From Aromatoleum evansii (GTDB lineage: Bacteria; Pseudomonadota; Gammaproteobacteria; Burkholderiales; Rhodocyclaceae), in contig NZ_WTVK01000035.1 in NCBI RefSeq assembly GCF_012910805.1, positions 1 to 61,001 on the forward strand: a stretch of DNA of 61,001 bases, in the 5' to 3' direction. How positions within the stretch are numbered: position 1 is the first letter of the stretch; every line of letters begins with the position of its first letter. Below are positions 1-61,001 of the stretch, in pieces. The translations under genes and the position numbers were made by a program. Below the pieces are notes generated by a model that was given only the letters and a program-made list of their open reading frames with translations, was not told the origin of the DNA and did no database searches.

Positions 1-19
1 AGATGTGTATAAGAGACAG
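1..19 (+). other. Nextera/Tn5 mosaic-end adapter sequence (artefact)
   Basis: The first 19 bases read AGATGTGTATAAGAGACAG, the exact Tn5 mosaic end used in Nextera library adapters. It sits at the very first base, so it is untrimmed adapter at a contig end and not part of the genome. The genome starts at or after base 20. Confidence 0.97.
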
Positions 20-66
20 CCGTCACCTCCATCCGCCACGCCGCGGACCTCGCCTCCCACAAAGCG

Positions 67-462
67 ATGATCTCTCGTCTCGCCCTCCATCACCTCGCTG
101 TCGGCCTGGCAATCATCGCAGGACTGTTTCTTGCTGGCACTCCGGCACGCGCGGAGTATGCCGACGTCGTGCTGAACAGATATGCGGAAAAGGAAGGGAT
201 GCGACCGGTGATCTTCCCTCACTGGTTCCATCGCATACGTTTCCGCTGCAAGGTCTGTCATGCGGAACTGAACTTCAAGATGCGCGCAGGCTCGAACGCC
301 GTCAAGATGTCGGACATCATTGACGGCCGGTTCTGCGGCGCCTGCCACAATGGGGAAATTGCATGGTCGGTGGAAAATTGCGACTTGTGTCATTCGGGCA
401 AGGCAGGACTGCCGCCCGGGATTTTCGGCGGCCATGAGACCCTCGGCCCCGGGCGCTGGTAG
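67..462 (+). CDS. c7-type triheme cytochrome c (copy 1)
   Basis: Small exported electron-transfer protein (131 aa) of the c7/'nanowire' triheme family. Residues 1 to about 29 form a Sec signal peptide ending in ARA. Three heme-attachment motifs follow: CKVCH (61-65), CGACH (90-94) and CDLCH (105-109), with the conserved FPHWFHR segment supplying distal histidines. It is a close paralogue of the gene at 6637, sharing most residues between the signal peptide and the third heme, but its C-terminus (after about residue 112) is unrelated. The next gene starts inside its last 29 bases. Its promoter is missing because the contig begins 66 bases upstream. Function as a periplasmic electron carrier is inferred from family. 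Confidence 0.9.
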   Translation: MISRLALHHLAVGLAIIAGLFLAGTPARAEYADVVLNRYAEKEGMRPVIFPHWFHRIRFRCKVCHAELNFKMRAGSNAVKMSDIIDGRFCGACHNGEIAWSVENCDLCHSGKAGLPPGIFGGHETLGPGRW

Positions 463-1417
463 CGCAACAACAGGGTTTTGCCGGCGAATAGTCAACCGGT
501 TCTTCGCGCTGGCGGTGGTGGTAGCGACATCGGGCGCCGCAGCGGCAGATTCGCCCCCGTTCGATCCCCGACCGTTCCTGACGCCGCAGGAGTCGATCCT
601 GGGCGGGTTCGGATCCCCGCCGTCTCCGCTGCCGATCCGCACGCCCACCGGTTCTTACCTCAAGCTTCTTCATCCGTCGGCAGTGGCCGCGAACGGCCCT
701 GACTTGTACGTTGCGGACAGCGGACGACGCTTGCTGCTTCGTATCGACACGGTGACGAAAGCGATCACGCCTCTCCGCGAAATCACTGCCGCACCGGGTA
801 TTCGTCTGGAGACCGACCGCGATGGGAGCGTCTACCTCCTTCAGCCGAACCAGGCGAGCGTCGAGCGTATAAGTCGCGACGGACGACGAATCAGCCTGTT
901 CTCGTCCGAATTCGAAATCCTTCAGCCTGCCGACATCGCCGTCGAACGCTCGCAGGGACGCCTGTGGATGTCCGACAGGGCAGGTGGTGTCTTCGCGTTC
1001 CATCCGTCGGGAAGGATGGAGCAGTCGCTGCTCGAGCGGAACGACGGGTTTCCCGACGAGCTTGCCGGCGCAACCCTTCTTGCCGCCGACCGACTCGGCA
1101 TTGTCGGGATTGACCCTCGCTGCCGCTGCCTCATCGCCTTCGGACCGGATGGCGCGTATTCGGGACACTTCGGCGACGGCGAACTGATCGATCCGGTCGA
1201 CCTGGCGATCGACACGCATGGACGTGTGTGGGTGATCGATCGCGGAGACCGTCTGCTGAAGATCTTTGTGGGACGGCAGCGCGTGGGCGCAATTCAGGCG
1301 GCCAGTCTCGGGCTGGTGGAAATGACCGCCCTGACGATCGACGGATTCCAGGCGTACATCTCCGATGCGCAAGGTGGCAAGATAGCGGTCTTTGCAGTCG
1401 TACCCCCCAGACCATGA
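434..1417 (+). CDS. Exported NHL-like beta-propeller protein
   Basis: A 327-residue exported protein. I chose the ATG at 434 because it gives an N-terminus with a basic stretch (residues 17-21), a hydrophobic core and an AAA-A cleavage site near residue 38; it overlaps the cytochrome before it by 29 bases. The mature part has repeating blocks of the type 'DLYVADSGRRLLLRID', 'GRLWMSDRAGGVFAF' and 'GRVWVIDRGDRLLKI', spaced about 40-50 residues as in six-bladed NHL propellers. No enzyme motif is visible. It is translationally coupled (ATGA overlap) to the following NHL lipoprotein, so the two probably act together with the triheme cytochrome, perhaps as scaffold or docking proteins. Confidence 0.8.
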   Translation: MRPSAPGAGSATTGFCRRIVNRFFALAVVVATSGAAAADSPPFDPRPFLTPQESILGGFGSPPSPLPIRTPTGSYLKLLHPSAVAANGPDLYVADSGRRLLLRIDTVTKAITPLREITAAPGIRLETDRDGSVYLLQPNQASVERISRDGRRISLFSSEFEILQPADIAVERSQGRLWMSDRAGGVFAFHPSGRMEQSLLERNDGFPDELAGATLLAADRLGIVGIDPRCRCLIAFGPDGAYSGHFGDGELIDPVDLAIDTHGRVWVIDRGDRLLKIFVGRQRVGAIQAASLGLVEMTALTIDGFQAYISDAQGGKIAVFAVVPPRP

Positions 1418-2520
1418 GACTTCGGCAAATTCCGTCGACTGCGATCATCGCGGCGACACTCGCTGTCGTCGCCCTGCTGAGTAGCGGGTGCGCAACCCAG
1501 TCCGTCCCCGCGCGACTGCACTATGGCCTCACCGACGCCCCCGAGGGCAAACGCCTCATGTGGCCAGCCGAGCCGGAAGTGCCACGCTACCAGTTCGCCG
1601 GACAGCTGACCGGCGAAGCGAATTTCGTTCGGGACGAGGAGACGACGAGTGGCGTGGTCAGGTTTCTCGCCTGGGTCGTAGGCCTGTTCGAAGAGGAAAA
1701 GCCGAACGTGCTGGAGCGCCCCCAGGCCGTGGTGGCCGACAGTCAGGAACGGATATTCGTCACCGACGTCAGCCGCGCAGCCGTCTTCGTGTTCGACAAA
1801 CCTGCGGGAGAGTTGAAGATCTGGGAATACGCGGTGGGGCTGCGGCGGTTCCTCGCCCCCATCGGCGTCACCCTCGCGGAGGGGGGCGGCATCTGGGTTT
1901 CCGATGCGGAATTGCAGCTCGTCGCACATCTGGACGCACAAGGTAATCCGCTGCCACCCATCGGCACGGGAGTCTTGCAGCGACCGACCGGGATCACACG
2001 CGATCCGGCCACCGGCCTGATTTACGTCGCGGACACCTACGCCCACGACATCAAGGTTTTCAGTCCCGACGGGCGTCTCGAGCGGATCATCGGCGAGCGC
2101 GGCGAGGCGCCCGGTGAATTCAACTTCCCGACTCATTTAGCGCTCGGACAGGGCAAGCTCTACGTCACCGACACGATGAACAGCCGTGTGCAGGTGATCC
2201 CGCTCGAGGGTGACGAAAAACCGCAGGTCATCGGCAAGCGCGGACTCTACTACGGCAATCTCGTTCGGCCGAAAGGCGTCGGTGTCGATAGCGAGAACAA
2301 TATCTACGTCGTCGAGTCTTATTACGACAACTTGCTGATTTTCAACGAGGCCGGGGATTTTCTGATGCCGATCGGCGGCGTCGGCCAGGGATCCGGCAAT
2401 TTCTATCTTCCGGGTGGAGTGTGGGTCGATTCCTTCAATCGCGTGTTCGTGGCGGATACGTTCAATGGACGAGTGACGATCTTCCAGTATCTCGGCGGAG
2501 CGAAGTCCGACGCGGAATGA
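1414..2520 (+). CDS. NHL-repeat lipoprotein
   Basis: A 368-residue predicted lipoprotein: a basic N-terminus and hydrophobic stretch end in a lipobox LSSGC with the acylated cysteine at about residue 26. The ATG at 1414 overlaps the stop codon of the previous gene (ATGA), which supports the start. The rest is a six-bladed NHL propeller with clear repeats such as 'GLIYVADTYAHDIKVFSPDG', 'GKLYVTDTMNSRVQVI', 'NNIYVVESYYDNLLIF' and 'NRVFVADTFNGRVTIF'. It probably sits on the outer or inner membrane facing the periplasm. NHL propellers mostly bind proteins or ligands; there is no catalytic signature. Its place between a cytochrome and cytochrome-maturation genes suggests a structural or assembly role. 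Confidence 0.85.
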   Translation: MRLRQIPSTAIIAATLAVVALLSSGCATQSVPARLHYGLTDAPEGKRLMWPAEPEVPRYQFAGQLTGEANFVRDEETTSGVVRFLAWVVGLFEEEKPNVLERPQAVVADSQERIFVTDVSRAAVFVFDKPAGELKIWEYAVGLRRFLAPIGVTLAEGGGIWVSDAELQLVAHLDAQGNPLPPIGTGVLQRPTGITRDPATGLIYVADTYAHDIKVFSPDGRLERIIGERGEAPGEFNFPTHLALGQGKLYVTDTMNSRVQVIPLEGDEKPQVIGKRGLYYGNLVRPKGVGVDSENNIYVVESYYDNLLIFNEAGDFLMPIGGVGQGSGNFYLPGGVWVDSFNRVFVADTFNGRVTIFQYLGGAKSDAE

Positions 2521-2538
2521 CGGGGCCCAAGCCGCAGG

Positions 2539-3549
2539 ATGCTTAGCGTCGTCAAGGAGGAAAGGGCTGCGCGACGCGCGGCGGGCGCGAGGCTATTGCG
2601 CCTCGCTGCTTCGCTTCGCCTGACCCTCGCCCTGATCGCGCTGCTCGGTTTCGGGGTCGCGTTTGCCTATCTGCGTGAAGACGCCCGCACGTGGCCACTG
2701 GTCGTCCCGCTCATCCTGTTGGCATTCAACCTGCTAGCCGCGGTACTCACCAACGGGGTCTTTCGACGCCAGACCGCGCTGCTGGTCTTCCATCTCGCGC
2801 TCATCGTGCTGCTGCTTCTCGTTGCCGCCGGCCGGCTTAGCTACCTCACCGGCTACGTCGGCGTCACCGAAGGCGTGCCTTTCGACGGCACGCTCGCCGA
2901 GTCGCAGCGGGGGCCTCTGCATGCAGGCGACATTGCGCAGGTGCGTTTCGTGAACAAGGGCTTCAGCATCGACTACGCGCCCGGGCTCCAGCGTGGCGCC
3001 ACTCGCAACGCGGTCGCCTGGAGCGAGGGGAACGGGCGCTGGCATGAGGAAATGATCGGTGACCAGACGCCTCTGGTGCTGTCCGGCTACCGCTTCTACA
3101 CCACGTTCAACAAGGGATTCGCCCTGACCTTCCTCTGGCGCGACGCTCACGGCAACGATTTCCTCGGATCGGTTCAGCTCCCTCCCTACCCCCTCAAGGA
3201 GTACAGCCAGGCCGCAGCATGGAGCCCGCCGGGGAGCACTCTGTCGATCTGGGTGATGCTGGATATCGACGAAGTCTTGCTCGACCCCGCCGAACATACT
3301 TCTTTCCGCCTGCCGGAGCGCTACAAGTTGATCGTTCGCATCGGCGATGACCGCCATGAACTGCGCCCCGGAGACTCGCTCCAAACAGCCGAGGGCACCC
3401 TGGAATTCGAGGGGCTGCGCAACTGGATGGGATATCGCGTGTTCTACGACTGGACCCTGCCGTGGCTTCTTGCCGCCTGCGCCGTCGCGGTTGCCAGCCT
3501 GGGCGCGCATTTCTGGCTGAAATTCTCGGCCAGGCCGTGGGATGCTTGA
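2539..3549 (+). CDS. ResB/CcsB-like cytochrome c biogenesis protein (short form)
   Basis: A 336-residue membrane protein of the ResB (CcsB) family, the heme-handling partner in system II cytochrome c maturation. Three membrane segments occupy about residues 22-100, then a large periplasmic domain (about 105-308) with the family phrase 'LSGYRFYTT' and 'GTLEFEGLRNWMGYRVFYD', and a final membrane segment (about 310-330). It is shorter than typical ResB proteins (about 450-700 aa). The next gene, CcsA-like, overlaps it by eight bases, forming the usual CcsB-CcsA pair. The presence of a system II pair beside a complete system I (ccm) operon in the same window is unusual and suggests dedication to the local cytochromes. 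Confidence 0.8.
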   Translation: MLSVVKEERAARRAAGARLLRLAASLRLTLALIALLGFGVAFAYLREDARTWPLVVPLILLAFNLLAAVLTNGVFRRQTALLVFHLALIVLLLLVAAGRLSYLTGYVGVTEGVPFDGTLAESQRGPLHAGDIAQVRFVNKGFSIDYAPGLQRGATRNAVAWSEGNGRWHEEMIGDQTPLVLSGYRFYTTFNKGFALTFLWRDAHGNDFLGSVQLPPYPLKEYSQAAAWSPPGSTLSIWVMLDIDEVLLDPAEHTSFRLPERYKLIVRIGDDRHELRPGDSLQTAEGTLEFEGLRNWMGYRVFYDWTLPWLLAACAVAVASLGAHFWLKFSARPWDA

Positions 3550-4363
3550 AATGGAACTTGAACTGCAGATCCTCTGGGCCGCGGTGACGGCCTACGTGCT
3601 TGCCGGCATCGTTGCCGTCGTGGGTGTCGTTCTGGGAAAGAAGCCGGAACGTTCGGTACTCGCGCTGATGCTTGCCGGGCTCTCGCTGCAGACCATCTCG
3701 ATCGGGCTGCGCTGGGACCGCCTGGGGCACGGCCCTTTCATCACGATGTTCGAGATCCTGTGCTCGAACGTCTGGAGCCTGATGACGGCCTACATCCTCG
3801 CCTACTGGCGCATCCGCCGGATCCGCGCCACCGCCGCCGTCGTGATGCCCATCATGTTCATCATGCTGGGCTGGCTGATGGTCGCGCACCCTGGCGAAGG
3901 GCATTACCCCCCGACCTACAACACCCCCTGGCTGTACATCCATATCGGACTGGGCAAGGTTTTCCTCGGCGCCGTGCTCGTGGCCGTCGGACTGTCATGC
4001 ATCATTCTCATGCGCCACGCGGGTCTCGGCCGCCAACGTCTCGCACAGCTGCCGGCCAGCCCCCAACTCGACGAGCTCGCGTTCCGCTGCATGGCAATCG
4101 GGCTGATCTTCCATACCTTGATGCTCATCGCGGGTGCGATCTGGGCCCAGGATGCCTGGGGCCGTTACTGGGCCTGGGATCCGCTGGAAACCTGGGCCTT
4201 CATCACCTGGCTGACGGTCGCATTCACGATACACGCCCGGCTCGCCTACCGTCTTTCTCCACCGGTGCATGCCGGCCTGATCCTGGCCGTGTTCGTGACC
4301 GCCTTCCTCACCTTCTTCGGCGTGCCCTTCGTTTCCGTCGCCCCGCACCAGGGAGCCGTATGA
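3542..4363 (+). CDS. CcsA/ResC-like cytochrome c assembly protein
   Basis: A 273-residue polytopic membrane protein (about eight segments) of the CcsA/CcmC/CcmF superfamily. The diagnostic tryptophan-rich heme-binding (WWD) loop is present at about residues 204-222 (WGRYWAWDPLETWAF), and an N-terminal 'GPFITMFEILCSNVWSL' segment matches the CcsA signature. Conserved histidines for heme are seen at 'YIHIGLGK' and 'IFHTL'. With the overlapping ResB-like gene it would deliver heme across the membrane and ligate it to apocytochromes. The stop overlaps the next start (ATGA), so the CcsB-CcsA-oxidase-like-TPR genes are one operon. Confidence 0.87.
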   Translation: MLEMELELQILWAAVTAYVLAGIVAVVGVVLGKKPERSVLALMLAGLSLQTISIGLRWDRLGHGPFITMFEILCSNVWSLMTAYILAYWRIRRIRATAAVVMPIMFIMLGWLMVAHPGEGHYPPTYNTPWLYIHIGLGKVFLGAVLVAVGLSCIILMRHAGLGRQRLAQLPASPQLDELAFRCMAIGLIFHTLMLIAGAIWAQDAWGRYWAWDPLETWAFITWLTVAFTIHARLAYRLSPPVHAGLILAVFVTAFLTFFGVPFVSVAPHQGAV

Positions 4364-5676
4364 TGATGCGCACGTCAGACCGGCCGTCGGACGTTTCCCA
4401 TCGCTGGCTCCTTGTTGCCGCCACCTCGCTCGGCTTGTCGTCGCTCGCTGCCGCCGCCCTCGTGCTCGCGCGCACGCCGGTACTCACATCGCTCGTCCCG
4501 TCCGACAGCTTCCCGCGCGCGCTGGTGGTCCATGTGAACCTCGCTACTCTGCTGTGGTACTTCGCGATGGCGAGCGCGCTGTGGAGCGAGACACTGGACA
4601 CAGGACGCGAGCGGTTGGCGCGGCCGATTCAACTCGCCGGCACGGCCGGGGCCGCGGGCATCATCCTCGCCGGTCTCTTCGCACCGGGGCCTCCGGTGCT
4701 CGCCAATTACGTTCCCTACATCGACCATCCGCTGTTCCTCGGTTCGCTAGCCCTGCTCGCCTTCGCTGCGGTCGCGACCGCTGCACTATCGCTGAGCCGC
4801 CCGCGTGACGCCGCCGAATGGGGATTCGCGATTGCCCGTGTGCCCTTCCTCCTGGCGGCCCTCTACCTCATCGCCGCATTGCGCCAGGAGATGGGGCTGA
4901 TCGACGCCCTGTGGGGAGCGGGCCATATCCTGCAGTTCGGTTTCGTCACCTTGATGATGGCGATCTGGCTACGCCTCGCTCAGCGGGCCGGCACCGACGG
5001 TATTCCCGCACGCACGGCGATCCCCCTTTTCGCCGCAGCGTCCCTGCCGGCACTCATCGCGCCTGCGCTGCTCGTCGCCGGCATCGAGCACGGCACCCTG
5101 CATGGACTGCACACGCACATCATGCGCTGGGCGAACTGGCCGGCGCCGCTGGTGTTCGGCCTGCTGTTGCTGTTTCGCCCGCGCGCCGCCAGTGCGGTCG
5201 CGTTTCCTGCATCACTGGGGCTATATTGCATCGGCATTGTCGCCGGAACCGCCATCGACGACCAGACGACCCTTATCCCGGCCCATTATCACGGTACAAT
5301 CGGCGCCTTCACGCTCGCCCAGATGGCAGCAGTCCTGGCCCGACTCACGCCCTCGGCGGATGCGCACGGAGCCCGGGGGCCGACCCGCCGACCGCTGACG
5401 CTCTATGCATTAGGAACAGCGATGCTCATCTGCGGCCTGGCATGGAGCGGCATCCTCGGCGCACCACGCAAGACGGGCTTCAGTGCTGCAGACGCGGACC
5501 CGACCGCGATCCTCGCAGCGGCGCTCACGGGCTTGGGAGGTGCGGTCACCATCGCCGGCGTCGCCTTTTTCGCACTCGTTGCCGCACCCCGGATAGTCAG
5601 ATTATGCAGATCACGCACAGCCCCGATGCCGCAGAACAACCAAGGCACCGCCACGATGTTCGCAGCCGCGCGCTAG
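4360..5676 (+). CDS. Heme-copper oxidase subunit I-like membrane protein, orphan
   Basis: A 438-residue protein with roughly twelve membrane segments. Local motifs recall heme-copper oxidase subunit I: 'VVHVNLATLLWYF' (a helix II-like heme-ligand histidine), 'GAGHILQFGF', a histidine-rich 'EHGTLHGLHTH' and 'IPAHYHGTIGAFTLAQMA', which resembles the segment holding the high-spin and low-spin heme ligands. No subunit II, III or CcoO/CcoP gene is next to it. Three ATG codons in a row begin the gene; the first overlaps the ccsA-like stop. It may be a divergent oxidase or a heme-binding membrane partner of the system II pair. The family assignment is made from motifs only. Confidence 0.6.
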   Translation: MMMRTSDRPSDVSHRWLLVAATSLGLSSLAAAALVLARTPVLTSLVPSDSFPRALVVHVNLATLLWYFAMASALWSETLDTGRERLARPIQLAGTAGAAGIILAGLFAPGPPVLANYVPYIDHPLFLGSLALLAFAAVATAALSLSRPRDAAEWGFAIARVPFLLAALYLIAALRQEMGLIDALWGAGHILQFGFVTLMMAIWLRLAQRAGTDGIPARTAIPLFAAASLPALIAPALLVAGIEHGTLHGLHTHIMRWANWPAPLVFGLLLLFRPRAASAVAFPASLGLYCIGIVAGTAIDDQTTLIPAHYHGTIGAFTLAQMAAVLARLTPSADAHGARGPTRRPLTLYALGTAMLICGLAWSGILGAPRKTGFSAADADPTAILAAALTGLGGAVTIAGVAFFALVAAPRIVRLCRSRTAPMPQNNQGTATMFAAAR

Positions 5677-6221
5677 TCATCACGCTATTGACCACCATTG
5701 CGCTGGGCGGGCTGTTGGCGCTGCCCGCCCAGCGCGAAGACAGGCAGTCCGCGAAGCCTCTCGCCTTCGCGGACATACTGCCGCTCAAGGCCCGCAGCCC
5801 CGCCAGCGATGCAGCCACCCTCCAGGAGGTCCGGGCGCGTTTCGAGCAGGGCGTGGCAATGCTCCACATGCGCCAGTACGAATACGCCCTCACCGCATTC
5901 CATCAGGTGCTGGCGCTGGCCCCCGAACTTCCCGAAGCGCACGTCAATATGGGTTTCGCACTCGTCGGACTCGAGCAGTGGAAACACGCGCGCGATTTCT
6001 TCGAATCGGCGATCAACCTGCGGCGCGATCAGGTGAACGCCTATTACGGCCTCGCCATCAGCCTCGAAGCACTCGGCGACCGTCCCGGTGCCATGGGTGC
6101 GATGCAGACTTACCTGCACCGTGCCGCACCGGACGATGCCTTCCGCGAACGTGCGGAATCGGCCCTGTGGGAGTGGCGTGCCGGTCCACGCGACGCCGCA
6201 GGCACTGCCGACGGACACTGA
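5604..6221 (+). CDS. Membrane-anchored TPR protein
   Basis: A 205-residue protein with one membrane segment near residues 24-42 and at least three tetratricopeptide repeats from about residue 70 to 175 (for example 'YEYALTAFHQVLALAPELPEAHVNMGFAL' type units split over two helices). The start at 5604 lies 73 bases inside the preceding gene, a long overlap that implies coupled translation. TPR proteins of this layout (compare NrfG or CcmI) often hold apocytochromes or assembly partners. It is the last gene of the operon that starts before the window, followed by a 415-base intergenic region. Confidence 0.75.
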   Translation: MQITHSPDAAEQPRHRHDVRSRALVITLLTTIALGGLLALPAQREDRQSAKPLAFADILPLKARSPASDAATLQEVRARFEQGVAMLHMRQYEYALTAFHQVLALAPELPEAHVNMGFALVGLEQWKHARDFFESAINLRRDQVNAYYGLAISLEALGDRPGAMGAMQTYLHRAAPDDAFRERAESALWEWRAGPRDAAGTADGH

Positions 6222-6301
6222 CGCGCAGCAAAGACCGAACCTGCGCCACCGCACCGAACGCGTCCGCGGTCGGGGGTACTCGCCGCGGGACCGCGCCACA
6301 A

Positions 6302-6319
6302 ATTCCCGCTTTCGGGAAT
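6302..6319. promoter_or_regulatory. 7-4-7 palindrome, candidate enhancer site (UAS) for the sigma54 regulator
   Basis: Perfect inverted repeat ATTCCCG-CTTT-CGGGAAT. A third half-site, ATTCCCG, follows at 6322-6328. The same 18-bp design recurs at 53083-53100 and, less perfectly, at 8761-8778, each time upstream of cytochrome or cytochrome-assembly genes. Its centre lies 116 bp before the -12 element of the sigma54 promoter at 6413-6428, a normal distance for an enhancer-binding protein. Confidence 0.7.
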
Positions 6320-6329
6320 CCATTCCCGC

Positions 6330-6346
6330 AACCGACACAATCGGTT
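6330..6346. promoter_or_regulatory. Second inverted repeat next to the UAS
   Basis: Perfect 6-5-6 palindrome AACCGA-CACAA-TCGGTT, eleven bases downstream of the 7-4-7 element and upstream of the sigma54 promoter. It could be a site for another regulator. No second copy was noticed in the window. Confidence 0.4.
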
Positions 6347-6412
6347 ACATTCTGCGTCCGCATGCCCCCTGCGGATTCTCCGCACCCCACTAATTCGATA
6401 GTGATAGAGCGA

Positions 6413-6428
6413 AGGCAAGGTTCTTGCT
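6413..6428 (+). promoter_or_regulatory. sigma54 (-24/-12) promoter of the triheme cytochrome operon
   Basis: AGGCAAGGTTCTTGCT: GG at 6414-6415 and GC at 6426-6427 are exactly 10 bases apart, with the GGCA and TTGCT consensus cores both intact. Transcription would start near 6439, leaving a leader of about 200 bases before the ATG at 6637. That leader contains an 8-bp stem (6569-6576 with 6597-6604, TGCCAGCC/GGCTGGCA) shortly before the ribosome-binding site. Together with the palindrome upstream this accounts for most of the 415-base gap 6222-6636. Confidence 0.75.
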
Positions 6429-6636
6429 TATTGCACCGGTCCGACGCGCAACAGACCCCTTCCGACACACGTTCACCGGATGATCACGGGTCCGCTGCGG
6501 CAGTATGAGCCCCTGCATCGACCGCAAACAGTCTGGTCAGGCATCGGGGACGAATACATTCGTTTGGTTGCCAGCCGACGGAAACTCGGGCATTTTGGCT
6601 GGCAGGAACGGTTCTCGTTTTCAAGAGGGTTGAACT

Positions 6637-7068
6637 ATGAAGCAGGTCCCGTGGGTAACAAGAGTCCGCCGTGGGCTCACCGCACTGCTGTTTGCAGTCG
6701 TGGCGATCACGCTGTGGACTCCGTCCGACAGCCGCGCAGAGTACGGCGATATCGTGATCAACAACTACGCCGACGCAGCCGGCATGCGCCCTGCGATCTT
6801 CCCCCACTGGTTCCACCGGATCCGCTTCCGCTGCAAGGTCTGCCACGCGGACCTGGGCTTCCAGTTCAAGGCTGGCGGCAACGAGATCACGATGCTGAAG
6901 ATCATCGACGGCCAGTTCTGCGGCGCATGCCACAACGGCGAGATCGCCTGGTCGGTCGAGAACTGTGACCTTTGCCACTCCGGCAAGCCCAACACCCCCA
7001 CGCAAGTGCACGAAAGCACCATCCAGAAACTGGCAGTTCCCGTCGGGCAAGGAGGTAGCAAGAAATGA
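6637..7068 (+). CDS. c7-type triheme cytochrome c (copy 2)
   Basis: A 143-residue exported triheme cytochrome. The signal peptide (1 to about 34) ends SRA-E. Heme motifs are CKVCH (66-70), CGACH (95-99) and CDLCH (110-114), with FPHWFHRIRF before the first heme. A ribosome-binding site AAGAGGG lies nine bases before the ATG. It is a close paralogue of the cytochrome at 67 up to the third heme, and has a different tail of about 29 residues. It is the first gene of the sigma54-promoted operon and overlaps the next cytochrome gene by four bases, so the two are probably made together and may form a periplasmic electron relay. Confidence 0.92.
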   Translation: MKQVPWVTRVRRGLTALLFAVVAITLWTPSDSRAEYGDIVINNYADAAGMRPAIFPHWFHRIRFRCKVCHADLGFQFKAGGNEITMLKIIDGQFCGACHNGEIAWSVENCDLCHSGKPNTPTQVHESTIQKLAVPVGQGGSKK

Positions 7069-7730
7069 CCCGCCGTATCTCTACCCTCTTCCTGACCGTC
7101 TTCGCGACCGGCCTGCTCGGGTCGGCAGCAGCCATCGCCCAGGACGCCAAGGGCAAACCCGCAGCGGCTGCGGCACCGGCCGCTGCCCCGGCAGCCGCCG
7201 CTCCGGCAACCGCCCCCGCCACCGACGTAAACCGCTTCAATCGCCTGCTGAAGCCCGCCAACCAGCGTAACCTGCCGCCGACGCAGGACGGCATCCATGA
7301 CCCGGCCAGCGAAGGCACCACGGCCCTCATGCCGCCGCTGTCGGCGTTCGAGACGCTGCCACGCAGCAACGCGGGGAACCGCGTGAACTGGGTCAAGGCC
7401 CTCGAAGATCGTGCGATCAACCCGCGCTGGGACCGCCTCGACCCCAATGCGGTGCCCGTCGTGATGGACCTCAACATCGTGCGCGAAGTCAAGGGCTCGA
7501 TGCCGGACGTGGTCTACCCGCACAAGCAGCACACCGAGTGGCTTGACTGCTCCAACTGCCACCCGGCAATCTTCATCCCGCAGAAAGGCGCCAACCAGAT
7601 CAGCATGGCGGCGATCCTGCTCGGACAGAAGTGCGGGGTTTGCCACGGCAAGGTTGCCTTCCCCGTGTCCGAGTGCCGTCTGTGCCACTCGAAGAAGAAG
7701 GACGGTCCGATCGCCCGTACGGGCCAGTAA
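7065..7730 (+). CDS. c7-type triheme cytochrome c with Ala/Pro-rich N-terminal region
   Basis: A 221-residue exported protein: signal peptide (1-25), a low-complexity Ala/Pro linker (about 30-52), a conserved domain of unknown role (about 55-140), then three heme motifs CSNCH (162-166), CGVCH (190-194) and CRLCH (204-208). The segment from the unknown domain to the third heme matches the distant gene at 52224-52892, with shared features such as VNW/VDW, 'PHKQHTEWLDC'/'PHRAHTEWLDC' and a conserved CxxCHxxVAF. The low-complexity linker is typical of a tethered or surface-reaching domain. Electron carrier in the same operon as copy 2. Confidence 0.9.
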   Translation: MTRRISTLFLTVFATGLLGSAAAIAQDAKGKPAAAAAPAAAPAAAAPATAPATDVNRFNRLLKPANQRNLPPTQDGIHDPASEGTTALMPPLSAFETLPRSNAGNRVNWVKALEDRAINPRWDRLDPNAVPVVMDLNIVREVKGSMPDVVYPHKQHTEWLDCSNCHPAIFIPQKGANQISMAAILLGQKCGVCHGKVAFPVSECRLCHSKKKDGPIARTGQ

Positions 7731-7772
7731 GTCGTCTGGATAGTCGGAAACATGCATGCCCGGGAGTCCGAA

Positions 7773-8702
7773 ATGATCAAGTCCAACCGCCACACAAGGA
7801 TTCTTGGGCATGCAGCCCTTGCGCTGCTGCTCGCAACCGTCGGCACGGCGGGAGCCCAGTCCGATACCGGCACGCCGGCCGGCAGCGCCTCCAGCCGCCT
7901 GCAGGCCAACGAGCCCGACCGGACCCAGCTCGAACGCCGCTTCGAGTCGGTCGGAACGCTGATCGAGAAATCCACCGCCGCACGCCAGATCGAATCCAGC
8001 GGCGAGGCGGCAGCCATCGAGAAACGCAAGGCCGCCAAGGATCAATACAACCAGGCGAAATCCGCCTTCGATGCGGGCGACCTCGCCAAGGCGTCCAGCC
8101 TCCTTTCCGCCGCAAGCAAGACGATGTTCGAGGCAGCGCGGCTCGCGGCACCCGAAAGCGTCACGGCCCAGAAAGTCGAAACCGACTACAAGAACAAGCT
8201 CGAGAGCGTCCGTGCCCTGCTCTCGGCACAACAGCGCATCGCGTCCGAAAAGGGCAACAAGGAATCGCAGGAAAGCAGCCGCCAGGTCGAGGCGCTCATC
8301 GCCGACGCCGAGCGCAAGGCGTCCGCCGGACAATACGCGAGCGGTCGCACGATTCTCGAACAGGCATACCTCCTGGCCAAGGCGTCGGTAAGCTCGATGC
8401 GTTCGGGCGATACACTGGTCCGCTCGCTCAACTTCGCGTCGAAGGAAGAGGAATATCACTACGAGATCGACCGCAACGAAACGCACAAGATGCTCGTGAA
8501 GGTCCTGCTCGAAGAAAAACTCGCCGGCGCGCCGATGAGCCCGCGCGTCACCGAATTCCTCACCAACGCGGGCGCGCTGCGCGGCGAAGCCGAAGCGGCC
8601 GCATCACGCAAGGATTTCGAAGCTGGAATCAAGCTGCTGGAACAGTCGACCAGTGAACTGGTCAAGGCAATCCGCAGCGCAGGCATATACATCCCGGGCT
8701 GA
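7773..8702 (+). CDS. Exported helical protein of unknown family (paralogue A)
   Basis: A 309-residue protein with a signal peptide (cleavage after GAQ near residue 29) and an otherwise almost wholly helical, charged sequence. I took the ATG at 7773 because GGGAG precedes it by six bases; an in-frame ATG at 7752 is less likely. The C-terminal ~100 residues ('VRSLNFASKEEEYHYEIDRNE' region, then 'KLLEQSTSELVKAIRSAGIYIPG') align well with the C-terminus of the minus-strand gene 12725-13600, and the alternating helices before it also match in layout. I do not recognise the family. It is the third gene of the cytochrome operon, so a periplasmic scaffold or sensor role is possible. A GC hairpin without a T-tract follows it. 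Confidence 0.75.
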   Translation: MIKSNRHTRILGHAALALLLATVGTAGAQSDTGTPAGSASSRLQANEPDRTQLERRFESVGTLIEKSTAARQIESSGEAAAIEKRKAAKDQYNQAKSAFDAGDLAKASSLLSAASKTMFEAARLAAPESVTAQKVETDYKNKLESVRALLSAQQRIASEKGNKESQESSRQVEALIADAERKASAGQYASGRTILEQAYLLAKASVSSMRSGDTLVRSLNFASKEEEYHYEIDRNETHKMLVKVLLEEKLAGAPMSPRVTEFLTNAGALRGEAEAAASRKDFEAGIKLLEQSTSELVKAIRSAGIYIPG

Positions 8703-8716
8703 CCCCGTCCTGCAAG

Positions 8717-8744
8717 GGCCTCCCGTACCTGGTGCGGGAGCCCT
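8717..8744 (+). terminator. Hairpin after the cytochrome operon
   Basis: CTCCCG (8721-8726) pairs with CGGGAG (8736-8741) around a 9-base loop, extended by GGG/CCC across a one-base bulge. No T-tract follows, so it may be a weak terminator or an RNA-stabilising stem. Confidence 0.45.
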
Positions 8745-8760
8745 GCAAGTAGAGCCCCCG

Positions 8761-8778
8761 CTTCCCGAAATCAGGAAG
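8761..8778. promoter_or_regulatory. Imperfect copy of the 7-4-7 UAS palindrome
   Basis: CTTCCCG-AAAT-CAGGAAG matches the perfect palindrome at 6302 in 6 of 7 left-arm bases and 5 of 7 right-arm bases. Its centre is 105 bp before the -12 element of the sigma54 promoter at 8861-8876; at 6302 the distance is 116 bp. The difference of 11 bp is one helical turn, keeping the same DNA face. Confidence 0.55.
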
Positions 8779-8860
8779 CCCCAGCATCAGCCGCCGCAAC
8801 CATCCCCATCGAAGGCCTCACGGCACCTGCAACGGCACCGGATCCTCCCTGTCCGCATGT

Positions 8861-8876
8861 CGGCATGCCGATTGCT
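8861..8876 (+). promoter_or_regulatory. sigma54 (-24/-12) promoter of the ccmC2-ccmD2-tlpA operon
   Basis: CGGCATGCCGATTGCT: GG (8862-8863) and GC (8874-8875) are separated by exactly 10 bases, with GGCA and TTGCT cores. Predicted start near 8887, about 31 bases before the ccmC2 ATG. Confidence 0.7.
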
Positions 8877-8917
8877 AGACCAGCAGTACTGCCCCACCAT
8901 CGCACACGCACTACACG

Positions 8918-9691
8918 ATGCCCGCACTCAGCAGCACCCTCAGCCCGGACGAATCACCGCCCCTGCCGGCCTGGTCGCGCGCGACCCCGCAGCGCGGCTA
9001 CGTTCATGCTGGCCGGTTCTTGCCGTGGTTTGCATTTGCGGCGGCCGTACTCTGTGCGGGAGGGCTGTTCGTCGGACTGGCCGTCGCACAGACGGATCCG
9101 CACCAGCACGAGCACTACCGTATCGCCTTCATACACACGCCTTCGCTCTGGCTATCCGTCGCGATCTATTTCTTCACCGCTGCGACTGCCGGCTACGGAT
9201 TGTTCAGGCGGCAGCGTCTCCTCTCGATGATCGCTTCCGCCCTCGCCCCGACCGGCGCACTGTTCGCATTCCTGGCACTGTGGACCGGCTCCCTATGGGG
9301 CAAGCCGATTTGGGGTACATGGTGGGTATGGGAAGCGCGCCTGACCGCGGAGCTGCTTGTGCTGTTCCTCTTTCTTGGGTACATCGCATTGCAGGAAGCC
9401 ATTGACGACACCCGTCGCGCCGACCGGGCCAGCGGCCTGCTGGCCCTCGTCGGTGCGTTCGGATTGCCGCTGCTGTACTTCTCTGTCTTTCGCTGGAGCA
9501 CCATGCATGGCTCCGCACCGCAGGGGCTGTCCGCCCCTGACAGTCCGATCATCGCAGCAGGAATAATCCTGATGAGCTTGGGCCTGCTTGCCTACGCGAC
9601 CGCAGCGACGCTCGCCCGCCTGCGCAATGTGATCCTGAAGCGCGAACGCAACAGCGAGTGGGTGGAGCGGAATTTCGGAGCCCGACCATGA
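8918..9691 (+). CDS. ccmC: Second CcmC-like heme-handling protein
   Basis: A 257-residue, six-segment membrane protein of the CcmC family, paralogous to the canonical CcmC at 26165-26941. Both periplasmic heme-ligand histidines are kept ('FIHTPSLW' and 'STMHGSAPQG'). The tryptophan-rich loop reads WGTWWVWEARLT, so the aspartate of the WWD motif (WDARLT in the canonical copy) is replaced by glutamate. It is the first gene of a three-gene operon (ccmC-ccmD-tlpA) behind a sigma54 promoter. CcmC normally places heme on CcmE; a second copy here suggests a dedicated route for the local cytochromes, possibly with altered heme handling. No strong ribosome-binding site is seen before the ATG. Confidence 0.85.
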   Translation: MPALSSTLSPDESPPLPAWSRATPQRGYVHAGRFLPWFAFAAAVLCAGGLFVGLAVAQTDPHQHEHYRIAFIHTPSLWLSVAIYFFTAATAGYGLFRRQRLLSMIASALAPTGALFAFLALWTGSLWGKPIWGTWWVWEARLTAELLVLFLFLGYIALQEAIDDTRRADRASGLLALVGAFGLPLLYFSVFRWSTMHGSAPQGLSAPDSPIIAAGIILMSLGLLAYATAATLARLRNVILKRERNSEWVERNFGARP

Positions 9692-9894
9692 ACTGGGAAA
9701 GCTGGAGCCAATTCTGGGCGATGGGCGGGGACGGCCTCTATGTCTGGAGCGCGTATCTCGTCGCCATCGTCGTCATCTTCACGGAAATCGCAGTCATCGG
9801 ATTGACGCGTCGTTCCATCCTCGAGCATCTTGGCCGCTATGCCAAAATTGCCAGAAAGGAAAGGAAGCCGCGAATTGATGACTCGAGATTCTGA
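9688..9894 (+). CDS. ccmD: Second CcmD-like small membrane protein
   Basis: A 68-residue protein with one membrane segment (about 17-40). The N-terminus 'MNWESWSQFWAMGG' is nearly the same as that of the canonical CcmD at 25953-26165 ([14 protein letters not shown]), which identifies it. The ATG overlaps the ccmC2 stop (ATGA). CcmD helps release holo-CcmE from CcmABC. The next gene starts within its last codons. Confidence 0.85.
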   Translation: MNWESWSQFWAMGGDGLYVWSAYLVAIVVIFTEIAVIGLTRRSILEHLGRYAKIARKERKPRIDDSRF

Positions 9895-10465
9895 TCGCCA
9901 GCCGGCCGGCACCCCGCGTACGCCAGCCTCGCCCGGTACGCACTCGCACCGCATCCTCGCCCTCCTCACGGCCGCTGCAATTCTGACCACCCCGATCGCC
10001 GCGGCGGGAAGCGGGGACAAGCCGACAGCCATGCCTGCGCTCCAGCTCACCAGCCTGGAGGGCGGCGCAGTCCGCAGCCAGGACTGGCTCAATGGCCGAC
10101 CGGCCGTCGTTAACCTGTGGGCAACGTGGTGCGCCCCCTGCCGCACCGAAATGCCTTCGCTGCAGCGCCTCGCGACCCTCCTCGCACCGGAGGGCATTCG
10201 CGTGCTCGCCCTGTCCGTCGATACCGACCACAATCTCGTGCGGGAATTCGTCCTGAAGTACGGGATTAGCATGCCGGTAAGCATTGCGAATTCGCCCAGC
10301 CAGGCCATGGCCGCGCTCGGGGTCGTCGCCCTGCCTCACACATTGTATGTCGGCGGAGATGGCCGCATTCTCGGCAGCCACCTCGGACAGCGCGACTGGG
10401 CCGATCCGGCGGTGGTCCGCGAAGTGCGCGACCGGTTCGGCACGAAGGTGCCGGCCAGGCACTGA
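9878..10465 (+). CDS. TlpA/CcmG-like thioredoxin-fold thiol reductase
   Basis: A 195-residue protein with a signal or anchor segment (about residues 23-42) and a thioredoxin fold carrying WATWCAPC as the active site. The cis-proline loop 'VVALPHT' is present. Start at 9878 places a GGAAAGGAAG-type ribosome-binding site upstream and gives a 17-base overlap with ccmD2. In this context it probably reduces the CxxCH thiols of apocytochromes (CcmG role), paired with ccmC2 and ccmD2. It converges with the multicopper oxidase gene, only nine bases apart. Confidence 0.83.
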   Translation: MTRDSDRQPAGTPRTPASPGTHSHRILALLTAAAILTTPIAAAGSGDKPTAMPALQLTSLEGGAVRSQDWLNGRPAVVNLWATWCAPCRTEMPSLQRLATLLAPEGIRVLALSVDTDHNLVREFVLKYGISMPVSIANSPSQAMAALGVVALPHTLYVGGDGRILGSHLGQRDWADPAVVREVRDRFGTKVPARH

Positions 10466-10474
10466 GCGCCCGCT

Positions 10475-11893
10475 TCAGGTCACGCGGATCGTCCCCATCA
10501 TGCCACCGGCGGCGTGATCGAGGATGTGACAGTGGTACATCCAGTCTCCCGGATTGTCGGCCACGAAGGCCACATCGATCGTCTGGCGCGGCCCCATGAT
10601 GACCGTGTCGCGCCAGACGGGACGGGCCTGCTTGCGGCCGTCGACGGCAATGACACGGAAGAAATGGCCATGCAGGTGCATGGGGTGGACGAAGTCCGTC
10701 TCGTTGACCATACGTAGAACGACATGTTCGCCCCGCTGCAGATGCAGGAAGGGCTCATGCATCAACGCATGCTCGTGCCGCGCGGTGTAGTTCATCGTCC
10801 ACGCGAGCCCGTGCCGCTCCATCAGTTCGTGGGTGCGCGCCGGTTTGCCGTCGACGATCCCCAAGGTCGGAGCCCCCCGCATTCCGCCCTGGAACATGAT
10901 GTAGTGCTCGGAGGCTTTCCCCAGATCAGGCTCCGGCAAGCGGTTGGGCGCCAGCCGCATCGGCGCGCCGAGCGGCTTGCGACGCACCGGCGACGCATCG
11001 CCATAGACGAATGACGCGATCGGCCCGACGCTGCGGCGATGGATATCGTTCATGAGGAATCGGCTTCCCGGTGCCTGCATGCAGTCGATCACCAGGTCCG
11101 CCCGCATTCCCGGGCCGAGCACGAGCTGCTCGAGGACGTGGGGCTCGACGGCCTGTCCGTCATACGCAATGACGTTCATGGCATGGCCGTGCAACTCGAG
11201 CTGGAAGATCCGTGCGGCTGCGGCGTTGATCAGGCGCAGCCTGATGCGCTCGCCACTCCTGACCTCCAGGACGTTCCCCGCGCCTGCCGCGATTCCGTTG
11301 AGGAGAACCTCGTTTCCGATCCGCCCGTCGTTCGCGATGTCGAGGATGCGGCCGAAATCCTCGACCTGCAGTCCGTCATCCCCGATCCGCACGTCCGACA
11401 ACAGCCAGACGAGTTCGCGGTCGACTTCGATCGGACGTTCCTCCTCGACGATCAGTGCTCCGTAGAGCCCGCGCGGCACCTGCTCGAAACTCGACTGGTG
11501 CGGGTGATACCAGAAGGTGCCGGAATCCGGGAGCTGAAACTCGTAAACGAACTCATCCCCCGGTTGCACCGGGTTTTGCGTGACGTACGGGACGCCATCC
11601 ATGGCATTCGGCACGCGGATCCCGTGCCAATGGACCGCAGACTCGACCTCCAGCGCATTGCGGAAGGCGAGGCGCACGGTCTCGCCCTTGCTATACCGCA
11701 GCAAGGGCCCAGGCACGCTGCCGTTGAAACCCCAGAAGTTCGTTCGCGGTGCACCGGCGCGGATCGCCTGCTCCATCACCGCGGCTCGCAGCGTTGCCGT
11801 GCGCGCGACGGCGGCGCCACCGGCCCGCGGAGCGAGCGCGATGACGCCGAGCGACGCGGCGGACTTGATGAATTGCCGGCGCGAAATACCCAT
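10475..11893 (-). CDS. Tat-exported multicopper oxidase
   Basis: A 472-residue enzyme with a twin-arginine signal (SRRQFIKS). All four copper-binding regions are intact: 'HWHG', 'WYHPHQS', 'HPMHLHGHFF' and 'HCHILDHAAGGMM', giving a type 1 site with a methionine ligand plus the trinuclear cluster. Family knowledge: such laccase/CumA-like enzymes couple oxidation of metal ions or phenols to reduction of oxygen to water. There is no long methionine-rich insert of the CueO type. It is the last gene of a minus-strand operon whose other members are unknown periplasmic proteins. The substrate cannot be told; a cytochrome or a metal is possible from context. Confidence 0.9.
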   Translation of the reverse strand: MGISRRQFIKSAASLGVIALAPRAGGAAVARTATLRAAVMEQAIRAGAPRTNFWGFNGSVPGPLLRYSKGETVRLAFRNALEVESAVHWHGIRVPNAMDGVPYVTQNPVQPGDEFVYEFQLPDSGTFWYHPHQSSFEQVPRGLYGALIVEEERPIEVDRELVWLLSDVRIGDDGLQVEDFGRILDIANDGRIGNEVLLNGIAAGAGNVLEVRSGERIRLRLINAAAARIFQLELHGHAMNVIAYDGQAVEPHVLEQLVLGPGMRADLVIDCMQAPGSRFLMNDIHRRSVGPIASFVYGDASPVRRKPLGAPMRLAPNRLPEPDLGKASEHYIMFQGGMRGAPTLGIVDGKPARTHELMERHGLAWTMNYTARHEHALMHEPFLHLQRGEHVVLRMVNETDFVHPMHLHGHFFRVIAVDGRKQARPVWRDTVIMGPRQTIDVAFVADNPGDWMYHCHILDHAAGGMMGTIRVT

Positions 11894-11927
11894 CGTCTCC
11901 CCCTCAGGCGAATTGATCAGGCGCAGA

Positions 11928-12710
11928 TCAGCGCGATTGCGGCGGCTCATGCAGCCGCACCAGACGATCGGTGGCCGCCAGTATCGATTCGGCCGCTTCC
12001 GCAACAACCAGCCGGTAGGAGCCGGCGCCCTCGACCGACAGTGCCGTGCGCAGCCACTCCCACTGCAACGAGATCTCGGCGATCTCCGCGCGCACGTCGG
12101 CCGTTGTCCCAGGCAAGGCCGCCACGGCGGCCAGGCCGCGCCCGAACTCATCGGCCGCCGCCTCCATCTCGCGGTGACTGGCCGCCGTGTCGGCGCCCCA
12201 CGAATACAGCATGTAGGCCTTCACGACGCGCTGCGAGAGCATGCGCAGCCGCCCGACCTCGCCGATCCTGCGGGCATCGCCGCCCCCGGCGGCGTCCGCC
12301 AGCGCGGCGACGAGCCTTTCGGCGCCGTCGAGGACTGCGAGGCTGTGTTGCGATGCGAGCAGCGCACGCGTCCTATCGGCAGGCTCGGCAACGACAGTCC
12401 GCAGTGCCGACCAATCATTCCTCAGGCGTCCGACTGCCGGCCCGGCCGACGGAACGGCCACCGTGAGCGCCTGCATGCGCCCTAGGCCAAGCTCGAAGCG
12501 CAGGATCGAGTCCTGCAACTGATCGAGCGCCGCAGCCGGGAGGACTTCCAGGCCGAGCTGGACATAGGACTTGGCGAGGCGTTGCGACAACATCCGCAGT
12601 TCGCCCGCAGCATTGATGTCGCCCGGCGAAACGGCAGGCGGCTGAGCCTGGGCATGCGCCGCCACGAATGTCGCCAGTGCCCAGAGGAGAACGAACAGTT
12701 TCCGCATCAT
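11928..12710 (-). CDS. Periplasmic protein with two PilJ/NarX-type sensor halves
   Basis: A 260-residue exported protein (signal peptide 1-22). It contains two copies of a helical unit opening with 'GELRMLSQRLAKSY' (about residue 36) and 'VGRLRMLSQRVVKAY' (about residue 150). These resemble the first helix of PilJ-type domains and the P-box of NarX, usually found as the extracytoplasmic sensor part of kinases or chemoreceptors. Here no membrane segment or signalling domain follows. It lies between the multicopper oxidase and the helical paralogue B in one operon. It could be a soluble binding protein that reports to the nearby histidine kinase; this is inference. Confidence 0.75.
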   Translation of the reverse strand: MMRKLFVLLWALATFVAAHAQAQPPAVSPGDINAAGELRMLSQRLAKSYVQLGLEVLPAAALDQLQDSILRFELGLGRMQALTVAVPSAGPAVGRLRNDWSALRTVVAEPADRTRALLASQHSLAVLDGAERLVAALADAAGGGDARRIGEVGRLRMLSQRVVKAYMLYSWGADTAASHREMEAAADEFGRGLAAVAALPGTTADVRAEIAEISLQWEWLRTALSVEGAGSYRLVVAEAAESILAATDRLVRLHEPPQSR

Positions 12711-12724
12711 TCACCGCCCCCGCG

Positions 12725-13600
12725 TCAGAACACCGGTACGCCCATCGACTGCAGAGCCCGGATCAGCTGCGCCGAGGCCTGCTCCATGAGCTTGACCGCC
12801 TCCGCATGCCTGCCCGCCTTCGCCTGCTCATCGGCCTGTGCGCCGAGCTTGTGCCCCTCCTCGACGAAACCGTCGACCAGACGGCGCTTGTCCCCCGCCG
12901 CACGTCCCTCCGCAAGCATCATGTCCACCATGATCTCGTTGCTCGCGAAGCGCTTCTTCTCGTAGGCGTACTCGTCGGCAGGCGTATCGAACTTCAGCGA
13001 CAGCAGGACTTCCTGGCCTGCCCGCAGGCGCGACAACTCCTCGACTGCCACCTTGTAGGCTTCGGCCATTTTCTTTCCGGCCTCGCCGATCCGCCCAGCA
13101 TCTGCGAGTTGCCTCGATTCGGCCGTCAGAGCGTCGATGCGTCCGAGCAATGCCCGAGCGGGCGCTGCACGCTGGGAATCCTTGGCCAATTCCTCGACCG
13201 AATTCCTGTACATGCCGACCTGATCGCCAAGATCCTGCAGATTCTTGCGTTGCGCGCTCTCCGGCAATCCACCCTCGCCAGGAGACATCCGGCGCGACGC
13301 ACTGGAGACGGATCGCAAGGCTTCGTCCGCAAGCTTTGCGGCCTCGTCGAAACGCGCCTCGGCGAGCGCCTTGCGCGCCTCGCCGATCGCCTGCTTCCCC
13401 TGCTCGATCAGTGATCTGGGATCCGCGTCGCTCCCCTCCGCCGCGCCTCTGGCCGCCGGCGAGTTGAGCAGCGCCTCGACGAGCCGGATCTTCTGCTCGA
13501 TCAACCGGCGCTTCTGATCGCCTCCCTCAGCCGGCACCTGAGCCGCCACGGCCACGGCGAAAATCGCGGCAACGACGCCCGTCATCCAGCGCAAGCTCAT
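12725..13600 (-). CDS. Exported helical protein of unknown family (paralogue B)
   Basis: A 291-residue protein with a signal peptide (about 1-21) and an all-helical mature part. Its last third ('LSLKFDTPADEYAYEKKRF', 'NEIMVDMMLAEGRA', 'AVKLMEQASAQLIRALQSMGVPVF') matches the C-terminus of the plus-strand gene 7773-8702, so these two are paralogues. I do not recognise the family. It lies between a Sel1 protein and the PilJ-like protein. Each paralogue is in a different predicted sigma54-driven operon of the same locus, which argues that both belong to the same pathway. Confidence 0.75.
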   Translation of the reverse strand: MSLRWMTGVVAAIFAVAVAAQVPAEGGDQKRRLIEQKIRLVEALLNSPAARGAAEGSDADPRSLIEQGKQAIGEARKALAEARFDEAAKLADEALRSVSSASRRMSPGEGGLPESAQRKNLQDLGDQVGMYRNSVEELAKDSQRAAPARALLGRIDALTAESRQLADAGRIGEAGKKMAEAYKVAVEELSRLRAGQEVLLSLKFDTPADEYAYEKKRFASNEIMVDMMLAEGRAAGDKRRLVDGFVEEGHKLGAQADEQAKAGRHAEAVKLMEQASAQLIRALQSMGVPVF

Positions 13601-13692
13601 CCGCCCCTCCGGTCCATGTGCGATGAATTCATGCGGAGCCCCGTATGGTCAGCCAGGGTACGCCCCGGACCGCGGCCGGGTCGGGGTGCCAC

Positions 13693-14220
13693 TCAGTGCC
13701 CGCTCCCCTTCGAGCCACCGAGGAAGGATCGCGCGCCCGGATGCCCATGATCCGCAGCGGAGCGAATCCAGCGCATCGCCTCCTCCTGGTCCTGCACTAC
13801 CCCCTTGCCCGCCAGGAACAGCAGCCCGAGGCCATACTCCGCTTCGGCATGCCCCTTGCGTGCAGCTTCGAAATACCAGCGCGCAGCCTCCTGGTCCGGG
13901 TCTTGCACGGACTTCGGCAGCTTCTCCCCGAACACGTACATGTTGCCAATGAAATACATGGCATCGAGATTTCCCTGATCGGCGCTGCGGCGCGCCCACT
14001 GCAGTGCCTTGTCCTCGTCCTCCGGAACGCCACGCCCATAGAAATACATGATCGCAAGCCTTTCCTGCGCTACGGGATTCCCCCCCTCGGCAAGCGGCGC
14101 GAGTTGCTGGGCGGCGGCCTCGAACTGGCCGCCATCGTAGTGGCGAAGCGCATCCTCGATGGGAGCGGCATGCACGGCTCCGGCCAGCAACATCATGCAA
14201 AAGGAAAGACGACGCAACAT
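13693..14220 (-). CDS. Sel1-repeat exported protein
   Basis: A 175-residue protein with a short signal peptide (cleaved after VHA, residue 18) and about four Sel1-like repeats, for example 'AQERLAIMYFYGRGVPEDEDKAL' and 'AEYGLGLLFLAGKGVVQDQEEA' type units. Sel1 repeats form solenoids that bind partner proteins. It is the first gene of the minus-strand operon running to the multicopper oxidase, starting 79 bases from the predicted -12 element. Another Sel1 protein (17485) is on the other side of the kinase/regulator pair. Confidence 0.82.
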   Translation of the reverse strand: MLRRLSFCMMLLAGAVHAAPIEDALRHYDGGQFEAAAQQLAPLAEGGNPVAQERLAIMYFYGRGVPEDEDKALQWARRSADQGNLDAMYFIGNMYVFGEKLPKSVQDPDQEAARWYFEAARKGHAEAEYGLGLLFLAGKGVVQDQEEAMRWIRSAADHGHPGARSFLGGSKGSGH

Positions 14221-14255
14221 GAAAGAATTTTCTCCCTATCAATTCAGTTCTGTTT

Positions 14256-14279
14256 CCGGGAGCTGCGACGCGCTCCCGG
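14256..14279. repeat. Perfect inverted repeat in the leader of the Sel1 operon
   Basis: CCGGGAGC-TGCGACGC-GCTCCCGG, eight paired bases and an eight-base loop. It lies between the predicted minus-strand start (near 14287) and the ATG at 14220, so it would form a stem in the leader RNA; it could equally be a protein-binding site. Half-sites differ in orientation from the 7-4-7 palindrome. Confidence 0.5.
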
Positions 14280-14297
14280 TGCAGTTGCCGACGCGCA

Positions 14298-14313
14298 CGC
14301 AATAACCGTACCG
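14298..14313 (-). promoter_or_regulatory. sigma54-type promoter of the Sel1-to-multicopper-oxidase operon
   Basis: On the minus strand the sequence is CGGTACGGTTATTGCG: GG (14312-14311) and GC (14300-14299) are exactly 10 bases apart, and ACG and TTGC of the consensus are present. It directs transcription to the gene at 14220. A short palindrome TTCCG-A-CGGAA at 14439-14449 lies 145 bp upstream and about 23 bp before the kinase gene on the other strand. Confidence 0.6.
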
Positions 14314-14438
14314 TTTCACGCCATGGCGAACGTATCATCCATCCCGCGCTCTTATGTTTCACCGCCTCCGTGGCACCACCGTGCGGGCAATCGCGCCATC
14401 TGAGAAAATGAGCAGGCGCGTCTAGTGTAGCCCGACAA

Positions 14439-14449
14439 TTCCGACGGAA
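14439..14449. promoter_or_regulatory. Short palindrome between the divergent operons
   Basis: TTCCG-A-CGGAA, a perfect 5-1-5 inverted repeat in the 252-base divergent region, close to the start of the histidine kinase gene and upstream of the minus-strand sigma54 promoter. It shares TTCC/GGAA arms with the 7-4-7 element but not its spacing. Confidence 0.3.
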
Positions 14450-14472
14450 GTGGTACGCGCCCGAGAAACCAG

Positions 14473-16026
14473 ATGAACACGATCTTCAGCACCGCCGACG
14501 GTCTCGACGACATGACCGACGACGATACTCAACCGACGGAACAGCCCGGGCGGCCGTCGCGCTCGCTGTCGCTCCGCGCGAAGGGGATCATCGCCTTCAT
14601 CCTGATGGTTGCGTACTCGCTGCTGATCGGCGTATCCACCGAAACGCAGCGGCAGGGCCTGCTCAGAGTGGTCGATGAACTCGAGATGGCCCATCGCACC
14701 GAAGCCCAGCTCCTCGAGATCAACACCTCGATGGCGCGCACGCTGTTCGCGGTGAACATGAGCTTCTCCGACGACGACCTGGCATCGTCGGCAATCCGCT
14801 CCATGATCGAGGTGGAAGCCAGTCTGTCCCTGCTCGAAGCGATACAGAACCGCCATCCGACGGTCCTCATGCTTTCCGGGAAGCTGCATGCCCTGGTGCG
14901 CGACCTCGCGCAATCGCCGACCCTCAGCACGCTCGATGTGGCACGCTCGACGCTCAACGAGCTGATCATCGAACTCGATGGCGTGACCAAGAACGCTCAC
15001 GCGCACCGGCTGAAGCTGCTCGACCAGTACCGCGAAAATTACGATCGCATTACACTCAGCAGTTTGGCCATGCTCGTGATCGGACTGATCCTGGTCGGCG
15101 CGGTTACTGCGATATTTTTCAGCCGCCTGACCTGGGACATCCGCAAGCTCGAAGCGCATGCACACGGGATCGTGAACGGAAACCGCGATGCGCCTCTGCC
15201 GGTCACGCGCAATGACGAACTGGGAACGCTGATGCACGCCGTCAACCGCATGCAGCAGGATCTGCGCGAGCGCGAGCGGCACATCGAGCGCGCGCGCCTC
15301 GAGCAGTTCCATCGCGAAAAGATGGTGGCTGTCGGCTCGCTCGCCGCGCAACTCGCGCATGAGATCAACAATCCAATCGCTGCGATCACCGGAGTGGCCA
15401 GCGCGATGAGCCAGGTACAGCAATCACAGCAATGCCCCAACCACGGTGTTTCCTGCCACCCCGGGCTGATACTCGAGCAGGCACGGCGCATCTCGGCCAT
15501 CACGCGGCAGATCGCCGACTTCACGCGACCACAGGCCCAGCGCCCGGAATTGCTCAACCTCAATGAACTCGTGAGCAACACCTGCGCCTTCGTGAGCTAC
15601 GACCGGCGCTTCCGGCGCATCGCGATGACCACCGAGCTCGACGGAGAGATGCCGGCCTTGAGGGCGATCGGCGATCACCTGACACAAGTGCTGATGAACC
15701 TCCTGTTCAACGCTGCGGATGCCCTCGAGGACATGCCGGCTGATCACCCCGCGAGGATCCTCGTACGCACGCAGGCACTCGAGCACGAGGCGTTGGTGGA
15801 GATCACGGACAACGGCGCCGGCGCGGACGCCGATACGCTCGTAAAGGTGTTCGACGAGTACTTCACGACAAAACCGGCCGGAAAGGGCACCGGCCTGGGA
15901 CTTTCCCTCAGCCGCGAACTGATCGAGGATGCGGGGGGCTCCCTCACGCTCGATTCCGAACCCGGCAAGGGCGCGACTGCACGCATTCGCCTGCCCCTGC
16001 GCCCGAACGGGCAAACTGACAACTGA
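14473..16026 (+). CDS. Membrane sensor histidine kinase (NtrB-type partner of the sigma54 regulator)
   Basis: A 517-residue kinase: membrane segment about 38-54, periplasmic helical domain about 58-193, second membrane segment about 195-215, HAMP (216-270), then the H-box LAHEINNP with the phosphorylated His at about 296. ATPase motifs follow: N box 'LMNLLFNAADAL', G1 'DNGAG', F 'VFDEYFTTKP', G2 'GKGTGLGLS'. Between H-box and N box there is an odd insert QQCPNHGVSCHPG with Cys321, His324, Cys328 and His329, which could bind metal or heme or respond to redox state. The response regulator follows 32 bases later. The pair sits in the centre of the cytochrome locus and is the obvious candidate to control it. 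Confidence 0.9.
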   Translation: MNTIFSTADGLDDMTDDDTQPTEQPGRPSRSLSLRAKGIIAFILMVAYSLLIGVSTETQRQGLLRVVDELEMAHRTEAQLLEINTSMARTLFAVNMSFSDDDLASSAIRSMIEVEASLSLLEAIQNRHPTVLMLSGKLHALVRDLAQSPTLSTLDVARSTLNELIIELDGVTKNAHAHRLKLLDQYRENYDRITLSSLAMLVIGLILVGAVTAIFFSRLTWDIRKLEAHAHGIVNGNRDAPLPVTRNDELGTLMHAVNRMQQDLRERERHIERARLEQFHREKMVAVGSLAAQLAHEINNPIAAITGVASAMSQVQQSQQCPNHGVSCHPGLILEQARRISAITRQIADFTRPQAQRPELLNLNELVSNTCAFVSYDRRFRRIAMTTELDGEMPALRAIGDHLTQVLMNLLFNAADALEDMPADHPARILVRTQALEHEALVEITDNGAGADADTLVKVFDEYFTTKPAGKGTGLGLSLSRELIEDAGGSLTLDSEPGKGATARIRLPLRPNGQTDN

Positions 16027-16058
16027 ACTGGACAGCATCCACATCACAAGGGAATTCG

Positions 16059-17474
16059 ATGCACATACTGGTCATCGACGACGAGCGCGCCGTCCGGGAG
16101 ATTCTCGCTGACGCCTGTCGGCAGGCGGGCTACTCCGTCGACGAGGCGCGCAATTGCACTGAAGCCGCATCCAAGCTTGTCCGAGGAGACGTCGACCTGG
16201 CACTTTGCGACATCAAGATGCCCGACGGCAACGGTGTCGATCTCATGCGGTCGATCAAGGAGTCGGGGGTCGAGACCAACTTCATCATGGTCACGGCATT
16301 CGCCTCGATGGAATCGGCGGTGGAGGCGCTCCGACTGGGGGCGTCCGACTACGTGACGAAGCCGTTCAACGTCGAGGAGCTGTTGCACCGCGTGCAACAG
16401 ATCGCCGCACTGCGCGGACTGCGCGAGGAAAACCGCGTTCTGCGCAAGTTCGCCAAGGCAGACTCGGACAAGTTCCGCTTCACTTCGCCCTCCATGGCCG
16501 CCGTCGAGCGGCTTGCCGGCAAGGTCGCACCGACCGACAGCACGGTTCTGATCACCGGCGAGTCCGGAACCGGCAAGGGAGTTCTCGCCCGCCTGATCCA
16601 CGAGCAGAGTCGGCGCAGCGAACACCTGTTCCTTCCGGTCAACTGCAGCGCCATTCCCGAAACGCTGATGGAGGCGGAGTTCTTCGGCCACACCAAGGGG
16701 GCCTTCACGGGCGCCGACAAGGCACGCAAGGGCCTGTTCCTCCAGGCCGACCTCGGGACTCTCTTCCTCGACGAGGTCGGCGAACTGCCGATGCTCATGC
16801 AGACCAAGCTCCTGCACGCCATCGAGGAAAAGGAAATCCGTGCCGTCGGCAGCGAACAGTCGCGTCGCGTCGACTGTCGCATCATTGCGGCGACCAACCG
16901 CGACCTGAGCCAGATGGTCAAGGAGGGCACTTTCCGCGAGGACCTCTTCTTCCGCCTGAGCATGTTCCACATCCACATCCCCCCCTTGCGGGAGCGCCAG
17001 GAAGATATCCGCGGCCTCATTCGCTTTATCCTCGACCGCGCGCGCGACCAGCGCGACGCGGCGACCTGCCTGACCGTATCCGACGAGGTTGAACGACTGC
17101 TGATCGGCTACCCGTGGCCGGGCAACGTTCGCCAGATGGAAAACGTCATCAATCGCGCATGCATTCTTGCCGAGGACAATTGCATCACCCTTGATGACCT
17201 TCCGCCCGAGATTGCGCGCACCGTTTCGCTCGCAACGGCCCATGGCACATCCATTGCTACCCAGCGGAGCTTGCGCGACCAGTTGCGCGACTTCGAGGCG
17301 AGCGTGATCTACCGCATGCTGGATGAAACTGGCGGAGACAGGCGCACGGCGGCCCAGAAACTCGGGATCGGGCTGTCGAGCCTCTACCGGAAGCTGGAGG
17401 AGTTTGAGGCATTTGGCATTCACAGGAGCGGCGCTGGCAATACCGGCTCGGCTCACGACTCCAACTTCGACTAA
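16059..17474 (+). CDS. NtrC-family sigma54-dependent response regulator
   Basis: A 471-residue regulator with three domains. The receiver (1-120) has acidic residues D7/D8, phospho-acceptor D51 ('LCDIKMPDG') and K101. The AAA+ domain (about 143-375) has Walker A GESGTGKG (167-174), the sigma54-contacting loop GAFTGA (214-219), Walker B 'TLFLDEVGEL' and the arginine-finger region 'FREDLFFRL'. A C-terminal Fis-type helix-turn-helix (about 427-452, 'RRTAAQKLGIGLSSLYRKL') binds DNA. It needs RpoN-dependent promoters, and such promoters with upstream palindromes are found before the neighbouring cytochrome, ccmC2 and Sel1 operons. Only an 11-base gap separates it from the next gene. Confidence 0.93.
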   Translation: MHILVIDDERAVREILADACRQAGYSVDEARNCTEAASKLVRGDVDLALCDIKMPDGNGVDLMRSIKESGVETNFIMVTAFASMESAVEALRLGASDYVTKPFNVEELLHRVQQIAALRGLREENRVLRKFAKADSDKFRFTSPSMAAVERLAGKVAPTDSTVLITGESGTGKGVLARLIHEQSRRSEHLFLPVNCSAIPETLMEAEFFGHTKGAFTGADKARKGLFLQADLGTLFLDEVGELPMLMQTKLLHAIEEKEIRAVGSEQSRRVDCRIIAATNRDLSQMVKEGTFREDLFFRLSMFHIHIPPLRERQEDIRGLIRFILDRARDQRDAATCLTVSDEVERLLIGYPWPGNVRQMENVINRACILAEDNCITLDDLPPEIARTVSLATAHGTSIATQRSLRDQLRDFEASVIYRMLDETGGDRRTAAQKLGIGLSSLYRKLEEFEAFGIHRSGAGNTGSAHDSNFD

Positions 17475-17484
17475 GGAAGCCTGA

Positions 17485-18141
17485 ATGAAATCTCTCGGAA
17501 CTGGGAATTTAGTTCTCACTTTCAGACAGCTGTTTGCGACCTGCGCATTGCTCGTTGCGTCGTCGGTTGCCTATGGGAGCAGCGAGGACGACTACAAAAA
17601 GGGCTTGGCTGCCTACGATGCCGGCGACCTCGTCGGCGCGATGGTCCCACTGAAGCAGGCCGCGGACGAAGGCCACGCCGGCGCCCAGGCGCTTTACGGG
17701 ACCATTCTCGACAGCGCGGAACTCGATGACCAGGCGGTGCTTTACTTACGTAAGTCTGCCGATCAGCAGAACTCGGAAGGCCAGTACGGTCTGGCCAAGA
17801 TGTTCATGACGGGCGAAGGCGTCACCGCCGACTTCGGCGAAGCCAACAAGCTCATGCGCGCCGCGGCGGCGCAAGGACATCGCAGCGCCATCATCACGCT
17901 GGGTCTCGCCTATATCGCAGGTGACGCGCGTTTCGAGGCCAGTGACAAGACCAGCCCGGAAGCCCGCGACTTCATCCTCAAGGCAGGCGAGTTCGGGGAG
18001 CTTACGGCCGTCGAGGCGGTCGCTCGCGCCTACCGGGAAGGCGCCTTCGGCATCGCGCCCGACTCCGCCAAGGCCAAGGAATGGGACGAAAAGCTCGCCA
18101 AGATCCGTGGCGCGCAGCGCAAGAAGGGAGACAGACGATGA
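17485..18141 (+). CDS. Sel1-repeat exported protein (second)
   Basis: A 218-residue protein with a signal peptide (cleavage near YGS, about residue 31) and four to five Sel1 repeats ('GAQALYGTILDSAELDDQAVLYL', 'EGQYGLAKMFMTGEGVTADFGEA' type units). GGAAGC precedes the ATG. It continues the regulator operon and overlaps the following cytochrome gene (ATGA). It probably acts as a periplasmic partner-binding solenoid like the protein at 13693. Confidence 0.82.
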   Translation: MKSLGTGNLVLTFRQLFATCALLVASSVAYGSSEDDYKKGLAAYDAGDLVGAMVPLKQAADEGHAGAQALYGTILDSAELDDQAVLYLRKSADQQNSEGQYGLAKMFMTGEGVTADFGEANKLMRAAAAQGHRSAIITLGLAYIAGDARFEASDKTSPEARDFILKAGEFGELTAVEAVARAYREGAFGIAPDSAKAKEWDEKLAKIRGAQRKKGDRR

Positions 18142-18446
18142 TCCGCTCAGCAGTCGCGCTCGTCTGCGCCGTGTTTTCCGTGCTCACGAGTCCCGCACAG
18201 GCGGCCAACGTGATGGCGGGCCAGCAGATCTACATGCAGTACTGCGTCGGTTGCCACGGCGTCGGAGGCCAGGCCGTGCTACCCAATGCACCGCACTTTT
18301 CCCGGGGTGAGCGGCTGATGCAACCCGATACCATGCTCATGATGTCCATCCGGACTGGCAAGCAGTCCATGCCTTCGTTCAACGGCATCCTTCGCGATCA
18401 GCAAATTCTTGACGTAATCGCCTATCTACGGACCCTTCAACGATGA
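18138..18446 (+). CDS. Class I monoheme cytochrome c
   Basis: A 102-residue exported cytochrome: signal peptide (cleaved after AQA near residue 20), one heme motif CVGCH (36-40) and a later methionine ('KQSMPSFNGIL') expected as the distal ligand, followed by the usual C-terminal helix 'DVIAYLRTLQ'. This is the typical small soluble periplasmic carrier with a fairly high potential, unlike the bis-histidine triheme proteins nearby. It overlaps both neighbours (ATGA at each end), so it is tightly coupled with the Sel1 and propeller genes. Confidence 0.92.
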   Translation: MIRSAVALVCAVFSVLTSPAQAANVMAGQQIYMQYCVGCHGVGGQAVLPNAPHFSRGERLMQPDTMLMMSIRTGKQSMPSFNGILRDQQILDVIAYLRTLQR

Positions 18447-19516
18447 CCCTAGACCTGCAACACGCTCGGCGCGCTCTGGCCGCCGTCGGTTTGTCCCTCA
18501 CCTGTTTCAGCAGCACCGCTCTCGCGCAGGCAACGGCCGCGGACTATCGCGTACGCGAGACGTTCAATGTCGGCGACACCGTGTACGTGCGTGCACTTAC
18601 CGTCGAAAAAAATACGATGTGGGTAGGCACCTCGGCCGGCGTGCATGAGATCGACCTCGCCACGCGAAAGCCGCGCAATACCTTCACCCGTGCCGACGGC
18701 CTGGCAAACGAATACGTGTTTGCGGTCGGCATCGACAGCCAGGGCTACAAGTGGTTCGGAACGAACGCCGGTGGGGCCTCGCGCTACAAGGACGGCAAGT
18801 GGAAGACCTATTTCCCCATGCACGGCCTGGCCGACTACTGGATCTACTCCTACGCCAATGACAAGGACGGCAACCTCTGGATCGGCACCTGGGCGGGCGT
18901 CAATCACTTCAACGTCAAGACCGGGGAGTTCAAGAAGTACGTCAAGGAGCTGATCAACGAGTGGGTGTACGGGCTCGACGTGGATGCCAAGGGGCGCGCG
19001 TGGTTCGCGACCGAAGGCGGCGTGTCGATGTTCGACGGCAAGACCTGGAAGTCGTGGACCCACAAGGACGGCCTCGGCGCACCGAACGCAGACCAGCTCC
19101 CTGCGTCGAGCAATACCGGCCTCGGTACCCGTTCGCGCCACGACCTCACGACCATGGAACACGGTCAGCCGACCTACAACCCGAACTATTCCTTCGCAAT
19201 GCATATCGACCCTCAGGGCAACGCATGGGTCGGCACATGGGGCGGCGGGGTCGCGCGCTTCGACGGGAAGACCTGGACGAACTACAACAGCAAGGACGGC
19301 CTCGTCGGGAATATCGTGTACTCGATCGCACAGGACAAGCAAGGCGTGTTCTGGTTCGGAACGGACAAGGGCGTATCGCGTTTCGACGGCAAGAAGTGGC
19401 AGTCATACACGACCAAGGAAGGCCTGCTTGATTCCCACGTCTATACGATCGCCGCTACCGACAACGGTGACATCTGGGTTGGCACACGTCGCGGCGTGGC
19501 AATCATCGGCAAGTAA
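18443..19516 (+). CDS. Exported 'regulator propeller' protein (copy 1)
   Basis: A 357-residue exported protein (signal peptide 1 to about 29). The mature part consists of repeated Reg_prop-type blades: 'NLWIGTWAGVNHFN', 'RAWFATEGGVSMFDG', 'NAWVGTWGGGVARFDG', 'VFWFGTDKGVSRFDG', 'DIWVGTRRGVAII', each followed by a 'W..YT..DGL' stretch. These blades normally form the sensor of hybrid two-component proteins; here there is no membrane or kinase part. It is strongly similar in blade design to the gene at 19597. Possible roles are ligand sensing for the nearby kinase or a docking scaffold for cytochromes. Confidence 0.85.
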   Translation: MTLDLQHARRALAAVGLSLTCFSSTALAQATAADYRVRETFNVGDTVYVRALTVEKNTMWVGTSAGVHEIDLATRKPRNTFTRADGLANEYVFAVGIDSQGYKWFGTNAGGASRYKDGKWKTYFPMHGLADYWIYSYANDKDGNLWIGTWAGVNHFNVKTGEFKKYVKELINEWVYGLDVDAKGRAWFATEGGVSMFDGKTWKSWTHKDGLGAPNADQLPASSNTGLGTRSRHDLTTMEHGQPTYNPNYSFAMHIDPQGNAWVGTWGGGVARFDGKTWTNYNSKDGLVGNIVYSIAQDKQGVFWFGTDKGVSRFDGKKWQSYTTKEGLLDSHVYTIAATDNGDIWVGTRRGVAIIGK

Positions 19517-19596
19517 ATGAGCAATCAGACTCGTCCCGGCCCGGCTCGGATATCGCGCTCCGGACGACAATCGGAACTTAAAGTGGAGTCTTTCGC

Positions 19597-20799
19597 ATGA
19601 GTTACAAAGTTGCAGCCGTCGCCACCATCGTCGGCGCCGTCGCGATCGTCGGCGCATATACGCTGGGCCAGCAGCAGAGCAAGGCGCCGTCGCCCGCACC
19701 CGTCGCCAGCGCACCGGCCGGCACCCACGCCGCGACCGGCGGACAGGAAGTTCGCGAAGGAAAGGTGGGCGTCGATCCGAACGAAAAATTCACCCACTTC
19801 CGCGTCGGCAACAAGAACGTAAAGAAGATCTATGCGGATCAGGGCGTAGTCTGGGTCGCCACCTCCGGAGGCGTCATCCGTTACGACACACGCACCGACA
19901 AGTTCAAGCTCTACGACAACCAGACCGGACTGCTGTCGAACGGCATGTTCTACGTTGGCCGCGTCCAGGGCAAGATCACCGTGGGTACGTACGGCGGCGG
20001 AATGTCCATGCTCGACGAGGCCACGGGCACCTGGGAAACCTACAACATCCCCGAGGGACTCGGAGATGCGTTCGTTTACGACGTGGTTGAAACGCGCACG
20101 GGCGACATCTGGATCGCCACCTGGTCCGGCGTGAATCGCGTGCGCGGCGGAAAGCTCAAGGATCCGTCGGCCTGGGAACTCTACACCGTCGAGAACACCG
20201 ACGGCGGCCTGCCCAACGACTGGGTGTACGGCCTGGCGGAGGGCAAGAACGGCGAGATGTGGCTTGCCACCGAAGGCGGGATGGCACGCTTTGTCGAGGG
20301 CAAGTGGGATAACTGGAACCACGCACGCGGGATCGGGGCGGATTACGAGAGGGTGAAGCAGGCGATCACGTTCAAGAGCGACCCCGCGAAGGAATCGCTG
20401 CACCACGCGCAACAGAAGCGCGAGATGGGACTCGAAGGGATCGATCAGGCTTACAACCCGAACTACATCATCTCGCTGGTCGTCGACGCCGATGGCACCG
20501 TGTGGTCCGGCACCTGGGGTGGCGGCCTGGCCCACTTCGACGGCGAGAAGTGGACGAATTACACGACGACCGAAGGCCTGCCCGGCAACCATGTCTTCAT
20601 GCTGCACCGCGATCAGCAGAACCGCCTGTGGGTGGGCACGAACAGCGGTCTTGCAGTCAAGGAAGGCAACCAGTTCCGCATCATGAAGTCTTCCGATGGC
20701 CTGTTCAACGACACCGTGTTCTCGATGACGACGACCAAGGAAGGCGACCTCTGGATCGGCAGCTACGGCGGGGTGGCGCATATCCGCCCGGCCAGCTGA
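19597..20799 (+). CDS. Membrane-anchored 'regulator propeller' protein (copy 2)
   Basis: A 400-residue protein with an N-terminal hydrophobic segment (about 4-22) followed by an Ala/Pro linker, so it may stay anchored rather than be cleaved. Blades are of the same Reg_prop type as the previous gene ('VVWVATSGGVIRYD', 'DIWIATWSGVNRV', 'EMWLATEGGMARF', 'TVWSGTWGGGLAHFDG', 'RLWVGTNSGLAV', 'DLWIGSYGGVAHI'). The central insert 'AYNPNYI' corresponds to 'TYNPNYS' in copy 1, confirming a duplication. A ribosome-binding site GTGGAG is 9 bases before the ATG. It ends the locus and is followed by a strong terminator. Confidence 0.85.
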   Translation: MSYKVAAVATIVGAVAIVGAYTLGQQQSKAPSPAPVASAPAGTHAATGGQEVREGKVGVDPNEKFTHFRVGNKNVKKIYADQGVVWVATSGGVIRYDTRTDKFKLYDNQTGLLSNGMFYVGRVQGKITVGTYGGGMSMLDEATGTWETYNIPEGLGDAFVYDVVETRTGDIWIATWSGVNRVRGGKLKDPSAWELYTVENTDGGLPNDWVYGLAEGKNGEMWLATEGGMARFVEGKWDNWNHARGIGADYERVKQAITFKSDPAKESLHHAQQKREMGLEGIDQAYNPNYIISLVVDADGTVWSGTWGGGLAHFDGEKWTNYTTTEGLPGNHVFMLHRDQQNRLWVGTNSGLAVKEGNQFRIMKSSDGLFNDTVFSMTTTKEGDLWIGSYGGVAHIRPAS

Positions 20800-20830
20800 G
20801 CCAGCGGTCAGACCCTTCACCGTATCACCA

Positions 20831-20861
20831 AGCCGCCCCAACACCCGGGGCGGCTTTTTTT
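20831..20861 (+). terminator. Rho-independent terminator ending the cytochrome/propeller locus
   Basis: AGCCGCCCC (20831-20839) pairs perfectly with GGGGCGGCT (20847-20855) around a 7-base loop, followed by a run of seven T. Confidence 0.93.
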
Positions 20862-21127
20862 CGCCCCGCGGATTGCTTGAAGCGACGACCGGCTGCCCTC
20901 GCTGCTCCGTGTCCGCAGCCTGACCAGCGCCCCCACCTGTCGTCCGGCTTGAGGCCGTTGAGGGCACAGGATCACGGGTTGTTGGCGGCATGGAGGATGC
21001 GGGCAGCGGCGACCCTCGACGAGGATTCGCGCGGTGCACCGGCGGGCCGGATCGTCGCATCCGCCTTCGATGGTGTCGCCCCCGCGGGCGACGGCGATCG
21101 CTGGTCTCCCCCTGCCGGGCGCATAAA
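20862..21127. other. Non-coding stretch between converging operons
   Basis: Together with its flanking terminators this fills the 386-base gap between the propeller gene and ccmI. I see only a small hairpin (GTCGCCC 21075-21081 with GGGCGAC 21086-21092). Short open frames are present but lack coding character or a known family. Confidence 0.5.
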
Positions 21128-21162
21128 CAAAAAGGGCGTGGCGCCAACGGCACCACGCCCTT
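21128..21162 (-). terminator. Rho-independent terminator of the ccm operon
   Basis: On the minus strand AAGGGCGTGG (21162-21153) pairs with CCACGCCCTT (21141-21132) around an 11-base loop, followed by TTTTTGTT. It lies 24 bases after the ccmI stop. Confidence 0.92.
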
Positions 21163-21185
21163 ACCCTTCGACGGTCGCTGGTGGC

Positions 21186-22457
21186 TTACTTGCGCACGCG
21201 GTCGATCACGATGCTGACGCCTTGGGCGTCGGGCGCGACGAGCACGGTCTGGCTCTCGAGATCGCCCGCAGCGGCGGTCGCGCCGCCTCCCTTCGAGACG
21301 CGTGCGCCGACGGCGATCTGTTCGGGCAACGGCCCTTGGGACATCCGCTGGGCGTTGGTGAAATCGAACTCGACCGGCAACTCGCCTGCACGCATGCGCA
21401 ACGCGGCGATCGGCATTCCGCCCTGCAGCGGACGCGCGAACACGAAGACGGTCGCGTCGCTGCCGGCCTGTTGCACGAGCTCGGGTGCGAGACTCAGGCG
21501 ACCGCGAAGCGTTAGAGGCGCCGAGGCGGCCGAGCCTTCATCGCGCGCAGCAGGCGCCCCGATTCCCGCCATCTGCGCACCCGCGGGCGGGTTCAAAGCG
21601 GCCATCCCACCCTTGGCGCGAGCTTCGTTGATACTCGCGAGAATCGAGCTGTACGCACCGTCACCGGGCGACATGGAGGCGAGGATCTTCTCCCATTGAG
21701 CGGAGGCGCTCGCGTAGTCGTGCCGGACGAATGCCGAGGTGCCGGAGAGGGCCAGCGCCTTGACGTGATTCGGCGCCAGTTCGAGCGCGCGCGCGATGAG
21801 CCGGTCGGGGTCGCCCTCGAACTTGCGCCCGGCGGCGCCGGCCAGCAGGTCCGCCCAATCAGCGAGGATGTCCGGATGATCCGGGATCTTCGCGCCGATC
21901 TTGGCCCAGGTCGCCATGGCGCCCTGGAAATTCTGCATCACGGCAAACGAACGCCCGAGCATCATCCAGCCCTGTACGTCGTCAGGCTGACGCTCGAGCC
22001 GGTCGGCAAGCTGAACCACCATTGCCTGCATCTGTTCGGGCGTGATCTGGTGACCGGCCTCGGGCGCAGGTCTGGCGCTGGCCGGATCCAGTCCTTCGGG
22101 CGTGCCGAGCACCAGGTACACCGCCACCGCAAGAACCGGGACGGCAAACACCACACCAAGCGCCCACCCACGCGCGGGGGCGACGTCGACGCCGGCCTCG
22201 GTGGTGCCGGCCTCCGTCAGCGCGCGCTGCTCGAGTTCCTCGCGGGAACGCTTGTAGTCGGCTTCCGCGATGCGGCCTGCGGCATGGTCGGCCTCGAGCT
22301 CGGCCAATTGTTCGCGCAGCACGATCAGTACGGTGCGGACCTGTTCCTGACGTGCAGCATGTTCGCGCGCCTTTGCGCCCGCGCCCAACATGGGCGGGAT
22401 CACGAGCAGCAGGGCGCCGGCCACCAGCAAGGTGGCCAGGATCAGGAAAACGGTCAC
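21186..22457 (-). CDS. ccmI: Cytochrome c maturation protein CcmI
   Basis: A 423-residue protein with membrane segments near residues 2-22 and 97-117, separated by a cytoplasmic helical loop (coiled-coil, 'LREQLAELEADHAAGRIAEA'), then a periplasmic TPR region (about 150-290) and a C-terminal beta domain. This is the CcmI (CycH) layout: the TPR part binds the C-terminal helix of apocytochromes and passes them to CcmFH. The start overlaps the ccmH stop (ATGA). Last gene of ccmABCDEFGHI. Confidence 0.92.
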   Translation of the reverse strand: MTVFLILATLLVAGALLLVIPPMLGAGAKAREHAARQEQVRTVLIVLREQLAELEADHAAGRIAEADYKRSREELEQRALTEAGTTEAGVDVAPARGWALGVVFAVPVLAVAVYLVLGTPEGLDPASARPAPEAGHQITPEQMQAMVVQLADRLERQPDDVQGWMMLGRSFAVMQNFQGAMATWAKIGAKIPDHPDILADWADLLAGAAGRKFEGDPDRLIARALELAPNHVKALALSGTSAFVRHDYASASAQWEKILASMSPGDGAYSSILASINEARAKGGMAALNPPAGAQMAGIGAPAARDEGSAASAPLTLRGRLSLAPELVQQAGSDATVFVFARPLQGGMPIAALRMRAGELPVEFDFTNAQRMSQGPLPEQIAVGARVSKGGGATAAAGDLESQTVLVAPDAQGVSIVIDRVRK

Positions 22458-22930
22458 GAGCGGGACTCCTGGGAAGGTTTGGCAGTGCCATCAAGCAGGG
22501 CGGCAGCGCGGGCATGCTCCTCCGCGCTCAGGGGCGGAGGAGCCTCGCGGACGCGCCTGCGCAGGCGCCAGCCGAGCCATCCGGCACCGGCGACGAGCAA
22601 TAGCGCCGGCCCGAGCCAGAGCAGCATCGTCGTCGCATTGAACGGCGGCAGGTAGAGAACGAAATCGCCATAACGGGCGACGAGATAGTCGACGACCGCC
22701 GCTTCGTCCTTGCCCGCGAGGAACTGCTCGCGGACCTGGTTGCGCAGGTCGACTGCCAGCGGAGCATTGGACTCCGCGATCGACTGGTTCTGGCAAACGA
22801 GGCAGCGCAGGTCGTGCGACAGGCGCATCACGCGCTCTTCGAGGGCGGGATCGTCGGCGACCGGCGCCGCTTCCCCGGCGTGGCCCGCGAAGGGCAGCGA
22901 CAGCGCCGCAACAAGCGCCAGGCGGCGCAT
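22454..22930 (-). CDS. ccmH: Cytochrome c maturation thiol protein CcmH
   Basis: A 158-residue protein with a signal peptide, the active-site motif RCLVCQNQ that reduces apocytochrome thiols, and a C-terminal membrane anchor (about residues 90-112). I chose the ATG at 22930, four bases after the ccmG stop, since it gives a clean signal peptide (MRRLALVAALSLPFAGHA); an earlier in-frame ATG at 22960 would overlap ccmG. Confidence 0.93.
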   Translation of the reverse strand: MRRLALVAALSLPFAGHAGEAAPVADDPALEERVMRLSHDLRCLVCQNQSIAESNAPLAVDLRNQVREQFLAGKDEAAVVDYLVARYGDFVLYLPPFNATTMLLWLGPALLLVAGAGWLGWRLRRRVREAPPPLSAEEHARAAALLDGTAKPSQESRS

Positions 22931-22934
22931 CAGC

Positions 22935-23531
22935 TCAGCTCGCACGTTGCAGCTCCGCAATCTTGGGCATCAGCACGTCGCGCAGCGACTCCGGCGTGAT
23001 CGGTCCGATGTGCTTGTAACGGATCACACCCTGCTGGTCGATCAGGAAGGTTTCCGGAACACCGTAGACCCCATAGTCGATGCCGATGCGTCCATCAAGA
23101 TCGACGGCCGACACCATGTACGGATCGCCGCCATGTTCGACGAGCCACTGGCGGGCGCGCTGGCGCGCCGTGGCCAGCTCGGTCGCGGGGTCCAGGCCCT
23201 TCACATCGAGCGCGCCGTCGCCGCGCACTTCCTTGTAGTTGAGGCCGATGATGGGCACCGGGCTGTTGCGGGCAAAATCGACCAGAACCGGATGCTCGTA
23301 GCGGCACGAAATGCACCACGAGGCCCAGACGTTGAGGAGCCACACGCGCCCCTTCAGGTCCTCCGGCGCAATGGTCTTGTCCTCGGCCTGCAGCTGCGGC
23401 ACACGGAAGGCCGGCGCCGGCTTGCCGATCAGGGGCGAAGGGACCTCGCGCGGATTGAGTTTCAGGCCGTAGCCGAGAAAACCGGCCAGCAGCAGGAAGA
23501 TGAACAGGGGTACTAGGAACTTCGCTTTCAT
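22935..23531 (-). CDS. ccmG: Thiol:disulfide interchange protein CcmG/DsbE
   Basis: A 198-residue membrane-anchored thioredoxin-like protein: anchor at about 6-24, active site WASWCISC, cis-proline 'GVPETFLID'. It keeps apocytochrome or CcmH cysteines reduced. It lies in the normal place between ccmF and ccmH. A second thioredoxin of this kind (WATWCAPC) is in the ccmC2 operon at 9878. Confidence 0.95.
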   Translation of the reverse strand: MKAKFLVPLFIFLLLAGFLGYGLKLNPREVPSPLIGKPAPAFRVPQLQAEDKTIAPEDLKGRVWLLNVWASWCISCRYEHPVLVDFARNSPVPIIGLNYKEVRGDGALDVKGLDPATELATARQRARQWLVEHGGDPYMVSAVDLDGRIGIDYGVYGVPETFLIDQQGVIRYKHIGPITPESLRDVLMPKIAELQRAS

Positions 23532-23539
23532 GGAACCTC

Positions 23540-25513
23540 TCAGGCAACCTGGCGCGCCGCCCCGGCAGGGGCTTCGCGTTCGGCCAGACGGCGGTAGCGG
23601 CGGTCGGCAGCGGCGAAGATGCCGCCCAAGGCCATCAGGGTGCAGCCCAACCAGATCCAGCTGATGAACGGACGGTAGAACAGGCCCACGACCCAGGCGC
23701 CGTCCTCGAGCTGGTCGCCGAGGTTCACGTACACGTCGCGCAGCGGTCCGATGTCGATCGAGGCCTCGGTCATCGGCATGCCCTGCGCTTCGTAGAAACG
23801 CTTCTCGGGCGTGAGCGTCGCGAACGTGACACCGCCGCGGCTGACCTCGATCGTCGCGCGGGCCGCGGCGTAGTTCGGGCCGGGCGCATTGGCCACGCCG
23901 CGGAAAGTAAAGGTGTAGCCCGCCAGCTGCGCCGTGTCACCGGCCAGCATCTTGACCTGGATCTGGCTGTTCAGGCTGCCGACCATGGCGACGCCGATGA
24001 TGAAGACGCCGATCCCCAGGTGCGCGAACCACATGCCCCACCACGCGGCGGGGATGCTGCGCAGGCGCGCCCCGGTGCCGGCACCGGCGCGATCCGCGAG
24101 GCGCTGCCAGAGGATCTGCACGCTACCGATCAGGACCCACGCCGCGAGCGACAGGCCCAGGACGGTGCGCCACGTGACATGGCCGATCGCAAAGGCGATA
24201 CCGATGCCCAGGACGATGCTCGCGACCAGGCCCGGTCCGACCCTGCGCAGGATGCTGTGGCCGTCGTCGCCTTTCCAGCGCACGAAGGGGCCGATCATCA
24301 TCAGCACGATCACCGGGGTCATCAGCGGCACGAACACGGTTTCGAAGTACGGAGGTCCGACCGAGATCTTGCCGAGGTTCAGCGCATCGACGAACAGGGG
24401 ATAGAGCGTGCCGAGCAGCACGGAGCCGCAGGCGACCGACAGCAGGACGTTGTTGCCGAGCAGCGAGGCTTCGCGCGAGACGAGGCTGAAGCTGCCGCCC
24501 CCGGCCAGGGTGGGCGCACGCCAGGCGAACAGGGCCAGCGAGATGCCGATCACCAGCACCAGAAGCACCAGCACGAACAATCCGCGCGCGGGGTCGGTGG
24601 CAAACGCATGCACCGAGGTGAGCACGCCCGAGCGGACGAGGAAGGTGCCCATCAGCGACAAGGAGAACGCGCCGATGGCGAGGAGGACGGTCCAGCTGCG
24701 GAAGGCGCCGCGCTTCTCGGTGACCGCCAACGAGTGCATCAGGGCAGTGCCGAGCAGCCACGGCATGAACGAGGCGTTCTCGACCGGATCCCAGAACCAC
24801 CAGCCGCCCCAGCCGAGCTCGTAGTAGGCCCAGCCCGAGCCGATGGCGATGCCGGCGGTGAGGAAGACCCACGCAACCGTGGTCCACGGACGCGACCAGC
24901 GCGCCCAGGCGGCATCCATGCGGCCGGACAGCAGCGCAGCGATCGCGAACGCAAAGGCGACCGAGAAGCCGACGTAGCCCATGTAGAGCAGCGGCGGATG
25001 GATGATCATGCCCGGATCCTGCAGCAGCGGATTGAGGTCGCGGCCTTCGGGTGCGCCGGGCAGGATGCGGTCGAACGGATTGGACGTGATCAGCAGGAAC
25101 AGCAGGAATCCGGTGCTGACGAGGCCCAGCACGCCGAGCACGCGCGCCATGAAGATCTCGGGCAGGTTGCGGCTGAACACGGTCACGGCAACCGTCCACA
25201 GCGCGAGCGACATCGCCCACAGCAACAGCGAGCCTTCGTGGTTGCCCCACACGCCTGTGATCTTGTAGATGACCGGGGTCAGCGAATGCGAGTTGCTGGC
25301 GGCGAGTTGCAGCGAGAAGTCGCTGTTGATGAAGGACCAGGTGAGACAGCCGAAGGAGAACGCGATGAACAGGAACTGGCCCTGCGCTGCGGTGCGTCCG
25401 ACGGACATCAGCGCGAGGCGGTTGCGGCTCGCGCCGACGAGCGGCACGACGCCCTGCACGACCGCGAGGATCAGCGCGAGGATGAGGGAAAAGTGGCCTA
25501 GTTCGGGAATCAT
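23540..25513 (-). CDS. ccmF: Cytochrome c heme lyase subunit CcmF
   Basis: A 657-residue protein with about 15 membrane segments. The tryptophan-rich loop [15 protein letters not shown] and conserved histidines (e.g. 'VWGNHEGS', '[11 protein letters not shown]') mark CcmF, which takes heme from CcmE and ligates it to the CxxCH of apocytochromes together with CcmH and CcmI. Its start overlaps the ccmE stop by four bases. Length is typical. Confidence 0.96.
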
Positions 25514-25956
25514 TGCTTCACCGTCTTGGCGGCCTTCTGCGCCTGGTCGACCGCGTGCTGGGCTTCGGGCGGCATGTAGTTTTCGTCATGCTTGGCGAGC
25601 ACTTCCGAGGCGGTGAACTGGCCATCCGGGCTCATCTTGCCCTGCACGACCGCCCCCTTGCCCTCGCTGAAGAGATCGGGCAGCGAACCCTTGTAGGTGA
25701 CGGGGATGGCCTTCGCGGTGTCGGTGATCGCGAATTGCACGGTCACGCCGTCGGCGGCGCGCTTGATCGAGCCGGGTTCGACCAGACCGCCGATGCGGAA
25801 GGTGCGACCGGTCGGCGCCTTTCCTTCGGCCACCTCGGTGGGGGTGTGGAAGAACACGAGGTTCTCCTGGAACGCGGTGAGCACGAGAGCCACCGCTCCG
25901 ATAAGCAGTGCGACGGCGCCGCCGAGCAGCATGAGCCGTTTGCTACGGGGTTTCAT
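25510..25956 (-). CDS. ccmE: Heme chaperone CcmE
   Basis: A 148-residue periplasmic heme carrier with an N-terminal anchor (about 9-28), an OB-fold and the heme-linking histidine in '[12 protein letters not shown]'. It receives heme from CcmABCD and hands it to CcmF. Its start overlaps the ccmD stop by four bases. Confidence 0.96.
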
Positions 25957-26165
25957 TCAACGATCTCCTCAAAAGCACGGCGCCCGCCCGCGCCGGCCGC
26001 ACTGGCCCGACGCAGGCGCAACAGGCGCCGTACGGTATCCCTACGACGATGCACGACGAGGATCAGTTCCCCGACCACGAGCAACAGCGTCACGCCGTAA
26101 CTGCCCCACACGAAGGGAGCGAATCCGCCCATGTCCCAGAAGGCGCTCCAGGATTCCCACTGCAT
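25953..26165 (-). CDS. ccmD: Heme exporter small subunit CcmD
   Basis: A 70-residue single-span protein starting [10 protein letters not shown]; the ATG overlaps the ccmC stop (ATGA). CcmD is needed for release of heme-loaded CcmE. The N-terminal ten residues are almost the same as those of the second CcmD at 9688. Confidence 0.92.
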
Positions 26166-26941
26166 CAGATCTTGCCCTCCAGCGCATTCAGTTCCGCAGC
26201 AACCCAATCGGTATGGCGCTCGCGTTCGAGGATCAGCGAGCGCACGCGCCACAGCGTGACCGCGATGGTGTAGGCCCACGCGGCGAGCGCCATGACCAGC
26301 ATCCCGGTCAGCATGGTCGTCGCCATCGAAGGAGCCTTGTTGAGACTGACGGAAGCCCCCTGGTGCAGGGTGTTCCACCACTTCACCGAGAAATAGATGA
26401 TGGGCACGTTGACCGCGCCGACGAGCGCGATGATCGCCCCGGCCTTGTCGGCGCGACGCGGGTCTTCGATCGCCCGGGTCAGTGCCATGAATCCCAAATA
26501 CAGGAATAGGAGCAGCAATTGGGAAGTCAGGCGCGCGTCCCACACCCAGTAGGCACCCCAGGTCGGCTTGCCCCACAGCGCACCGGTCCACAGCGCGACG
26601 AAGCAGAACATGGCGCCGGTCGGCGCGAGCGCCTGCGACATGATGAAGGACAGGCGCGTGTTCATGACCAGCCCGACAAAGGACCAGAAGGCCATGACGA
26701 GATAGACGAACATCGACATCCATGCCGCGGCGACGTGGATGTAGATCACGCGGTAGACCTCGCCCTGCACGGCATCGGTCGGCGCGACGAAGAACCCCAG
26801 CCACATGCCGGCTGCGGCGAGGACCGCGGCGATGCCTGCGAACCAGGGGGCGAGCTTGCCGGCCAGCGGGTAGAACATCTGGGGAGCAGCAAAACGGAAG
26901 ATGCTCTTGCTGCGTTCGGGCTTTTGCATATCTTTCATCAT
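26165..26941 (-). CDS. ccmC: Heme-handling protein CcmC
   Basis: A 258-residue six-span protein with the loop WGAYWVWDARLT and heme-ligand histidines in 'IYIHVAAAW' and 'WWNTLHQGAS'. It places heme on CcmE. This is the canonical copy; the one at 8918 has Glu in place of the loop Asp. Confidence 0.95.
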   Translation of the reverse strand: MMKDMQKPERSKSIFRFAAPQMFYPLAGKLAPWFAGIAAVLAAAGMWLGFFVAPTDAVQGEVYRVIYIHVAAAWMSMFVYLVMAFWSFVGLVMNTRLSFIMSQALAPTGAMFCFVALWTGALWGKPTWGAYWVWDARLTSQLLLLFLYLGFMALTRAIEDPRRADKAGAIIALVGAVNVPIIYFSVKWWNTLHQGASVSLNKAPSMATTMLTGMLVMALAAWAYTIAVTLWRVRSLILERERHTDWVAAELNALEGKI

Positions 26942-27615
26942 TCAACCGCAATTCGGAGGGCTGCCGCACAGGCCAGCGGAGCAAGGGCCAGGGTAGCCAA
27001 CAGGCCGCCACCTAGAAGCAAAAGATGTGCCTGCGCACCGACCCCGGATAAGTAGGCATCGACCGCCCCGGCGCCGAAGATCAGCACCGGCACGAAGAGC
27101 GGCAACACCAGCAGCGCGAGCAACATGCCGCCGCCACGTAGCCCGAGGGTCAGCGCGGCGCCGACCGCTCCGAGCAGCGCGAGGATCGGGGTTCCGAGCG
27201 CCAGGGACAGGACCAGCACCCCCAGCGCCCCCTGCTCCACGTCGAAGAGCAGCGCCAGGCCAGGCGCGACGACGACCAGCGGCAGGCCGGTGGCGATCCA
27301 GTGGGCGCTGATCTTGGCGACGACCCACAGGACGGTCGGCTCGGGCGTGAGCAGAAGCTGTTCGAGCGTGCCGTCGGCGTGATCCTGCGCGAACAGGCGG
27401 TGCAGGGACAGCAGGGTGGACAGCAGGGCCGCCACCCACAGCACGCCCGGCGCGATGGCTCGCAGCTGGTTGGGCTCGGCGCCGACCCCGAAGGGAAACA
27501 GGCACACGACGACGACGAAGAACGCGAGCGTGACGAGGACGTCGGCCCGGCCGCGCCATGCAAGCAGGAGATCGCGGCCGAGGACCGCGGCGAAAGGACC
27601 CAGGGCGCGACTCAA
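26938..27615 (-). CDS. ccmB: Heme ABC exporter permease CcmB (TTG start)
   Basis: A 225-residue six-span permease. The best start is TTG at 27615, which overlaps the ccmA stop (TTGA) and gives the family-length protein starting (M)SRALGPFAAVLGRDLLLAWR. Conserved 'DHADGTLEQLLLTPEP' near residue 70 is a CcmB hallmark. With CcmA it forms the ATPase that releases holo-CcmE. Confidence 0.92.
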   Translation of the reverse strand: MSRALGPFAAVLGRDLLLAWRGRADVLVTLAFFVVVVCLFPFGVGAEPNQLRAIAPGVLWVAALLSTLLSLHRLFAQDHADGTLEQLLLTPEPTVLWVVAKISAHWIATGLPLVVVAPGLALLFDVEQGALGVLVLSLALGTPILALLGAVGAALTLGLRGGGMLLALLVLPLFVPVLIFGAGAVDAYLSGVGAQAHLLLLGGGLLATLALAPLACAAALRIAVE

Positions 27616-28238
27616 CAGGCTACCTCGGCAAGATCGAGCACCGTCGGGGCCTTGGCGAAGGGGGCATCCTGGTGGGTGGTGAGCACCACCATGCCGCCGG
27701 CGGCGCAATGTTCGGAGAGTGTGGAAGTGAGGTCGGCCACCGCAGCGACGTCGAGCGCCGTGAAGGGCTCGTCGAGAATCCACAGCTTGCGGTCGGCCTC
27801 GAGGAACAGGCGGGCCAGACCGACGCGCCGGCGCTGCCCCTGCGAGAGGACGCGCGCGGGCAGGTCGAGCTGCTGGGCGAGGCCGATGCGCACGAGGGCA
27901 TCGATGCAGGCATCCTCATCGACCTTGTCGCCGCCGGAGGAACAGGCGAAGCGCAGGTTTTCGAGCGGCGAGAGCAGGTCGTTGAGCGCGGGAGCGTGCC
28001 CGAGGTACAGCAGGGAACGATGGTAGCTTTCGCGGTCGCGATTGATGGGGACGTCGTTCCAGAGGATTTCGCCGCTTTCGGGCATCGCCAGGCCGCACAG
28101 GATGCGCAGCAGGCTGGTCTTGCCGTATCCGTTGGGGCCGGCGACGCGCAGCAGGTCCCCCGGTGCGACCCGCAGGGAAAGGCCACGGAACAGCGGGCGG
28201 TCACCCTTCACGCAGGCGAGATCGTTGGCATAAAGCAT
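27612..28238 (-). CDS. ccmA: Heme exporter ATPase CcmA
   Basis: A 208-residue ABC ATPase: Walker A GPNGYGKTSLLR, signature LSQGQRRRV, Walker B 'KLWILDEP', H-loop 'LTTHQ'. First gene of the ccm operon. I use ATG at 28238 since family members start MLxAxDLAC; a GTG six codons upstream (28256) is an alternative. The 114-base gap to napC holds the nap terminator. Confidence 0.94.
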   Translation of the reverse strand: MLYANDLACVKGDRPLFRGLSLRVAPGDLLRVAGPNGYGKTSLLRILCGLAMPESGEILWNDVPINRDRESYHRSLLYLGHAPALNDLLSPLENLRFACSSGGDKVDEDACIDALVRIGLAQQLDLPARVLSQGQRRRVGLARLFLEADRKLWILDEPFTALDVAAVADLTSTLSEHCAAGGMVVLTTHQDAPFAKAPTVLDLAEVAC

Positions 28239-28289
28239 GGGCGTGGATTTAACCACAGACGGGACCGATTCGGGAGCCCCGGAAATGGG

Positions 28290-28328
28290 AAAAACCGCGA
28301 TTTCACCAATGGATAGATGAAATCGCGG
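28290..28328 (-). terminator. Rho-independent terminator of the nap operon
   Basis: On the minus strand CCGCGATTTCA (28328-28318) pairs perfectly with TGAAATCGCGG (28305-28295) around a 12-base loop, followed by TTTTT. It lies 25 bases after the napC stop and separates nap from ccm. Confidence 0.93.
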
Positions 28329-28352
28329 CGGGACCGGCAGACCGCGGGAAGC

Positions 28353-28991
28353 TTACTCCTGCTTGGGCGCAACCGGCGGATGGAAGACCTCCGGCGCGAC
28401 GCTTTCGCGCGCGGCACCGATGTCCTGCTCGATCGGCGGCAGGGAGTGGGCGATGCCCTTGTGGCAGTCGATGCAGGTCTTGCCTTCGGCCAAGCCGGCC
28501 TGGTGCGCCTTGTTCGAGCGGCGACCCTGCACGGAGTAGTCGAAGTACTCGTAGTTGTGGCAGTTGCGGCACTCCTGCGAGTTGTTCTTCTTCATGCGGC
28601 GCCATTCGTTCTGGGCGAGCTGGACGCGCTTGGCGTTGAACTTCTCGGGGGTGTCGATCGAGCCGAGCAGGTGGTGGAAGACTTCGTTGGACGCCTGGAT
28701 CTTGCGGATGATCTTGGGAATCCATTCCTTGGGCACGTGGCAGTCCGGGCAGGTGGCGCGCACGCCGGTGCGGTTTTGGTAGTGAATGGTGTTGCGGTAC
28801 TCCTTGAAGACGTTTTCCTTCATCTCGTGGCAGCCGATGCAGAAGGCTTCGCGGTTGGTGAGTTCGAGCACCGTGTTGAAGCCGCCCCAGAAGATGATGC
28901 CGGCGACGAAGGCAATGCCGACGACGCCGAAGGCGAGGCGACGCAGGCGCTGCCACAGGCTGCCCTTCGCGTTGTTGTTGTCCTGGGTCAT
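28353..28991 (-). CDS. napC: Tetraheme membrane quinol dehydrogenase NapC
   Basis: A 212-residue protein with an N-terminal membrane anchor (about residues 16-36) and four heme motifs CIGCH, CPDCH, CRNCH and CIDCH. It passes electrons from quinol to NapB/NapA. NapC/NirT family, typical length. Last gene of napFDAGHBC. Confidence 0.96.
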
Positions 28992-29021
28992 GTTGGTTCC
29001 CTGTCCTTTATGCGTCGAGGA

Positions 29022-29474
29022 TCAGCGCAGGCCCTCGGCGCGTTTGAAGTTGTTGTCGACCAGCGTCTTGGCGTCGGTCTGGGGAATGTGGCACTGCAGG
29101 CAGAAGTAGCGACGCGGCGAGATGTTCGACAGTTCGCCGCCGTCGCGGTCCTTGAAGTGGGTGAGGCTGACCTTGGTCGCGTTGAACTCCTGGTAGCGGC
29201 TCCAGGCGTGGCAGTCCATGCACTTGTTGAAATTCTTGGTGACTTCGTAGCCCTCGACCTTGTGCGGGATCAAGGGCGGCTGCTGCACGTAGTCGCGCGC
29301 GATGGCCGGCCCGTCGGGCCGGATGTGCGCGGCCGGCGTGACCGGCTCGGCCGCGTCGACGGGTGCGCCGCGCAGACTCTGCACCTGCTGGGCGAAGGCG
29401 GCCTGTCCGCCGAGAAAACCGAAACTCACGGCGGCAACGAGCGCCAGCGTCAGGTTACGGGTCTGTTTTTTCAT
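29022..29474 (-). CDS. napB: Diheme cytochrome subunit NapB of periplasmic nitrate reductase
   Basis: A 150-residue exported protein with signal peptide (cleaved after AFA, residue 28) and two heme motifs CMDCH and CLQCH. Small electron-transfer subunit of NapAB. Start overlaps the napH stop (ATGA). Confidence 0.96.
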   Translation of the reverse strand: MKKQTRNLTLALVAAVSFGFLGGQAAFAQQVQSLRGAPVDAAEPVTPAAHIRPDGPAIARDYVQQPPLIPHKVEGYEVTKNFNKCMDCHAWSRYQEFNATKVSLTHFKDRDGGELSNISPRRYFCLQCHIPQTDAKTLVDNNFKRAEGLR

Positions 29475-30349
29475 GACTCGCTCCTATCAAATCGGGTCGT
29501 GATTCGAAAAACGTTCTTGCCGCATACATCGACGCAGCGGCCACAGTTGGTGCAGTTGCGGTCGAGGATGACGGGATGGTCCTGGCCGGCCGCCTTGAGG
29601 GCGGGGCGGATGACCTGGGGTTCGGGACACACGGCGAAGCAGTCCATGCAGTCGTCGCAGGCGCTGCGCCGGGCGGCGCTGACGCGGACCAGCGCGGTGC
29701 TGCCGAGCAGGCTGTAGAAGGCGCCCATCGGGCAGAGGTGGCCGCACCAGCCGCGCGTGGCGATGAGCAGGTCGTAGAGGAAGACGCCGCCGACGATGCC
29801 CCACGCGAGGCCGAAGCCGAATATGAGGCCGCGATGCAGCATCGACACCGGATTGACCCATTCCCACGCGAGACTGCCGGTAAAGAACGCAGCCACCAGC
29901 ATGAAGCCGAGCAGCCAATAGCGGGTGTCGCCGGAGGGGATCTTGCCGCCCTTGAGGCCGAGGCGCCGGCGCAGCCAGGCGGCAGCGTCGGTGACGAGGT
30001 TCATCGGGCACACCCAGGAGCAGAACACGCGGCCGCCGGCGAGGAGGTAGAAGGCGACGACGATGCCGGCGCCGATCAGTGCCTCCTTGTACGGGAGCGT
30101 TCCGGCCGCGAGCGACTGCGCGAGCAGGAAGGGATCGGTGAGCGGCAGCACCTCGAGCGTGAGGCTGGACGAGAGGTTGCCCTTGACGATCCACACCCCG
30201 AACCACGGGCCGGCGAGGAACAGCGCGAGGATGCCGAGCTGCGACAGGCGGCGCAGGACGAGCCACTTGTGTGCGCCCAGCCAGCCCTTGCCGGCGATGG
30301 CTTCGGCGCCGATGCGCGGACGTGCGGCCTTGGTCGTGGTGGCGCTCAT
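29471..30349 (-). CDS. napH: Membrane ferredoxin-type protein NapH
   Basis: A 292-residue polytopic protein (four membrane segments) with '[12 protein letters not shown]' and '[11 protein letters not shown]' loops and two C-terminal [4Fe-4S] motifs ('[12 protein letters not shown]' and '[12 protein letters not shown]'). Forms a quinol dehydrogenase with NapG. The start at 30349 overlaps the napG stop (ATGA). Confidence 0.95.
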
Positions 30350-31215
30350 GGCTTCCACCCCGAGTCGAGACCGCTGTCCGGCCGGGCTGGCGTGGCAGGT
30401 GCAGGAGCCGGCCCCTGCCCCGGCAGCACGCGCGTGTCGCCGTAGGACTTGCCTTCGAGGCCGCGCACGGGCAGTTCGATCTGCTCGCCGATCAGGGACT
30501 GGCCTGCGGCTTCCTTCTCTTCCCAACCCTTGCGGTAGTGCTCGGCCTTCGAACCCTGAGCGAGCCTGACCGGCAGCACCTTGATCGCCGCTTCGCCCGG
30601 CAGCACGCAGGATTTCTCGCACTTGCCGCAGCCGGTGCAGTAGTCGGAATGCACGGTGGGCAGCAGCATCGCGTGGCGGTCGGAGCGCGGATTGTGCTGG
30701 CGTTCCAGGGTGATCGCCTTGTCGATGACCGGGCACACGCGATAGCAGACGTCGCAGCGCAGACCGAGGAAGTTGAGGCAGGTCTCGTGGTCGATCAGCA
30801 CCGCGAGACCCATGCGCGCCTTGCCGATGTCGGTGAGGCTGCGGTCGAGCGCTCCGGTCGGGCATGCGACGACACAGGGAATGTCCTCGCACATCTCGCA
30901 CGGGACCTGCCGTGCGGCGAAGTACGGGGTACCGGTCGCGACGCCGTCGCCCAGTTCGGCAAGCCTCAGCGTGTCATACGGACAGTCGCGCACGCACAGG
31001 CCGCAGCGCACGCAGGCGGCGAGGAAGTCACCTTCCGCCAGGGCGCCGGGCGGACGCAGGGCGACCGCGGGCAGGGCGCTCGCCTGCTTCGCGTACAGGC
31101 CGACGCCGAGCGACAGCAGGCAGGCGCCGCCCGCCACCCCCGCCACTTCCCGGAGGAAGCGGCGGCGGGGCGAGGTGCCTCCCTGGCCGACCGGCTTGTC
31201 CTGCATGTCACCCAT
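30346..31215 (-). CDS. napG: Periplasmic ferredoxin-type protein NapG
   Basis: A 289-residue protein with a Tat signal (SPRRRFLRE) and four [4Fe-4S] cysteine clusters ('[12 protein letters not shown]', '[14 protein letters not shown]', 'CDVCYRVCP', '[11 protein letters not shown]'). Works with NapH to feed electrons to NapC or NapB. Slightly long Pro/Ala tail of about 25 residues. Confidence 0.95.
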
Positions 31216-31241
31216 GATCCGCGCTCCGCTGCCCTATTCCG

Positions 31242-33794
31242 TCAGACCTTGAGCACCTTGACGGCGCACTTCTTGAAGTCCGTTTCCTTCGAGATCGGGC
31301 AGGTGGCGTCGAGCGTGAGCTTGTTCACCAGGCGCCCTTCGTCGAAGAAGGGGATGAAGATGAGACCGACCGGCGGCTTGTTGCGACCGCGGGTTTCCAG
31401 GCGCGCGGTGATCTCGCCGCGGCGCGACACGACCTTGACCATCATGCCGCGCTGCAGGCCGCGCTTGGTGGCGTCGTCCGGGTGCATGAAGATCTGCGCC
31501 TCGGGCACCGAGCGGTGCAGCTCGGGCACGCGGCGGGTCATCGTGCCGGTGTGCCAGTGCTCGAGCACGCGGCCGGTGCACAGCCACATGTCGAATTCCT
31601 TGTCCGGCATCTCGGGCGGATCCTGGTAGGGCAGCGCGAAGATCACTGCCTTGCCGTCCTTGTGGCCGTAGAACTTCACACCCTCGCCGGTCTTGACGTA
31701 GGGGTCGTAGCCTTCGCGGAAACGCCACAGGGTTTCCTTGCCCTCGACGACCGGCCAGCGCAGACCGCGCGCCTTGTGGTACATGGCGAAGTCGGCGAGG
31801 TCATGGCCGTGGCCGCGACCGAACTGGGCGTATTCCTCGAACAGGCCCTTCTGCAGATAGAAGCCGAGTTCCTTGGACTCGTCGTTCATGTAGCCGGGGA
31901 TCGCATGCGCGTTGGCCTTCTCGACGTCGGCGAGGGGGAACTTGTTGACCGAGCCGTTCTTGTACAGCACGTCGAACAGGGTCTTGCCCTTGTACTCGGG
32001 CTTCTTCGCGATGAGCTCGGCGGGCCACACGTCCTCGACCTTGAAACGCTTGGAGAACTCGAGGAGTTGCCACAGGTCGGACTTCGCCTGCCCCGGCGCG
32101 GACACCTGCTGCCGCCAGAACTGCGTGCGGCGCTCGGCGTTGCCGAAGGCGCCTTCCTTCTCCGCCCACATCGCGGCGGGCAGGATCAGGTCGGCGGACA
32201 GCGCGGAGACGGTCGGATAGCAGTCGGAGACGACGACGAAGGCTTCCGGGTTGCGCCAACCGGGGTAGATCTCGCCGTTGACGTTCGGGCCGGCCTGCAT
32301 GTTGTTGGTGGTGCTGGTCCAGTAGCACTTGATCTTGCCGTCCTTGAGCGCGCGGCTCTGGGCAACGGCGTGGTAGCCGATCTTCTCGGGAATCGTCCCT
32401 TCGGGCAGCTGCCAGATCTTCTCGGTGATCGCGCGATGCATCGGGTTGGTGACGACCATGTCGGCCGGCAGGCGGTGCGCGAAGGTGCCGACCTCGCGCG
32501 CGGTGCCGCAGGCGGAGGGCTGGCCGGTGAGCGAGAACGGGCTGTTGCCGGGCTCGGAGATCTTGCCCGTCAGCAGGTGCACGTTGTAGATCATGTTGTT
32601 CACCCACGTGCCGCGGGTGTGCTGGTTGAAGCCCATGGTCCAGAACGAGACAACCTTCTTGTTCGGATCGGCGTAGAGCTTGGCCATGCGCTCGAGGCGA
32701 TCGACGGGGACGCCCGAGAGCTTCGACACTTTCTCGGCGGTGTACTCGGACACGAACTTGGCGAATTCCTCGAAGCTGATGTCGGTCGCCGCGCCGGTGT
32801 TGCCCTTGGGCTTGCCGTCGGCGCCGGGATAGCCGTTGTTGGTGGCGTTGGCTTCGAGGGCGTGGTTCGGACGCAGGCCGAATCCGATGTCGGTCTCGCC
32901 CTTCTTGAAGTTGACCCGCGTCTTGATGAACTCGGTGTTAACTTTCTTGTTCTGGATGATGTAGTTGCAGATGTAGTTGAGGATCGCCAGATCGGTGTTG
33001 GGCACGAAGATCATGCCGTTGTCGGCGAGCTCGAAGGAGCGGTGCTCGAAGGTCGACAGCACGTGCACTTCGCTGCCTTCCTTGGACAGGCGGCGGTCGG
33101 TGATGCGCGACCACAGGATGGGGTGCATTTCCGCCATGTTCGAGCCCCACAGCACGAAACCGTCGGCGTTCTCGATGTCGTCGTAGCAGCCCATCGGCTC
33201 GTCGATGCCGAAGGTGCGCATGAAGCCCGCGACCGCGGAGGCCATGCAGTGGCGCGCGTTGGGGTCGAGGTTGTTGCTGCGCAGCCCGGCCTTGTGCAGC
33301 TTGGCCGCGGCATAGCCTTCCCAGATGGTCCACTGGCCGGAGCCGAACATCGCGACGGAATCGTTTCCGTGCTGCTTGATCGCGGCCTTCCATTTCTCGG
33401 CCATGATGTCGAAGGCCTGGTCCCACGTGACTGGCGCGAACTCGCCGTTCTTGTCGTACTTGCCGTTCTTCATGCGCAGCAGGGGCTTGGTGAGCCGGTC
33501 GTTGCCGTACATGATCTTCGACAGGAAGTACCCCTTGATGCAGTTCAGGCCGCGGTTCACGGGCGAGTCGGGGTCGCCCTGGGTGGCGACGACGCGGCCG
33601 TTCTGCACGCCGACGAGCACCGAGCAGCCGGTGCCGCAGAAGCGGCAGGCGGCCTTGTCCCAGCGCACCTTCGTGGAGGCGTTGCCGGCGGGCTGGGCCT
33701 GCGCCTGGGCCACCACCGGGATGCCGATGCCGGCGGTCGCCGCGGCGGCCGCGATGGCATTGGTCTTGATGAATTCGCGTCTATCCATGGTCAT
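31242..33794 (-). CDS. napA: Periplasmic nitrate reductase catalytic subunit NapA
   Basis: An 850-residue molybdoenzyme reducing nitrate to nitrite. Tat signal DRREFIKT; N-terminal [4Fe-4S] cysteines in '[10 protein letters not shown]' and 'NCIKGY'; Mo-ligand cysteine in '[11 protein letters not shown]'. The ATG at 33794 has a strong AAGGAGG ribosome-binding site six bases upstream, and lies one base after the napD stop. Length is typical. A second ATG two codons later is possible. Confidence 0.97.
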
Positions 33795-33795
33795 T

Positions 33796-34119
33796 TCAAG
33801 CCTCCTTGTCCTGAGCGCTGCCGATTCGGTCCGCCGCGAGCGGCAGGCCCGGTATCGGTTCCGGGTGTTCCAATTCGTTGTCCAAACCTTCATCCGTATA
33901 TTCGTAGGCCAGCGTCACGCCGAGCGCGTGCGGAGCCAGGTTGACCGCCAGCAGCGAATCGGTCATCGCGTAGCCCTCGCCGTCCTCGACGGTGACGATG
34001 ACGCGTCCGAGCTCGGCGCTTGCGCCGTGCAGCTCGACGCCCGGAATCTTCTGCAGCGCATCCTTGAGCACCTCGATGTGCTCGGGAGCGACCCGAACGA
34101 CGAGACTTGCGATCTTCAT
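33796..34119 (-). CDS. napD: NapA maturation chaperone NapD
   Basis: A 107-residue cytoplasmic protein of the NapD family ('[19 protein letters not shown]', '[19 protein letters not shown]') which binds the Tat signal of NapA until the cofactor is inserted. Start overlaps the napF stop by four bases; it ends just before napA. Confidence 0.93.
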
Positions 34120-34616
34120 ACCGACATCTCCACTTCATCCTTCATTGCAATGGCGCCGGCCGGACAGGGCGCCAGACAGCCGCCACAGCCGGTGCAGCCG
34201 GCGGCGTCGAACAGGGGCTGCGCGACACCACCGAGGCTGGGCCGGAAGCGGATCGCCGCCACGCCGCATACTTCGCCGCACACGCGGCATTCCACCCCGC
34301 GCCGCGCGAGGCAGGCATCGCCGATCGCCGCCTTGAGCCGCCACGGCGCTGCCGCAACGTCATCCCGCCGCAGCGCGCGCGGCTTGCAGGCCGACACGCA
34401 GTCGCCGCAGAAGCTGCATTCACCCCGACTGAAATCGACAGCTGGATAGCCGCCCGCACTGGCCACGAGAATCGCGGGGGGGCAGGCCTTCAGGCAGTCT
34501 CCGCAGCGCGTGCAGGCGTCCTCGAACGCGCCGTCCGGAACCGCCCAGGGCGGGCGCTGCATGTCGGCATCGGAACCGAAACGGCCCCTGAGAAAACCAC
34601 GGCGTGAAGTCGACAT
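34116..34616 (-). CDS. napF: Ferredoxin-type protein NapF
   Basis: A 166-residue cytoplasmic iron-sulfur protein with three [4Fe-4S] clusters ('CTRCGDCLKACP', 'CSFCGDCVSAC' and 'CTGCGGCLAPCP') plus a further cysteine group ('CRVCGEVCG'). It helps assemble NapA. I chose the ATG at 34616 giving the usual MSTSRRGFLRG start. First gene of the nap operon. Confidence 0.92.
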   Translation of the reverse strand: MSTSRRGFLRGRFGSDADMQRPPWAVPDGAFEDACTRCGDCLKACPPAILVASAGGYPAVDFSRGECSFCGDCVSACKPRALRRDDVAAAPWRLKAAIGDACLARRGVECRVCGEVCGVAAIRFRPSLGGVAQPLFDAAGCTGCGGCLAPCPAGAIAMKDEVEMSV

Positions 34617-34681
34617 GAAACGAACGCAATACCCTGAAACATCCATGGTTTTCATTGGACACGTGCGGGAAGCGCCGAACC

Positions 34682-34695
34682 TTGACTGCTGTCAA
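34682..34695. promoter_or_regulatory. FNR/Dnr-type box upstream of napF
   Basis: TTGAC-TGCT-GTCAA, a perfect dyad matching the FNR-family consensus TTGAT-N4-ATCAA in 4 of 5 bases per arm. It lies 66-79 bases before the napF start, fitting activation by a Crp/Fnr-family regulator such as that at 37556. Confidence 0.8.
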
Positions 34696-34702
34696 GATGG
34701 GA

Positions 34703-34723
34703 ACGACTCTCATCTGGAGTCGT
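34703..34723 (-). terminator. Hairpin between narL and napF
   Basis: ACGACTC (34703-34709) pairs with GAGTCGT (34717-34723) around seven bases, 14 bases after the narL stop on the minus strand. Only a weak pyrimidine run follows, so termination may be partial. Confidence 0.5.
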
Positions 34724-34736
34724 CCGGACAAGCGGA

Positions 34737-35390
34737 TCAGCGTTCGCTGCGCATGTGTTCGACCGCCCACACGGCAGCCTCGACGCGCGAACGGAAATTG
34801 AGCTTGCGCAACAGGTGCTTGACGTGGACCTTCACGGTGCCTTCGGCGATGTTCAGTTCGCGGGCGATCTGCTTGTTGGACAGGCCGCCGGCGATGCACT
34901 CGAGGATGCCCTGCTCGCGCTCGGTGAGTCCGGCCGCCGATGCGCTCTCGGGGCGCTTGTCGTCGCGCAGGGCGGCGGCCAGCAGGTGCGTGAGGGCGTC
35001 GGAGACGACGATGCGCCCGGCTGCGGCGGCGTGCAGCGCCGCCACCATCTCCTCGGGCTCCATGTCCTTGAGCAGATAGCCGTCGGCACCGGCACGCAAG
35101 GCGGCGACGAGGTCGTCGGCAGCGTCCGAGACGGTGACCATCACGACGCGGGTGTCGAGATCGGCCTGCTTCACGAAGCGCAGCACCTCCAGCCCGGACA
35201 TGTCCTTCATGTTGAGGTCGAGCAGCAGCAGGTCGGGGCGCAGGTGCAGGATCTGGCGGATGCCTTCCTTCCCGTCCGCGGCCTCGGCCACGAGCTGGAA
35301 CCCGGGCACGGTGCGCAGCAGCTGGATCAAGCCTTTGCGGAACAGGGGGTGGTCGTCGATGATGATGACGCGTTGCGGAGTTTCGCTCAT
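34737..35390 (-). CDS. narL: Nitrate/nitrite response regulator NarL
   Basis: A 217-residue regulator: receiver domain with phospho-acceptor in 'LLLLDLNMKDMSG', lysine in 'LLKDMEPEEM', and a LuxR-type DNA-binding domain ('LTEREQGILECIAGGLSNKQIARELNI' split over two helices). The start overlaps the narX stop (ATGA). Expected to bind TACYYMT heptamers; a perfect 7-2-7 site is at 37428. Confidence 0.93.
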   Translation of the reverse strand: MSETPQRVIIIDDHPLFRKGLIQLLRTVPGFQLVAEAADGKEGIRQILHLRPDLLLLDLNMKDMSGLEVLRFVKQADLDTRVVMVTVSDAADDLVAALRAGADGYLLKDMEPEEMVAALHAAAAGRIVVSDALTHLLAAALRDDKRPESASAAGLTEREQGILECIAGGLSNKQIARELNIAEGTVKVHVKHLLRKLNFRSRVEAAVWAVEHMRSER

Positions 35391-37336
35391 TTGCCTTCCA
35401 CGGCGATGGATATCTGGGGGCGCACCGGGGCCGCTTCGGGCATGAAACGCACGACGATGCGCGTGCCGCCGCCCGGGCGGTTCTGCACTTCGAACGAGCC
35501 GCCAAGCCCGCGCGCGCGCTCGGCCATGATCGTAAGGCCGAAATGCTGCGCCGCGACCTGGGCGCCGTCCCCCACGCCGCAGCCGTCGTCCTCGACGACG
35601 ACCTCGATCTCTCCGCGGGGGGTGCGCGCGAGCGCGACGCGGATATCGGTCGCCTGCGCATGGCGCACCGCGTTGGACAAGGCCTCGCGGACAATGTGCA
35701 GGACATGGATCTCCTGGTTCGGATTGAGATGCCCGCCCGCCAGATCGAGCTCGAGCGCGATCGGCAGGCCGCTGCGCGCGGCGAACTCGGACACGGTATT
35801 GCCGAGCAGGCGCGCGAAGTCGCCCTCGATGCGCAGGCGGAAGCTGGTCAGCAGTTCGCGCAACTGACGGTAGGCGGCGTTGATGCCTTCGCGCAGATCG
35901 CCAAGGATGGGCGCGGCGTCTTCGCGCAGCTGCGACCCGGCCAGCGCCGAGGACAGCAGGCTCACCTGGATCTTCATGAAGGACAGCGACTGCGCGAGTG
36001 AATCGTGCAGTTCGCGGGCAATGATCGAACGTTCCTCCTGCAGCGAGAGCAGACGCTCGCGCTCGCTCTGGCGCGAGATGCCGAGCGCTATACCCATGTG
36101 GCGCGACACGGCCTCGAGCAGGTCGCGCTCCCATTCCGCCAGCCGCTTCCCGGGCGGCAAGGCGAGGCGCAGCATTCCGTAGTGCCGCTCGGCGTCGCGC
36201 AGCGGCACCAACAGCACATCGACATCGCCCTCGCGATGGTAGCTCCACGGCGCCGCACGCCCCGAGCAGCGCGCACAACTCTCGCTGCCCGACACGCGTT
36301 CGGCGCATTCACCCATCGTCGAGGCGATCACCGATGCGGGCCCGCCGTGCTTGGGCTCGATGCAGATGAAGCTCCCCGTGAGCCCCAGGGTCTGCTCGAG
36401 ATCCTGCAGCGTTTCGGAATAGGTCTCGCTGCTCGCGGGTGCGTGGTACAGGCGCGCGATCACGTAGTAGAGGAGTTCGAGCGCACGGTTGCTGCGAGTG
36501 AGGTCGGCAGTCTTCTTCTCCACACGCGCCTCGAGTTCGCGGTAGGCCACCGATAGCTCGTCGGCCATCGCATTGAACGCGTCCCCCACCCGCCCCAGTT
36601 CGTCCGGCCCGGTGTAGCGGCTGCGCGCGCCGAAGTCGCCCCGGGCGATGCGGGCCGCGCAGGCGCGCAAGTCGGTCAGCGGACCGAGCACCCCCCGGCG
36701 CAACACGGCCAGCGCCGCGGCGATGACGAACACCAGCAGCGCGAGCGCGGCGCCCAGCATCGTGCGCAGCTGGCCGATGCGCGACTCGGCCTCGTGCTCG
36801 AGCACCGCCACCAGCGTATTGATCTCCTCGGCAAACGCATCGACGTCGGCGAGCAGCGCGCGATAGCGCGCCGTCGCGAGCGGATCGTCCGCTCGCGCCT
36901 CGGGGATGTGCAGCAGGCTGGGGCGGATGCGCGTCGTCCAGCCGGCCTCGATGCCACGGAAGATCGATGCGAAGACGCTGCTCGGCTGGCGCTCGAGCAC
37001 AGTGGCGATGACGGGGCTGTCCAGCGCAGCCTCGAACTGGGCAACCGCGTTGCGAACCGCGTCCTGATCCGCAGCCCCCATGCCGCGCGCCACCGCCAGG
37101 CCGCCGGCCCGGTGGGCGAGGCGGCGCAGGCTGCCCGCGACGTTCACGGCGCTGGCGCTCCCCTGTACCGACTCGACGACGACGACCGACACGCCGATGC
37201 CGGCGACCCCGATGAGGGCGACCGCAAAGAAGGCCAGCAGGAGAAGCAGCAGCACGGCGCGGCCGGCGATCATGTGCCACATGCGCAGGGCCAGTCCGCG
37301 CCATCCACGCCCGGACGCAGCCGCCGCTGGATTCAT
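35387..37336 (-). CDS. narX: Nitrate/nitrite sensor histidine kinase NarX
   Basis: A 649-residue sensor kinase. Two membrane segments (about 25-46 and 193-213) flank a periplasmic helical domain with a P-box-like 'NVAGSLRRLAHRAGG', clearly changed from the enteric version. HAMP, coiled coil, a GAF-like central module with cysteines ('GECAER', 'SCARCSG'), then a HisKA_3 domain ('ARELHDSLAQSL') and HATPase. I chose the ATG at 37336 for its GGAGGT ribosome-binding site. The pair probably controls nap. Confidence 0.9.
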   Translation of the reverse strand: MNPAAAASGRGWRGLALRMWHMIAGRAVLLLLLLAFFAVALIGVAGIGVSVVVVESVQGSASAVNVAGSLRRLAHRAGGLAVARGMGAADQDAVRNAVAQFEAALDSPVIATVLERQPSSVFASIFRGIEAGWTTRIRPSLLHIPEARADDPLATARYRALLADVDAFAEEINTLVAVLEHEAESRIGQLRTMLGAALALLVFVIAAALAVLRRGVLGPLTDLRACAARIARGDFGARSRYTGPDELGRVGDAFNAMADELSVAYRELEARVEKKTADLTRSNRALELLYYVIARLYHAPASSETYSETLQDLEQTLGLTGSFICIEPKHGGPASVIASTMGECAERVSGSESCARCSGRAAPWSYHREGDVDVLLVPLRDAERHYGMLRLALPPGKRLAEWERDLLEAVSRHMGIALGISRQSERERLLSLQEERSIIARELHDSLAQSLSFMKIQVSLLSSALAGSQLREDAAPILGDLREGINAAYRQLRELLTSFRLRIEGDFARLLGNTVSEFAARSGLPIALELDLAGGHLNPNQEIHVLHIVREALSNAVRHAQATDIRVALARTPRGEIEVVVEDDGCGVGDGAQVAAQHFGLTIMAERARGLGGSFEVQNRPGGGTRIVVRFMPEAAPVRPQISIAVEGK

Positions 37337-37427
37337 GGGAGATACCTCCATATACCCCGATCCGTAACCGGATATTTCCCGTTCAAAAAAAAGCCATAAA
37401 AATCCGACACTTTCCACTTACCACCAA

Positions 37428-37443
37428 TACCTCTGAAGAGGTA
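37428..37443. promoter_or_regulatory. NarL 7-2-7 binding site
   Basis: TACCTCT-GA-AGAGGTA matches TACYYMT-N2-AKRRGTA at every position. It lies in the divergent region between narX (starts 37336, minus) and the Crp/Fnr-type gene (starts 37556, plus), so NarL may control one or both. Confidence 0.85.
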
Positions 37444-37555
37444 GTAGGCGGCAAAGTGAGACATATGCCACTAGGATCAACATGATTTCTGCATCTACAC
37501 TTGCGGAAGAATGTCGGCCAGACCCCGCATCATGACGCCCAGGGAGCTTCCTGCC

Positions 37556-38236
37556 ATGAACACGATCCAGGCCCAGACCGTTCAGATTCTCGCCCGCATC
37601 GAGCCCTTCGATCGACTCGATGCCGCCGCCCTCGGGCGCCTCGCCCACGGCGTTCGCTCGCTGCGCGCATCGCGGGGCGAGATCCTCATGCATCGCGGCG
37701 CCGAACCGGGTGGCATGTACCTCGTGCTCGAAGGCGAGCTCAAGCTGTTCCTGATCTCCAGCGCCGGGGCGGAAAAGGTCGTGCGGCTCGCCGGCCCGGG
37801 CGATACATTCTGCGAGGAAAACATCTTCAGCGACAGCTGTACGAGCCTCGCGGCGCAGGCCACGCGCAACAGCACGGTGCTGCACATCCAGCGCGGGGCG
37901 CTGCAGGCGGCGATGTCGGCCCAGCCGGCCTTCGCGATGGCGCTGATGGCGCGGCTGTCGGAGCGCATGCGCGAACTGGTCGACGGGATGGAGCAATGCA
38001 CGCAGCGCAGCAGCACCCAGCGCGTCGCACACTACCTCGTGCAGCACGCCGGCAGCGACGACGGCGAGGTGCATCTTCCATGCGACAAGCAAACGATCGC
38101 GTCGCAGCTCAACCTGACGCCGGAAACCTTCTCGCGCGTGCTCAACCGGCTGCGGCGCGACGGCTTCATCATCCCGCGCGGTCGCCGCGCGATCACGCTC
38201 ACCAACCGCCTGCAGCTCGAGCGCATCGCGGCGTGA
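37556..38236 (+). CDS. Crp/Fnr-family transcription regulator (Dnr-like)
   Basis: A 226-residue regulator with a cyclic-nucleotide-binding-like beta barrel (about 12-125), a long dimerisation helix and a winged helix-turn-helix 'IASQLNLTPETFSRVLNRL'. The recognition helix carries the E--SR pattern that reads TTGA half-sites. The N-terminal cysteine cluster of true FNR is absent, so it is more like Dnr/NnrR-type regulators that sense NO or another signal. GGGAG lies ahead of the ATG at 37556; an ATG at 37532 is possible. It is divergent from narXL and may act at the box before napF. Confidence 0.85.
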   Translation: MNTIQAQTVQILARIEPFDRLDAAALGRLAHGVRSLRASRGEILMHRGAEPGGMYLVLEGELKLFLISSAGAEKVVRLAGPGDTFCEENIFSDSCTSLAAQATRNSTVLHIQRGALQAAMSAQPAFAMALMARLSERMRELVDGMEQCTQRSSTQRVAHYLVQHAGSDDGEVHLPCDKQTIASQLNLTPETFSRVLNRLRRDGFIIPRGRRAITLTNRLQLERIAA

Positions 38237-38252
38237 CGGGCCGTTCGCGACC

Positions 38253-39686
38253 TCAGGCGGAGAACGGTTCCACGCGCTCGCGGTTGCCGTCCGCGGCAAG
38301 CCAGCGCACCAGGATGCGGTAGATGTCCAGATCGAAGCGGCGCGGCGGCAGTTCCGCGCGCAGCGCTTCCAGCGCCGACACACTGTCGGCGGAACCCAGC
38401 AGGCACCAGCGATCGAATACGTGCCAGGCCTCGCTACCGCTGTGCGCGCAGCGCTCGGCGACGAGCACCGGCCCCGCCCACGGCCAGGCGCGCAGCTTCA
38501 CCGCCCCGAGCGCGCCGAGCAGACGCTGGTCGTGCGCCGCGATGCTTTCCTTGCCGGCACACACGCCGGCGCAGCGTTTCGCCGCATGCGCCGAGCACGC
38601 CCCCTCCTTGCCACCCTCCAGTCCCAGGCGCTTGAGACACAGCTGGTAGGCCTGCGCGAGTTCGCGCAGCAGGTTGTCGGCTTCCTGCTTCGCGCGGAAG
38701 GTGCCATGCACGTCGCCCCATGCCGCCGGATCGCTGCCGGCGAGCGGCACGCGCTGCAGGATGGGCGGGCGGCGCCGTCCCGGCACGTATTGCAGGCCGA
38801 ACACCTCCGCGCCGCCCGCTGCGCGGTTGTATGGCGGGCAGCGGCCACGCAGAAGCCCGGCTTCACGCAGGGTCGCGCTCAGTTCGCCGGCGCACTCCTC
38901 CCAGTCGACACGGCGGACGCGCTGCGCGAGCTCCGCGTCCCTGCCCTTCACGCCCGGCGCGAAGTGCTCCATGACGCGCGCGCGCAGGCAGGCACTGCGA
39001 CCGAGGTAGAGGAGCTGGTCGTTGTCGCCGTAGAGGTAATACAGGCCGGGCGACTCCGGCAGGCCTTCGAGCACGCCTTCGGGCAGTTCGGCCACGCGCG
39101 CGGGGCGCTTCATCGCGCGCTCGACGGCGCGCGCCAGCAGCTCGGGCGCGAACGATGCCGTGATCAGGCGGGCGAACTGCCACAACACCTCAGTGTCGCC
39201 CATGGCGCGGTGGCGCGCGCCGCACGTGAAGCCGTGGCGCTCGATCAGCGCGTCGAGGCCGTGGCGGTGATGTTCGGGGTACAGCGCACGCGACAGCTTC
39301 ACCGTACACAGCACCGGCGCATCGAAGCTCTGGTCGATGCGCGCGAACTCGCTGCGGATGAAGCCGTAATCGAAGCGCGCGTTGTGGGCGACGAACACGG
39401 CGGCGCCGAGACGGGCGCGCACTTCGTCGGCGATGGCCGCGAAGGTGGGCGCATCGGCGACCATCGCGTCGGTGATGCCGACCAGCCGCTGGATCAGCGG
39501 CGGGATCGGGCATTCGGGATTGACCAGCGTTTCCCAGCGCTCCACCAGCTCGCCACGCTCGATGCGCAGCACGGCGATCTCCGTCACGCGGTCGCGCAGC
39601 GGATTCGCGCCGGTGGTTTCGACGTCGATCAGGACCAGTGAGTCAGGCAGCGACACGCGGGCGGTGGAAAGGGCGGATTCCCGCAA
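38253..39686 (-). CDS. DEDDh exonuclease fused to a GIY-YIG (UvrC-type) nuclease domain
   Basis: A 477-residue two-domain protein. Residues about 15-185 form a DnaQ-type 3'-5' exonuclease (ExoI 'IDVETTGANP', ExoII 'HNARFDYGF', ExoIII 'HRAMGDTEV'). Residues about 205-290 form a GIY-YIG endonuclease like UvrC or Cho ('GLYYLYGDNDQLLYLGRS', 'RVMEHF'), followed by an uncharacterised tail. This fusion is known in many proteobacteria and is thought to act in DNA repair. It stands alone, converging with the Crp/Fnr-type gene. Confidence 0.9.
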   Translation of the reverse strand: MRESALSTARVSLPDSLVLIDVETTGANPLRDRVTEIAVLRIERGELVERWETLVNPECPIPPLIQRLVGITDAMVADAPTFAAIADEVRARLGAAVFVAHNARFDYGFIRSEFARIDQSFDAPVLCTVKLSRALYPEHHRHGLDALIERHGFTCGARHRAMGDTEVLWQFARLITASFAPELLARAVERAMKRPARVAELPEGVLEGLPESPGLYYLYGDNDQLLYLGRSACLRARVMEHFAPGVKGRDAELAQRVRRVDWEECAGELSATLREAGLLRGRCPPYNRAAGGAEVFGLQYVPGRRRPPILQRVPLAGSDPAAWGDVHGTFRAKQEADNLLRELAQAYQLCLKRLGLEGGKEGACSAHAAKRCAGVCAGKESIAAHDQRLLGALGAVKLRAWPWAGPVLVAERCAHSGSEAWHVFDRWCLLGSADSVSALEALRAELPPRRFDLDIYRILVRWLAADGNRERVEPFSA

Positions 39687-39745
39687 GGCTAGCCGAACGC
39701 GGCACGGGCGAAGTCCCGCGCGGCGGACGGATCAGCCGTGCCGGA

Positions 39746-39934
39746 TCAGTAGTGCGTGTCGTAGTAGTAGGCCTTCACCGGCACGCTGGACTCGTCGTAG
39801 CGCTTCTGGGTCGCGACGTCCTGGGGCTTGTCCCACCACAGCGCACGGCCCTTCTTCTGCTCGTCGAGTTCCTTGGGGTGCTTCTCAAGCCATTCGCGCA
39901 TGAACTTGGTGTGTTCCGATTCGTAGATCGCCAT
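39746..39934 (-). CDS. DUF3460 family small protein
   Basis: A 62-residue cytoplasmic protein, 'MAIYESEHTKFMREWLEKHP', with a conserved 'KKGRALWWDK' centre. This matches the betaproteobacterial DUF3460 family; no function is known. GGGAGA lies about 8 bases before the ATG at 39934, which decides the start over a longer frame beginning at 40018. Confidence 0.85.
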   Translation of the reverse strand: MAIYESEHTKFMREWLEKHPKELDEQKKGRALWWDKPQDVATQKRYDESSVPVKAYYYDTHY

Positions 39935-40019
39935 CTGTTCTCTCCCGGTACAAGGCGACGCATTGTAGACGCCCCGGCGAGCCGGCGCCAATGCGCGCGC
40001 AGGAAAGAATCGCTCCACC

Positions 40020-40619
40020 TCACTTCGACACCAGTTCGTCGATCAGGATCCAGGCCGCGGTCGCGCCGAGCAACGCGGCCATCGTCCAGTTGAAGGCGCG
40101 CAGCGCGACGGGGCTTTTCAGGAACACCCCCATGCGGTCCCCCGCGAACGCCCACAGCGCGATGCACGGCAGGTTCACGGCGGCGCACCACCACGCGAGT
40201 TCCGCCGCCCCCTGCCAGCCGCTGCCGCGCGGCAGGAACAGGATCGCCACATTGAGCACCATCATCCACGCCTTGGGATTTACCCACTGGAACAGCGCGG
40301 CGCCGAAGAAGCCCAGCGGACGAGCCTGGCCGCGCGAGGACGGTTCGCCCGCGTGCGCCTAGCGCCACGCGAGCCACAGCAGGTAGGCGCAACCGGCGAT
40401 CACGAGCGGCACCCGCAGCGCATCCAGCCACGCCATGATCCACGCCAGCAGGCTCGCGATCAGCACCACCTGCACGCCATGCCCGATGCTGACGCCGAGC
40501 ATGTGCGGGAGCGTGCGGCGGAAGCCGAAATTGACGCCGCTCGCCGCGAGCATGAGGTTGTTCGGTCCGGGCGTGACGGACATCGTGACCACATAGGTCA
40601 TCAGGGGCAGGTCGAACAT
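40020..40619 (-). pseudogene. LysE/RhtB-family amino acid exporter interrupted by an in-frame amber codon
   Basis: The minus-strand frame from 40619 to 40020 encodes a continuous 199-residue LysE/RhtB-type transporter ('VTPGPNNLMLAASG' start motif, 'QWVNPKAWMM' centre) except for one TAG at 40359-40361, after residue 86. The family sequence continues in the same frame after it, so there is no frameshift. The codon lies in the hydrophilic loop between helices 3 and 4. It is either a recent nonsense mutation or a sequencing error. The gene is divergent from the MocR regulator, a common arrangement for regulator-exporter pairs. Confidence 0.85.
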
Positions 40620-40704
40620 GGCGGCTTCTCCGGGCTGATTCGCACGCCACCTAGGATAGGGATTCGTCCGACAAGGTTACAGCTCCAGTAAATTACTTTT
40701 ATAC

Positions 40705-40738
40705 TGGATACAGTTTATTCGACATCAAGCTGTATCCA
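40705..40738. promoter_or_regulatory. Inverted repeat operator in the LysE/MocR divergent region
   Basis: TGGATACAG (40705-40713) and CTGTATCCA (40730-40738) are perfect 9-bp inverted arms 16 bases apart. A direct copy of the right arm, CTGCATCCATC (40755-40765), repeats CTGTATCCATC (40730-40740) one base changed and 25 bp on. MocR-family regulators bind such repeats in front of their own gene and the divergent target. Confidence 0.75.
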
Positions 40739-40783
40739 TCAATTGCAGCCCGGACTGCATCCATCGCCCCTGGAGGCGCCACC

Positions 40784-42217
40784 ATGCTCGACGACAGCCA
40801 ACCGCTCTATCAGTCCCTCGCCCTCGAGCTGCGCCACGCGATGACGGACGGACGCCTCGCCAGCGGCGAACGCCTGCCCTCGGTGCGCGAGGCGGCGAAG
40901 AGCCGCGGGTTGAGCATCAACACGGTGCTCGCGGCCTACCGCCAGCTCGAGGCGCACGGGCTGATCGAGGCGCGGCCGCAGTCGGGCTATTTCGTGCGTT
41001 CGCGCCTACCCACGCCCGCCGCGCCGCGCTTCGCCTCCGCCAGCACGCAGGCGAAATCCGCGGAGGCCGAGGTCCTCGACCAGATCAGCCGCGTCGTCGC
41101 CGCCCAGGCGAGTCCGGACACGATCGACCTCTCGCTCGCCTGCCCCAAGGGCAGCACCTTTTATCCCGGCGAGCGCTTGGGCCGGCTGGTGTCGGACCTC
41201 GCGCGGCGGCGACCGGAGCTGCTGTCGGACTACAGCCTGCCGCCCGGATCGCTGCTGCTGCGACGCGAGATCTGCCGCCACGCGCAGGATCTGGCGATGT
41301 CGCTGGAGCCCGAGAACATCATCCTGACCAACGGCTGCATGGAGGCGCTGCAGTTCGCGCTGCGCACGGTGACGCGTCCGGGCGACACGATCGCGCTGGA
41401 GTCGCCCACCTACTTCAATCTCATCCCGCTCGCCGAGCGCCTGGGGCTGAAGACGATCGAGGTGCCGACGCACCCCGATACCGGCATGTCGCTCGACGCG
41501 CTGGAACTGCTGCTGTCGGAAAGGCGCGTGCAGGCGGTGGTGACGATGCCCAATGTGCACAACCCGCTCGGCACCAGCATGCCGGTCGAGGGCAAGAAGC
41601 GTCTCGCGGAACTCGCCAACGAATTCCGCGTGCCGGTGATCGAGGACGCGCTGTACGCCGAGCTGCAGTACGCCACGCCGCTGCAGCCGGCCGCCAAGGC
41701 CTTCGACCGCGACGGCTGGGTGATCGTGTGCGCGTCCTACACGAAGACGCTGGCGCCGGGCTTCCGCGTCGGCTGGATGGAAGGTGGGCGCTTCCGCCGC
41801 GAGTTGAACGACCTCAAGTTCTGCTCCTCGGTATCGCAGCCCGCGCTGTTGTGCGAGGCGCTGGGGGTGTTCCTCGAGAACGGCGGCTACGCGCAGCACC
41901 TGCGCCGATTGCGGCGCACCTACGCGGGGCAGGTCGAGCGCCTGCGCGGCCTGATCGACAGCGCCTTCCCCGCCGGCACGCAGGCGACGCGGCCGACGGG
42001 CGGCTTCCTGCTGTGGGTGCAGCTGCCCGCGGGCTGCGACTCCAACCGCCTGTTCGACACTGCCCTCGCGCGCGGCATCAGCATCACGCCAGGGCAGCTG
42101 TTCTCGCCCGGCGGGCGTTACACGCGCCACCTCCGGCTGTCGGGCTGCTACCCGTTCTCGGACCGGCACGTGCATGCGCTGATGACGCTCGGGGAGCTGG
42201 CGGCGCGGCAGCTGTGA
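40784..42217 (+). CDS. MocR-family regulator (GntR-type HTH plus aminotransferase-like domain)
   Basis: A 477-residue protein: winged HTH of the GntR type (residues 1-72, 'ERLPSVREAAKSRGLSINTV'), then a class I aminotransferase-like domain (about 100-475) with the PLP-lysine region 'YTKTLAPGFRVGW'. These proteins use PLP or amino acids as effectors. It is divergent from the broken LysE-type exporter, with a well-formed operator between them, so it probably controls that exporter. Confidence 0.92.
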   Translation: MLDDSQPLYQSLALELRHAMTDGRLASGERLPSVREAAKSRGLSINTVLAAYRQLEAHGLIEARPQSGYFVRSRLPTPAAPRFASASTQAKSAEAEVLDQISRVVAAQASPDTIDLSLACPKGSTFYPGERLGRLVSDLARRRPELLSDYSLPPGSLLLRREICRHAQDLAMSLEPENIILTNGCMEALQFALRTVTRPGDTIALESPTYFNLIPLAERLGLKTIEVPTHPDTGMSLDALELLLSERRVQAVVTMPNVHNPLGTSMPVEGKKRLAELANEFRVPVIEDALYAELQYATPLQPAAKAFDRDGWVIVCASYTKTLAPGFRVGWMEGGRFRRELNDLKFCSSVSQPALLCEALGVFLENGGYAQHLRRLRRTYAGQVERLRGLIDSAFPAGTQATRPTGGFLLWVQLPAGCDSNRLFDTALARGISITPGQLFSPGGRYTRHLRLSGCYPFSDRHVHALMTLGELAARQL

Positions 42218-42242
42218 ACTGCCTCCGGGCGTGGATCGCGCC

Positions 42243-42324
42243 TATGGGAGCGGCGTCAGCCGCGAATGGGCCGAGTCACATGCGGCACCGCCCATTCGCG
42301 GCTGAAGCCGCTCCCACAAGACGT
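42243..42324. repeat. REP-type inverted pair (BIME)
   Basis: GGGAGCGGCGTCAGCCGCGAATGGGC near 42246-42271 is repeated in inverse orientation as GCCCATTCGCGGCTGAAGCCGCTCCCAC near 42290-42318. The unit GGGAGCGGCTTCAGCCGCGAA is the common REP element of many gamma- and betaproteobacteria. It lies between the stops of converging genes, mocR and cobW. Another copy is at 54592-54670. Confidence 0.85.
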
Positions 42325-42366
42325 GCCGCTCCCACAAGACGTGCTGCTCCCGCAAGGCATGCCGCT
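42307..42366 (+). repeat. 18-bp tandem repeat beside the REP pair
   Basis: Units of GCCGCTCCCACAAGACGT at 42307-42324 and 42325-42342 (identical) and a variant at 42343-42360, with a partial unit after. The unit is built from the outer arm of the REP element, suggesting local duplication. Confidence 0.8.
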
Positions 42367-42380
42367 CGCGTTCGCCGCCG

Positions 42381-43487
42381 CTACGCTGGCACCTGCCCGC
42401 AGAAGCTCGACAGGATGTTCACGACCTCCTCGCGTGGCAGATCGCGCACGATGAACACGAGACGGCTCCTGCGGTCGTCGTAGGGCGGGCCTTCGGGCCA
42501 TGCGGACAGGCTGCTGGTCGGATAGGCGACGTGCTGCACGCATTGCACGACACGCGGCAGGGGGTCGCCGGCGATGTTGAGCAGGCCCTTGATGCGCAGG
42601 ATGCGCGCGCCGTACACCTGCAGGATCAGGCCGAGCCCGTCGGAGAAGCCCAGCCAGTCGAGCGGCTCGTCGAAGCGCAGCACGTAGCTGGTGACGTGCT
42701 CGTCGTGGCGCGCCTCGTGCTCCTGCGCGGCGGCGGGTTTCGCCCCCGGTCGGCGCCACGCCGGCGCCGCGGCCGCCTGCGCGCGCACGCGCTCGTCGCC
42801 CAGCCAGCGCGCGACGTCGGGGATCTTGCCTGCCGGGTCGTACAGGCCGCAGCCCGACACTGCCGCGGCCGGCACCTCGCCGCGGAACACCTCGATCTGC
42901 TGCGCGCCCGGGTTCAGCGTCGCGAGCCGCGCCGCGAGCGCGGCGCGTTCGTCCGCCCCGGCGAGGTCGCATTTGGTCAGCAGCAGGCGGTCGGCCATCG
43001 CCACCTGGCGCACGGCCTCGCGGTGGCGGTCGAGCTGGCCCCGCCCGTGGGTCGCATCGACGGCGGTGATCACGCCGTCGCAGCGGTAACGCTCGGCGAT
43101 GAAGGGCTCCTGCATCAGCGTGTAGATCACCGGCGCGGGGTCGGCGAGGCCGGTGGTTTCCACCAGCACCCGCTCGAGCCCGGGGATCTCGCGCCGCAGT
43201 GCGCGCATGAAGAGGTTCTTCAGCGCCTTCACGAGATCGCCCTGCACGCTGCAGCACACGCAGCCGGAGTCGAGCACGACCAGCGTCTCGTCGACCTTGT
43301 CGACGAGGTGGTGGTCGACCGCGACCTCGCCGAACTCGTTGATCAGCACCGCGGCGCGCGCCATCGCGGGGTCGCGCAGCAGATGGTTGAGCAGCGTCGT
43401 CTTGCCGGCGCCGAGGAAGCCGGTCAGCAGCGTGACGGGGATGCGGCGGTCGCCGTCGTGCACGGCCTCGGACTGTGCTGCGGACAT
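42381..43487 (-). CDS. CobW/COG0523-family GTPase (G3E metal chaperone)
   Basis: A 368-residue GTPase with Walker A 'GFLGAGKTTLL', the metal-binding GCVCCS motif, 'ETTGLADPAP' and 'LTKCDL'. A histidine-rich linker ('EHEARHDEH') precedes the C-terminal CobW_C domain. Such proteins insert zinc, cobalt or iron-type metals into clients. It starts seven bases after the spoT stop and is probably the last gene of gmk-rpoZ-spoT-cobW. Confidence 0.9.
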   Translation of the reverse strand: MSAAQSEAVHDGDRRIPVTLLTGFLGAGKTTLLNHLLRDPAMARAAVLINEFGEVAVDHHLVDKVDETLVVLDSGCVCCSVQGDLVKALKNLFMRALRREIPGLERVLVETTGLADPAPVIYTLMQEPFIAERYRCDGVITAVDATHGRGQLDRHREAVRQVAMADRLLLTKCDLAGADERAALAARLATLNPGAQQIEVFRGEVPAAAVSGCGLYDPAGKIPDVARWLGDERVRAQAAAAPAWRRPGAKPAAAQEHEARHDEHVTSYVLRFDEPLDWLGFSDGLGLILQVYGARILRIKGLLNIAGDPLPRVVQCVQHVAYPTSSLSAWPEGPPYDDRRSRLVFIVRDLPREEVVNILSSFCGQVPA

Positions 43488-43494
43488 GCCGGCC

Positions 43495-45699
43495 TCAGGC
43501 GCGCACGTCGCTCTTCATGCGCGCAATGCGCACGACTTCCGGCACGCGCCGCACGCCGCGCATCACGTTGGCGAGGTGCATGCGGTCGCGCACCTGCACG
43601 GTCAGGTTCATCGCCGTGTACAGGCCGCCCTGCTCGTTGTCCATCGACACGTTCTGGATGTTGCAGTCCGCATCGGCGATCGCGCTGGCGACGCGCGCGA
43701 GCACCCCGCGCACGTTCTTGGTCAGCACGCGGATCGTCACGTCGAACAGGCGATCCTCGCCGGCCTCCCACTCGACATCCACCCAGCGCCCGCGGTCGCC
43801 GCGCACCTTCGACACCACCTGGCAGTCGTGCAGGTGCACTTCCAGCCCCTGCCCCTTGCGGATCACGCCGATGATCGGGTCGCCCGGGATGGGTTGGCAG
43901 CAACGCGCGAGCTGCACCGCGATGCCCTCGCTGCCGCGGATCAGGATCGCGCCGGCGGGCTTGGGCTTGATCACGTCCGGACGGCCGGACTCGAGGTCCT
44001 GCGCCTGCGCGAGGCGGCGCGCAACGATGACCGGCAGGCGCCGGCCCAGCCCGATGTCGGCGAAGACGTCCTTCTTGCTGCGCACGCCGCGATCGCGCAG
44101 GAAGCGGTCCCACGCGAAGGTACTGATCTGACCCAGAGTGAGGCCGTGCGGGCGCAGGGCCTGGTTGAGCAGGCGCTCGCCCAGCGTCACCGACTCCTCC
44201 TGCTGCGCGCCCTTGAGGAAGTGGCGGATCTGCGCGCGCGCCTTACCGGTGCGCACATAGGCGAGCCAGGCCGGGTTGGGGTTGGCGTGCGCGGCGGTGA
44301 TGATCTCGATCTGGTCGCCGTTGCGCAGTTCGGTGCGCAGCGGCATCAGGTCGCCGTTGATGCGGCAGGCGACGCAGCGGTTGCCGATGTCGGTATGCAC
44401 GGCGTAGGCGAAATCGACCGGCGTGGAGCCCTTGAGCAGCGACAGGATGCGGCCCTTGGGCGTGAACACGTACACCTCGCCGGGGAAGAGGTCGATCTTC
44501 ACGTGCTCGAGGAATTCGGTCGCCTCGCCGGAGGTCGATTGCAGCTCCAGCAGCGACTGCAGCCAGGAGTGCGTCTTTTGCTGCAGCTCGGTGAGCGTCT
44601 TCTCGTCTTCCTTGTACAGCCAGTGCGAGGCGACGCCGCTCTCGGCGATATGGTGCATCTCGGCGGTGCGGATCTGCACTTCGACGGGCGTGCCGAAGGG
44701 GCCGATCAGCGTCGTGTGCAGCGACTGGTAGCCGTTCGCCTTAGGGATCGCGATGTAGTCCTTGAACTTGCCCGGCACGGGCTTGTACATCGAATGCAGC
44801 GCCCCCAGCGCGAGGTAGCAGCTGGCGACGTCGCGCACGATCACGCGGAAGCCGTAGATGTCCAGCACCTGCGAGAAGGACAGGTGCTTCTCCGCCATCT
44901 TGCGGTAGATCGAGAACAGGTGTTTCTCGCGCCCGCGCACCTCGGCCGCCAGATTCCACTGCGGCAGCCGTTCCTCGATCGCTTGCAGCACCTTGCCAAC
45001 GACCTCGCGCCGGTTGCCCCGCGCCGCCTTGATCGCGCGCGACAGCACGCGGAAGCGCATCGGGAACTTGTGCTCGAAGGACAGTTCCTGCAGCTCGCGG
45101 TAGAGGTTGTTGAGGCCCAGCCGGTTGGCGATCGGGGCGTAGATCTCCAGCGTCTCGCTGGCGATGCGGCGCCGCTTGGCGGGGCGCACGCAGTGCAGCG
45201 TGCGCATGTTGTGCAGGCGGTCGGCAAGCTTGACCAGGATCACGCGCAGGTCGCTCGCCATCGCCAGCAGCATCTTGCGGAAGTTCTCGGCCTGCGCCTC
45301 TTCGTGCGAGCGGAATTCGATCTTGTCGAGCTTGGATAGCCCGTCGACCAGCTCGGCGGTGGTCTTGCCGAAGCGCTCGGCGATCTCCTGCTTGGAGATG
45401 TGGGTGTCCTCCATGACGTCATGGAGGAGCGCGGCCATCAGGGCCTGCGGGTCGAGGTGCCAGTCGGCGACGATGTCGGCGACCGCGACCGGGTGCGAGA
45501 TATAGGGGTCGCCGCTGATGCGGAACTGCCCTTCGTGGGCGCTCGCCGCGAAATGGTAGGCCGCCTCGACGCGGCCCACGTCCTCCGGCTTCAGGTAGGT
45601 CGCGAGCTTCGCCTTGAGCTCGGCGAAGTCGAGCGACAGCACGCTCGACGCGGGGGGACGGAACGGCTCGGGGGCGGGAATCGCAGCGGCGGCTTCCAT
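43495..45699 (-). CDS. spoT: Bifunctional (p)ppGpp synthetase/hydrolase SpoT
   Basis: A 734-residue RelA/SpoT homologue. Hydrolase HD domain with 'HDVMEDT' intact and 'KLADRLHNMRTL'; synthetase domain ('YGFRVIVRD', 'HTTLIGP'); TGS domain ('VFTPKGRILSL'), helical region and C-terminal ACT domain. An active HD motif marks it as bifunctional. Standard order gmk-rpoZ-spoT. Confidence 0.95.
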   Translation of the reverse strand: MEAAAAIPAPEPFRPPASSVLSLDFAELKAKLATYLKPEDVGRVEAAYHFAASAHEGQFRISGDPYISHPVAVADIVADWHLDPQALMAALLHDVMEDTHISKQEIAERFGKTTAELVDGLSKLDKIEFRSHEEAQAENFRKMLLAMASDLRVILVKLADRLHNMRTLHCVRPAKRRRIASETLEIYAPIANRLGLNNLYRELQELSFEHKFPMRFRVLSRAIKAARGNRREVVGKVLQAIEERLPQWNLAAEVRGREKHLFSIYRKMAEKHLSFSQVLDIYGFRVIVRDVASCYLALGALHSMYKPVPGKFKDYIAIPKANGYQSLHTTLIGPFGTPVEVQIRTAEMHHIAESGVASHWLYKEDEKTLTELQQKTHSWLQSLLELQSTSGEATEFLEHVKIDLFPGEVYVFTPKGRILSLLKGSTPVDFAYAVHTDIGNRCVACRINGDLMPLRTELRNGDQIEIITAAHANPNPAWLAYVRTGKARAQIRHFLKGAQQEESVTLGERLLNQALRPHGLTLGQISTFAWDRFLRDRGVRSKKDVFADIGLGRRLPVIVARRLAQAQDLESGRPDVIKPKPAGAILIRGSEGIAVQLARCCQPIPGDPIIGVIRKGQGLEVHLHDCQVVSKVRGDRGRWVDVEWEAGEDRLFDVTIRVLTKNVRGVLARVASAIADADCNIQNVSMDNEQGGLYTAMNLTVQVRDRMHLANVMRGVRRVPEVVRIARMKSDVRA

Positions 45700-45733
45700 G
45701 ACGGCACGACTCCCGGCTCCCCGCGCGCGGGGA

Positions 45734-45949
45734 TCAGGCCTGCCCGCGGTTGAGGACTTCCAGGCCGACCTTGCCGGCGGCGATTTCGCGCAGGGCGATC
45801 ACGGTCGGCTTGTCCTTGTCGCTCTTGTCGATCTCGACCTGCGGGGTCGAGCCGATGGTGATCTGGCGCGCGCGATAGGTCGCGGCCAGGGTCAGCTGGA
45901 AGCGGTTGGGGATTCGTTTGAGGCAATCCTCGATGGTGACACGAGCCAT
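45734..45949 (-). CDS. rpoZ: RNA polymerase omega subunit
   Basis: A 71-residue protein, '[20 protein letters not shown]', with 'YRARQI' and '[16 protein letters not shown]', the omega subunit that assists RNA polymerase assembly and ppGpp binding. It lies between gmk (3 bases before) and spoT. Confidence 0.96.
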
Positions 45950-45952
45950 TTT

Positions 45953-46567
45953 TCAGTCCTGTTCAAGAAAATCGAAATACTGCTGGTGCCGCAGACGCTG
46001 CCGGCCGTAGCGCAGCCGCGACGCGCGCACCACTGCCACGAGGTCGTCTATGGCGTTTTGCAGATCGTCATTCAGTATAACGTAGTCGAATTCCGCCACA
46101 TGCCGCATCTCGCCGCGCGCCCCCAGCAGACGCCGCGCGATCACCTCCTCGCTGTCGGTGCCGCGCCCGCGCAGCCGCGACTCCAGCGCATCCACCGAGG
46201 GCGGCAGCACGAAGACGCCGACCGCGTCGTGGAAGCTCTTGCGCACCTGCTGCGCGCCCTGCCAGTCGATCTCGAGCAGGATGTCGCGCCCGGCGGCGAT
46301 CTGCTCCTTCAGCCAGACCTTCGAAGTGGCGTAGTAGTTTCCGTGCACCTCGGCCCATTCGAGGAACTCGCCGCGGTCGCGCAGCGTGCGGAAGGTCTCG
46401 ACGTCCACGAAATGGTATTCGCGCCCGTCCTGCTCGCCCGCGCGTGGCGCGCGCGTCGTGTAGGACACCGACAGGTGCATCTGCGGGTCGCGCTCGAGCA
46501 GACCGCGCACGAGGGTCGTCTTGCCGGCGCCCGAGGGCGCGGTGATGATGATCAGGGTACCGGGCAT
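45953..46567 (-). CDS. gmk: Guanylate kinase
   Basis: A 204-residue enzyme phosphorylating GMP to GDP. P-loop 'APSGAGKTTL', GMP-binding 'SYTTRAPRAGEQDG' and 'LLEIDWQGAQQV'. The start MPGTLIIITAP at 46567 fits the family length; an ATG at 46585 would add six residues. First gene of the gmk-rpoZ-spoT block. Confidence 0.95.
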   Translation of the reverse strand: MPGTLIIITAPSGAGKTTLVRGLLERDPQMHLSVSYTTRAPRAGEQDGREYHFVDVETFRTLRDRGEFLEWAEVHGNYYATSKVWLKEQIAAGRDILLEIDWQGAQQVRKSFHDAVGVFVLPPSVDALESRLRGRGTDSEEVIARRLLGARGEMRHVAEFDYVILNDDLQNAIDDLVAVVRASRLRYGRQRLRHQQYFDFLEQD

Positions 46568-46811
46568 AGATAGTTCGCGCCGCATCGCGTGGCGTGCGGC
46601 GCCTCCGTGGTTCGCTGGTGGGTCCGTGGCAGGCATGTGCCGCCCCCGCCCGAAGGCGGAACCTCGATTGTGCCAGCCGGCACGCGGCGACGCCAAACCC
46701 CGGCAAACGGATACCGTTCGGACCGCGCGCGACGAAGGACTCCGGGCGAACGGCTGTATCTGATCGCCGCCTTGATAATAGAATGCATATTTTTCGCCCC
46801 CGGCTACGCCA

Positions 46812-47789
46812 ATGTCCTGGACACTCCCCGATCGCGGCACGCTGCTCGCGCTCGCCGAAGACGGCGCACTGACGTCGCAGCAGCTCGAACGGGCCGCGGA
46901 CGTCGCGCCCCTCGTGCCGACGCGCGACGAATGGCTGGCCGGCGCCGACCACGTGCTCGCGATCGCCGGCGCCATCCTCCTCGCGGCCGGCCTGATCTTC
47001 TTCTTCGCATACAACTGGGACGACCTGCACCGCTTCGCCAAGCTGGGCCTCGCGCTCGCCGCACTCGCGGCGTGCACCGGCACGGCGCTCACTGCCCCGC
47101 CCTTCGCGACGGTATGGCGTGCCGCGCTGCTCGCCGCCAGCCTCGCCACCGGCGCACTGCTCGCGCTGATCGGGCAGACCTACCAGACCGGGGCGGACAT
47201 CTGGGAGCTCTTCGTCGCGTGGGCGGCCCTGATGACGCCCTTCGTGCTGCTCGCACGCTCTTCGGCGAGCTGGCTGCAGTGGCTCGTCGTCGCCAACGCC
47301 GGGCTGCTGCGCTACCTGTCGGAATCCTGGTGGGCACGCTTTGTCGGCGCACTCGGCGAGGCGGAGTCCCTGTTCGCGATCGCCGCGTTCAACGGCGCCG
47401 TGCTGCTCGCCTTCGAGTTCGCCGGCAGTGTCCTGCTCGCCACGCCGCGGCGCCACATCCACCGCGTTGCAGGCTTCGGCGTGCTCGTGCCGCTAGCGCT
47501 GGGCGCCTGCCTGGCCTGGTGGGAGGCCGACTTCCACGCCGTGGGGCTCGCCTTCGCCGCAGTCGCGGCCGCCTTCGCGTATGCCTACCTCACGTACCGG
47601 CGTGACGTGCCGATGCTCGCGCAGACCGCATTCGCGACGATCGCCGTCGCCACCGCCGCGCTGATCCGCGTACTGCCGCACAGCGCGGACTTCGTCACGA
47701 TCAACATCGTCGCGGTGTTCGTGATCGCCAGCACCGGCCTCGCCGGCGTCTGGCTGACCCGTCTCCACCGCGAAGGACACAGGCCATGA
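46812..47789 (+). CDS. DUF2157 membrane protein
   Basis: A 325-residue protein with a short N-terminal cytoplasmic helical region (1-45) and about nine membrane segments. It matches DUF2157 ('GQTYQTGADIWELF' is a hallmark). Function unknown. It is followed, with an ATGA overlap, by a DUF4401 protein and a GDYxxLxY protein, a known three-gene unit. Divergent from gmk, with a 244-base intergenic region that holds an AT-rich stretch near 46772-46797. Confidence 0.85.
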   Translation: MSWTLPDRGTLLALAEDGALTSQQLERAADVAPLVPTRDEWLAGADHVLAIAGAILLAAGLIFFFAYNWDDLHRFAKLGLALAALAACTGTALTAPPFATVWRAALLAASLATGALLALIGQTYQTGADIWELFVAWAALMTPFVLLARSSASWLQWLVVANAGLLRYLSESWWARFVGALGEAESLFAIAAFNGAVLLAFEFAGSVLLATPRRHIHRVAGFGVLVPLALGACLAWWEADFHAVGLAFAAVAAAFAYAYLTYRRDVPMLAQTAFATIAVATAALIRVLPHSADFVTINIVAVFVIASTGLAGVWLTRLHREGHRP

Positions 47790-48847
47790 GCAATGCCCCG
47801 TTCCCGCCGCTTGCCGAGCGCCTGCGCGAGGCCGGCATCATCGACGAGGCCCGTCTCGCCGCGCTGCAGGCGACGACGCGGGCACCGTGGTGGCTCGCAC
47901 TGCTGCTCGGCTTCGCGGCGTGGATCGCCGCGACGATGATCATGTCATCGTTCTTCGTCCCCCTCCTCGCCTTCGGCAGCGGTCCCGTGGCACGCGGCGT
48001 CGGCGGCCTCCTGCTGGCCGCGGCGAGCGCCTTCCTGTTCCGCCTGCGCAAGCCCTTCACCGATCAGATGGCGCTCGCCTTTTCGCTCGCCGGCCAGTCG
48101 CTGTTTGTCTCGGCCTTCGCCGAGCGATTCTTCGACCTCGTCGAGGGCGCCGACGTGCTCTCGCTCGCGGCGCTCGCCGCCAGCCTGGCGATGGCCGCGA
48201 TCCCCGCGACGACCCTGCACCGCAGCGCATGCGCGCTGATCGCCCTGTTCAGCCTCGCATGGCTGATCGGCGCCGGCACGGGGCTCGCGCTCTTCGGCAT
48301 TGCGCTCGCCGGCGCCGCCGTGGCGCTGTGGCTCGCCCGCCCTGCGTGGGCCGCCCATCCCAAGGCGCCGCTGGTCAAGGCGGTCGCCCATGCGCTGACC
48401 CTCGCCGCCTTGGTCCTCGCCCCCTATGGCCATGCGCATTCGGCCCTGACGGCACTCGAAGAGGCGCTCACCGGCTACCAGACCGGCTTCGTGCTGCCGG
48501 TGTATCGCATCGGCGCCGCGCTCGTGCTCCTCGCGACGACGGCCTGGCTGTGCCGCGACACGCCGTCCTTGCGCTTGCCGGCCCTCGCCGGCGCGCTGCT
48601 GTTCGCCCTCGCCGCCCACCCGGCGCCCGGCCTGCTGGTGGCAGTCGCCGTGCTGCTCGCAGTCTTCCACGCCAGCCACCGCCCGTGGATCGCGATGACG
48701 CTGGTGTTCGCGACGCTCTACCTCGGCGAGCTGTATTACAGCCTGCAGGACACGCTGCTGGTGAAATCCATCGCGCTGATCGCCAGCGGCGCGGTGCTGC
48801 TCGCGCTGCGCACGCTGCTGCGCGCCCGCGCGCGGAGGATCGCATGA
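47786..48847 (+). CDS. DUF4401 membrane protein
   Basis: A 353-residue, roughly ten-span membrane protein with an N-terminal cytoplasmic helix ('LAERLREAGIIDE') and 'LAFSLAGQSLFVSAF' typical of DUF4401. Coupled by overlaps with the genes on both sides. No function known. Confidence 0.85.
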   Translation: MSNAPFPPLAERLREAGIIDEARLAALQATTRAPWWLALLLGFAAWIAATMIMSSFFVPLLAFGSGPVARGVGGLLLAAASAFLFRLRKPFTDQMALAFSLAGQSLFVSAFAERFFDLVEGADVLSLAALAASLAMAAIPATTLHRSACALIALFSLAWLIGAGTGLALFGIALAGAAVALWLARPAWAAHPKAPLVKAVAHALTLAALVLAPYGHAHSALTALEEALTGYQTGFVLPVYRIGAALVLLATTAWLCRDTPSLRLPALAGALLFALAAHPAPGLLVAVAVLLAVFHASHRPWIAMTLVFATLYLGELYYSLQDTLLVKSIALIASGAVLLALRTLLRARARRIA

Positions 48848-49338
48848 ACCCGAGAACCCTGCGCGCCGCGCTGGCCGGGGCCTTCCTGCTGGTGGCGGCT
48901 GCGGCGCTGTACGCCGTGCGCGACAACGAGCGCATCCTCGCCGAAGGGCACATCGTGCTGGTGCAGCTTGCGCCGGTCGATCCGCGCTCGCTGATGCAGG
49001 GCGACTACATGGCGCTGCGCTACGCGATCGACAACGAAATTCTGCGCAGCGACGGCGAAGGCCGCTACGCCCATCTTGCCGTCGATGAAGAAGGGCGCGC
49101 CAGCCTCGTCGGGCTCGGCGACGCACTGCCGACCGATCCGGCGCAGGTCGCAATGAAGCTGCGTTCGCGCGACGGGCGCGAAACGGTCGGGCCGAACGCC
49201 TTCTTCTTCCAGGAAGGCCGTGCGGACGACTTCAGCAACGCGCAGTGGGGCGAGTTCCGCGTCGATGCGGGCGGCAAGGCGCTGCTCACCCACCTGCGCG
49301 GCGACGACCTCGTGCGGCTCGGCGAAAACCGCCGCTGA
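48844..49338 (+). CDS. GDYxxLxY-family membrane-anchored protein
   Basis: A 164-residue protein with an N-terminal anchor (about 8-25) and the name-giving motif 'GDYMALRY'; also 'VLVQLAPVDPRSLMQ' at the start of the outer domain. Its start overlaps the DUF4401 stop (ATGA). It completes the DUF2157-DUF4401-GDYxxLxY trio, thought to work together at the cell envelope; no activity is established. Confidence 0.85.
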   Translation: MNPRTLRAALAGAFLLVAAAALYAVRDNERILAEGHIVLVQLAPVDPRSLMQGDYMALRYAIDNEILRSDGEGRYAHLAVDEEGRASLVGLGDALPTDPAQVAMKLRSRDGRETVGPNAFFFQEGRADDFSNAQWGEFRVDAGGKALLTHLRGDDLVRLGENRR

Positions 49339-49365
49339 GGAGGCGCTTCGGCTATCGTGCACGAC

Positions 49366-50445
49366 ATGACACGCCCGCTGCGCACCATCGCCCGCCTGCT
49401 CGCCGGCCTCGCCCTCGCCGTGCACGCGGGCGCGGCACCGGCCGCCGACGATCCGCCACTGCCGGCGCTCGGGGCCAGCCTCGCTCAGCTCACCGTCTCC
49501 GGCGTCTCCTCCGGCGGCTACATGGCCGTGCAGTTCCAGGTCGCGCATTCCGCGCTGGTCAGGGGCGCGGGCATCCTCGCCGCCGGCCCGTACGAATGCG
49601 CCACCGGCAGCATGTGGCGCGCGCTCAACAACTGCATGAATCCGGGCAGCGGCGCGCGCACCCCGGGCGCCGAGCGAACCCTCGCCCGGGTGCGCGAGGA
49701 TGCCGAGGCGGGCACCATCGACCCGCCCGCGGGCCTGCGCGATGACCGGGTGTGGGTGTTCAGCGGCGGCGCCGACCGCACCGTCGAGCGTCCGGTGGTG
49801 GACGCGCTGCTCGATTTCTACCGGCGCGTGCTGCCCGCCGAGGCGATCCGCTTCGTCGAGGTCGGCGAGGCCGGGCACGCGATGATGTCCGTCGCGGATC
49901 CGCAGCCCAACGCCTGCGACACCTCCGAGCCCCCCTTCATCAACCGCTGCGGCGACCTCGACGCCGCGGGCGAACTGCTCGCCCACCTCGTCGGGCCGCT
50001 GGAAGCCCGCAGCACGCCGCCCGCCGGCGAGATGCTCGCCTTCGACCAGCACCCCTTCACCGGGGTCGCGCCGATCGAGCTGAGCCTTGCCGACCGCGGC
50101 TACGTGTATATCCCTCCCGCCTGCCGCGAAGGCGGCTGCCGCGTGCATGTGGCCTTCCACGGCTGCCGCCAGGGCGAGGCCCAGGTCGGACGTCGCTTCG
50201 TCGACGGCGCCGGCTACAATGAATGGGCCGACAGCAACCGGCTGATCGTGCTGTATCCGCAGGTGCGGCCGCGCAGCGGCTTCGCCTGGGGATCGCTGCG
50301 CTGGGTGTACAACCCGAAGGGCTGCTGGGATTGGTGGGGTTACGCGGACCCGGATTACGCGACTCGCAATGGCGGACAGATCAAGGCCGTGCGCGCGATG
50401 CTCGAGCGCCTCGCCGCCCCGCTGCCGCCCCGGCCGGAGCGCTGA
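49366..50445 (+). CDS. Exported PHA depolymerase-like esterase
   Basis: A 359-residue exported alpha/beta hydrolase (signal peptide to about residue 27) with nucleophile 'GVSSGGYMA' and a C-terminal histidine region, of the short-chain polyhydroxyalkanoate depolymerase (type 2 catalytic domain) family ('ILAAGPYECATGS', 'HGCRQGEAQVG', 'NPKGCWDWWGY'). No substrate-binding domain follows, so it may act on soluble oligomers. An ATG three codons upstream (49357) is possible. Confidence 0.85.
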   Translation: MTRPLRTIARLLAGLALAVHAGAAPAADDPPLPALGASLAQLTVSGVSSGGYMAVQFQVAHSALVRGAGILAAGPYECATGSMWRALNNCMNPGSGARTPGAERTLARVREDAEAGTIDPPAGLRDDRVWVFSGGADRTVERPVVDALLDFYRRVLPAEAIRFVEVGEAGHAMMSVADPQPNACDTSEPPFINRCGDLDAAGELLAHLVGPLEARSTPPAGEMLAFDQHPFTGVAPIELSLADRGYVYIPPACREGGCRVHVAFHGCRQGEAQVGRRFVDGAGYNEWADSNRLIVLYPQVRPRSGFAWGSLRWVYNPKGCWDWWGYADPDYATRNGGQIKAVRAMLERLAAPLPPRPER

Positions 50446-50450
50446 ACGAC

Positions 50451-51464
50451 ATGGATGCCCACGAGCTGCTCGGCCTTGCGCCGGGCGCCAGCGCGCACGA
50501 CATCAAGCGGTCCTTCCGCCGCATGGCCATGCTCTGGCACCCCGATCGCAACCCCGACCCGCACGCGCTGGAGCACTTCAAGGCCCTGCGCGCCGCCTAC
50601 GAGAGTCTGCTCGACGGGCTGGCGTCCGCAGGCGCCGACGACGCAGCGCCGGACGCGGACGACGAGCGTGAAGAAGAACCGGCGGCTCCGCGTGGCGCGG
50701 ATCGCCGCCAGGATCTCACGTTGACCTTGGAAGCCGCCTTCTTCGGCGGCGAACGCACGGTAGAACTCGAAAGTGACGGCGAATGCAGCGCCTGCGCCGG
50801 CAGCGGCGAGGAGGCGCTGCGCCACACGCGCCTGTGCGCGAGCTGCCACGGCACCGGCCGCGCGCCCGGCCGCCACGGGCTGGCCCCGTGCCGGCACTGC
50901 GCGGGGCGCGGCTACCTGACCAAGCAGGCCTGCCCGAGCTGCCACGGCAGCGGCCGGCGGCGCACGCTGCGACCGGTGATCGTGCGCCTGCCCGCAGGCA
51001 TGCTGGACGGCGAGGAGCTGCGCGTGGCCGGCGCAGGCGACCCCGCGCCCGAACTGGCGCCGGGTGACCTCGTGCTGCGCATCCGGCTCGCGCCGCACGA
51101 ACTGTACCGCCTCGACGGCCGCAATCTGGTGCTGGAGCGCCCGGTGAGCGCACTGCGCCTGCTGACCGGCGGCGAGCTCGCGATTCCCCTGCCGGACGGC
51201 GCGCGCGCCCTCAGGCTCGAACCCGGCACCGCCACGGCACGGACGCTGCGCGTCGCCGGCGCGGGCTTTCCCGGACGCGACGGGCAAGCGGCAGGAGATC
51301 TGATCGTGCATCTTCAGCCACGCCTCCCCGAGGCCCCGGACGAGGCCATGCGAAGCCTGCTCGAAGAGCTGGACTCCCTTGCAGCGGCGAATCATTCCCG
51401 CCACCTGCCGGATGTGGCACTCTGGGAAGCACGCTGGCTGCGCGAGGAACCGGAAGAGCCCTGA
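50451..51464 (+). CDS. DnaJ-like co-chaperone
   Basis: A 337-residue protein: J-domain (1-60) with the HPD motif ('LWHPDRNP'), short acidic linker in place of the Gly/Phe region, four CxxCxGxG zinc motifs ('CSACAGSG', 'CASCHGTG', 'CRHCAGRG', 'CPSCHGSG') and C-terminal substrate-binding domain. Slightly shorter than housekeeping DnaJ (about 375 aa), and outside a dnaK operon, so probably a second J-protein. Confidence 0.88.
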   Translation: MDAHELLGLAPGASAHDIKRSFRRMAMLWHPDRNPDPHALEHFKALRAAYESLLDGLASAGADDAAPDADDEREEEPAAPRGADRRQDLTLTLEAAFFGGERTVELESDGECSACAGSGEEALRHTRLCASCHGTGRAPGRHGLAPCRHCAGRGYLTKQACPSCHGSGRRRTLRPVIVRLPAGMLDGEELRVAGAGDPAPELAPGDLVLRIRLAPHELYRLDGRNLVLERPVSALRLLTGGELAIPLPDGARALRLEPGTATARTLRVAGAGFPGRDGQAAGDLIVHLQPRLPEAPDEAMRSLLEELDSLAAANHSRHLPDVALWEARWLREEPEEP

Positions 51465-51536
51465 AGCTCCCGCGCGCTGCCTCTGCATCACTTTCTGCCG
51501 GACGACACGCCCGGCCCCTCACCTCCTCCCTGATCC

Positions 51537-52199
51537 ATGATTCTCGATATCGATTTCGTTTCCGACTTCGTCTGCCCGTGGTGCTTCCTCGGCAAGACGC
51601 GTCTCGCCCGCGCACTCGAACAGGTCCGCGAAAGCCACCCCGACATCGAGGTGCGCGTGAACTGGCTGCCCTTCTTCCTCAATCCCGACACGCCCGCCGC
51701 AGGCGAGCCGTACCGTCCCTTCCTGGAGGCGAAGTTCGGCGGACGCCGCGCTGCGGACGAGGTGCTCGCACGCGTCGCCGACGCGGCCACCCCGGACGGC
51801 CTGCAATTCGCGTTCGACCGCATTGCCACGCGGCCCAATACGCTGCCCGCCCACCGCCTGACCTACCGTGCACAGTCCGTCGGCCACACCTCCGCACGGA
51901 TCAATGCCCTCGGCGAGGCGCTGTTCGCCGCGCACTTCCAGCAGGGGCGCGACATCGGCGACATCGCGACGCTGGTCGACATCGCCGTCGAAACGACGGG
52001 CGACAGGCGCGAGGACGTTGAGGCTTACCTGGAAAGCGACGAGGATGCCGCGACGGTCAGACGCATGGCCGTGCAGCTGCAGAAGCAGGGCGTGAACGGC
52101 GTGCCCTTCTTCATCTTCAACCGCCGCCTCGCGGTGTCGGGCGCACAGACGTCCGCTGTGCTGGGCGCGGCAGTGCTGCAGTCGCTGCAGAACGCCTGA
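51537..52199 (+). CDS. DsbA-family oxidoreductase (FrnE-like)
   Basis: A 220-residue cytoplasmic protein with thioredoxin fold and helical insert. Active site CPWC at residues 12-15 ('FVCPWCFLGK'), cis-proline 'VNGVPFFIF'. FrnE/HCCA-isomerase type; no signal peptide. It converges with the triheme cytochrome gene. Confidence 0.9.
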   Translation: MILDIDFVSDFVCPWCFLGKTRLARALEQVRESHPDIEVRVNWLPFFLNPDTPAAGEPYRPFLEAKFGGRRAADEVLARVADAATPDGLQFAFDRIATRPNTLPAHRLTYRAQSVGHTSARINALGEALFAAHFQQGRDIGDIATLVDIAVETTGDRREDVEAYLESDEDAATVRRMAVQLQKQGVNGVPFFIFNRRLAVSGAQTSAVLGAAVLQSLQNA

Positions 52200-52223
52200 G
52201 CAGCGGCGCGCGACGCGCCCCGC

Positions 52224-52892
52224 TCAGTGCGCGGGCGTGGGCGGCGCGGCCGCGGGGTGCACCGGCAGCACCTGCGGCGGCAGCGCGGGCGTGCCGTCCG
52301 GATTCACGCTGTGGCAGCGATAGCAGTTGCGGTGCGTGATGAAGGCGACGCGGTCGTGGCACTTGCCGCAGAACTGGCCGCGGAAGATGTCCTCCATGCG
52401 GATCTGCGTGCTGCCGGCCTTTTCCGCGAACGGGTCGGGGTGGCAGTTCTTGCAGTCCAGCCACTCGGTATGCGCGCGGTGCGGGAAGCGCACGTTGGGC
52501 ATCTGCTTGGTGTTGCGCAGGATCACGTCGAGATCCAGCGGCGGCTCGCGATCCTTGCCGTCGATGCGCTGGCGCGGCTTGATCAGCCCCTGGCGCAGCG
52601 CGTTCATCCAGTCGACCTTGCCGTCGCGGTCGCGCGGCAGGTCGCCGAGCGCCTCGTCGGCGCGCTGCAGGCGCTCGTAGGCCGGACTCGCGGGATCGTA
52701 GAACTCGTCGGCGGGACGCTTCTGGCCAACCACGCGCGGAGGCGAGGCGGGCGAAGCCGGCGCGCCAGCCGCCTCGTCCTCTGCGGCCGGCACCTCGACC
52801 GTTTTCAGCGCAGCACCCGCATGCGGGGCGCCCGCGTACAGGACGGTTGCGACGAGCAGACCACCGACACAACGCAAGATTCGATTTCCCAT
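52224..52892 (-). CDS. c7-type triheme cytochrome c (fourth copy, distant)
   Basis: A 222-residue exported cytochrome with signal peptide (to about residue 27), a conserved non-heme domain (about 50-130), then CKNCH, CGKCH and CYRCH. It is a paralogue of the gene at 7065: both share VNW/VDW, 'DLDVILRN'-type, 'HTEWLDC' and 'KCHDRVAF/VCHGKVAF' segments. GGGGAAG precedes the ATG at 52892. A sigma54-type promoter and a perfect copy of the 7-4-7 palindrome lie upstream, linking it to the main locus some 40 kb away. Confidence 0.92.
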   Translation of the reverse strand: MGNRILRCVGGLLVATVLYAGAPHAGAALKTVEVPAAEDEAAGAPASPASPPRVVGQKRPADEFYDPASPAYERLQRADEALGDLPRDRDGKVDWMNALRQGLIKPRQRIDGKDREPPLDLDVILRNTKQMPNVRFPHRAHTEWLDCKNCHPDPFAEKAGSTQIRMEDIFRGQFCGKCHDRVAFITHRNCYRCHSVNPDGTPALPPQVLPVHPAAAPPTPAH

Positions 52893-52928
52893 CAGTTCAC
52901 ACTTCCCCACCCGAGTGCGGGCGATGCA

Positions 52929-52944
52929 TGCAAATTCGGCACCC
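52929..52944 (-). promoter_or_regulatory. sigma54-type promoter of the distant triheme cytochrome
   Basis: On the minus strand GGGTGCCGAATTTGCA: GG (52943-52942) and GC (52931-52930) are exactly 10 bases apart with a perfect TTGCA -12 core; the -24 half is weaker (GGTGC instead of GGCAC). Start near 52918, 26 bases before the ATG. Confidence 0.55.
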
Positions 52945-53082
52945 GCGGCGCCTGCCCGGCCGCGCGGAGCGCATTCTGCCTCGTCGACCGCCCTGCCGCC
53001 AGCGCGGCTGCGCGCGACCGAACACGCGCCGCGACGCGGCATGCGGCAGCGCGTTCCCATAGTCGGCGACACGCGACGGCGT

Positions 53083-53100
53083 ATTCCCGCATTCGGGAAT
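53083..53100. promoter_or_regulatory. 7-4-7 palindrome, second perfect copy
   Basis: ATTCCCG-CATT-CGGGAAT has the same arms and spacing as the element at 6302-6319; only the first loop bases differ. It is 161 bp upstream of the -12 element of the minus-strand cytochrome promoter and 90 bp before creA on the plus strand. Confidence 0.7.
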
Positions 53101-53189
53101 GACGGTCATGCGCAGCCCTCCCGCTCTATACTCGATGCATGTCCGCGGACGCCGCTCCGAACGATGAACAGCATGGAAAGCCGCCACGC

Positions 53190-53678
53190 ATGAAAACCGC
53201 CCTGTCCCGTCTCTTCACCACCGCGCTCCTCGCCGCCGGCCTTGTCGCGAGCGGCGGCGCCCGTGCCGAACCGCTGGCCGAGGTGTCGACCGTCTGGAAA
53301 CTGATCGGCCCGAACCACAAGATCGTCGTCGAGGCCTACGACGATCCGCTCGTCGAAGGTATCACCTGTTATGTGTCGCGCGCCAAGACCGGCGGCCTGT
53401 CGGGCGCATTCGGGCTCGCCGAGGACGTCGCCGAGGCCTCGATCGCCTGCCGTCAGGTCGGACCCGTGCGCATCGCGAAACCGCTCCCTGCCAAGCAGGA
53501 GGTGTTCTCGGAGCGCCAGTCCATCCTGTTCAAGCGCCTGCAGGTCGTGCGCATGGTCGACGCCAGGCGCAACGTGCTCGTGTATCTCACCTACTCGGAC
53601 AAGATCATCGAAGGCAGCCCGCAAAACAGCGTCACGGCCGTCGCGGTCGACCGCGGCACGCCGATTCCGGTGCGCTGA
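53190..53678 (+). CDS. creA: CreA family protein
   Basis: A 162-residue exported protein (signal peptide ending ARA, about residue 25) matching CreA ('VWKLIGPNHKIVVEAYDDP', 'GITCYVSRA', 'SIACRQVGP'). Function is unknown. The ATG at 53190 gives the cleanest signal peptide. A TATACT stretch at 53129-53134 may be its -10. Confidence 0.88.
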   Translation: MKTALSRLFTTALLAAGLVASGGARAEPLAEVSTVWKLIGPNHKIVVEAYDDPLVEGITCYVSRAKTGGLSGAFGLAEDVAEASIACRQVGPVRIAKPLPAKQEVFSERQSILFKRLQVVRMVDARRNVLVYLTYSDKIIEGSPQNSVTAVAVDRGTPIPVR

Positions 53679-53680
53679 AA

Positions 53681-53714
53681 CGACGAGGGCCGCGCTCGCG
53701 CGCGGCCCTCGTCG
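53681..53714. terminator. Perfect 14-bp hairpin between converging genes
   Basis: CGACGAGGGCCGCG (53681-53694) pairs completely with CGCGGCCCTCGTCG (53701-53714) around a 6-base loop. No T-tract on either side. It lies two bases after the creA stop and 38 bases after the opposing lipoprotein stop, so it may stop transcription both ways. Confidence 0.7.
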
Positions 53715-53752
53715 CCCATGCAGCGGCCGGCACAGGCCGGCCACGGCGGGGC

Positions 53753-54463
53753 TTACTTGTTCACGCGCACGGCGCTCGCAAACACGATCTGGTCGAACTT
53801 GCGGTTCAGCGAGGTGCTGGTGAAGTTGGTCATCACCATGCCGTCGCCCCAGCTCACCTTGTCGCCCGCCTGCGCCTGCGTGACCGGCGCGGCAACCCAC
53901 ACGGTGCTGCCGTTCTGCAGCACTTCCAGGTAGGTGTAGCCACCGCCGGTCAGAACGCTCTTCACCTCGCCGCTGCTGCCGGCAGGCGCTTCGGCCTGGA
54001 CGGCCGGCTGGGCCGCGCCCATCGGCGGATGCGCGCCGCCTGCCGCACCGGCCATCGGCTGCGTGCCGTGCGGCGCGACGCCGGTCGGTGCTGCGCCGGC
54101 AGGACCCCAGGCATTCACGAACAGGATGCGATCGAAGGTGCGGCCCAGCGACTTCGACGCGAAGTTGGTCATCACGGCGGAATCGCCCCACTGGACGGTG
54201 TCGCCGACCTGCACGGGAATCTGGCCGCCGGCGATCCAGATCTTCTCGCCGCCGCCCTGCTCCACTTCGGCATAGGTGTAGCCACCACCCTGCAGAAGTT
54301 GCAGGACCTTGCCGGAATTCGGAGTCGCTGCGGACACGGCCACGGGAGCGGCGGGCGCCGCAGCCTGGGGCGCCGGGCTGGCGGGCGCGGCGGCCTCTTC
54401 TTTCTTCGAACACGCGGCAAGGCCGACCGAGGCGGCCACAGCGACCAACAACCAGGGCTTCAC
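53753..54463 (-). CDS. Lipoprotein with two GGYTY (NrfJ-like) domains
   Basis: A 236-residue predicted lipoprotein: lipobox GLAAC with the cysteine at about residue 18. The start is GTG at 54463, eight bases after an ACGGAG ribosome-binding site. It holds two copies of a ~70-residue domain, each with 'GGGYTY.EV', a 'W.A' strand, 'GD.V.WGD..VMTNF.S.SL.R.FD.I.F', joined by an Ala/Pro linker. Single-domain relatives are often annotated NrfJ-related and found near c-type cytochromes. The role is not known. Confidence 0.75.
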   Translation of the reverse strand: MKPWLLVAVAASVGLAACSKKEEAAAPASPAPQAAAPAAPVAVSAATPNSGKVLQLLQGGGYTYAEVEQGGGEKIWIAGGQIPVQVGDTVQWGDSAVMTNFASKSLGRTFDRILFVNAWGPAGAAPTGVAPHGTQPMAGAAGGAHPPMGAAQPAVQAEAPAGSSGEVKSVLTGGGYTYLEVLQNGSTVWVAAPVTQAQAGDKVSWGDGMVMTNFTSTSLNRKFDQIVFASAVRVNK

Positions 54464-54914
54464 AGGAATTTCTCCGTAAATGTCACGACCGACTGGCCGC
54501 GAAACGTGAATTTTAGCACGCAAAAAACAGTCCACCCGGCCCCTGGACCGAGGTGCACAGCAATCGAGGGAAGTCGCGCGTCGTCAGGCCGCTCGGGATC
54601 GGCTTCAACCGCAAATCGTGCGGCAATGCCGGCACCATGCGTCCATTCGCGGCTGAAGCCACTCCCACAATGCGCCTCCCCAAAGCGTCGTTCCGCACCG
54701 GTCTACGTCGACTGTCCGTGCGATAATTCACATTCGGGCAATACGGACCGATCAGCGTATCGGTCGCCCGCAGGTTTTGCGGTCTGGGTACCGCATCGTT
54801 CGTTCGACGGGGCGCCGTGGCGCTCGCGTCTATTAAATCCCGGCGGATTCCGCACCGGGATGGATGTGGTCTCGCGCGTCGGCGCGTGCTCACGCTTGAA
54901 TCGGGAGTAGCTTC
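54464..54914. other. Non-coding region with REP copies and an operator-like palindrome
   Basis: No gene is seen in this 451-base gap. It holds a diverged REP pair (54592-54616 and 54644-54670) and a 7-6-7 palindrome GACCGAT-CAGCGT-ATCGGTC at 54746-54765, about 150 bases before tlpA, which may be a regulator site. Confidence 0.6.
54592..54670. repeat. REP-type inverted pair, partly diverged
   Basis: CATTCGCGGCTGAAGCCACTCCCACAA (54644-54670) matches the REP unit at 42.3 kb with one change in the core. CTCGGGATCGGCTTCAACCGCAAAT (54592-54616) is an inverse, more diverged copy. Confidence 0.75.
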
Positions 54915-55469
54915 ATGTTCGATCCGCATTGCGCCGGACGCCGGCGCGTGCTCGCCTCCATCGGGGGGCTGGCCGCGGCCGCCTTTGCGCCGCCGGCCCT
55001 GGCCTTGCCCGGCAATTCGCGCACCACGCCGCCAGGCGAGCGGCTCGAGTCGCTGGCGCAGCTCCCGCCCGCGCCGCCGGCCCTGCGCCGCGCGCTCGAG
55101 CCGCTGCGCGGCAAGGCCGTGCTGGTGAATTTCTGGGCGACCTGGTGCGAGCCCTGCCGCACCGAGATGCCGGCGCTCGTCAGCCTCGCCGAATCGCAAC
55201 CCGGCCTCGCGCTGGTGACCGTCGCCGTCGCCGACCGCGCGGACGAGGTACGCCGCTTCTTCGACGAGCACCTCGTCGATCCCGTGCTCGTGAACGATCC
55301 GGAACAGGTCGTGTCGCGCGCCTGGGACGTGCGCTACCTGCCCACGACCGTGCTGCTCGACACCGCCCACCAGCCCCTGTTGCGCGCACGCGGCGAGCTC
55401 GATTGGCACCACGACAGCGTGCGTGAGCGCATCCGCAGCGCCGCCGCCGCCCGCCCGGCCAGAACCTGA
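54915..55469 (+). CDS. TlpA-like thioredoxin-fold protein
   Basis: A 184-residue exported protein; the N-terminus has a twin arginine ('RRRVLASIGG') before a hydrophobic stretch ending ALA. Active site WATWCEPC and cis-proline 'RYLPTTVLLD'. Probably a periplasmic thiol reductase. It is followed by a Tat-exported transglutaminase-like protein 19 bases on. Confidence 0.87.
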   Translation: MFDPHCAGRRRVLASIGGLAAAAFAPPALALPGNSRTTPPGERLESLAQLPPAPPALRRALEPLRGKAVLVNFWATWCEPCRTEMPALVSLAESQPGLALVTVAVADRADEVRRFFDEHLVDPVLVNDPEQVVSRAWDVRYLPTTVLLDTAHQPLLRARGELDWHHDSVRERIRSAAAARPART

Positions 55470-55488
55470 ATCGGACAAAGGATCGACC

Positions 55489-56613
55489 ATGAACCGCAGA
55501 AACTTCCTCAAGACCTCGGCAATCGCCGCCGGCCTGGCGCTGCCGGCCTTGAGTCGGGCTGCTGCCCCGTTCGCAGCCGCGCCGTACGCCCCCGCCTTCA
55601 CGCCCCGCCCGGAAAACGGCTGGCGGGTATTCGAACTCGTCACGCGCATCGAGCCGGTCGCCACGGACGGCCCGATCCAGGTGTGGATCCCGCTTCCCGC
55701 AGTGACCGAAACCGACTGGAGCCGGCCGATGGGCAACTTGTGGAGCGGCAACGCCACCGGCATGTACGTCGCGACCGACCCGGTATATGGCGCGGCGATG
55801 CTGCACGCGACCTGGCCTGCGACCACGGCCGCACCGGCGCTCGAGATCGTCAGCCGCTGCGCAACGCGCGACCGCGCCGTCGACCTCGCGCACGGCGGCC
55901 GCATGCCCAAGCTGCCTGCCGCCGAGCGCGCGCTGTACACCCGCGCGACCGCGATGCTGCCGACCGACGGCATCGTGCTCGACACCGCGCGCGAGATCAC
56001 GCGCGGAGCAAAGGGCGACGAAGACAAGGCGCGCGCGATCTACGACTGGATCGTCGACAACACCTTTCGCAACCCGAAGACACGCGGCTGCGGACTGGGC
56101 GACATCCGCGCGATGCTGGAGACGGGCGACCTGTCGGGCAAGTGCGCCGACCTCAACGCCCTGTACGTCGGCCTCGCGCGCTCGCTGGGCCTGCCGGCGC
56201 GCGACGTGTATGGCGTCCGCGTCGCCGACTCGCGCTACGGCTACAAGAGCCTGGGCAAGAGCGGCGACGTGTCGAAGGCCCAACACTGCCGCGCGGAGGT
56301 GTGGCTGGAGCACGCCGGCTGGGTGCCGGTCGACCCCGCCGACGTGCGCAAGGTGGCGCTCGAGGAGCCGCCGGGCGGCCTGCCGCTGTCCGACCCCAAG
56401 GTCGTCGCGGCGCGCAACACGCTGTTCGGTGCATGGGAGATGAACTGGCTGCCGTACAACTTCGGCCACGACATCCGCCTGCCGGGCAGCGAGGGGCCGG
56501 AAACGCCCTACCTGATGTATCCGCAGGGCGAGAACCGCGACGGGCGCTTCGACAGCCTCGATCCTGCGAACTTCCGCTATACCCTGAGCGCGCGCGAAGT
56601 CAGCGGCGCGTGA
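55489..56613 (+). CDS. Tat-exported transglutaminase-like protein
   Basis: A 374-residue protein with Tat signal (NRRNFLKTSA). The transglutaminase-like fold has its cysteine in 'LSGKCADLNALY', followed by 'QHCRAEVWLEHAGWVPVDPADV' region residues supplying His and Asp. Such proteins are cysteine peptidases or structural modules of the periplasm. GGAT/AAGG-type ribosome-binding site ahead of the ATG at 55489. Confidence 0.85.
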   Translation: MNRRNFLKTSAIAAGLALPALSRAAAPFAAAPYAPAFTPRPENGWRVFELVTRIEPVATDGPIQVWIPLPAVTETDWSRPMGNLWSGNATGMYVATDPVYGAAMLHATWPATTAAPALEIVSRCATRDRAVDLAHGGRMPKLPAAERALYTRATAMLPTDGIVLDTAREITRGAKGDEDKARAIYDWIVDNTFRNPKTRGCGLGDIRAMLETGDLSGKCADLNALYVGLARSLGLPARDVYGVRVADSRYGYKSLGKSGDVSKAQHCRAEVWLEHAGWVPVDPADVRKVALEEPPGGLPLSDPKVVAARNTLFGAWEMNWLPYNFGHDIRLPGSEGPETPYLMYPQGENRDGRFDSLDPANFRYTLSAREVSGA

Positions 56614-56671
56614 GGCGGCGGCGATGACGCAGGCCCGGCGCGGCACGGCCGGGCTTGCTATCATCGGCGGG

Positions 56672-57541
56672 ATGAAAGCTTCCCACTGCGAGCAGCTCGA
56701 CATCCGCGGGCTGCGCTACAACGTCCGCCACTGGGGCAGCGCCGAAGCCCCCGCGGTGTTCTTCCTGCACGGCTGGATGGATAGCTCCGCGACTTTCCAA
56801 TTCCTCGTCGATGCGCTCGCGCACGACTGGCACGTGATCGCGCCGGACTGGCGCGGCTACGGCGCGAGCGAGTGGCTCGGGCGCCCGTACTGGTTCCCCG
56901 ACTACTACGGCGACCTCGACGCGCTGCTGGCGCACTACTCGCCGGACCGCCCGGCGCGCATCGTCGGGCACAGCATGGGCGCGGCGATTTCCTCGGCCTA
57001 TGCGGGCGTGCGCCCCGGACGCGTCGCGCAGCTCGTGATGATGGACTTTCTCGGCCTCACCGCAACCAAGGACACGGACGCGCCGGGGCAACTCGTCGGC
57101 TGGCTGGACAACCTGCGCCAGGAACAGCCGGTGCGCGGCTATCCCGATCACGACGCCTTCGCGCGTCGGCTGCAGCTCGCCAATCCGCGGCTTACCGACG
57201 CCCGCGCGGCCTTCCTCGCGCGCAACGTGTCGTGCACGCTGCCCGACGGCCGGGTGACGATGGCCGGCGACCCGTGGCACAAGGTGCCATCGCCGCTACG
57301 CTACCAAGCGGCCGACGTGATGGCGGCCTGGCGCGGGGTCAAGGCGCCGGTGCTGATGCTGCTGGCCGATAAGGGCTACGTGACCGAGCGTTTCGCCGAC
57401 GATCCCGCGGAGATCGAGCGCCGCCTCGCGTGCTTTGCGGACATGCGGCGCGTGACGATCACCGACTCGGGCCACAACCTGCAACACGATCAGCCGGAGC
57501 AGGTCGCGGCGGCGATCGAGGGCTTCCTCGGGCGCGACTAG
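56672..57541 (+). CDS. Alpha/beta hydrolase
   Basis: A 289-residue hydrolase with oxyanion region 'FFLHGWMDS', nucleophile elbow 'GHSMGAA' and catalytic histidine in 'DSGHNLQHDQPE'. No signal peptide. Family resembles MhpC-type hydrolases; substrate unknown. The ATG at 56672 fits the family start better than 56624. It converges with the MFS gene, overlapping by four bases. Confidence 0.87.
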   Translation: MKASHCEQLDIRGLRYNVRHWGSAEAPAVFFLHGWMDSSATFQFLVDALAHDWHVIAPDWRGYGASEWLGRPYWFPDYYGDLDALLAHYSPDRPARIVGHSMGAAISSAYAGVRPGRVAQLVMMDFLGLTATKDTDAPGQLVGWLDNLRQEQPVRGYPDHDAFARRLQLANPRLTDARAAFLARNVSCTLPDGRVTMAGDPWHKVPSPLRYQAADVMAAWRGVKAPVLMLLADKGYVTERFADDPAEIERRLACFADMRRVTITDSGHNLQHDQPEQVAAAIEGFLGRD

Positions 57542-59418
57542 CGCATCTCGCCGCGCAGCCCGGCGACCGCCGTCTGCAGCGATTCCGGCGTCGCGGCCTC
57601 CGGTGCGAACGGTGCGCCGCCGACCAGCTCGATGCGGCTGAAGAACCCGCGCCGGAAGGGGCGGCTCAACGCGGGGCCGTCCTTGCGGCTGAAGCTGCTG
57701 CCCCACAGGCCGCGCAGCGCCAGCGGCACGACCGCCACCGGGGTCCGTTCGAGGATGCGCGTGAGGCCGGGGCGGAAGGGCTTCAGCTCGCCGTCGTCGG
57801 TGATGCGCCCTTCCGGGAAGATGCCCACCAGCTCGCCCGCCTCAAGGGCGCGGGCGACCTCGTCGAAGGCGCGCTCCATCATCGCGGCATCCTCCTTCGC
57901 CGGCGCGATGGGGATCGCCCGGCTCGAGCGGAAGACGAAGGACAGGATGGGCCAGCGGAAGATGTGGTGGTCCATCACGAAGCGGATCGGACGGCGCGAG
58001 GCGGCCATGATCACCAGCGCATCGACGAAGCTGACGTGGTTGGCGACGAGCAGCGCCGCCCCCTCCTCGGGAATGTGCTCGACGCCCTTCACGCGCAGGC
58101 GATACACGGTGTGCACCAGCAGCCACACGATGAAGCGCACGAGGAACTCGGGCACCAGCGTGTAGATGTAGAGCGCGACCGCGGCATTGAGGATGGCGGT
58201 GATGAGGATCAGCTGCGGGATCGTGCAGCCCGCCGCGAGCAGGCCCGCGCCCAGGCCGGCGGCGACGACCATGAAGGCGGCGTTGAGGATGTTGTTGCCG
58301 GCGATGATGCGCGAGCGGTGGCCGGGCTCCGAGCGCGCCTGCACCAGCGCGTACAGCGGCACGATGAAGAAGCCGCCGAAGACGCCGATCATCACGAGGT
58401 CGAATAGCGCGCGCCAGGTCGCCGGGCTCGCCAGCACCGTCGCGAGCGGCAGCGCCTCACCGGCGTGCGCGGCGGCGGGGCTGGCCCACCACAGGTCGAA
58501 GGCGAACAGCGACAGGCCGATCGAGCCGAAGGGCACCAGGCCGATCTCGACGTGCTTGCCGGAGAGCCGCTCGCACAGCAGCGAACCGACGCCAATGCCG
58601 ACCGAGAACAGCGCCAGCAGCAGCGTCACCGCGTGCTCGTCGCCGCCCAGCACGTCCTTGGCGTAGCCGGGGAATTGCGACAGGAACAGCGCGCCGTAGA
58701 ACCAGAACCACGAAATGCCCAGGATGGACAGGAACACGGTGCGGTTGCCGCGCGTGAAGGCGATGTTGCGCCAGGTCTCGGTGAGCGGGTTCCAGTTGAC
58801 CTTCAGCCCCGGTGCCGCGATCGGTGCGGCCGGCACGCCGCGGCTCGCGACGTAGCCCAGCACCGCGACCGCCAGCACCACGGCCGACACCCACACCGCG
58901 CCGCCCGGCAGAGCGATCGTGATGCCGCCGGCGATGGTGCCCAGGAGGATGGCGACGAAGGTGCCCGACTCGACCAGCGCGTTGCCGCCGACGAGCTCGT
59001 CCTCGCGCAGATGCACCGGCAGGATCGCGTATTTCACCGGTCCGAAGATCGACGACTGGGTGCCCATCAGGAACAGCGCCGCGAACATCAGCACGAGCGA
59101 ATCGAACGCAAAGGCGAGCGTGCCGAGGCCCATCACGCCGATCTCCATGAGCTTGGTGATGCGGATCAGGCGGCTCTTCTCGTACTTGTCGGCGAGCTGG
59201 CCGGAGGTCGCGGAGAAGAGGAAGAAGGGCAGGATGAAGATGCCCGCGGCGAGGTTCACCAGCACGCCGGGCGAGAGCGTCGTGTAGCGCGCGGCCTGGA
59301 AGGTGATCAGCACCACCAGCGCGTTCTTGTACACGTTGTCGTTGAAGGCGCCGAGGAACTGCGTGAGGAAGAAGGGCAGGAAGCGCCGCTCGCGCATCAG
59401 CTGGAACTGGGAACTCAT
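57538..59418 (-). CDS. MFS transporter fused to 1-acylglycerol-3-phosphate acyltransferase
   Basis: A 626-residue fusion: an MFS domain of the LplT type with about 12 spans (residues 1-410, 'FFLTQFLGAFNDNVYKNAL'), then an acyltransferase domain (about 430-626) with NHVSFVD and FPEGRIT motifs. It likely flips and re-acylates lysophospholipids. In many bacteria a ligase domain is also fused; here an acyl-CoA-ligase-like tail lies just upstream (60665), separated by an amidohydrolase gene. Confidence 0.92.
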   Translation of the reverse strand: MSSQFQLMRERRFLPFFLTQFLGAFNDNVYKNALVVLITFQAARYTTLSPGVLVNLAAGIFILPFFLFSATSGQLADKYEKSRLIRITKLMEIGVMGLGTLAFAFDSLVLMFAALFLMGTQSSIFGPVKYAILPVHLREDELVGGNALVESGTFVAILLGTIAGGITIALPGGAVWVSAVVLAVAVLGYVASRGVPAAPIAAPGLKVNWNPLTETWRNIAFTRGNRTVFLSILGISWFWFYGALFLSQFPGYAKDVLGGDEHAVTLLLALFSVGIGVGSLLCERLSGKHVEIGLVPFGSIGLSLFAFDLWWASPAAAHAGEALPLATVLASPATWRALFDLVMIGVFGGFFIVPLYALVQARSEPGHRSRIIAGNNILNAAFMVVAAGLGAGLLAAGCTIPQLILITAILNAAVALYIYTLVPEFLVRFIVWLLVHTVYRLRVKGVEHIPEEGAALLVANHVSFVDALVIMAASRRPIRFVMDHHIFRWPILSFVFRSSRAIPIAPAKEDAAMMERAFDEVARALEAGELVGIFPEGRITDDGELKPFRPGLTRILERTPVAVVPLALRGLWGSSFSRKDGPALSRPFRRGFFSRIELVGGAPFAPEAATPESLQTAVAGLRGEMR

Positions 59419-60665
59419 GTCGGGGTCCGGGTGAAGAAGCGTCGGGTTTCGAAGACGGCCGGCGCGAAGCGCTTGCCGCGGCTGTGCAGGTGGCGCTTGA
59501 GCACGAGGTCGAACAGGATCGGATTGTGCTCGCGGATCGCTTCCAGCACCGGTACGGCCTGCGCGTCGAGCATGCCTTCGGCGGCGAACTGCGCCGGCGA
59601 GATCAGCGGCAGGATGCCCGGCAGCGGGTAGTCGGTGCCGAACAGCAGGCGCGGGTGCCAGTCCTCGCGCTCGATGATCGCACGCAGCACCGCGAGGTCG
59701 CGATTACGCTGCGTGATCGCGGAGATGTCGGCGAAGAGCAGGCCGGCGTGGCGCGCGTCGTCCATCATGCGCGCGAAGAGCTGGAAGCTGGGCACGCGCG
59801 GGCCATCGGCACCACGGTCGAGATCGACGTCCTCGCCGATGCTCGCGCAGTGCGCCATCACGACGCGCACGCCACGCTCGAGCGCGCGGCGCAGGCGCAG
59901 CGGGTTGCCCAGGTCGGCGTGGCCGGCCCCGGACACCGCCTGCTCCTCGCCGGCGTGCGTGATGAGCGGCAGGTCGAGGCGCACGAGCGCGTCGTAGAAG
60001 CGGTCGCAGGCAGGCGCGGTGGGGTCGATGCCCATCGCCGGCGGCAGCCACTTCACCGCCCGCGCGCCGTCGGCGGCCGCCGCCTCCAGCGCGGCGACGG
60101 CGTCCGCACGGTAGGGGTGCACCGAGCACACCCACTCGAAGCGCTGCGGCGTGGCCCGCGCGACCTCCCTCGCGTAGGCGTCGGGAACGAAGAACGCGGA
60201 CTGCCCGGGCAGCGCGCGGCCGGCCGCGTCGTGTGCGCGGTCGAAGGCGAACAGCATCAGCTTGAAGCCCGGCGCCATGCCGTCCATGAGATTGTGCAGA
60301 CGTTCGACGTAGCTCTGGTCGACACGGCCCGGTGCCTCGTGCGCGCAGCCGGCGTTGAGGTAGAAGAGGCGCTGCAGGTATTGCAGCGGGTGCAGCGGGC
60401 TCAGCATCTCGGGCGAGATCGCGATGCCGCTGCCGCCGTCGCCGATGCCCGCCAGATGCGCGTGGCAGTCCCACACCTGCGCCGGGTCCAGCCCTGCCCA
60501 CGCGCTGCGCACGATGTCGTGGCGCGCCAGTTCGTCCGGCAGCGTGGCATGGCAGGGGTTCATCAGCCACGGGCGGGTGCCCAGTGCGGCGACGCCCCCC
60601 GCGGCCGTCAGGCCCAGTGCGGCGGCGAGCCAGCGGCGGCGGGCGGACGAGAAGGTGCGTGCCAT
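59415..60665 (-). CDS. Exported amidohydrolase (metal-dependent, TIM barrel)
   Basis: A 416-residue protein with a signal peptide-like N-terminus ('RRRWLAAALGLTAAGG') and the amidohydrolase 2 fold: 'DCHAHLAGI' metal site, 'THAGEE', 'MAHCASIG', and C-terminal 'FGTDYPLPG'. The start overlaps the stop of the preceding ligase fragment (ATGA) and its stop overlaps the MFS gene, so these three form one operon. Substrate unknown. Confidence 0.85.
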   Translation of the reverse strand: MARTFSSARRRWLAAALGLTAAGGVAALGTRPWLMNPCHATLPDELARHDIVRSAWAGLDPAQVWDCHAHLAGIGDGGSGIAISPEMLSPLHPLQYLQRLFYLNAGCAHEAPGRVDQSYVERLHNLMDGMAPGFKLMLFAFDRAHDAAGRALPGQSAFFVPDAYAREVARATPQRFEWVCSVHPYRADAVAALEAAAADGARAVKWLPPAMGIDPTAPACDRFYDALVRLDLPLITHAGEEQAVSGAGHADLGNPLRLRRALERGVRVVMAHCASIGEDVDLDRGADGPRVPSFQLFARMMDDARHAGLLFADISAITQRNRDLAVLRAIIEREDWHPRLLFGTDYPLPGILPLISPAQFAAEGMLDAQAVPVLEAIREHNPILFDLVLKRHLHSRGKRFAPAVFETRRFFTRTPT

Positions 60666-60868
60666 CACGCCGCCTCCGCCCAGCGCTTGAGCGTCACGTA
60701 GTCGATCTTGCCGGTGCCCAGCAGCGGCAGCGCCTCCACCGGGACGATCCTGCGCGGCACCGCGAGCTCGGGCACGCCGGACTCGCGCGCCGCCGCGAGC
60801 AGGCGGTCGCGGGTGAGGCCGCGCTCGCTGGTGAACAACACCAGCGCCTCGCCCTTTGCGGCATCGGC
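60665..60868 (-). pseudogene. C-terminal fragment of an acyl-CoA synthetase (AMP-binding) gene
   Basis: About 67 codons encode the tail of an AMP-forming ligase: '[20 protein letters not shown]', '[12 protein letters not shown]', and the catalytic lysine motif '[16 protein letters not shown]'. Homology ends around 60866 on the upstream side. Beyond that point the opposite strand encodes part of RsmB. The gene is therefore truncated, by the contig's chimeric end or by a real rearrangement. Confidence 0.8.
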
Positions 60869-61001
60869 CTGGGTGGAGGCGGCGCTCGCGGCGGGCAACG
60901 AACGGCCGCCGATGGGGCTGCGCGTCAATCGCCTGCGTGGCAGTGTCGATGCCTACGCGTCCGAGCTGGACGCGGCCGGGTTTGCCCACCGGCGCCTGGG
61001 G
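60867..61001 (+). pseudogene. rsmB: Internal fragment of 16S rRNA methyltransferase gene rsmB
   Basis: The plus frame encodes '[21 protein letters not shown]' and continues '[18 protein letters not shown]'. This matches the N-terminal-domain end of RsmB, where E. coli has NNQRPPMWLRINR at the same place. The frame is open to the last base. About 150 residues that should precede it are absent, replaced by the ligase tail on the other strand. Confidence 0.8.

Follow-up and report, generated by a model that had tools for sequence, protein, structure and literature searches.

A probable extracellular electron-transfer locus with OmcE-type and triheme c7 cytochromes in Aromatoleum evansii

What purpose is served by a block of cytochrome, propeller and heme-maturation genes at the start of a contig of Aromatoleum evansii, and does the system that it encodes stop at the periplasm? 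The window analysed here is the whole stretch of 61,001 nucleotides from that contig (NZ_WTVK01000035.1), for which gene content, conservation, homology, the conservation of heme-ligand positions and promoter-site enrichment were computed. We conclude that the block probably makes up the right-hand side of a conserved locus for extracellular electron transfer, in which a conductor of the OmcE type and c7 carriers are combined with dedicated heme maturation and a regulator of the locus itself.

Gene content and boundaries of the block

All of the gene classes named in a preliminary description of this DNA were found in the window (Table 1). The NHL2 protein is possibly a lipoprotein, with LSSGC visible by eye in its signal region; a simple lipobox pattern gave no flag. 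HelA has no match in Pfam and NCBIfam scans and no convincing one in a PDB comparison, and family scans of both helical proteins, HelA and HelB, gave nothing over cut-off. Judged by eye, the likely start of the multicopper oxidase is at about 11890 and gives the protein a Tat-like signal, and no kinase domain was found in Reg1 by the family scan. In the adjoining ccm cluster ccmI, ccmH, ccmG-like, ccmD, ccmB and ccmA were assigned by family, and ccmF, ccmC and the 148-aa gene (ccmE) by eye and position.

Table 1. Features of the block and the adjoining ccm genes, with their occurrence in 18 locus genomes
Feature	Position	Strand	Evidence or remark	Locus genomes
c7_1, triheme c7 cytochrome	67..462	+	TIGR04257, 68.9 bits	18/18
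NHL1, NHL-repeat propeller (start uncertain)	434..1417	+	PF01436, E=1.4e-6	12/18
NHL2, NHL-repeat propeller	1414..2520	+	PF01436, E=2.1e-27	18/18
ResB-like cytochrome c synthesis protein	2539..3549	+	PF05140, 44.7 bits (cut-off 24.6)	16/18
CcsA/ResC-type heme handling protein	3542..4363	+	PF01578, 101.9 bits	15/18
OxL, heme-copper-oxidase subunit I-like membrane protein	4360..5676	+	ba3 profile match	10/18
TPR protein (start uncertain)	5604..6221	+	PF07719	12/18
c7_2, triheme c7 cytochrome	6637..7068	+	TIGR04257, 64.5 bits; query for picking distant loci	
c7_3, triheme c7 cytochrome, Ala/Pro-rich N-terminal stretch	7065..7730	+	TIGR04257, 63.1 bits	18/18
HelA, helical protein, signal-like N-terminus	7752..8702	+		18/18
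Second CcmC-type heme protein	8918..9691	+	PF01578, 91 bits	6/18
TlpA/CcmG-like thiol-disulfide protein	9830..10465	+	PF08534	7/18
Multicopper oxidase	10475..12151	-	PF07732, PF00394, PF07731	3/18
PilJ N-terminal-domain protein	11928..12710	-	PF13675	2/18
HelB, distant paralogue of HelA	12725..13600	-	21% identity to HelA (alignment)	8/18
Second Sel1-repeat protein	13693..14220	-	PF08238, E=3.3e-28	
HAMP/HisKA sensor kinase	14473..16026	+	PF00672, PF00512, PF02518	11/18, some matches low
Sigma-54 (NtrC-type) response regulator	16059..17474	+	PF00072, PF00158, PF02954	11/18
Sigma-54 -24/-12 promoter-like site	17243..17258	+	before Sel1-cytI-Reg1-Reg2, inside regulator gene 3' end	
Sel1-repeat protein	17485..18141	+	PF08238	13/18
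cytI, class I monoheme cytochrome c	18138..18446	+	PF13442	13/18
Reg1, Reg_prop propeller	18443..19516	+	PF07494	13/18
Reg2, Reg_prop propeller	19597..20799	+	PF07494	13/18
ccm genes adjoining block	21186..28256	-	ccmI, ccmH, ccmG-like, ccmF, 148-aa gene, ccmD/ccmC region, ccmB, ccmA	ccmF, ccmH, ccmI 10/18; ccmG-like 8/18

The genes had been described as mostly overlapping, and overlap is real but confined to 8 of the 20 listed junctions (two of them with uncertain starts); the largest gap among these junctions is 872 bases, with the second Sel1 gene inside it, and the genes occupy both strands.

Bases 1-19 of the window are AGATGTGTATAAGAGACAG, present once in the window, which we take to be the Nextera mosaic end, a sequencing-adapter sequence; with adapter sequence at the contig end, the left boundary is an assembly artefact and the block is cut. 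Part of the missing section is held by another contig of the same genome, C25, where a PpiC/SurA-type prolyl isomerase, OmcE1, the NHL protein NHL3, OmcE2 and, by eye, the start of a barrel gene follow one another in the order of the relative G044. The block in the window thus forms the right-hand side of a larger conserved locus, and C25 adjoins it across an assembly gap. In another relative, G759, about 40 kb separates one half of the locus from the other.

The barrel is a predicted outer-membrane barrel, called from its look, and family searches matched it to no known family. Of 10 copies listed, 6 end in an aromatic residue, and the barrel was not found with the queries used in 3 of 10 distant loci; in this genome, where the gene is interrupted by the assembly gap, the barrel search gave no match.

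Conservation and regulation

At 51% identity or more, OmcE1 occurs in 8 of 121 family genomes, and the same eight hold c7_2 at 73% or more. Ten distant loci, from 10 of the 33 other genomes with a match, were chosen by c7_2 alone, and all ten also carry OmcE1, the isomerase, c7_3, c7_0, c7_1, HelA, NHL2 and an 11-heme gene. Because these partners accompany c7_2 in every locus chosen by that gene alone, the block is no chance assembly, an outcome for which the preliminary description had allowed, and conservation of the block is upheld. Within Pseudomonadota, genomes of several families, belonging to more than one class, have this gene set grouped with an OmcE-type subunit. Core counts were made over 18 locus genomes, some absences being due to contig ends, which partly explain why OxL (10/18), the ccm genes (8-10/18), the kinase and regulator (11/18) and the Reg genes (13/18) are not universal. 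A same-genus genome has no match to OxL, OmcE1, c7_2 or Reg1, so that the locus is dispensable.

The multicopper oxidase is an accessory member and, like the PilJ protein, does not belong to the core. The presence of this oxidase in the window might suggest that it drives the oxidation of iron or another metal donor, a reading that we regard as highly improbable, given that the gene is in 3 of 18 locus genomes and that its scores fall short of the curated cut-offs for CopA and CueO. The earlier proposal that a metal or organic donor is oxidised is favoured in particular by no result.

Sigma-54 promoter-like sites occur within 400 bases before Sel1 in 7 of 15 loci (binomial P=2.7e-8) and before OmcE1 in 9 of 25 loci, against 2.4% of random windows, both tests having been framed after some sites had been seen. 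The window as a whole has no excess of such sites (5 against 3.3 expected). The probable targets that the kinase and sigma-54 regulator would switch on are the OmcE genes and an operon of Sel1, cytI, Reg1 and Reg2.

Cytochromes, heme maturation and the likely electron route

The three c7 proteins of the window all score above the curated TIGR04257 cut-off of 40. The best PDB match of c7_2 is 3ov0 (E=4e-41), and it aligns with all four domains of that structure, including a Met shortly before the second CxxCH. A PpcA-type assignment was rejected for c7_2: Ppc structures are in the PDB, and the matches at E up to 1 were 3ov0, 3oue, 3ouq and 1rwj, which we take to be the GSU1996 dodecaheme c7 protein, followed by two weak ones. 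GSU1996 is one four-domain chain, whereas here the c7 proteins are separate and single-domain.

The tetraheme cytochromes OmcE1 and OmcE2 on C25 match OmcE, a filament protein of Geobacter (PDB 7tfs), at E=1.8e-28 and 6.9e-16, respectively. Four CxxCH motifs and four further His are invariant in OmcE1 across 16 aligned sequences (of 19 copies), and in the 7tfs comparison the motifs and the four candidate distal His line up with those of OmcE. The OmcE1 frame of the relative G516 is broken in the assembly, with 2 CxxCH left in frame.

Domains of the c7 type are typically periplasmic carriers, which lends some weight to a purely periplasmic side-chain, in which c7 and OmcE-like proteins inside the outer membrane feed a periplasmic acceptor, for example the Nap nitrate reductase encoded nearby. 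In the window, napC/B/H/A adjoin the ccm cluster, and G044 and G028 likewise have nap matches close to the locus; in the fetched stretches, however, nap was matched in these two and G000 only, and the conserved partners are OmcE-family cytochromes, a prolyl isomerase and the barrel predicted for the outer membrane. We consider this side-chain improbable. Since the locus continues into these partners, the system very likely extends to the cell exterior; of the earlier reading as a periplasmic electron-transfer system, electron transfer with its own maturation and regulation stands, but "periplasmic" is probably too narrow.

Would the outside part be a filament? For an OmcE-type filament subunit the expected trait is polymerisation outside the cell, with hemes coordinated across neighbouring subunits, according to the part of the source available (PMC9473688). 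Family relatives need not polymerise, and the barrel, whose gene adjoins cytochrome genes, could form with OmcE-like and 11-heme proteins (the latter in 17/18 locus genomes) a filament-free porin-cytochrome complex with a purpose like that of MtrCAB or Oet. We judge such a conduit rather unlikely: the eight candidate heme-ligand His of OmcE, whose known structure is a filament, are all retained in OmcE1, and no MtrA-like decaheme gene was seen in the mapped loci with the queries used.

OxL alone has no Pfam match, while a profile built from 11 related proteins finds subunit I of the ba3 oxidase (E=1.9e-9). H58, H189, H309 and H311 are invariant in 11 aligned sequences, and the profile alignment places OxL His at what we take to be the TM2, TM6 and TM10 ligand positions. 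Of the CuB site the TM6 His is kept, but no His lies opposite the TM7 His pair; OxL was rejected as a heme-copper oxidase with a complete CuB site, and O2 reduction is unlikely. The neighbouring ResB and Cytochrom_C_asm genes are adjacent and both above cut-off, as in System II (CcsBA/ResBC). OxL and TPR follow them directly, often before ccm genes, and are fused in one frame in three relatives; the TPR protein is weakly like the CcmI/CycH TPR domain (PF23914, below cut-off), and where distant OxL homologues occur away from the locus, a TlpA-like match adjoins them in 4 of 9 stretches fetched (G041, G023, G018, G029). OxL and TPR might thus be part of the maturation machine, handling apocytochrome, heme or thiol redox, rather than of the electron route, a reading to which we give somewhat less than even chances: the conserved His at oxidase heme-ligand positions fit electron transfer equally, and OxL was not found in 8/18 locus genomes, although contig ends truncate the locus in some of them.

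From these data we infer the location of the proteins, the nature of the barrel, filament formation, the route and direction of electrons and the targets of the regulator. In the extracellular reading that we prefer, OmcE-type cytochromes would be the outside conductor, perhaps a filament, and the isomerase, predicted barrel and NHL proteins would assist in its folding, export and anchoring. Electrons would cross the periplasm on class I cytochromes and on four single-domain c7 proteins, of which the window encodes three, with hemes loaded by ResB/CcsA, CcmC, TPR and the adjoining ccm products, and OxL would either pass electrons between the quinone and c7 pools or serve maturation. More tentatively, the locus may be a self-contained nanowire assembly and export system in Pseudomonadota, in which OmcE-type subunits leave the cell through a dedicated barrel with the help of the isomerase, NHL, Reg_prop and HelA proteins act in assembly or anchoring, the CuB-less OxL is a new quinol-to-c7 entry and one sigma-54 switch governs the whole.

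The secretion, assembly and cell wiring of cytochrome filaments are an open question in the available part of a review (PMC12307469). The recurring set names the isomerase, barrel, NHL proteins, HelA and Reg_prop proteins as candidates, and the nanowire reading, if true, would supply the missing secretion machinery and an outside electron route for Aromatoleum-type nitrate reducers. The locus predicts external electron transfer in these organisms, of which our literature search found no report; a cultivable carrier, Aromatoleum toluolicum, makes the idea directly testable.

Comparison with known systems

As far as the available text describes them, MtrAB/PioAB, PCC3 and PCC4 are porin-cytochrome conduits (PMC5566968) and share with this locus an outer-membrane barrel encoded with multiheme cytochromes, PCC3 and PCC4 being compared by description. 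The locus differs from MtrB/PioB: the two barrel copies scanned (L022 and L026) gave no TIGR03509 match at E up to 0.01, and 9/18 locus genomes have no match to an MtrB/PioB-type porin, which shows that the locus can occur independently of an MtrB conduit. This genome has four MtrB-type porins, each near doubled-CxxCH matches, which makes external electron transfer plausible for the organism. Porin conduits are proposed to work with cytochrome filaments in the part of the Oet study available (PMC10553843), and the Oet conduit (OetI barrel, OetA, OetB) is compared by description. An operon of SEEP-SRB1, in the section of its report available (PMC5539420), groups a six-bladed propeller, 16- and 26-heme cytochromes and a prolyl isomerase; the likeness lies in isomerase and propeller beside large cytochromes, and the difference in the tetraheme OmcE-type and 11-heme proteins here, no 16- or 26-heme gene being seen in the mapped loci.

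The closest known arrangement is the Geobacter neighbourhood of ppcA (GSU0612), ResB (GSU0613), ResC (GSU0614) and omcE (GSU0618), as given in the accessible parts of PMC2700814 and PMC7894505, so that the earlier statement that no named pathway has this gene set was half right. In both, a triheme cytochrome, a ResB/ResC pair and an OmcE-family tetraheme cytochrome are grouped, these being the genes compared, and c7_2 differs in matching GSU1996-type domains, not PpcA structures. The likeness covers the triheme, ResBC and OmcE components, and the set of the present locus further includes a predicted barrel with its isomerase, propellers of the NHL and Reg_prop kinds, the OxL-TPR pair, HelA and a regulator of the sigma-54 type.

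Extent of the locus

The preliminary description had proposed an undescribed periplasmic electron-transfer system at 67..20799, and family and profile searches of the window found every part that it had named to be present in this block. Its picture of overlapping genes holds for 8 of the 20 listed junctions, but both strands and several transcription units are used. The left limit at base 67 is not a natural boundary. The window covers the whole of contig C259 (61,001 bases), which belongs to a draft genome of 5.94 Mb in 330 contigs, and because this contig opens with a sequencing-adapter sequence, the Nextera mosaic end, the limit is an assembly edge. Adapter-like sequence also stands at the start of contig C299, there with one base different, and the assembly of this genome is not completely trimmed. 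On the 3' side the block is followed by ccm genes and then by the periplasmic nitrate reductase set napC/B/H/A.

In a complete genome of the same genus (G044) the block runs on into a c7 cytochrome, an 825-residue barrel-like protein, a PpiC/SurA-type isomerase and a tetraheme cytochrome, beyond which lie an NHL protein, another tetraheme cytochrome and a pair of multi-heme cytochromes of class I. The A. evansii genome carries the isomerase, both OmcE-like tetraheme cytochromes (OmcE1 and OmcE2) and the NHL protein on contig C25, the end of which was judged by eye to be the start of the barrel protein; the whole G044 barrel as query gave no match in this genome, as would be expected if the gene is split by an assembly gap. 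On the model of G044, the missing stretch would measure about 3.3 kb and contain the remainder of the barrel gene together with the further c7 gene (c7_0). Contig C299 encodes two 11-heme cytochromes and a second ResB/CcsA-like pair, of which the ResB-like member was identified by tblastn and had no Pfam match; a class I cytochrome belonging to the locus lies at the far end of this contig. In the stretch fetched from C299 the 11-heme cytochromes alternate with non-cytochrome genes, accompanied by the ResB-like/CcsA-like pair and a TPR match, and the gene order is the same in G044 and G009.

We infer that the 825-residue protein is an outer-membrane barrel; its last residue is aromatic in 6 of the 10 copies printed. 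Searches gave it no family or structure match, with weak, chance-level hits only in the structure search, and an MtrB-type porin was ruled out for the two copies scanned.

Locations of features in the window and in stretches fetched from other contigs and genomes
Feature	Location	Strand	Remark
Adapter	window 1-19		start of C259
Adapter-like sequence	L038 1-19		start of C299
-24/-12 site	window 17243		inside regulator gene, 242 bases upstream of Sel1
napC/B/H/A	window 28353-33893	minus	adjoin ccm genes
NarX-like kinase	window 35387-37417
Further (fourth) c7-type triheme protein	window 52224-53072	minus	TIGR04257, 63.6 bits; far outside block
11-heme cytochromes and neighbours	L038 1-13200		C299
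Five-heme OmcE-like cytochrome	L039 9773-10663	minus	C267
OxL-TPR fusion	L025 14522-16384		relative
OxL-TPR fusion	L099 3301-5343		relative
OxL-TPR fusion	L107 3621-5345		relative
MtrB/PioB-type porins	C16, C44, C221, C267 (L114-L117)		A. evansii genome (G000)

Conservation and inheritance

Within the family, OmcE1 was found in 13 of 121 genomes (E up to 1e-8), 8 of them strong (our own and seven at 51-68%) and 5 weaker. The triheme cytochrome c7_2 was found in 11 of 121 (E up to 1e-5), the same 8 again being strong (73% or more) and G012, G089 and G116 weak. Reg1, a Reg_prop propeller, occurs in 14 of 121, with nine strong matches made up of seven of these eight genomes together with G012 and G089; G030 is without it, though the contig there stops within the locus. 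With an E limit of 1e-15, c7_2 was matched in 13/349 genomes of the order and 23/398 of the phylum, both counts including our own genome and G377, which leaves 33 genomes besides our own. Of the order matches, those in G316 and G331 are weak or c7_1-like. Ten of the 33 were fetched, and all ten distant loci hold OmcE1, the isomerase, c7_3, c7_0 (a further c7, off the contig), c7_1, the helical protein HelA, NHL2 and an 11-heme gene, the halves of the locus lying about 40 kb apart in G759. The recurrence of the gene set in family and distant loci rejects a chance assembly, and the conservation in relatives that had been named as a check is upheld by it. The proposed block is therefore real and conserved, but was drawn too small, the locus being larger than is visible in the window.

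Gene content was compared across 18 locus genomes, 8 from the family (picked by the oxidase-like membrane protein OxL, OmcE1 or c7_2) and the 10 distant ones (picked by c7_2), the presence of c7_2 in 18/18 being by selection. OmcE1, the isomerase, c7_3, c7_1, HelA and NHL2 occur in all 18; c7_0 and the 11-heme gene in 17; ResB, NHL3 and cI_B in 16; CcsA and cI_A in 15; the barrel in 14; Sel1, the class I monoheme cytochrome cytI, Reg1 and Reg2 in 13; TPR and NHL1 in 12; the kinase and regulator in 11; OxL, ccmF, ccmH and ccmI in 10; OmcE2 in 9 only, which rejects it as a universal member; the ccmG-like gene and the HelA paralogue HelB in 8; TlpA in 7; CcmC in 6; and PilJ in 2. Some of these counts are lowered by contig ends, and those for the kinase, TPR and Sel1 are possibly raised by low-identity matches. 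The multicopper oxidase, considered as a possible centre of a pathway for metal oxidation, is found in 3 of the 18 and is not core.

Carriage on plasmids was rejected, there being no c7_2 match in the plasmid collection. Recent random horizontal spread was likewise rejected, since a tree built from seven concatenated proteins and rooted at the midpoint agrees for the most part with the relatedness of the genomes; the exceptions are G265 and G367, which group with the two class-level genomes at weak support (0.598). Old inheritance with loss accounts for the distribution at least as well as recent horizontal spread.

Cytochromes, the oxidase-like protein and sigma-54 sites

In a PDB search OmcE1 (E=1.8e-28) and OmcE2 (E=6.9e-16) matched 7tfs, the OmcE filament of G. 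sulfurreducens, and less strongly a second entry, 9yuq. Four CxxCH motifs and four other histidines are invariant among 16 aligned OmcE1 sequences and line up with OmcE; three copies were left out of this alignment, of which those of G009 and G065 hold four CxxCH and that of G516 has a frame broken in assembly. Judged by sequence, the tetraheme proteins are candidate OmcE-type filament subunits. A five-heme OmcE-like cytochrome on C267, seen by eye to lie beside an NHL-propeller-like frame, possibly marks a second, smaller locus. c7_2 matches 3ov0, a c7 protein of four domains (E=4e-41), as well as 3oue, 3ouq and 1rwj, which comprise one or two domains, and the Met preceding its second CxxCH, common to all four 3ov0 domains, is presumably a heme ligand in that family.

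As a single sequence OxL had no Pfam match, and a scan that reaches no further than close relatives gave one named match, in Aromatoleum toluolicum (70%). Six of 11 aligned family members match COX1 (best E 1e-16, at a limit of 5), and the family profile matches ba3 oxidase subunit I (E=1.9e-9). The profile alignment keeps the His of TM2, TM6 and TM10, with which OxL should bind heme; a working O2 reductase was judged unlikely, as the TM7 His pair is absent. OxL and the TPR protein probably act together, because a single reading frame encodes both in G028, G249 and G493. OxL homologues of some 30-35% identity elsewhere in the family were rejected as a sign of the locus, having only scattered weak matches nearby in the nine stretches fetched, all outside the locus (G010, G041, G017, G066, G023, G069, G018, G029, G001). 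In four of these (L055, L058, L060, L061) a TlpA-like match lies beside the OxL homologue, and in others there is part of a class I cytochrome or of a regulator, or a match to PilJ; the TlpA-like neighbours speak for a role in maturation or thiol redox, and OxL may alternatively be an electron-entry point. The single-sequence structure model of OxL was poor (pLDDT 50.8) and was unused, and that of HelA was modest (pLDDT 61.9) and, with the E limit set at 0.001, matched nothing in the PDB.

Sigma-54 sites were scored with a weighted -24/-12 consensus; the threshold was set before the upstream test, which was itself designed after some sites were already visible. Against a background of 2.4% of nearly 4000 random windows, sites at or above threshold lie upstream of Sel1 at 7/15 loci (P=2.7e-8), of OmcE1 at 9/25 loci, paralogue hits included (P=4.2e-9), and of OmcE2 at 7/22, partly the same sites as for OmcE1. 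A nominal excess was also seen for the 11-heme genes (4/25, P=0.003, sharing the sites of OmcE1), the kinase (3/15, P=0.005) and CcmC (2/6, P=0.008), and none for the other 18 of the 21 further gene families tested or for the window as a whole (5 sites vs 3.3 expected). At 5 of 7 loci checked (the window, L021, L090, L065 and L088) the site falls within the variable linker of the regulator, where the amino acids partly differ; at L024 and L091 the script left it unplaced.

Other conduits and known systems

The A. evansii genome encodes four MtrB/PioB-type porins, each with doubled-CxxCH matches close by, and other external electron conduits are therefore likely in this organism. The locus occurs independently of an Mtr conduit, because an MtrB-type porin is present in 9 of the 18 locus genomes (our own and 8/17) and absent from the other 9 (the drafts having a listed completeness of 92% or more). 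None was found in G100, a genome of the same genus without the locus.

Taken together, this is a real, conserved locus that most likely serves OmcE-type electron transfer to or from the outside of the cell. Among the matches listed in a literature search no paper was recognised as describing this gene set, and papers on OmcE and cytochrome nanowires may show gene neighbourhoods. The set is not described in the accessible parts of PMC12977616, PMC12246660, PMC12133095 and PMC10654088, and a term search of the accessible part of PMC11475568 found nothing, so that it is new as far as the literature could be searched.

Comparison with known systems draws on the accessible parts of their descriptions. 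The role of OmcE in Geobacter is under dispute (PMC11077965; PMC12307469), and further clusters that combine a barrel with cytochromes are PCC3 and PCC4 (PMC5566968). The Geobacter genes ppcA and omcE and a ResB/ResC pair have neighbouring numbers, and such pairs have been suggested to serve nearby cytochromes (PMC2700814; PMC7894505); OmcS filaments are reportedly charged by PpcA-E, which are triheme cytochromes of the periplasm (PMC10954620). ANME partners have an operon of an isomerase, a propeller and large cytochromes (PMC5539420), and their filaments are proposed to work with porin conduits (PMC10553843).
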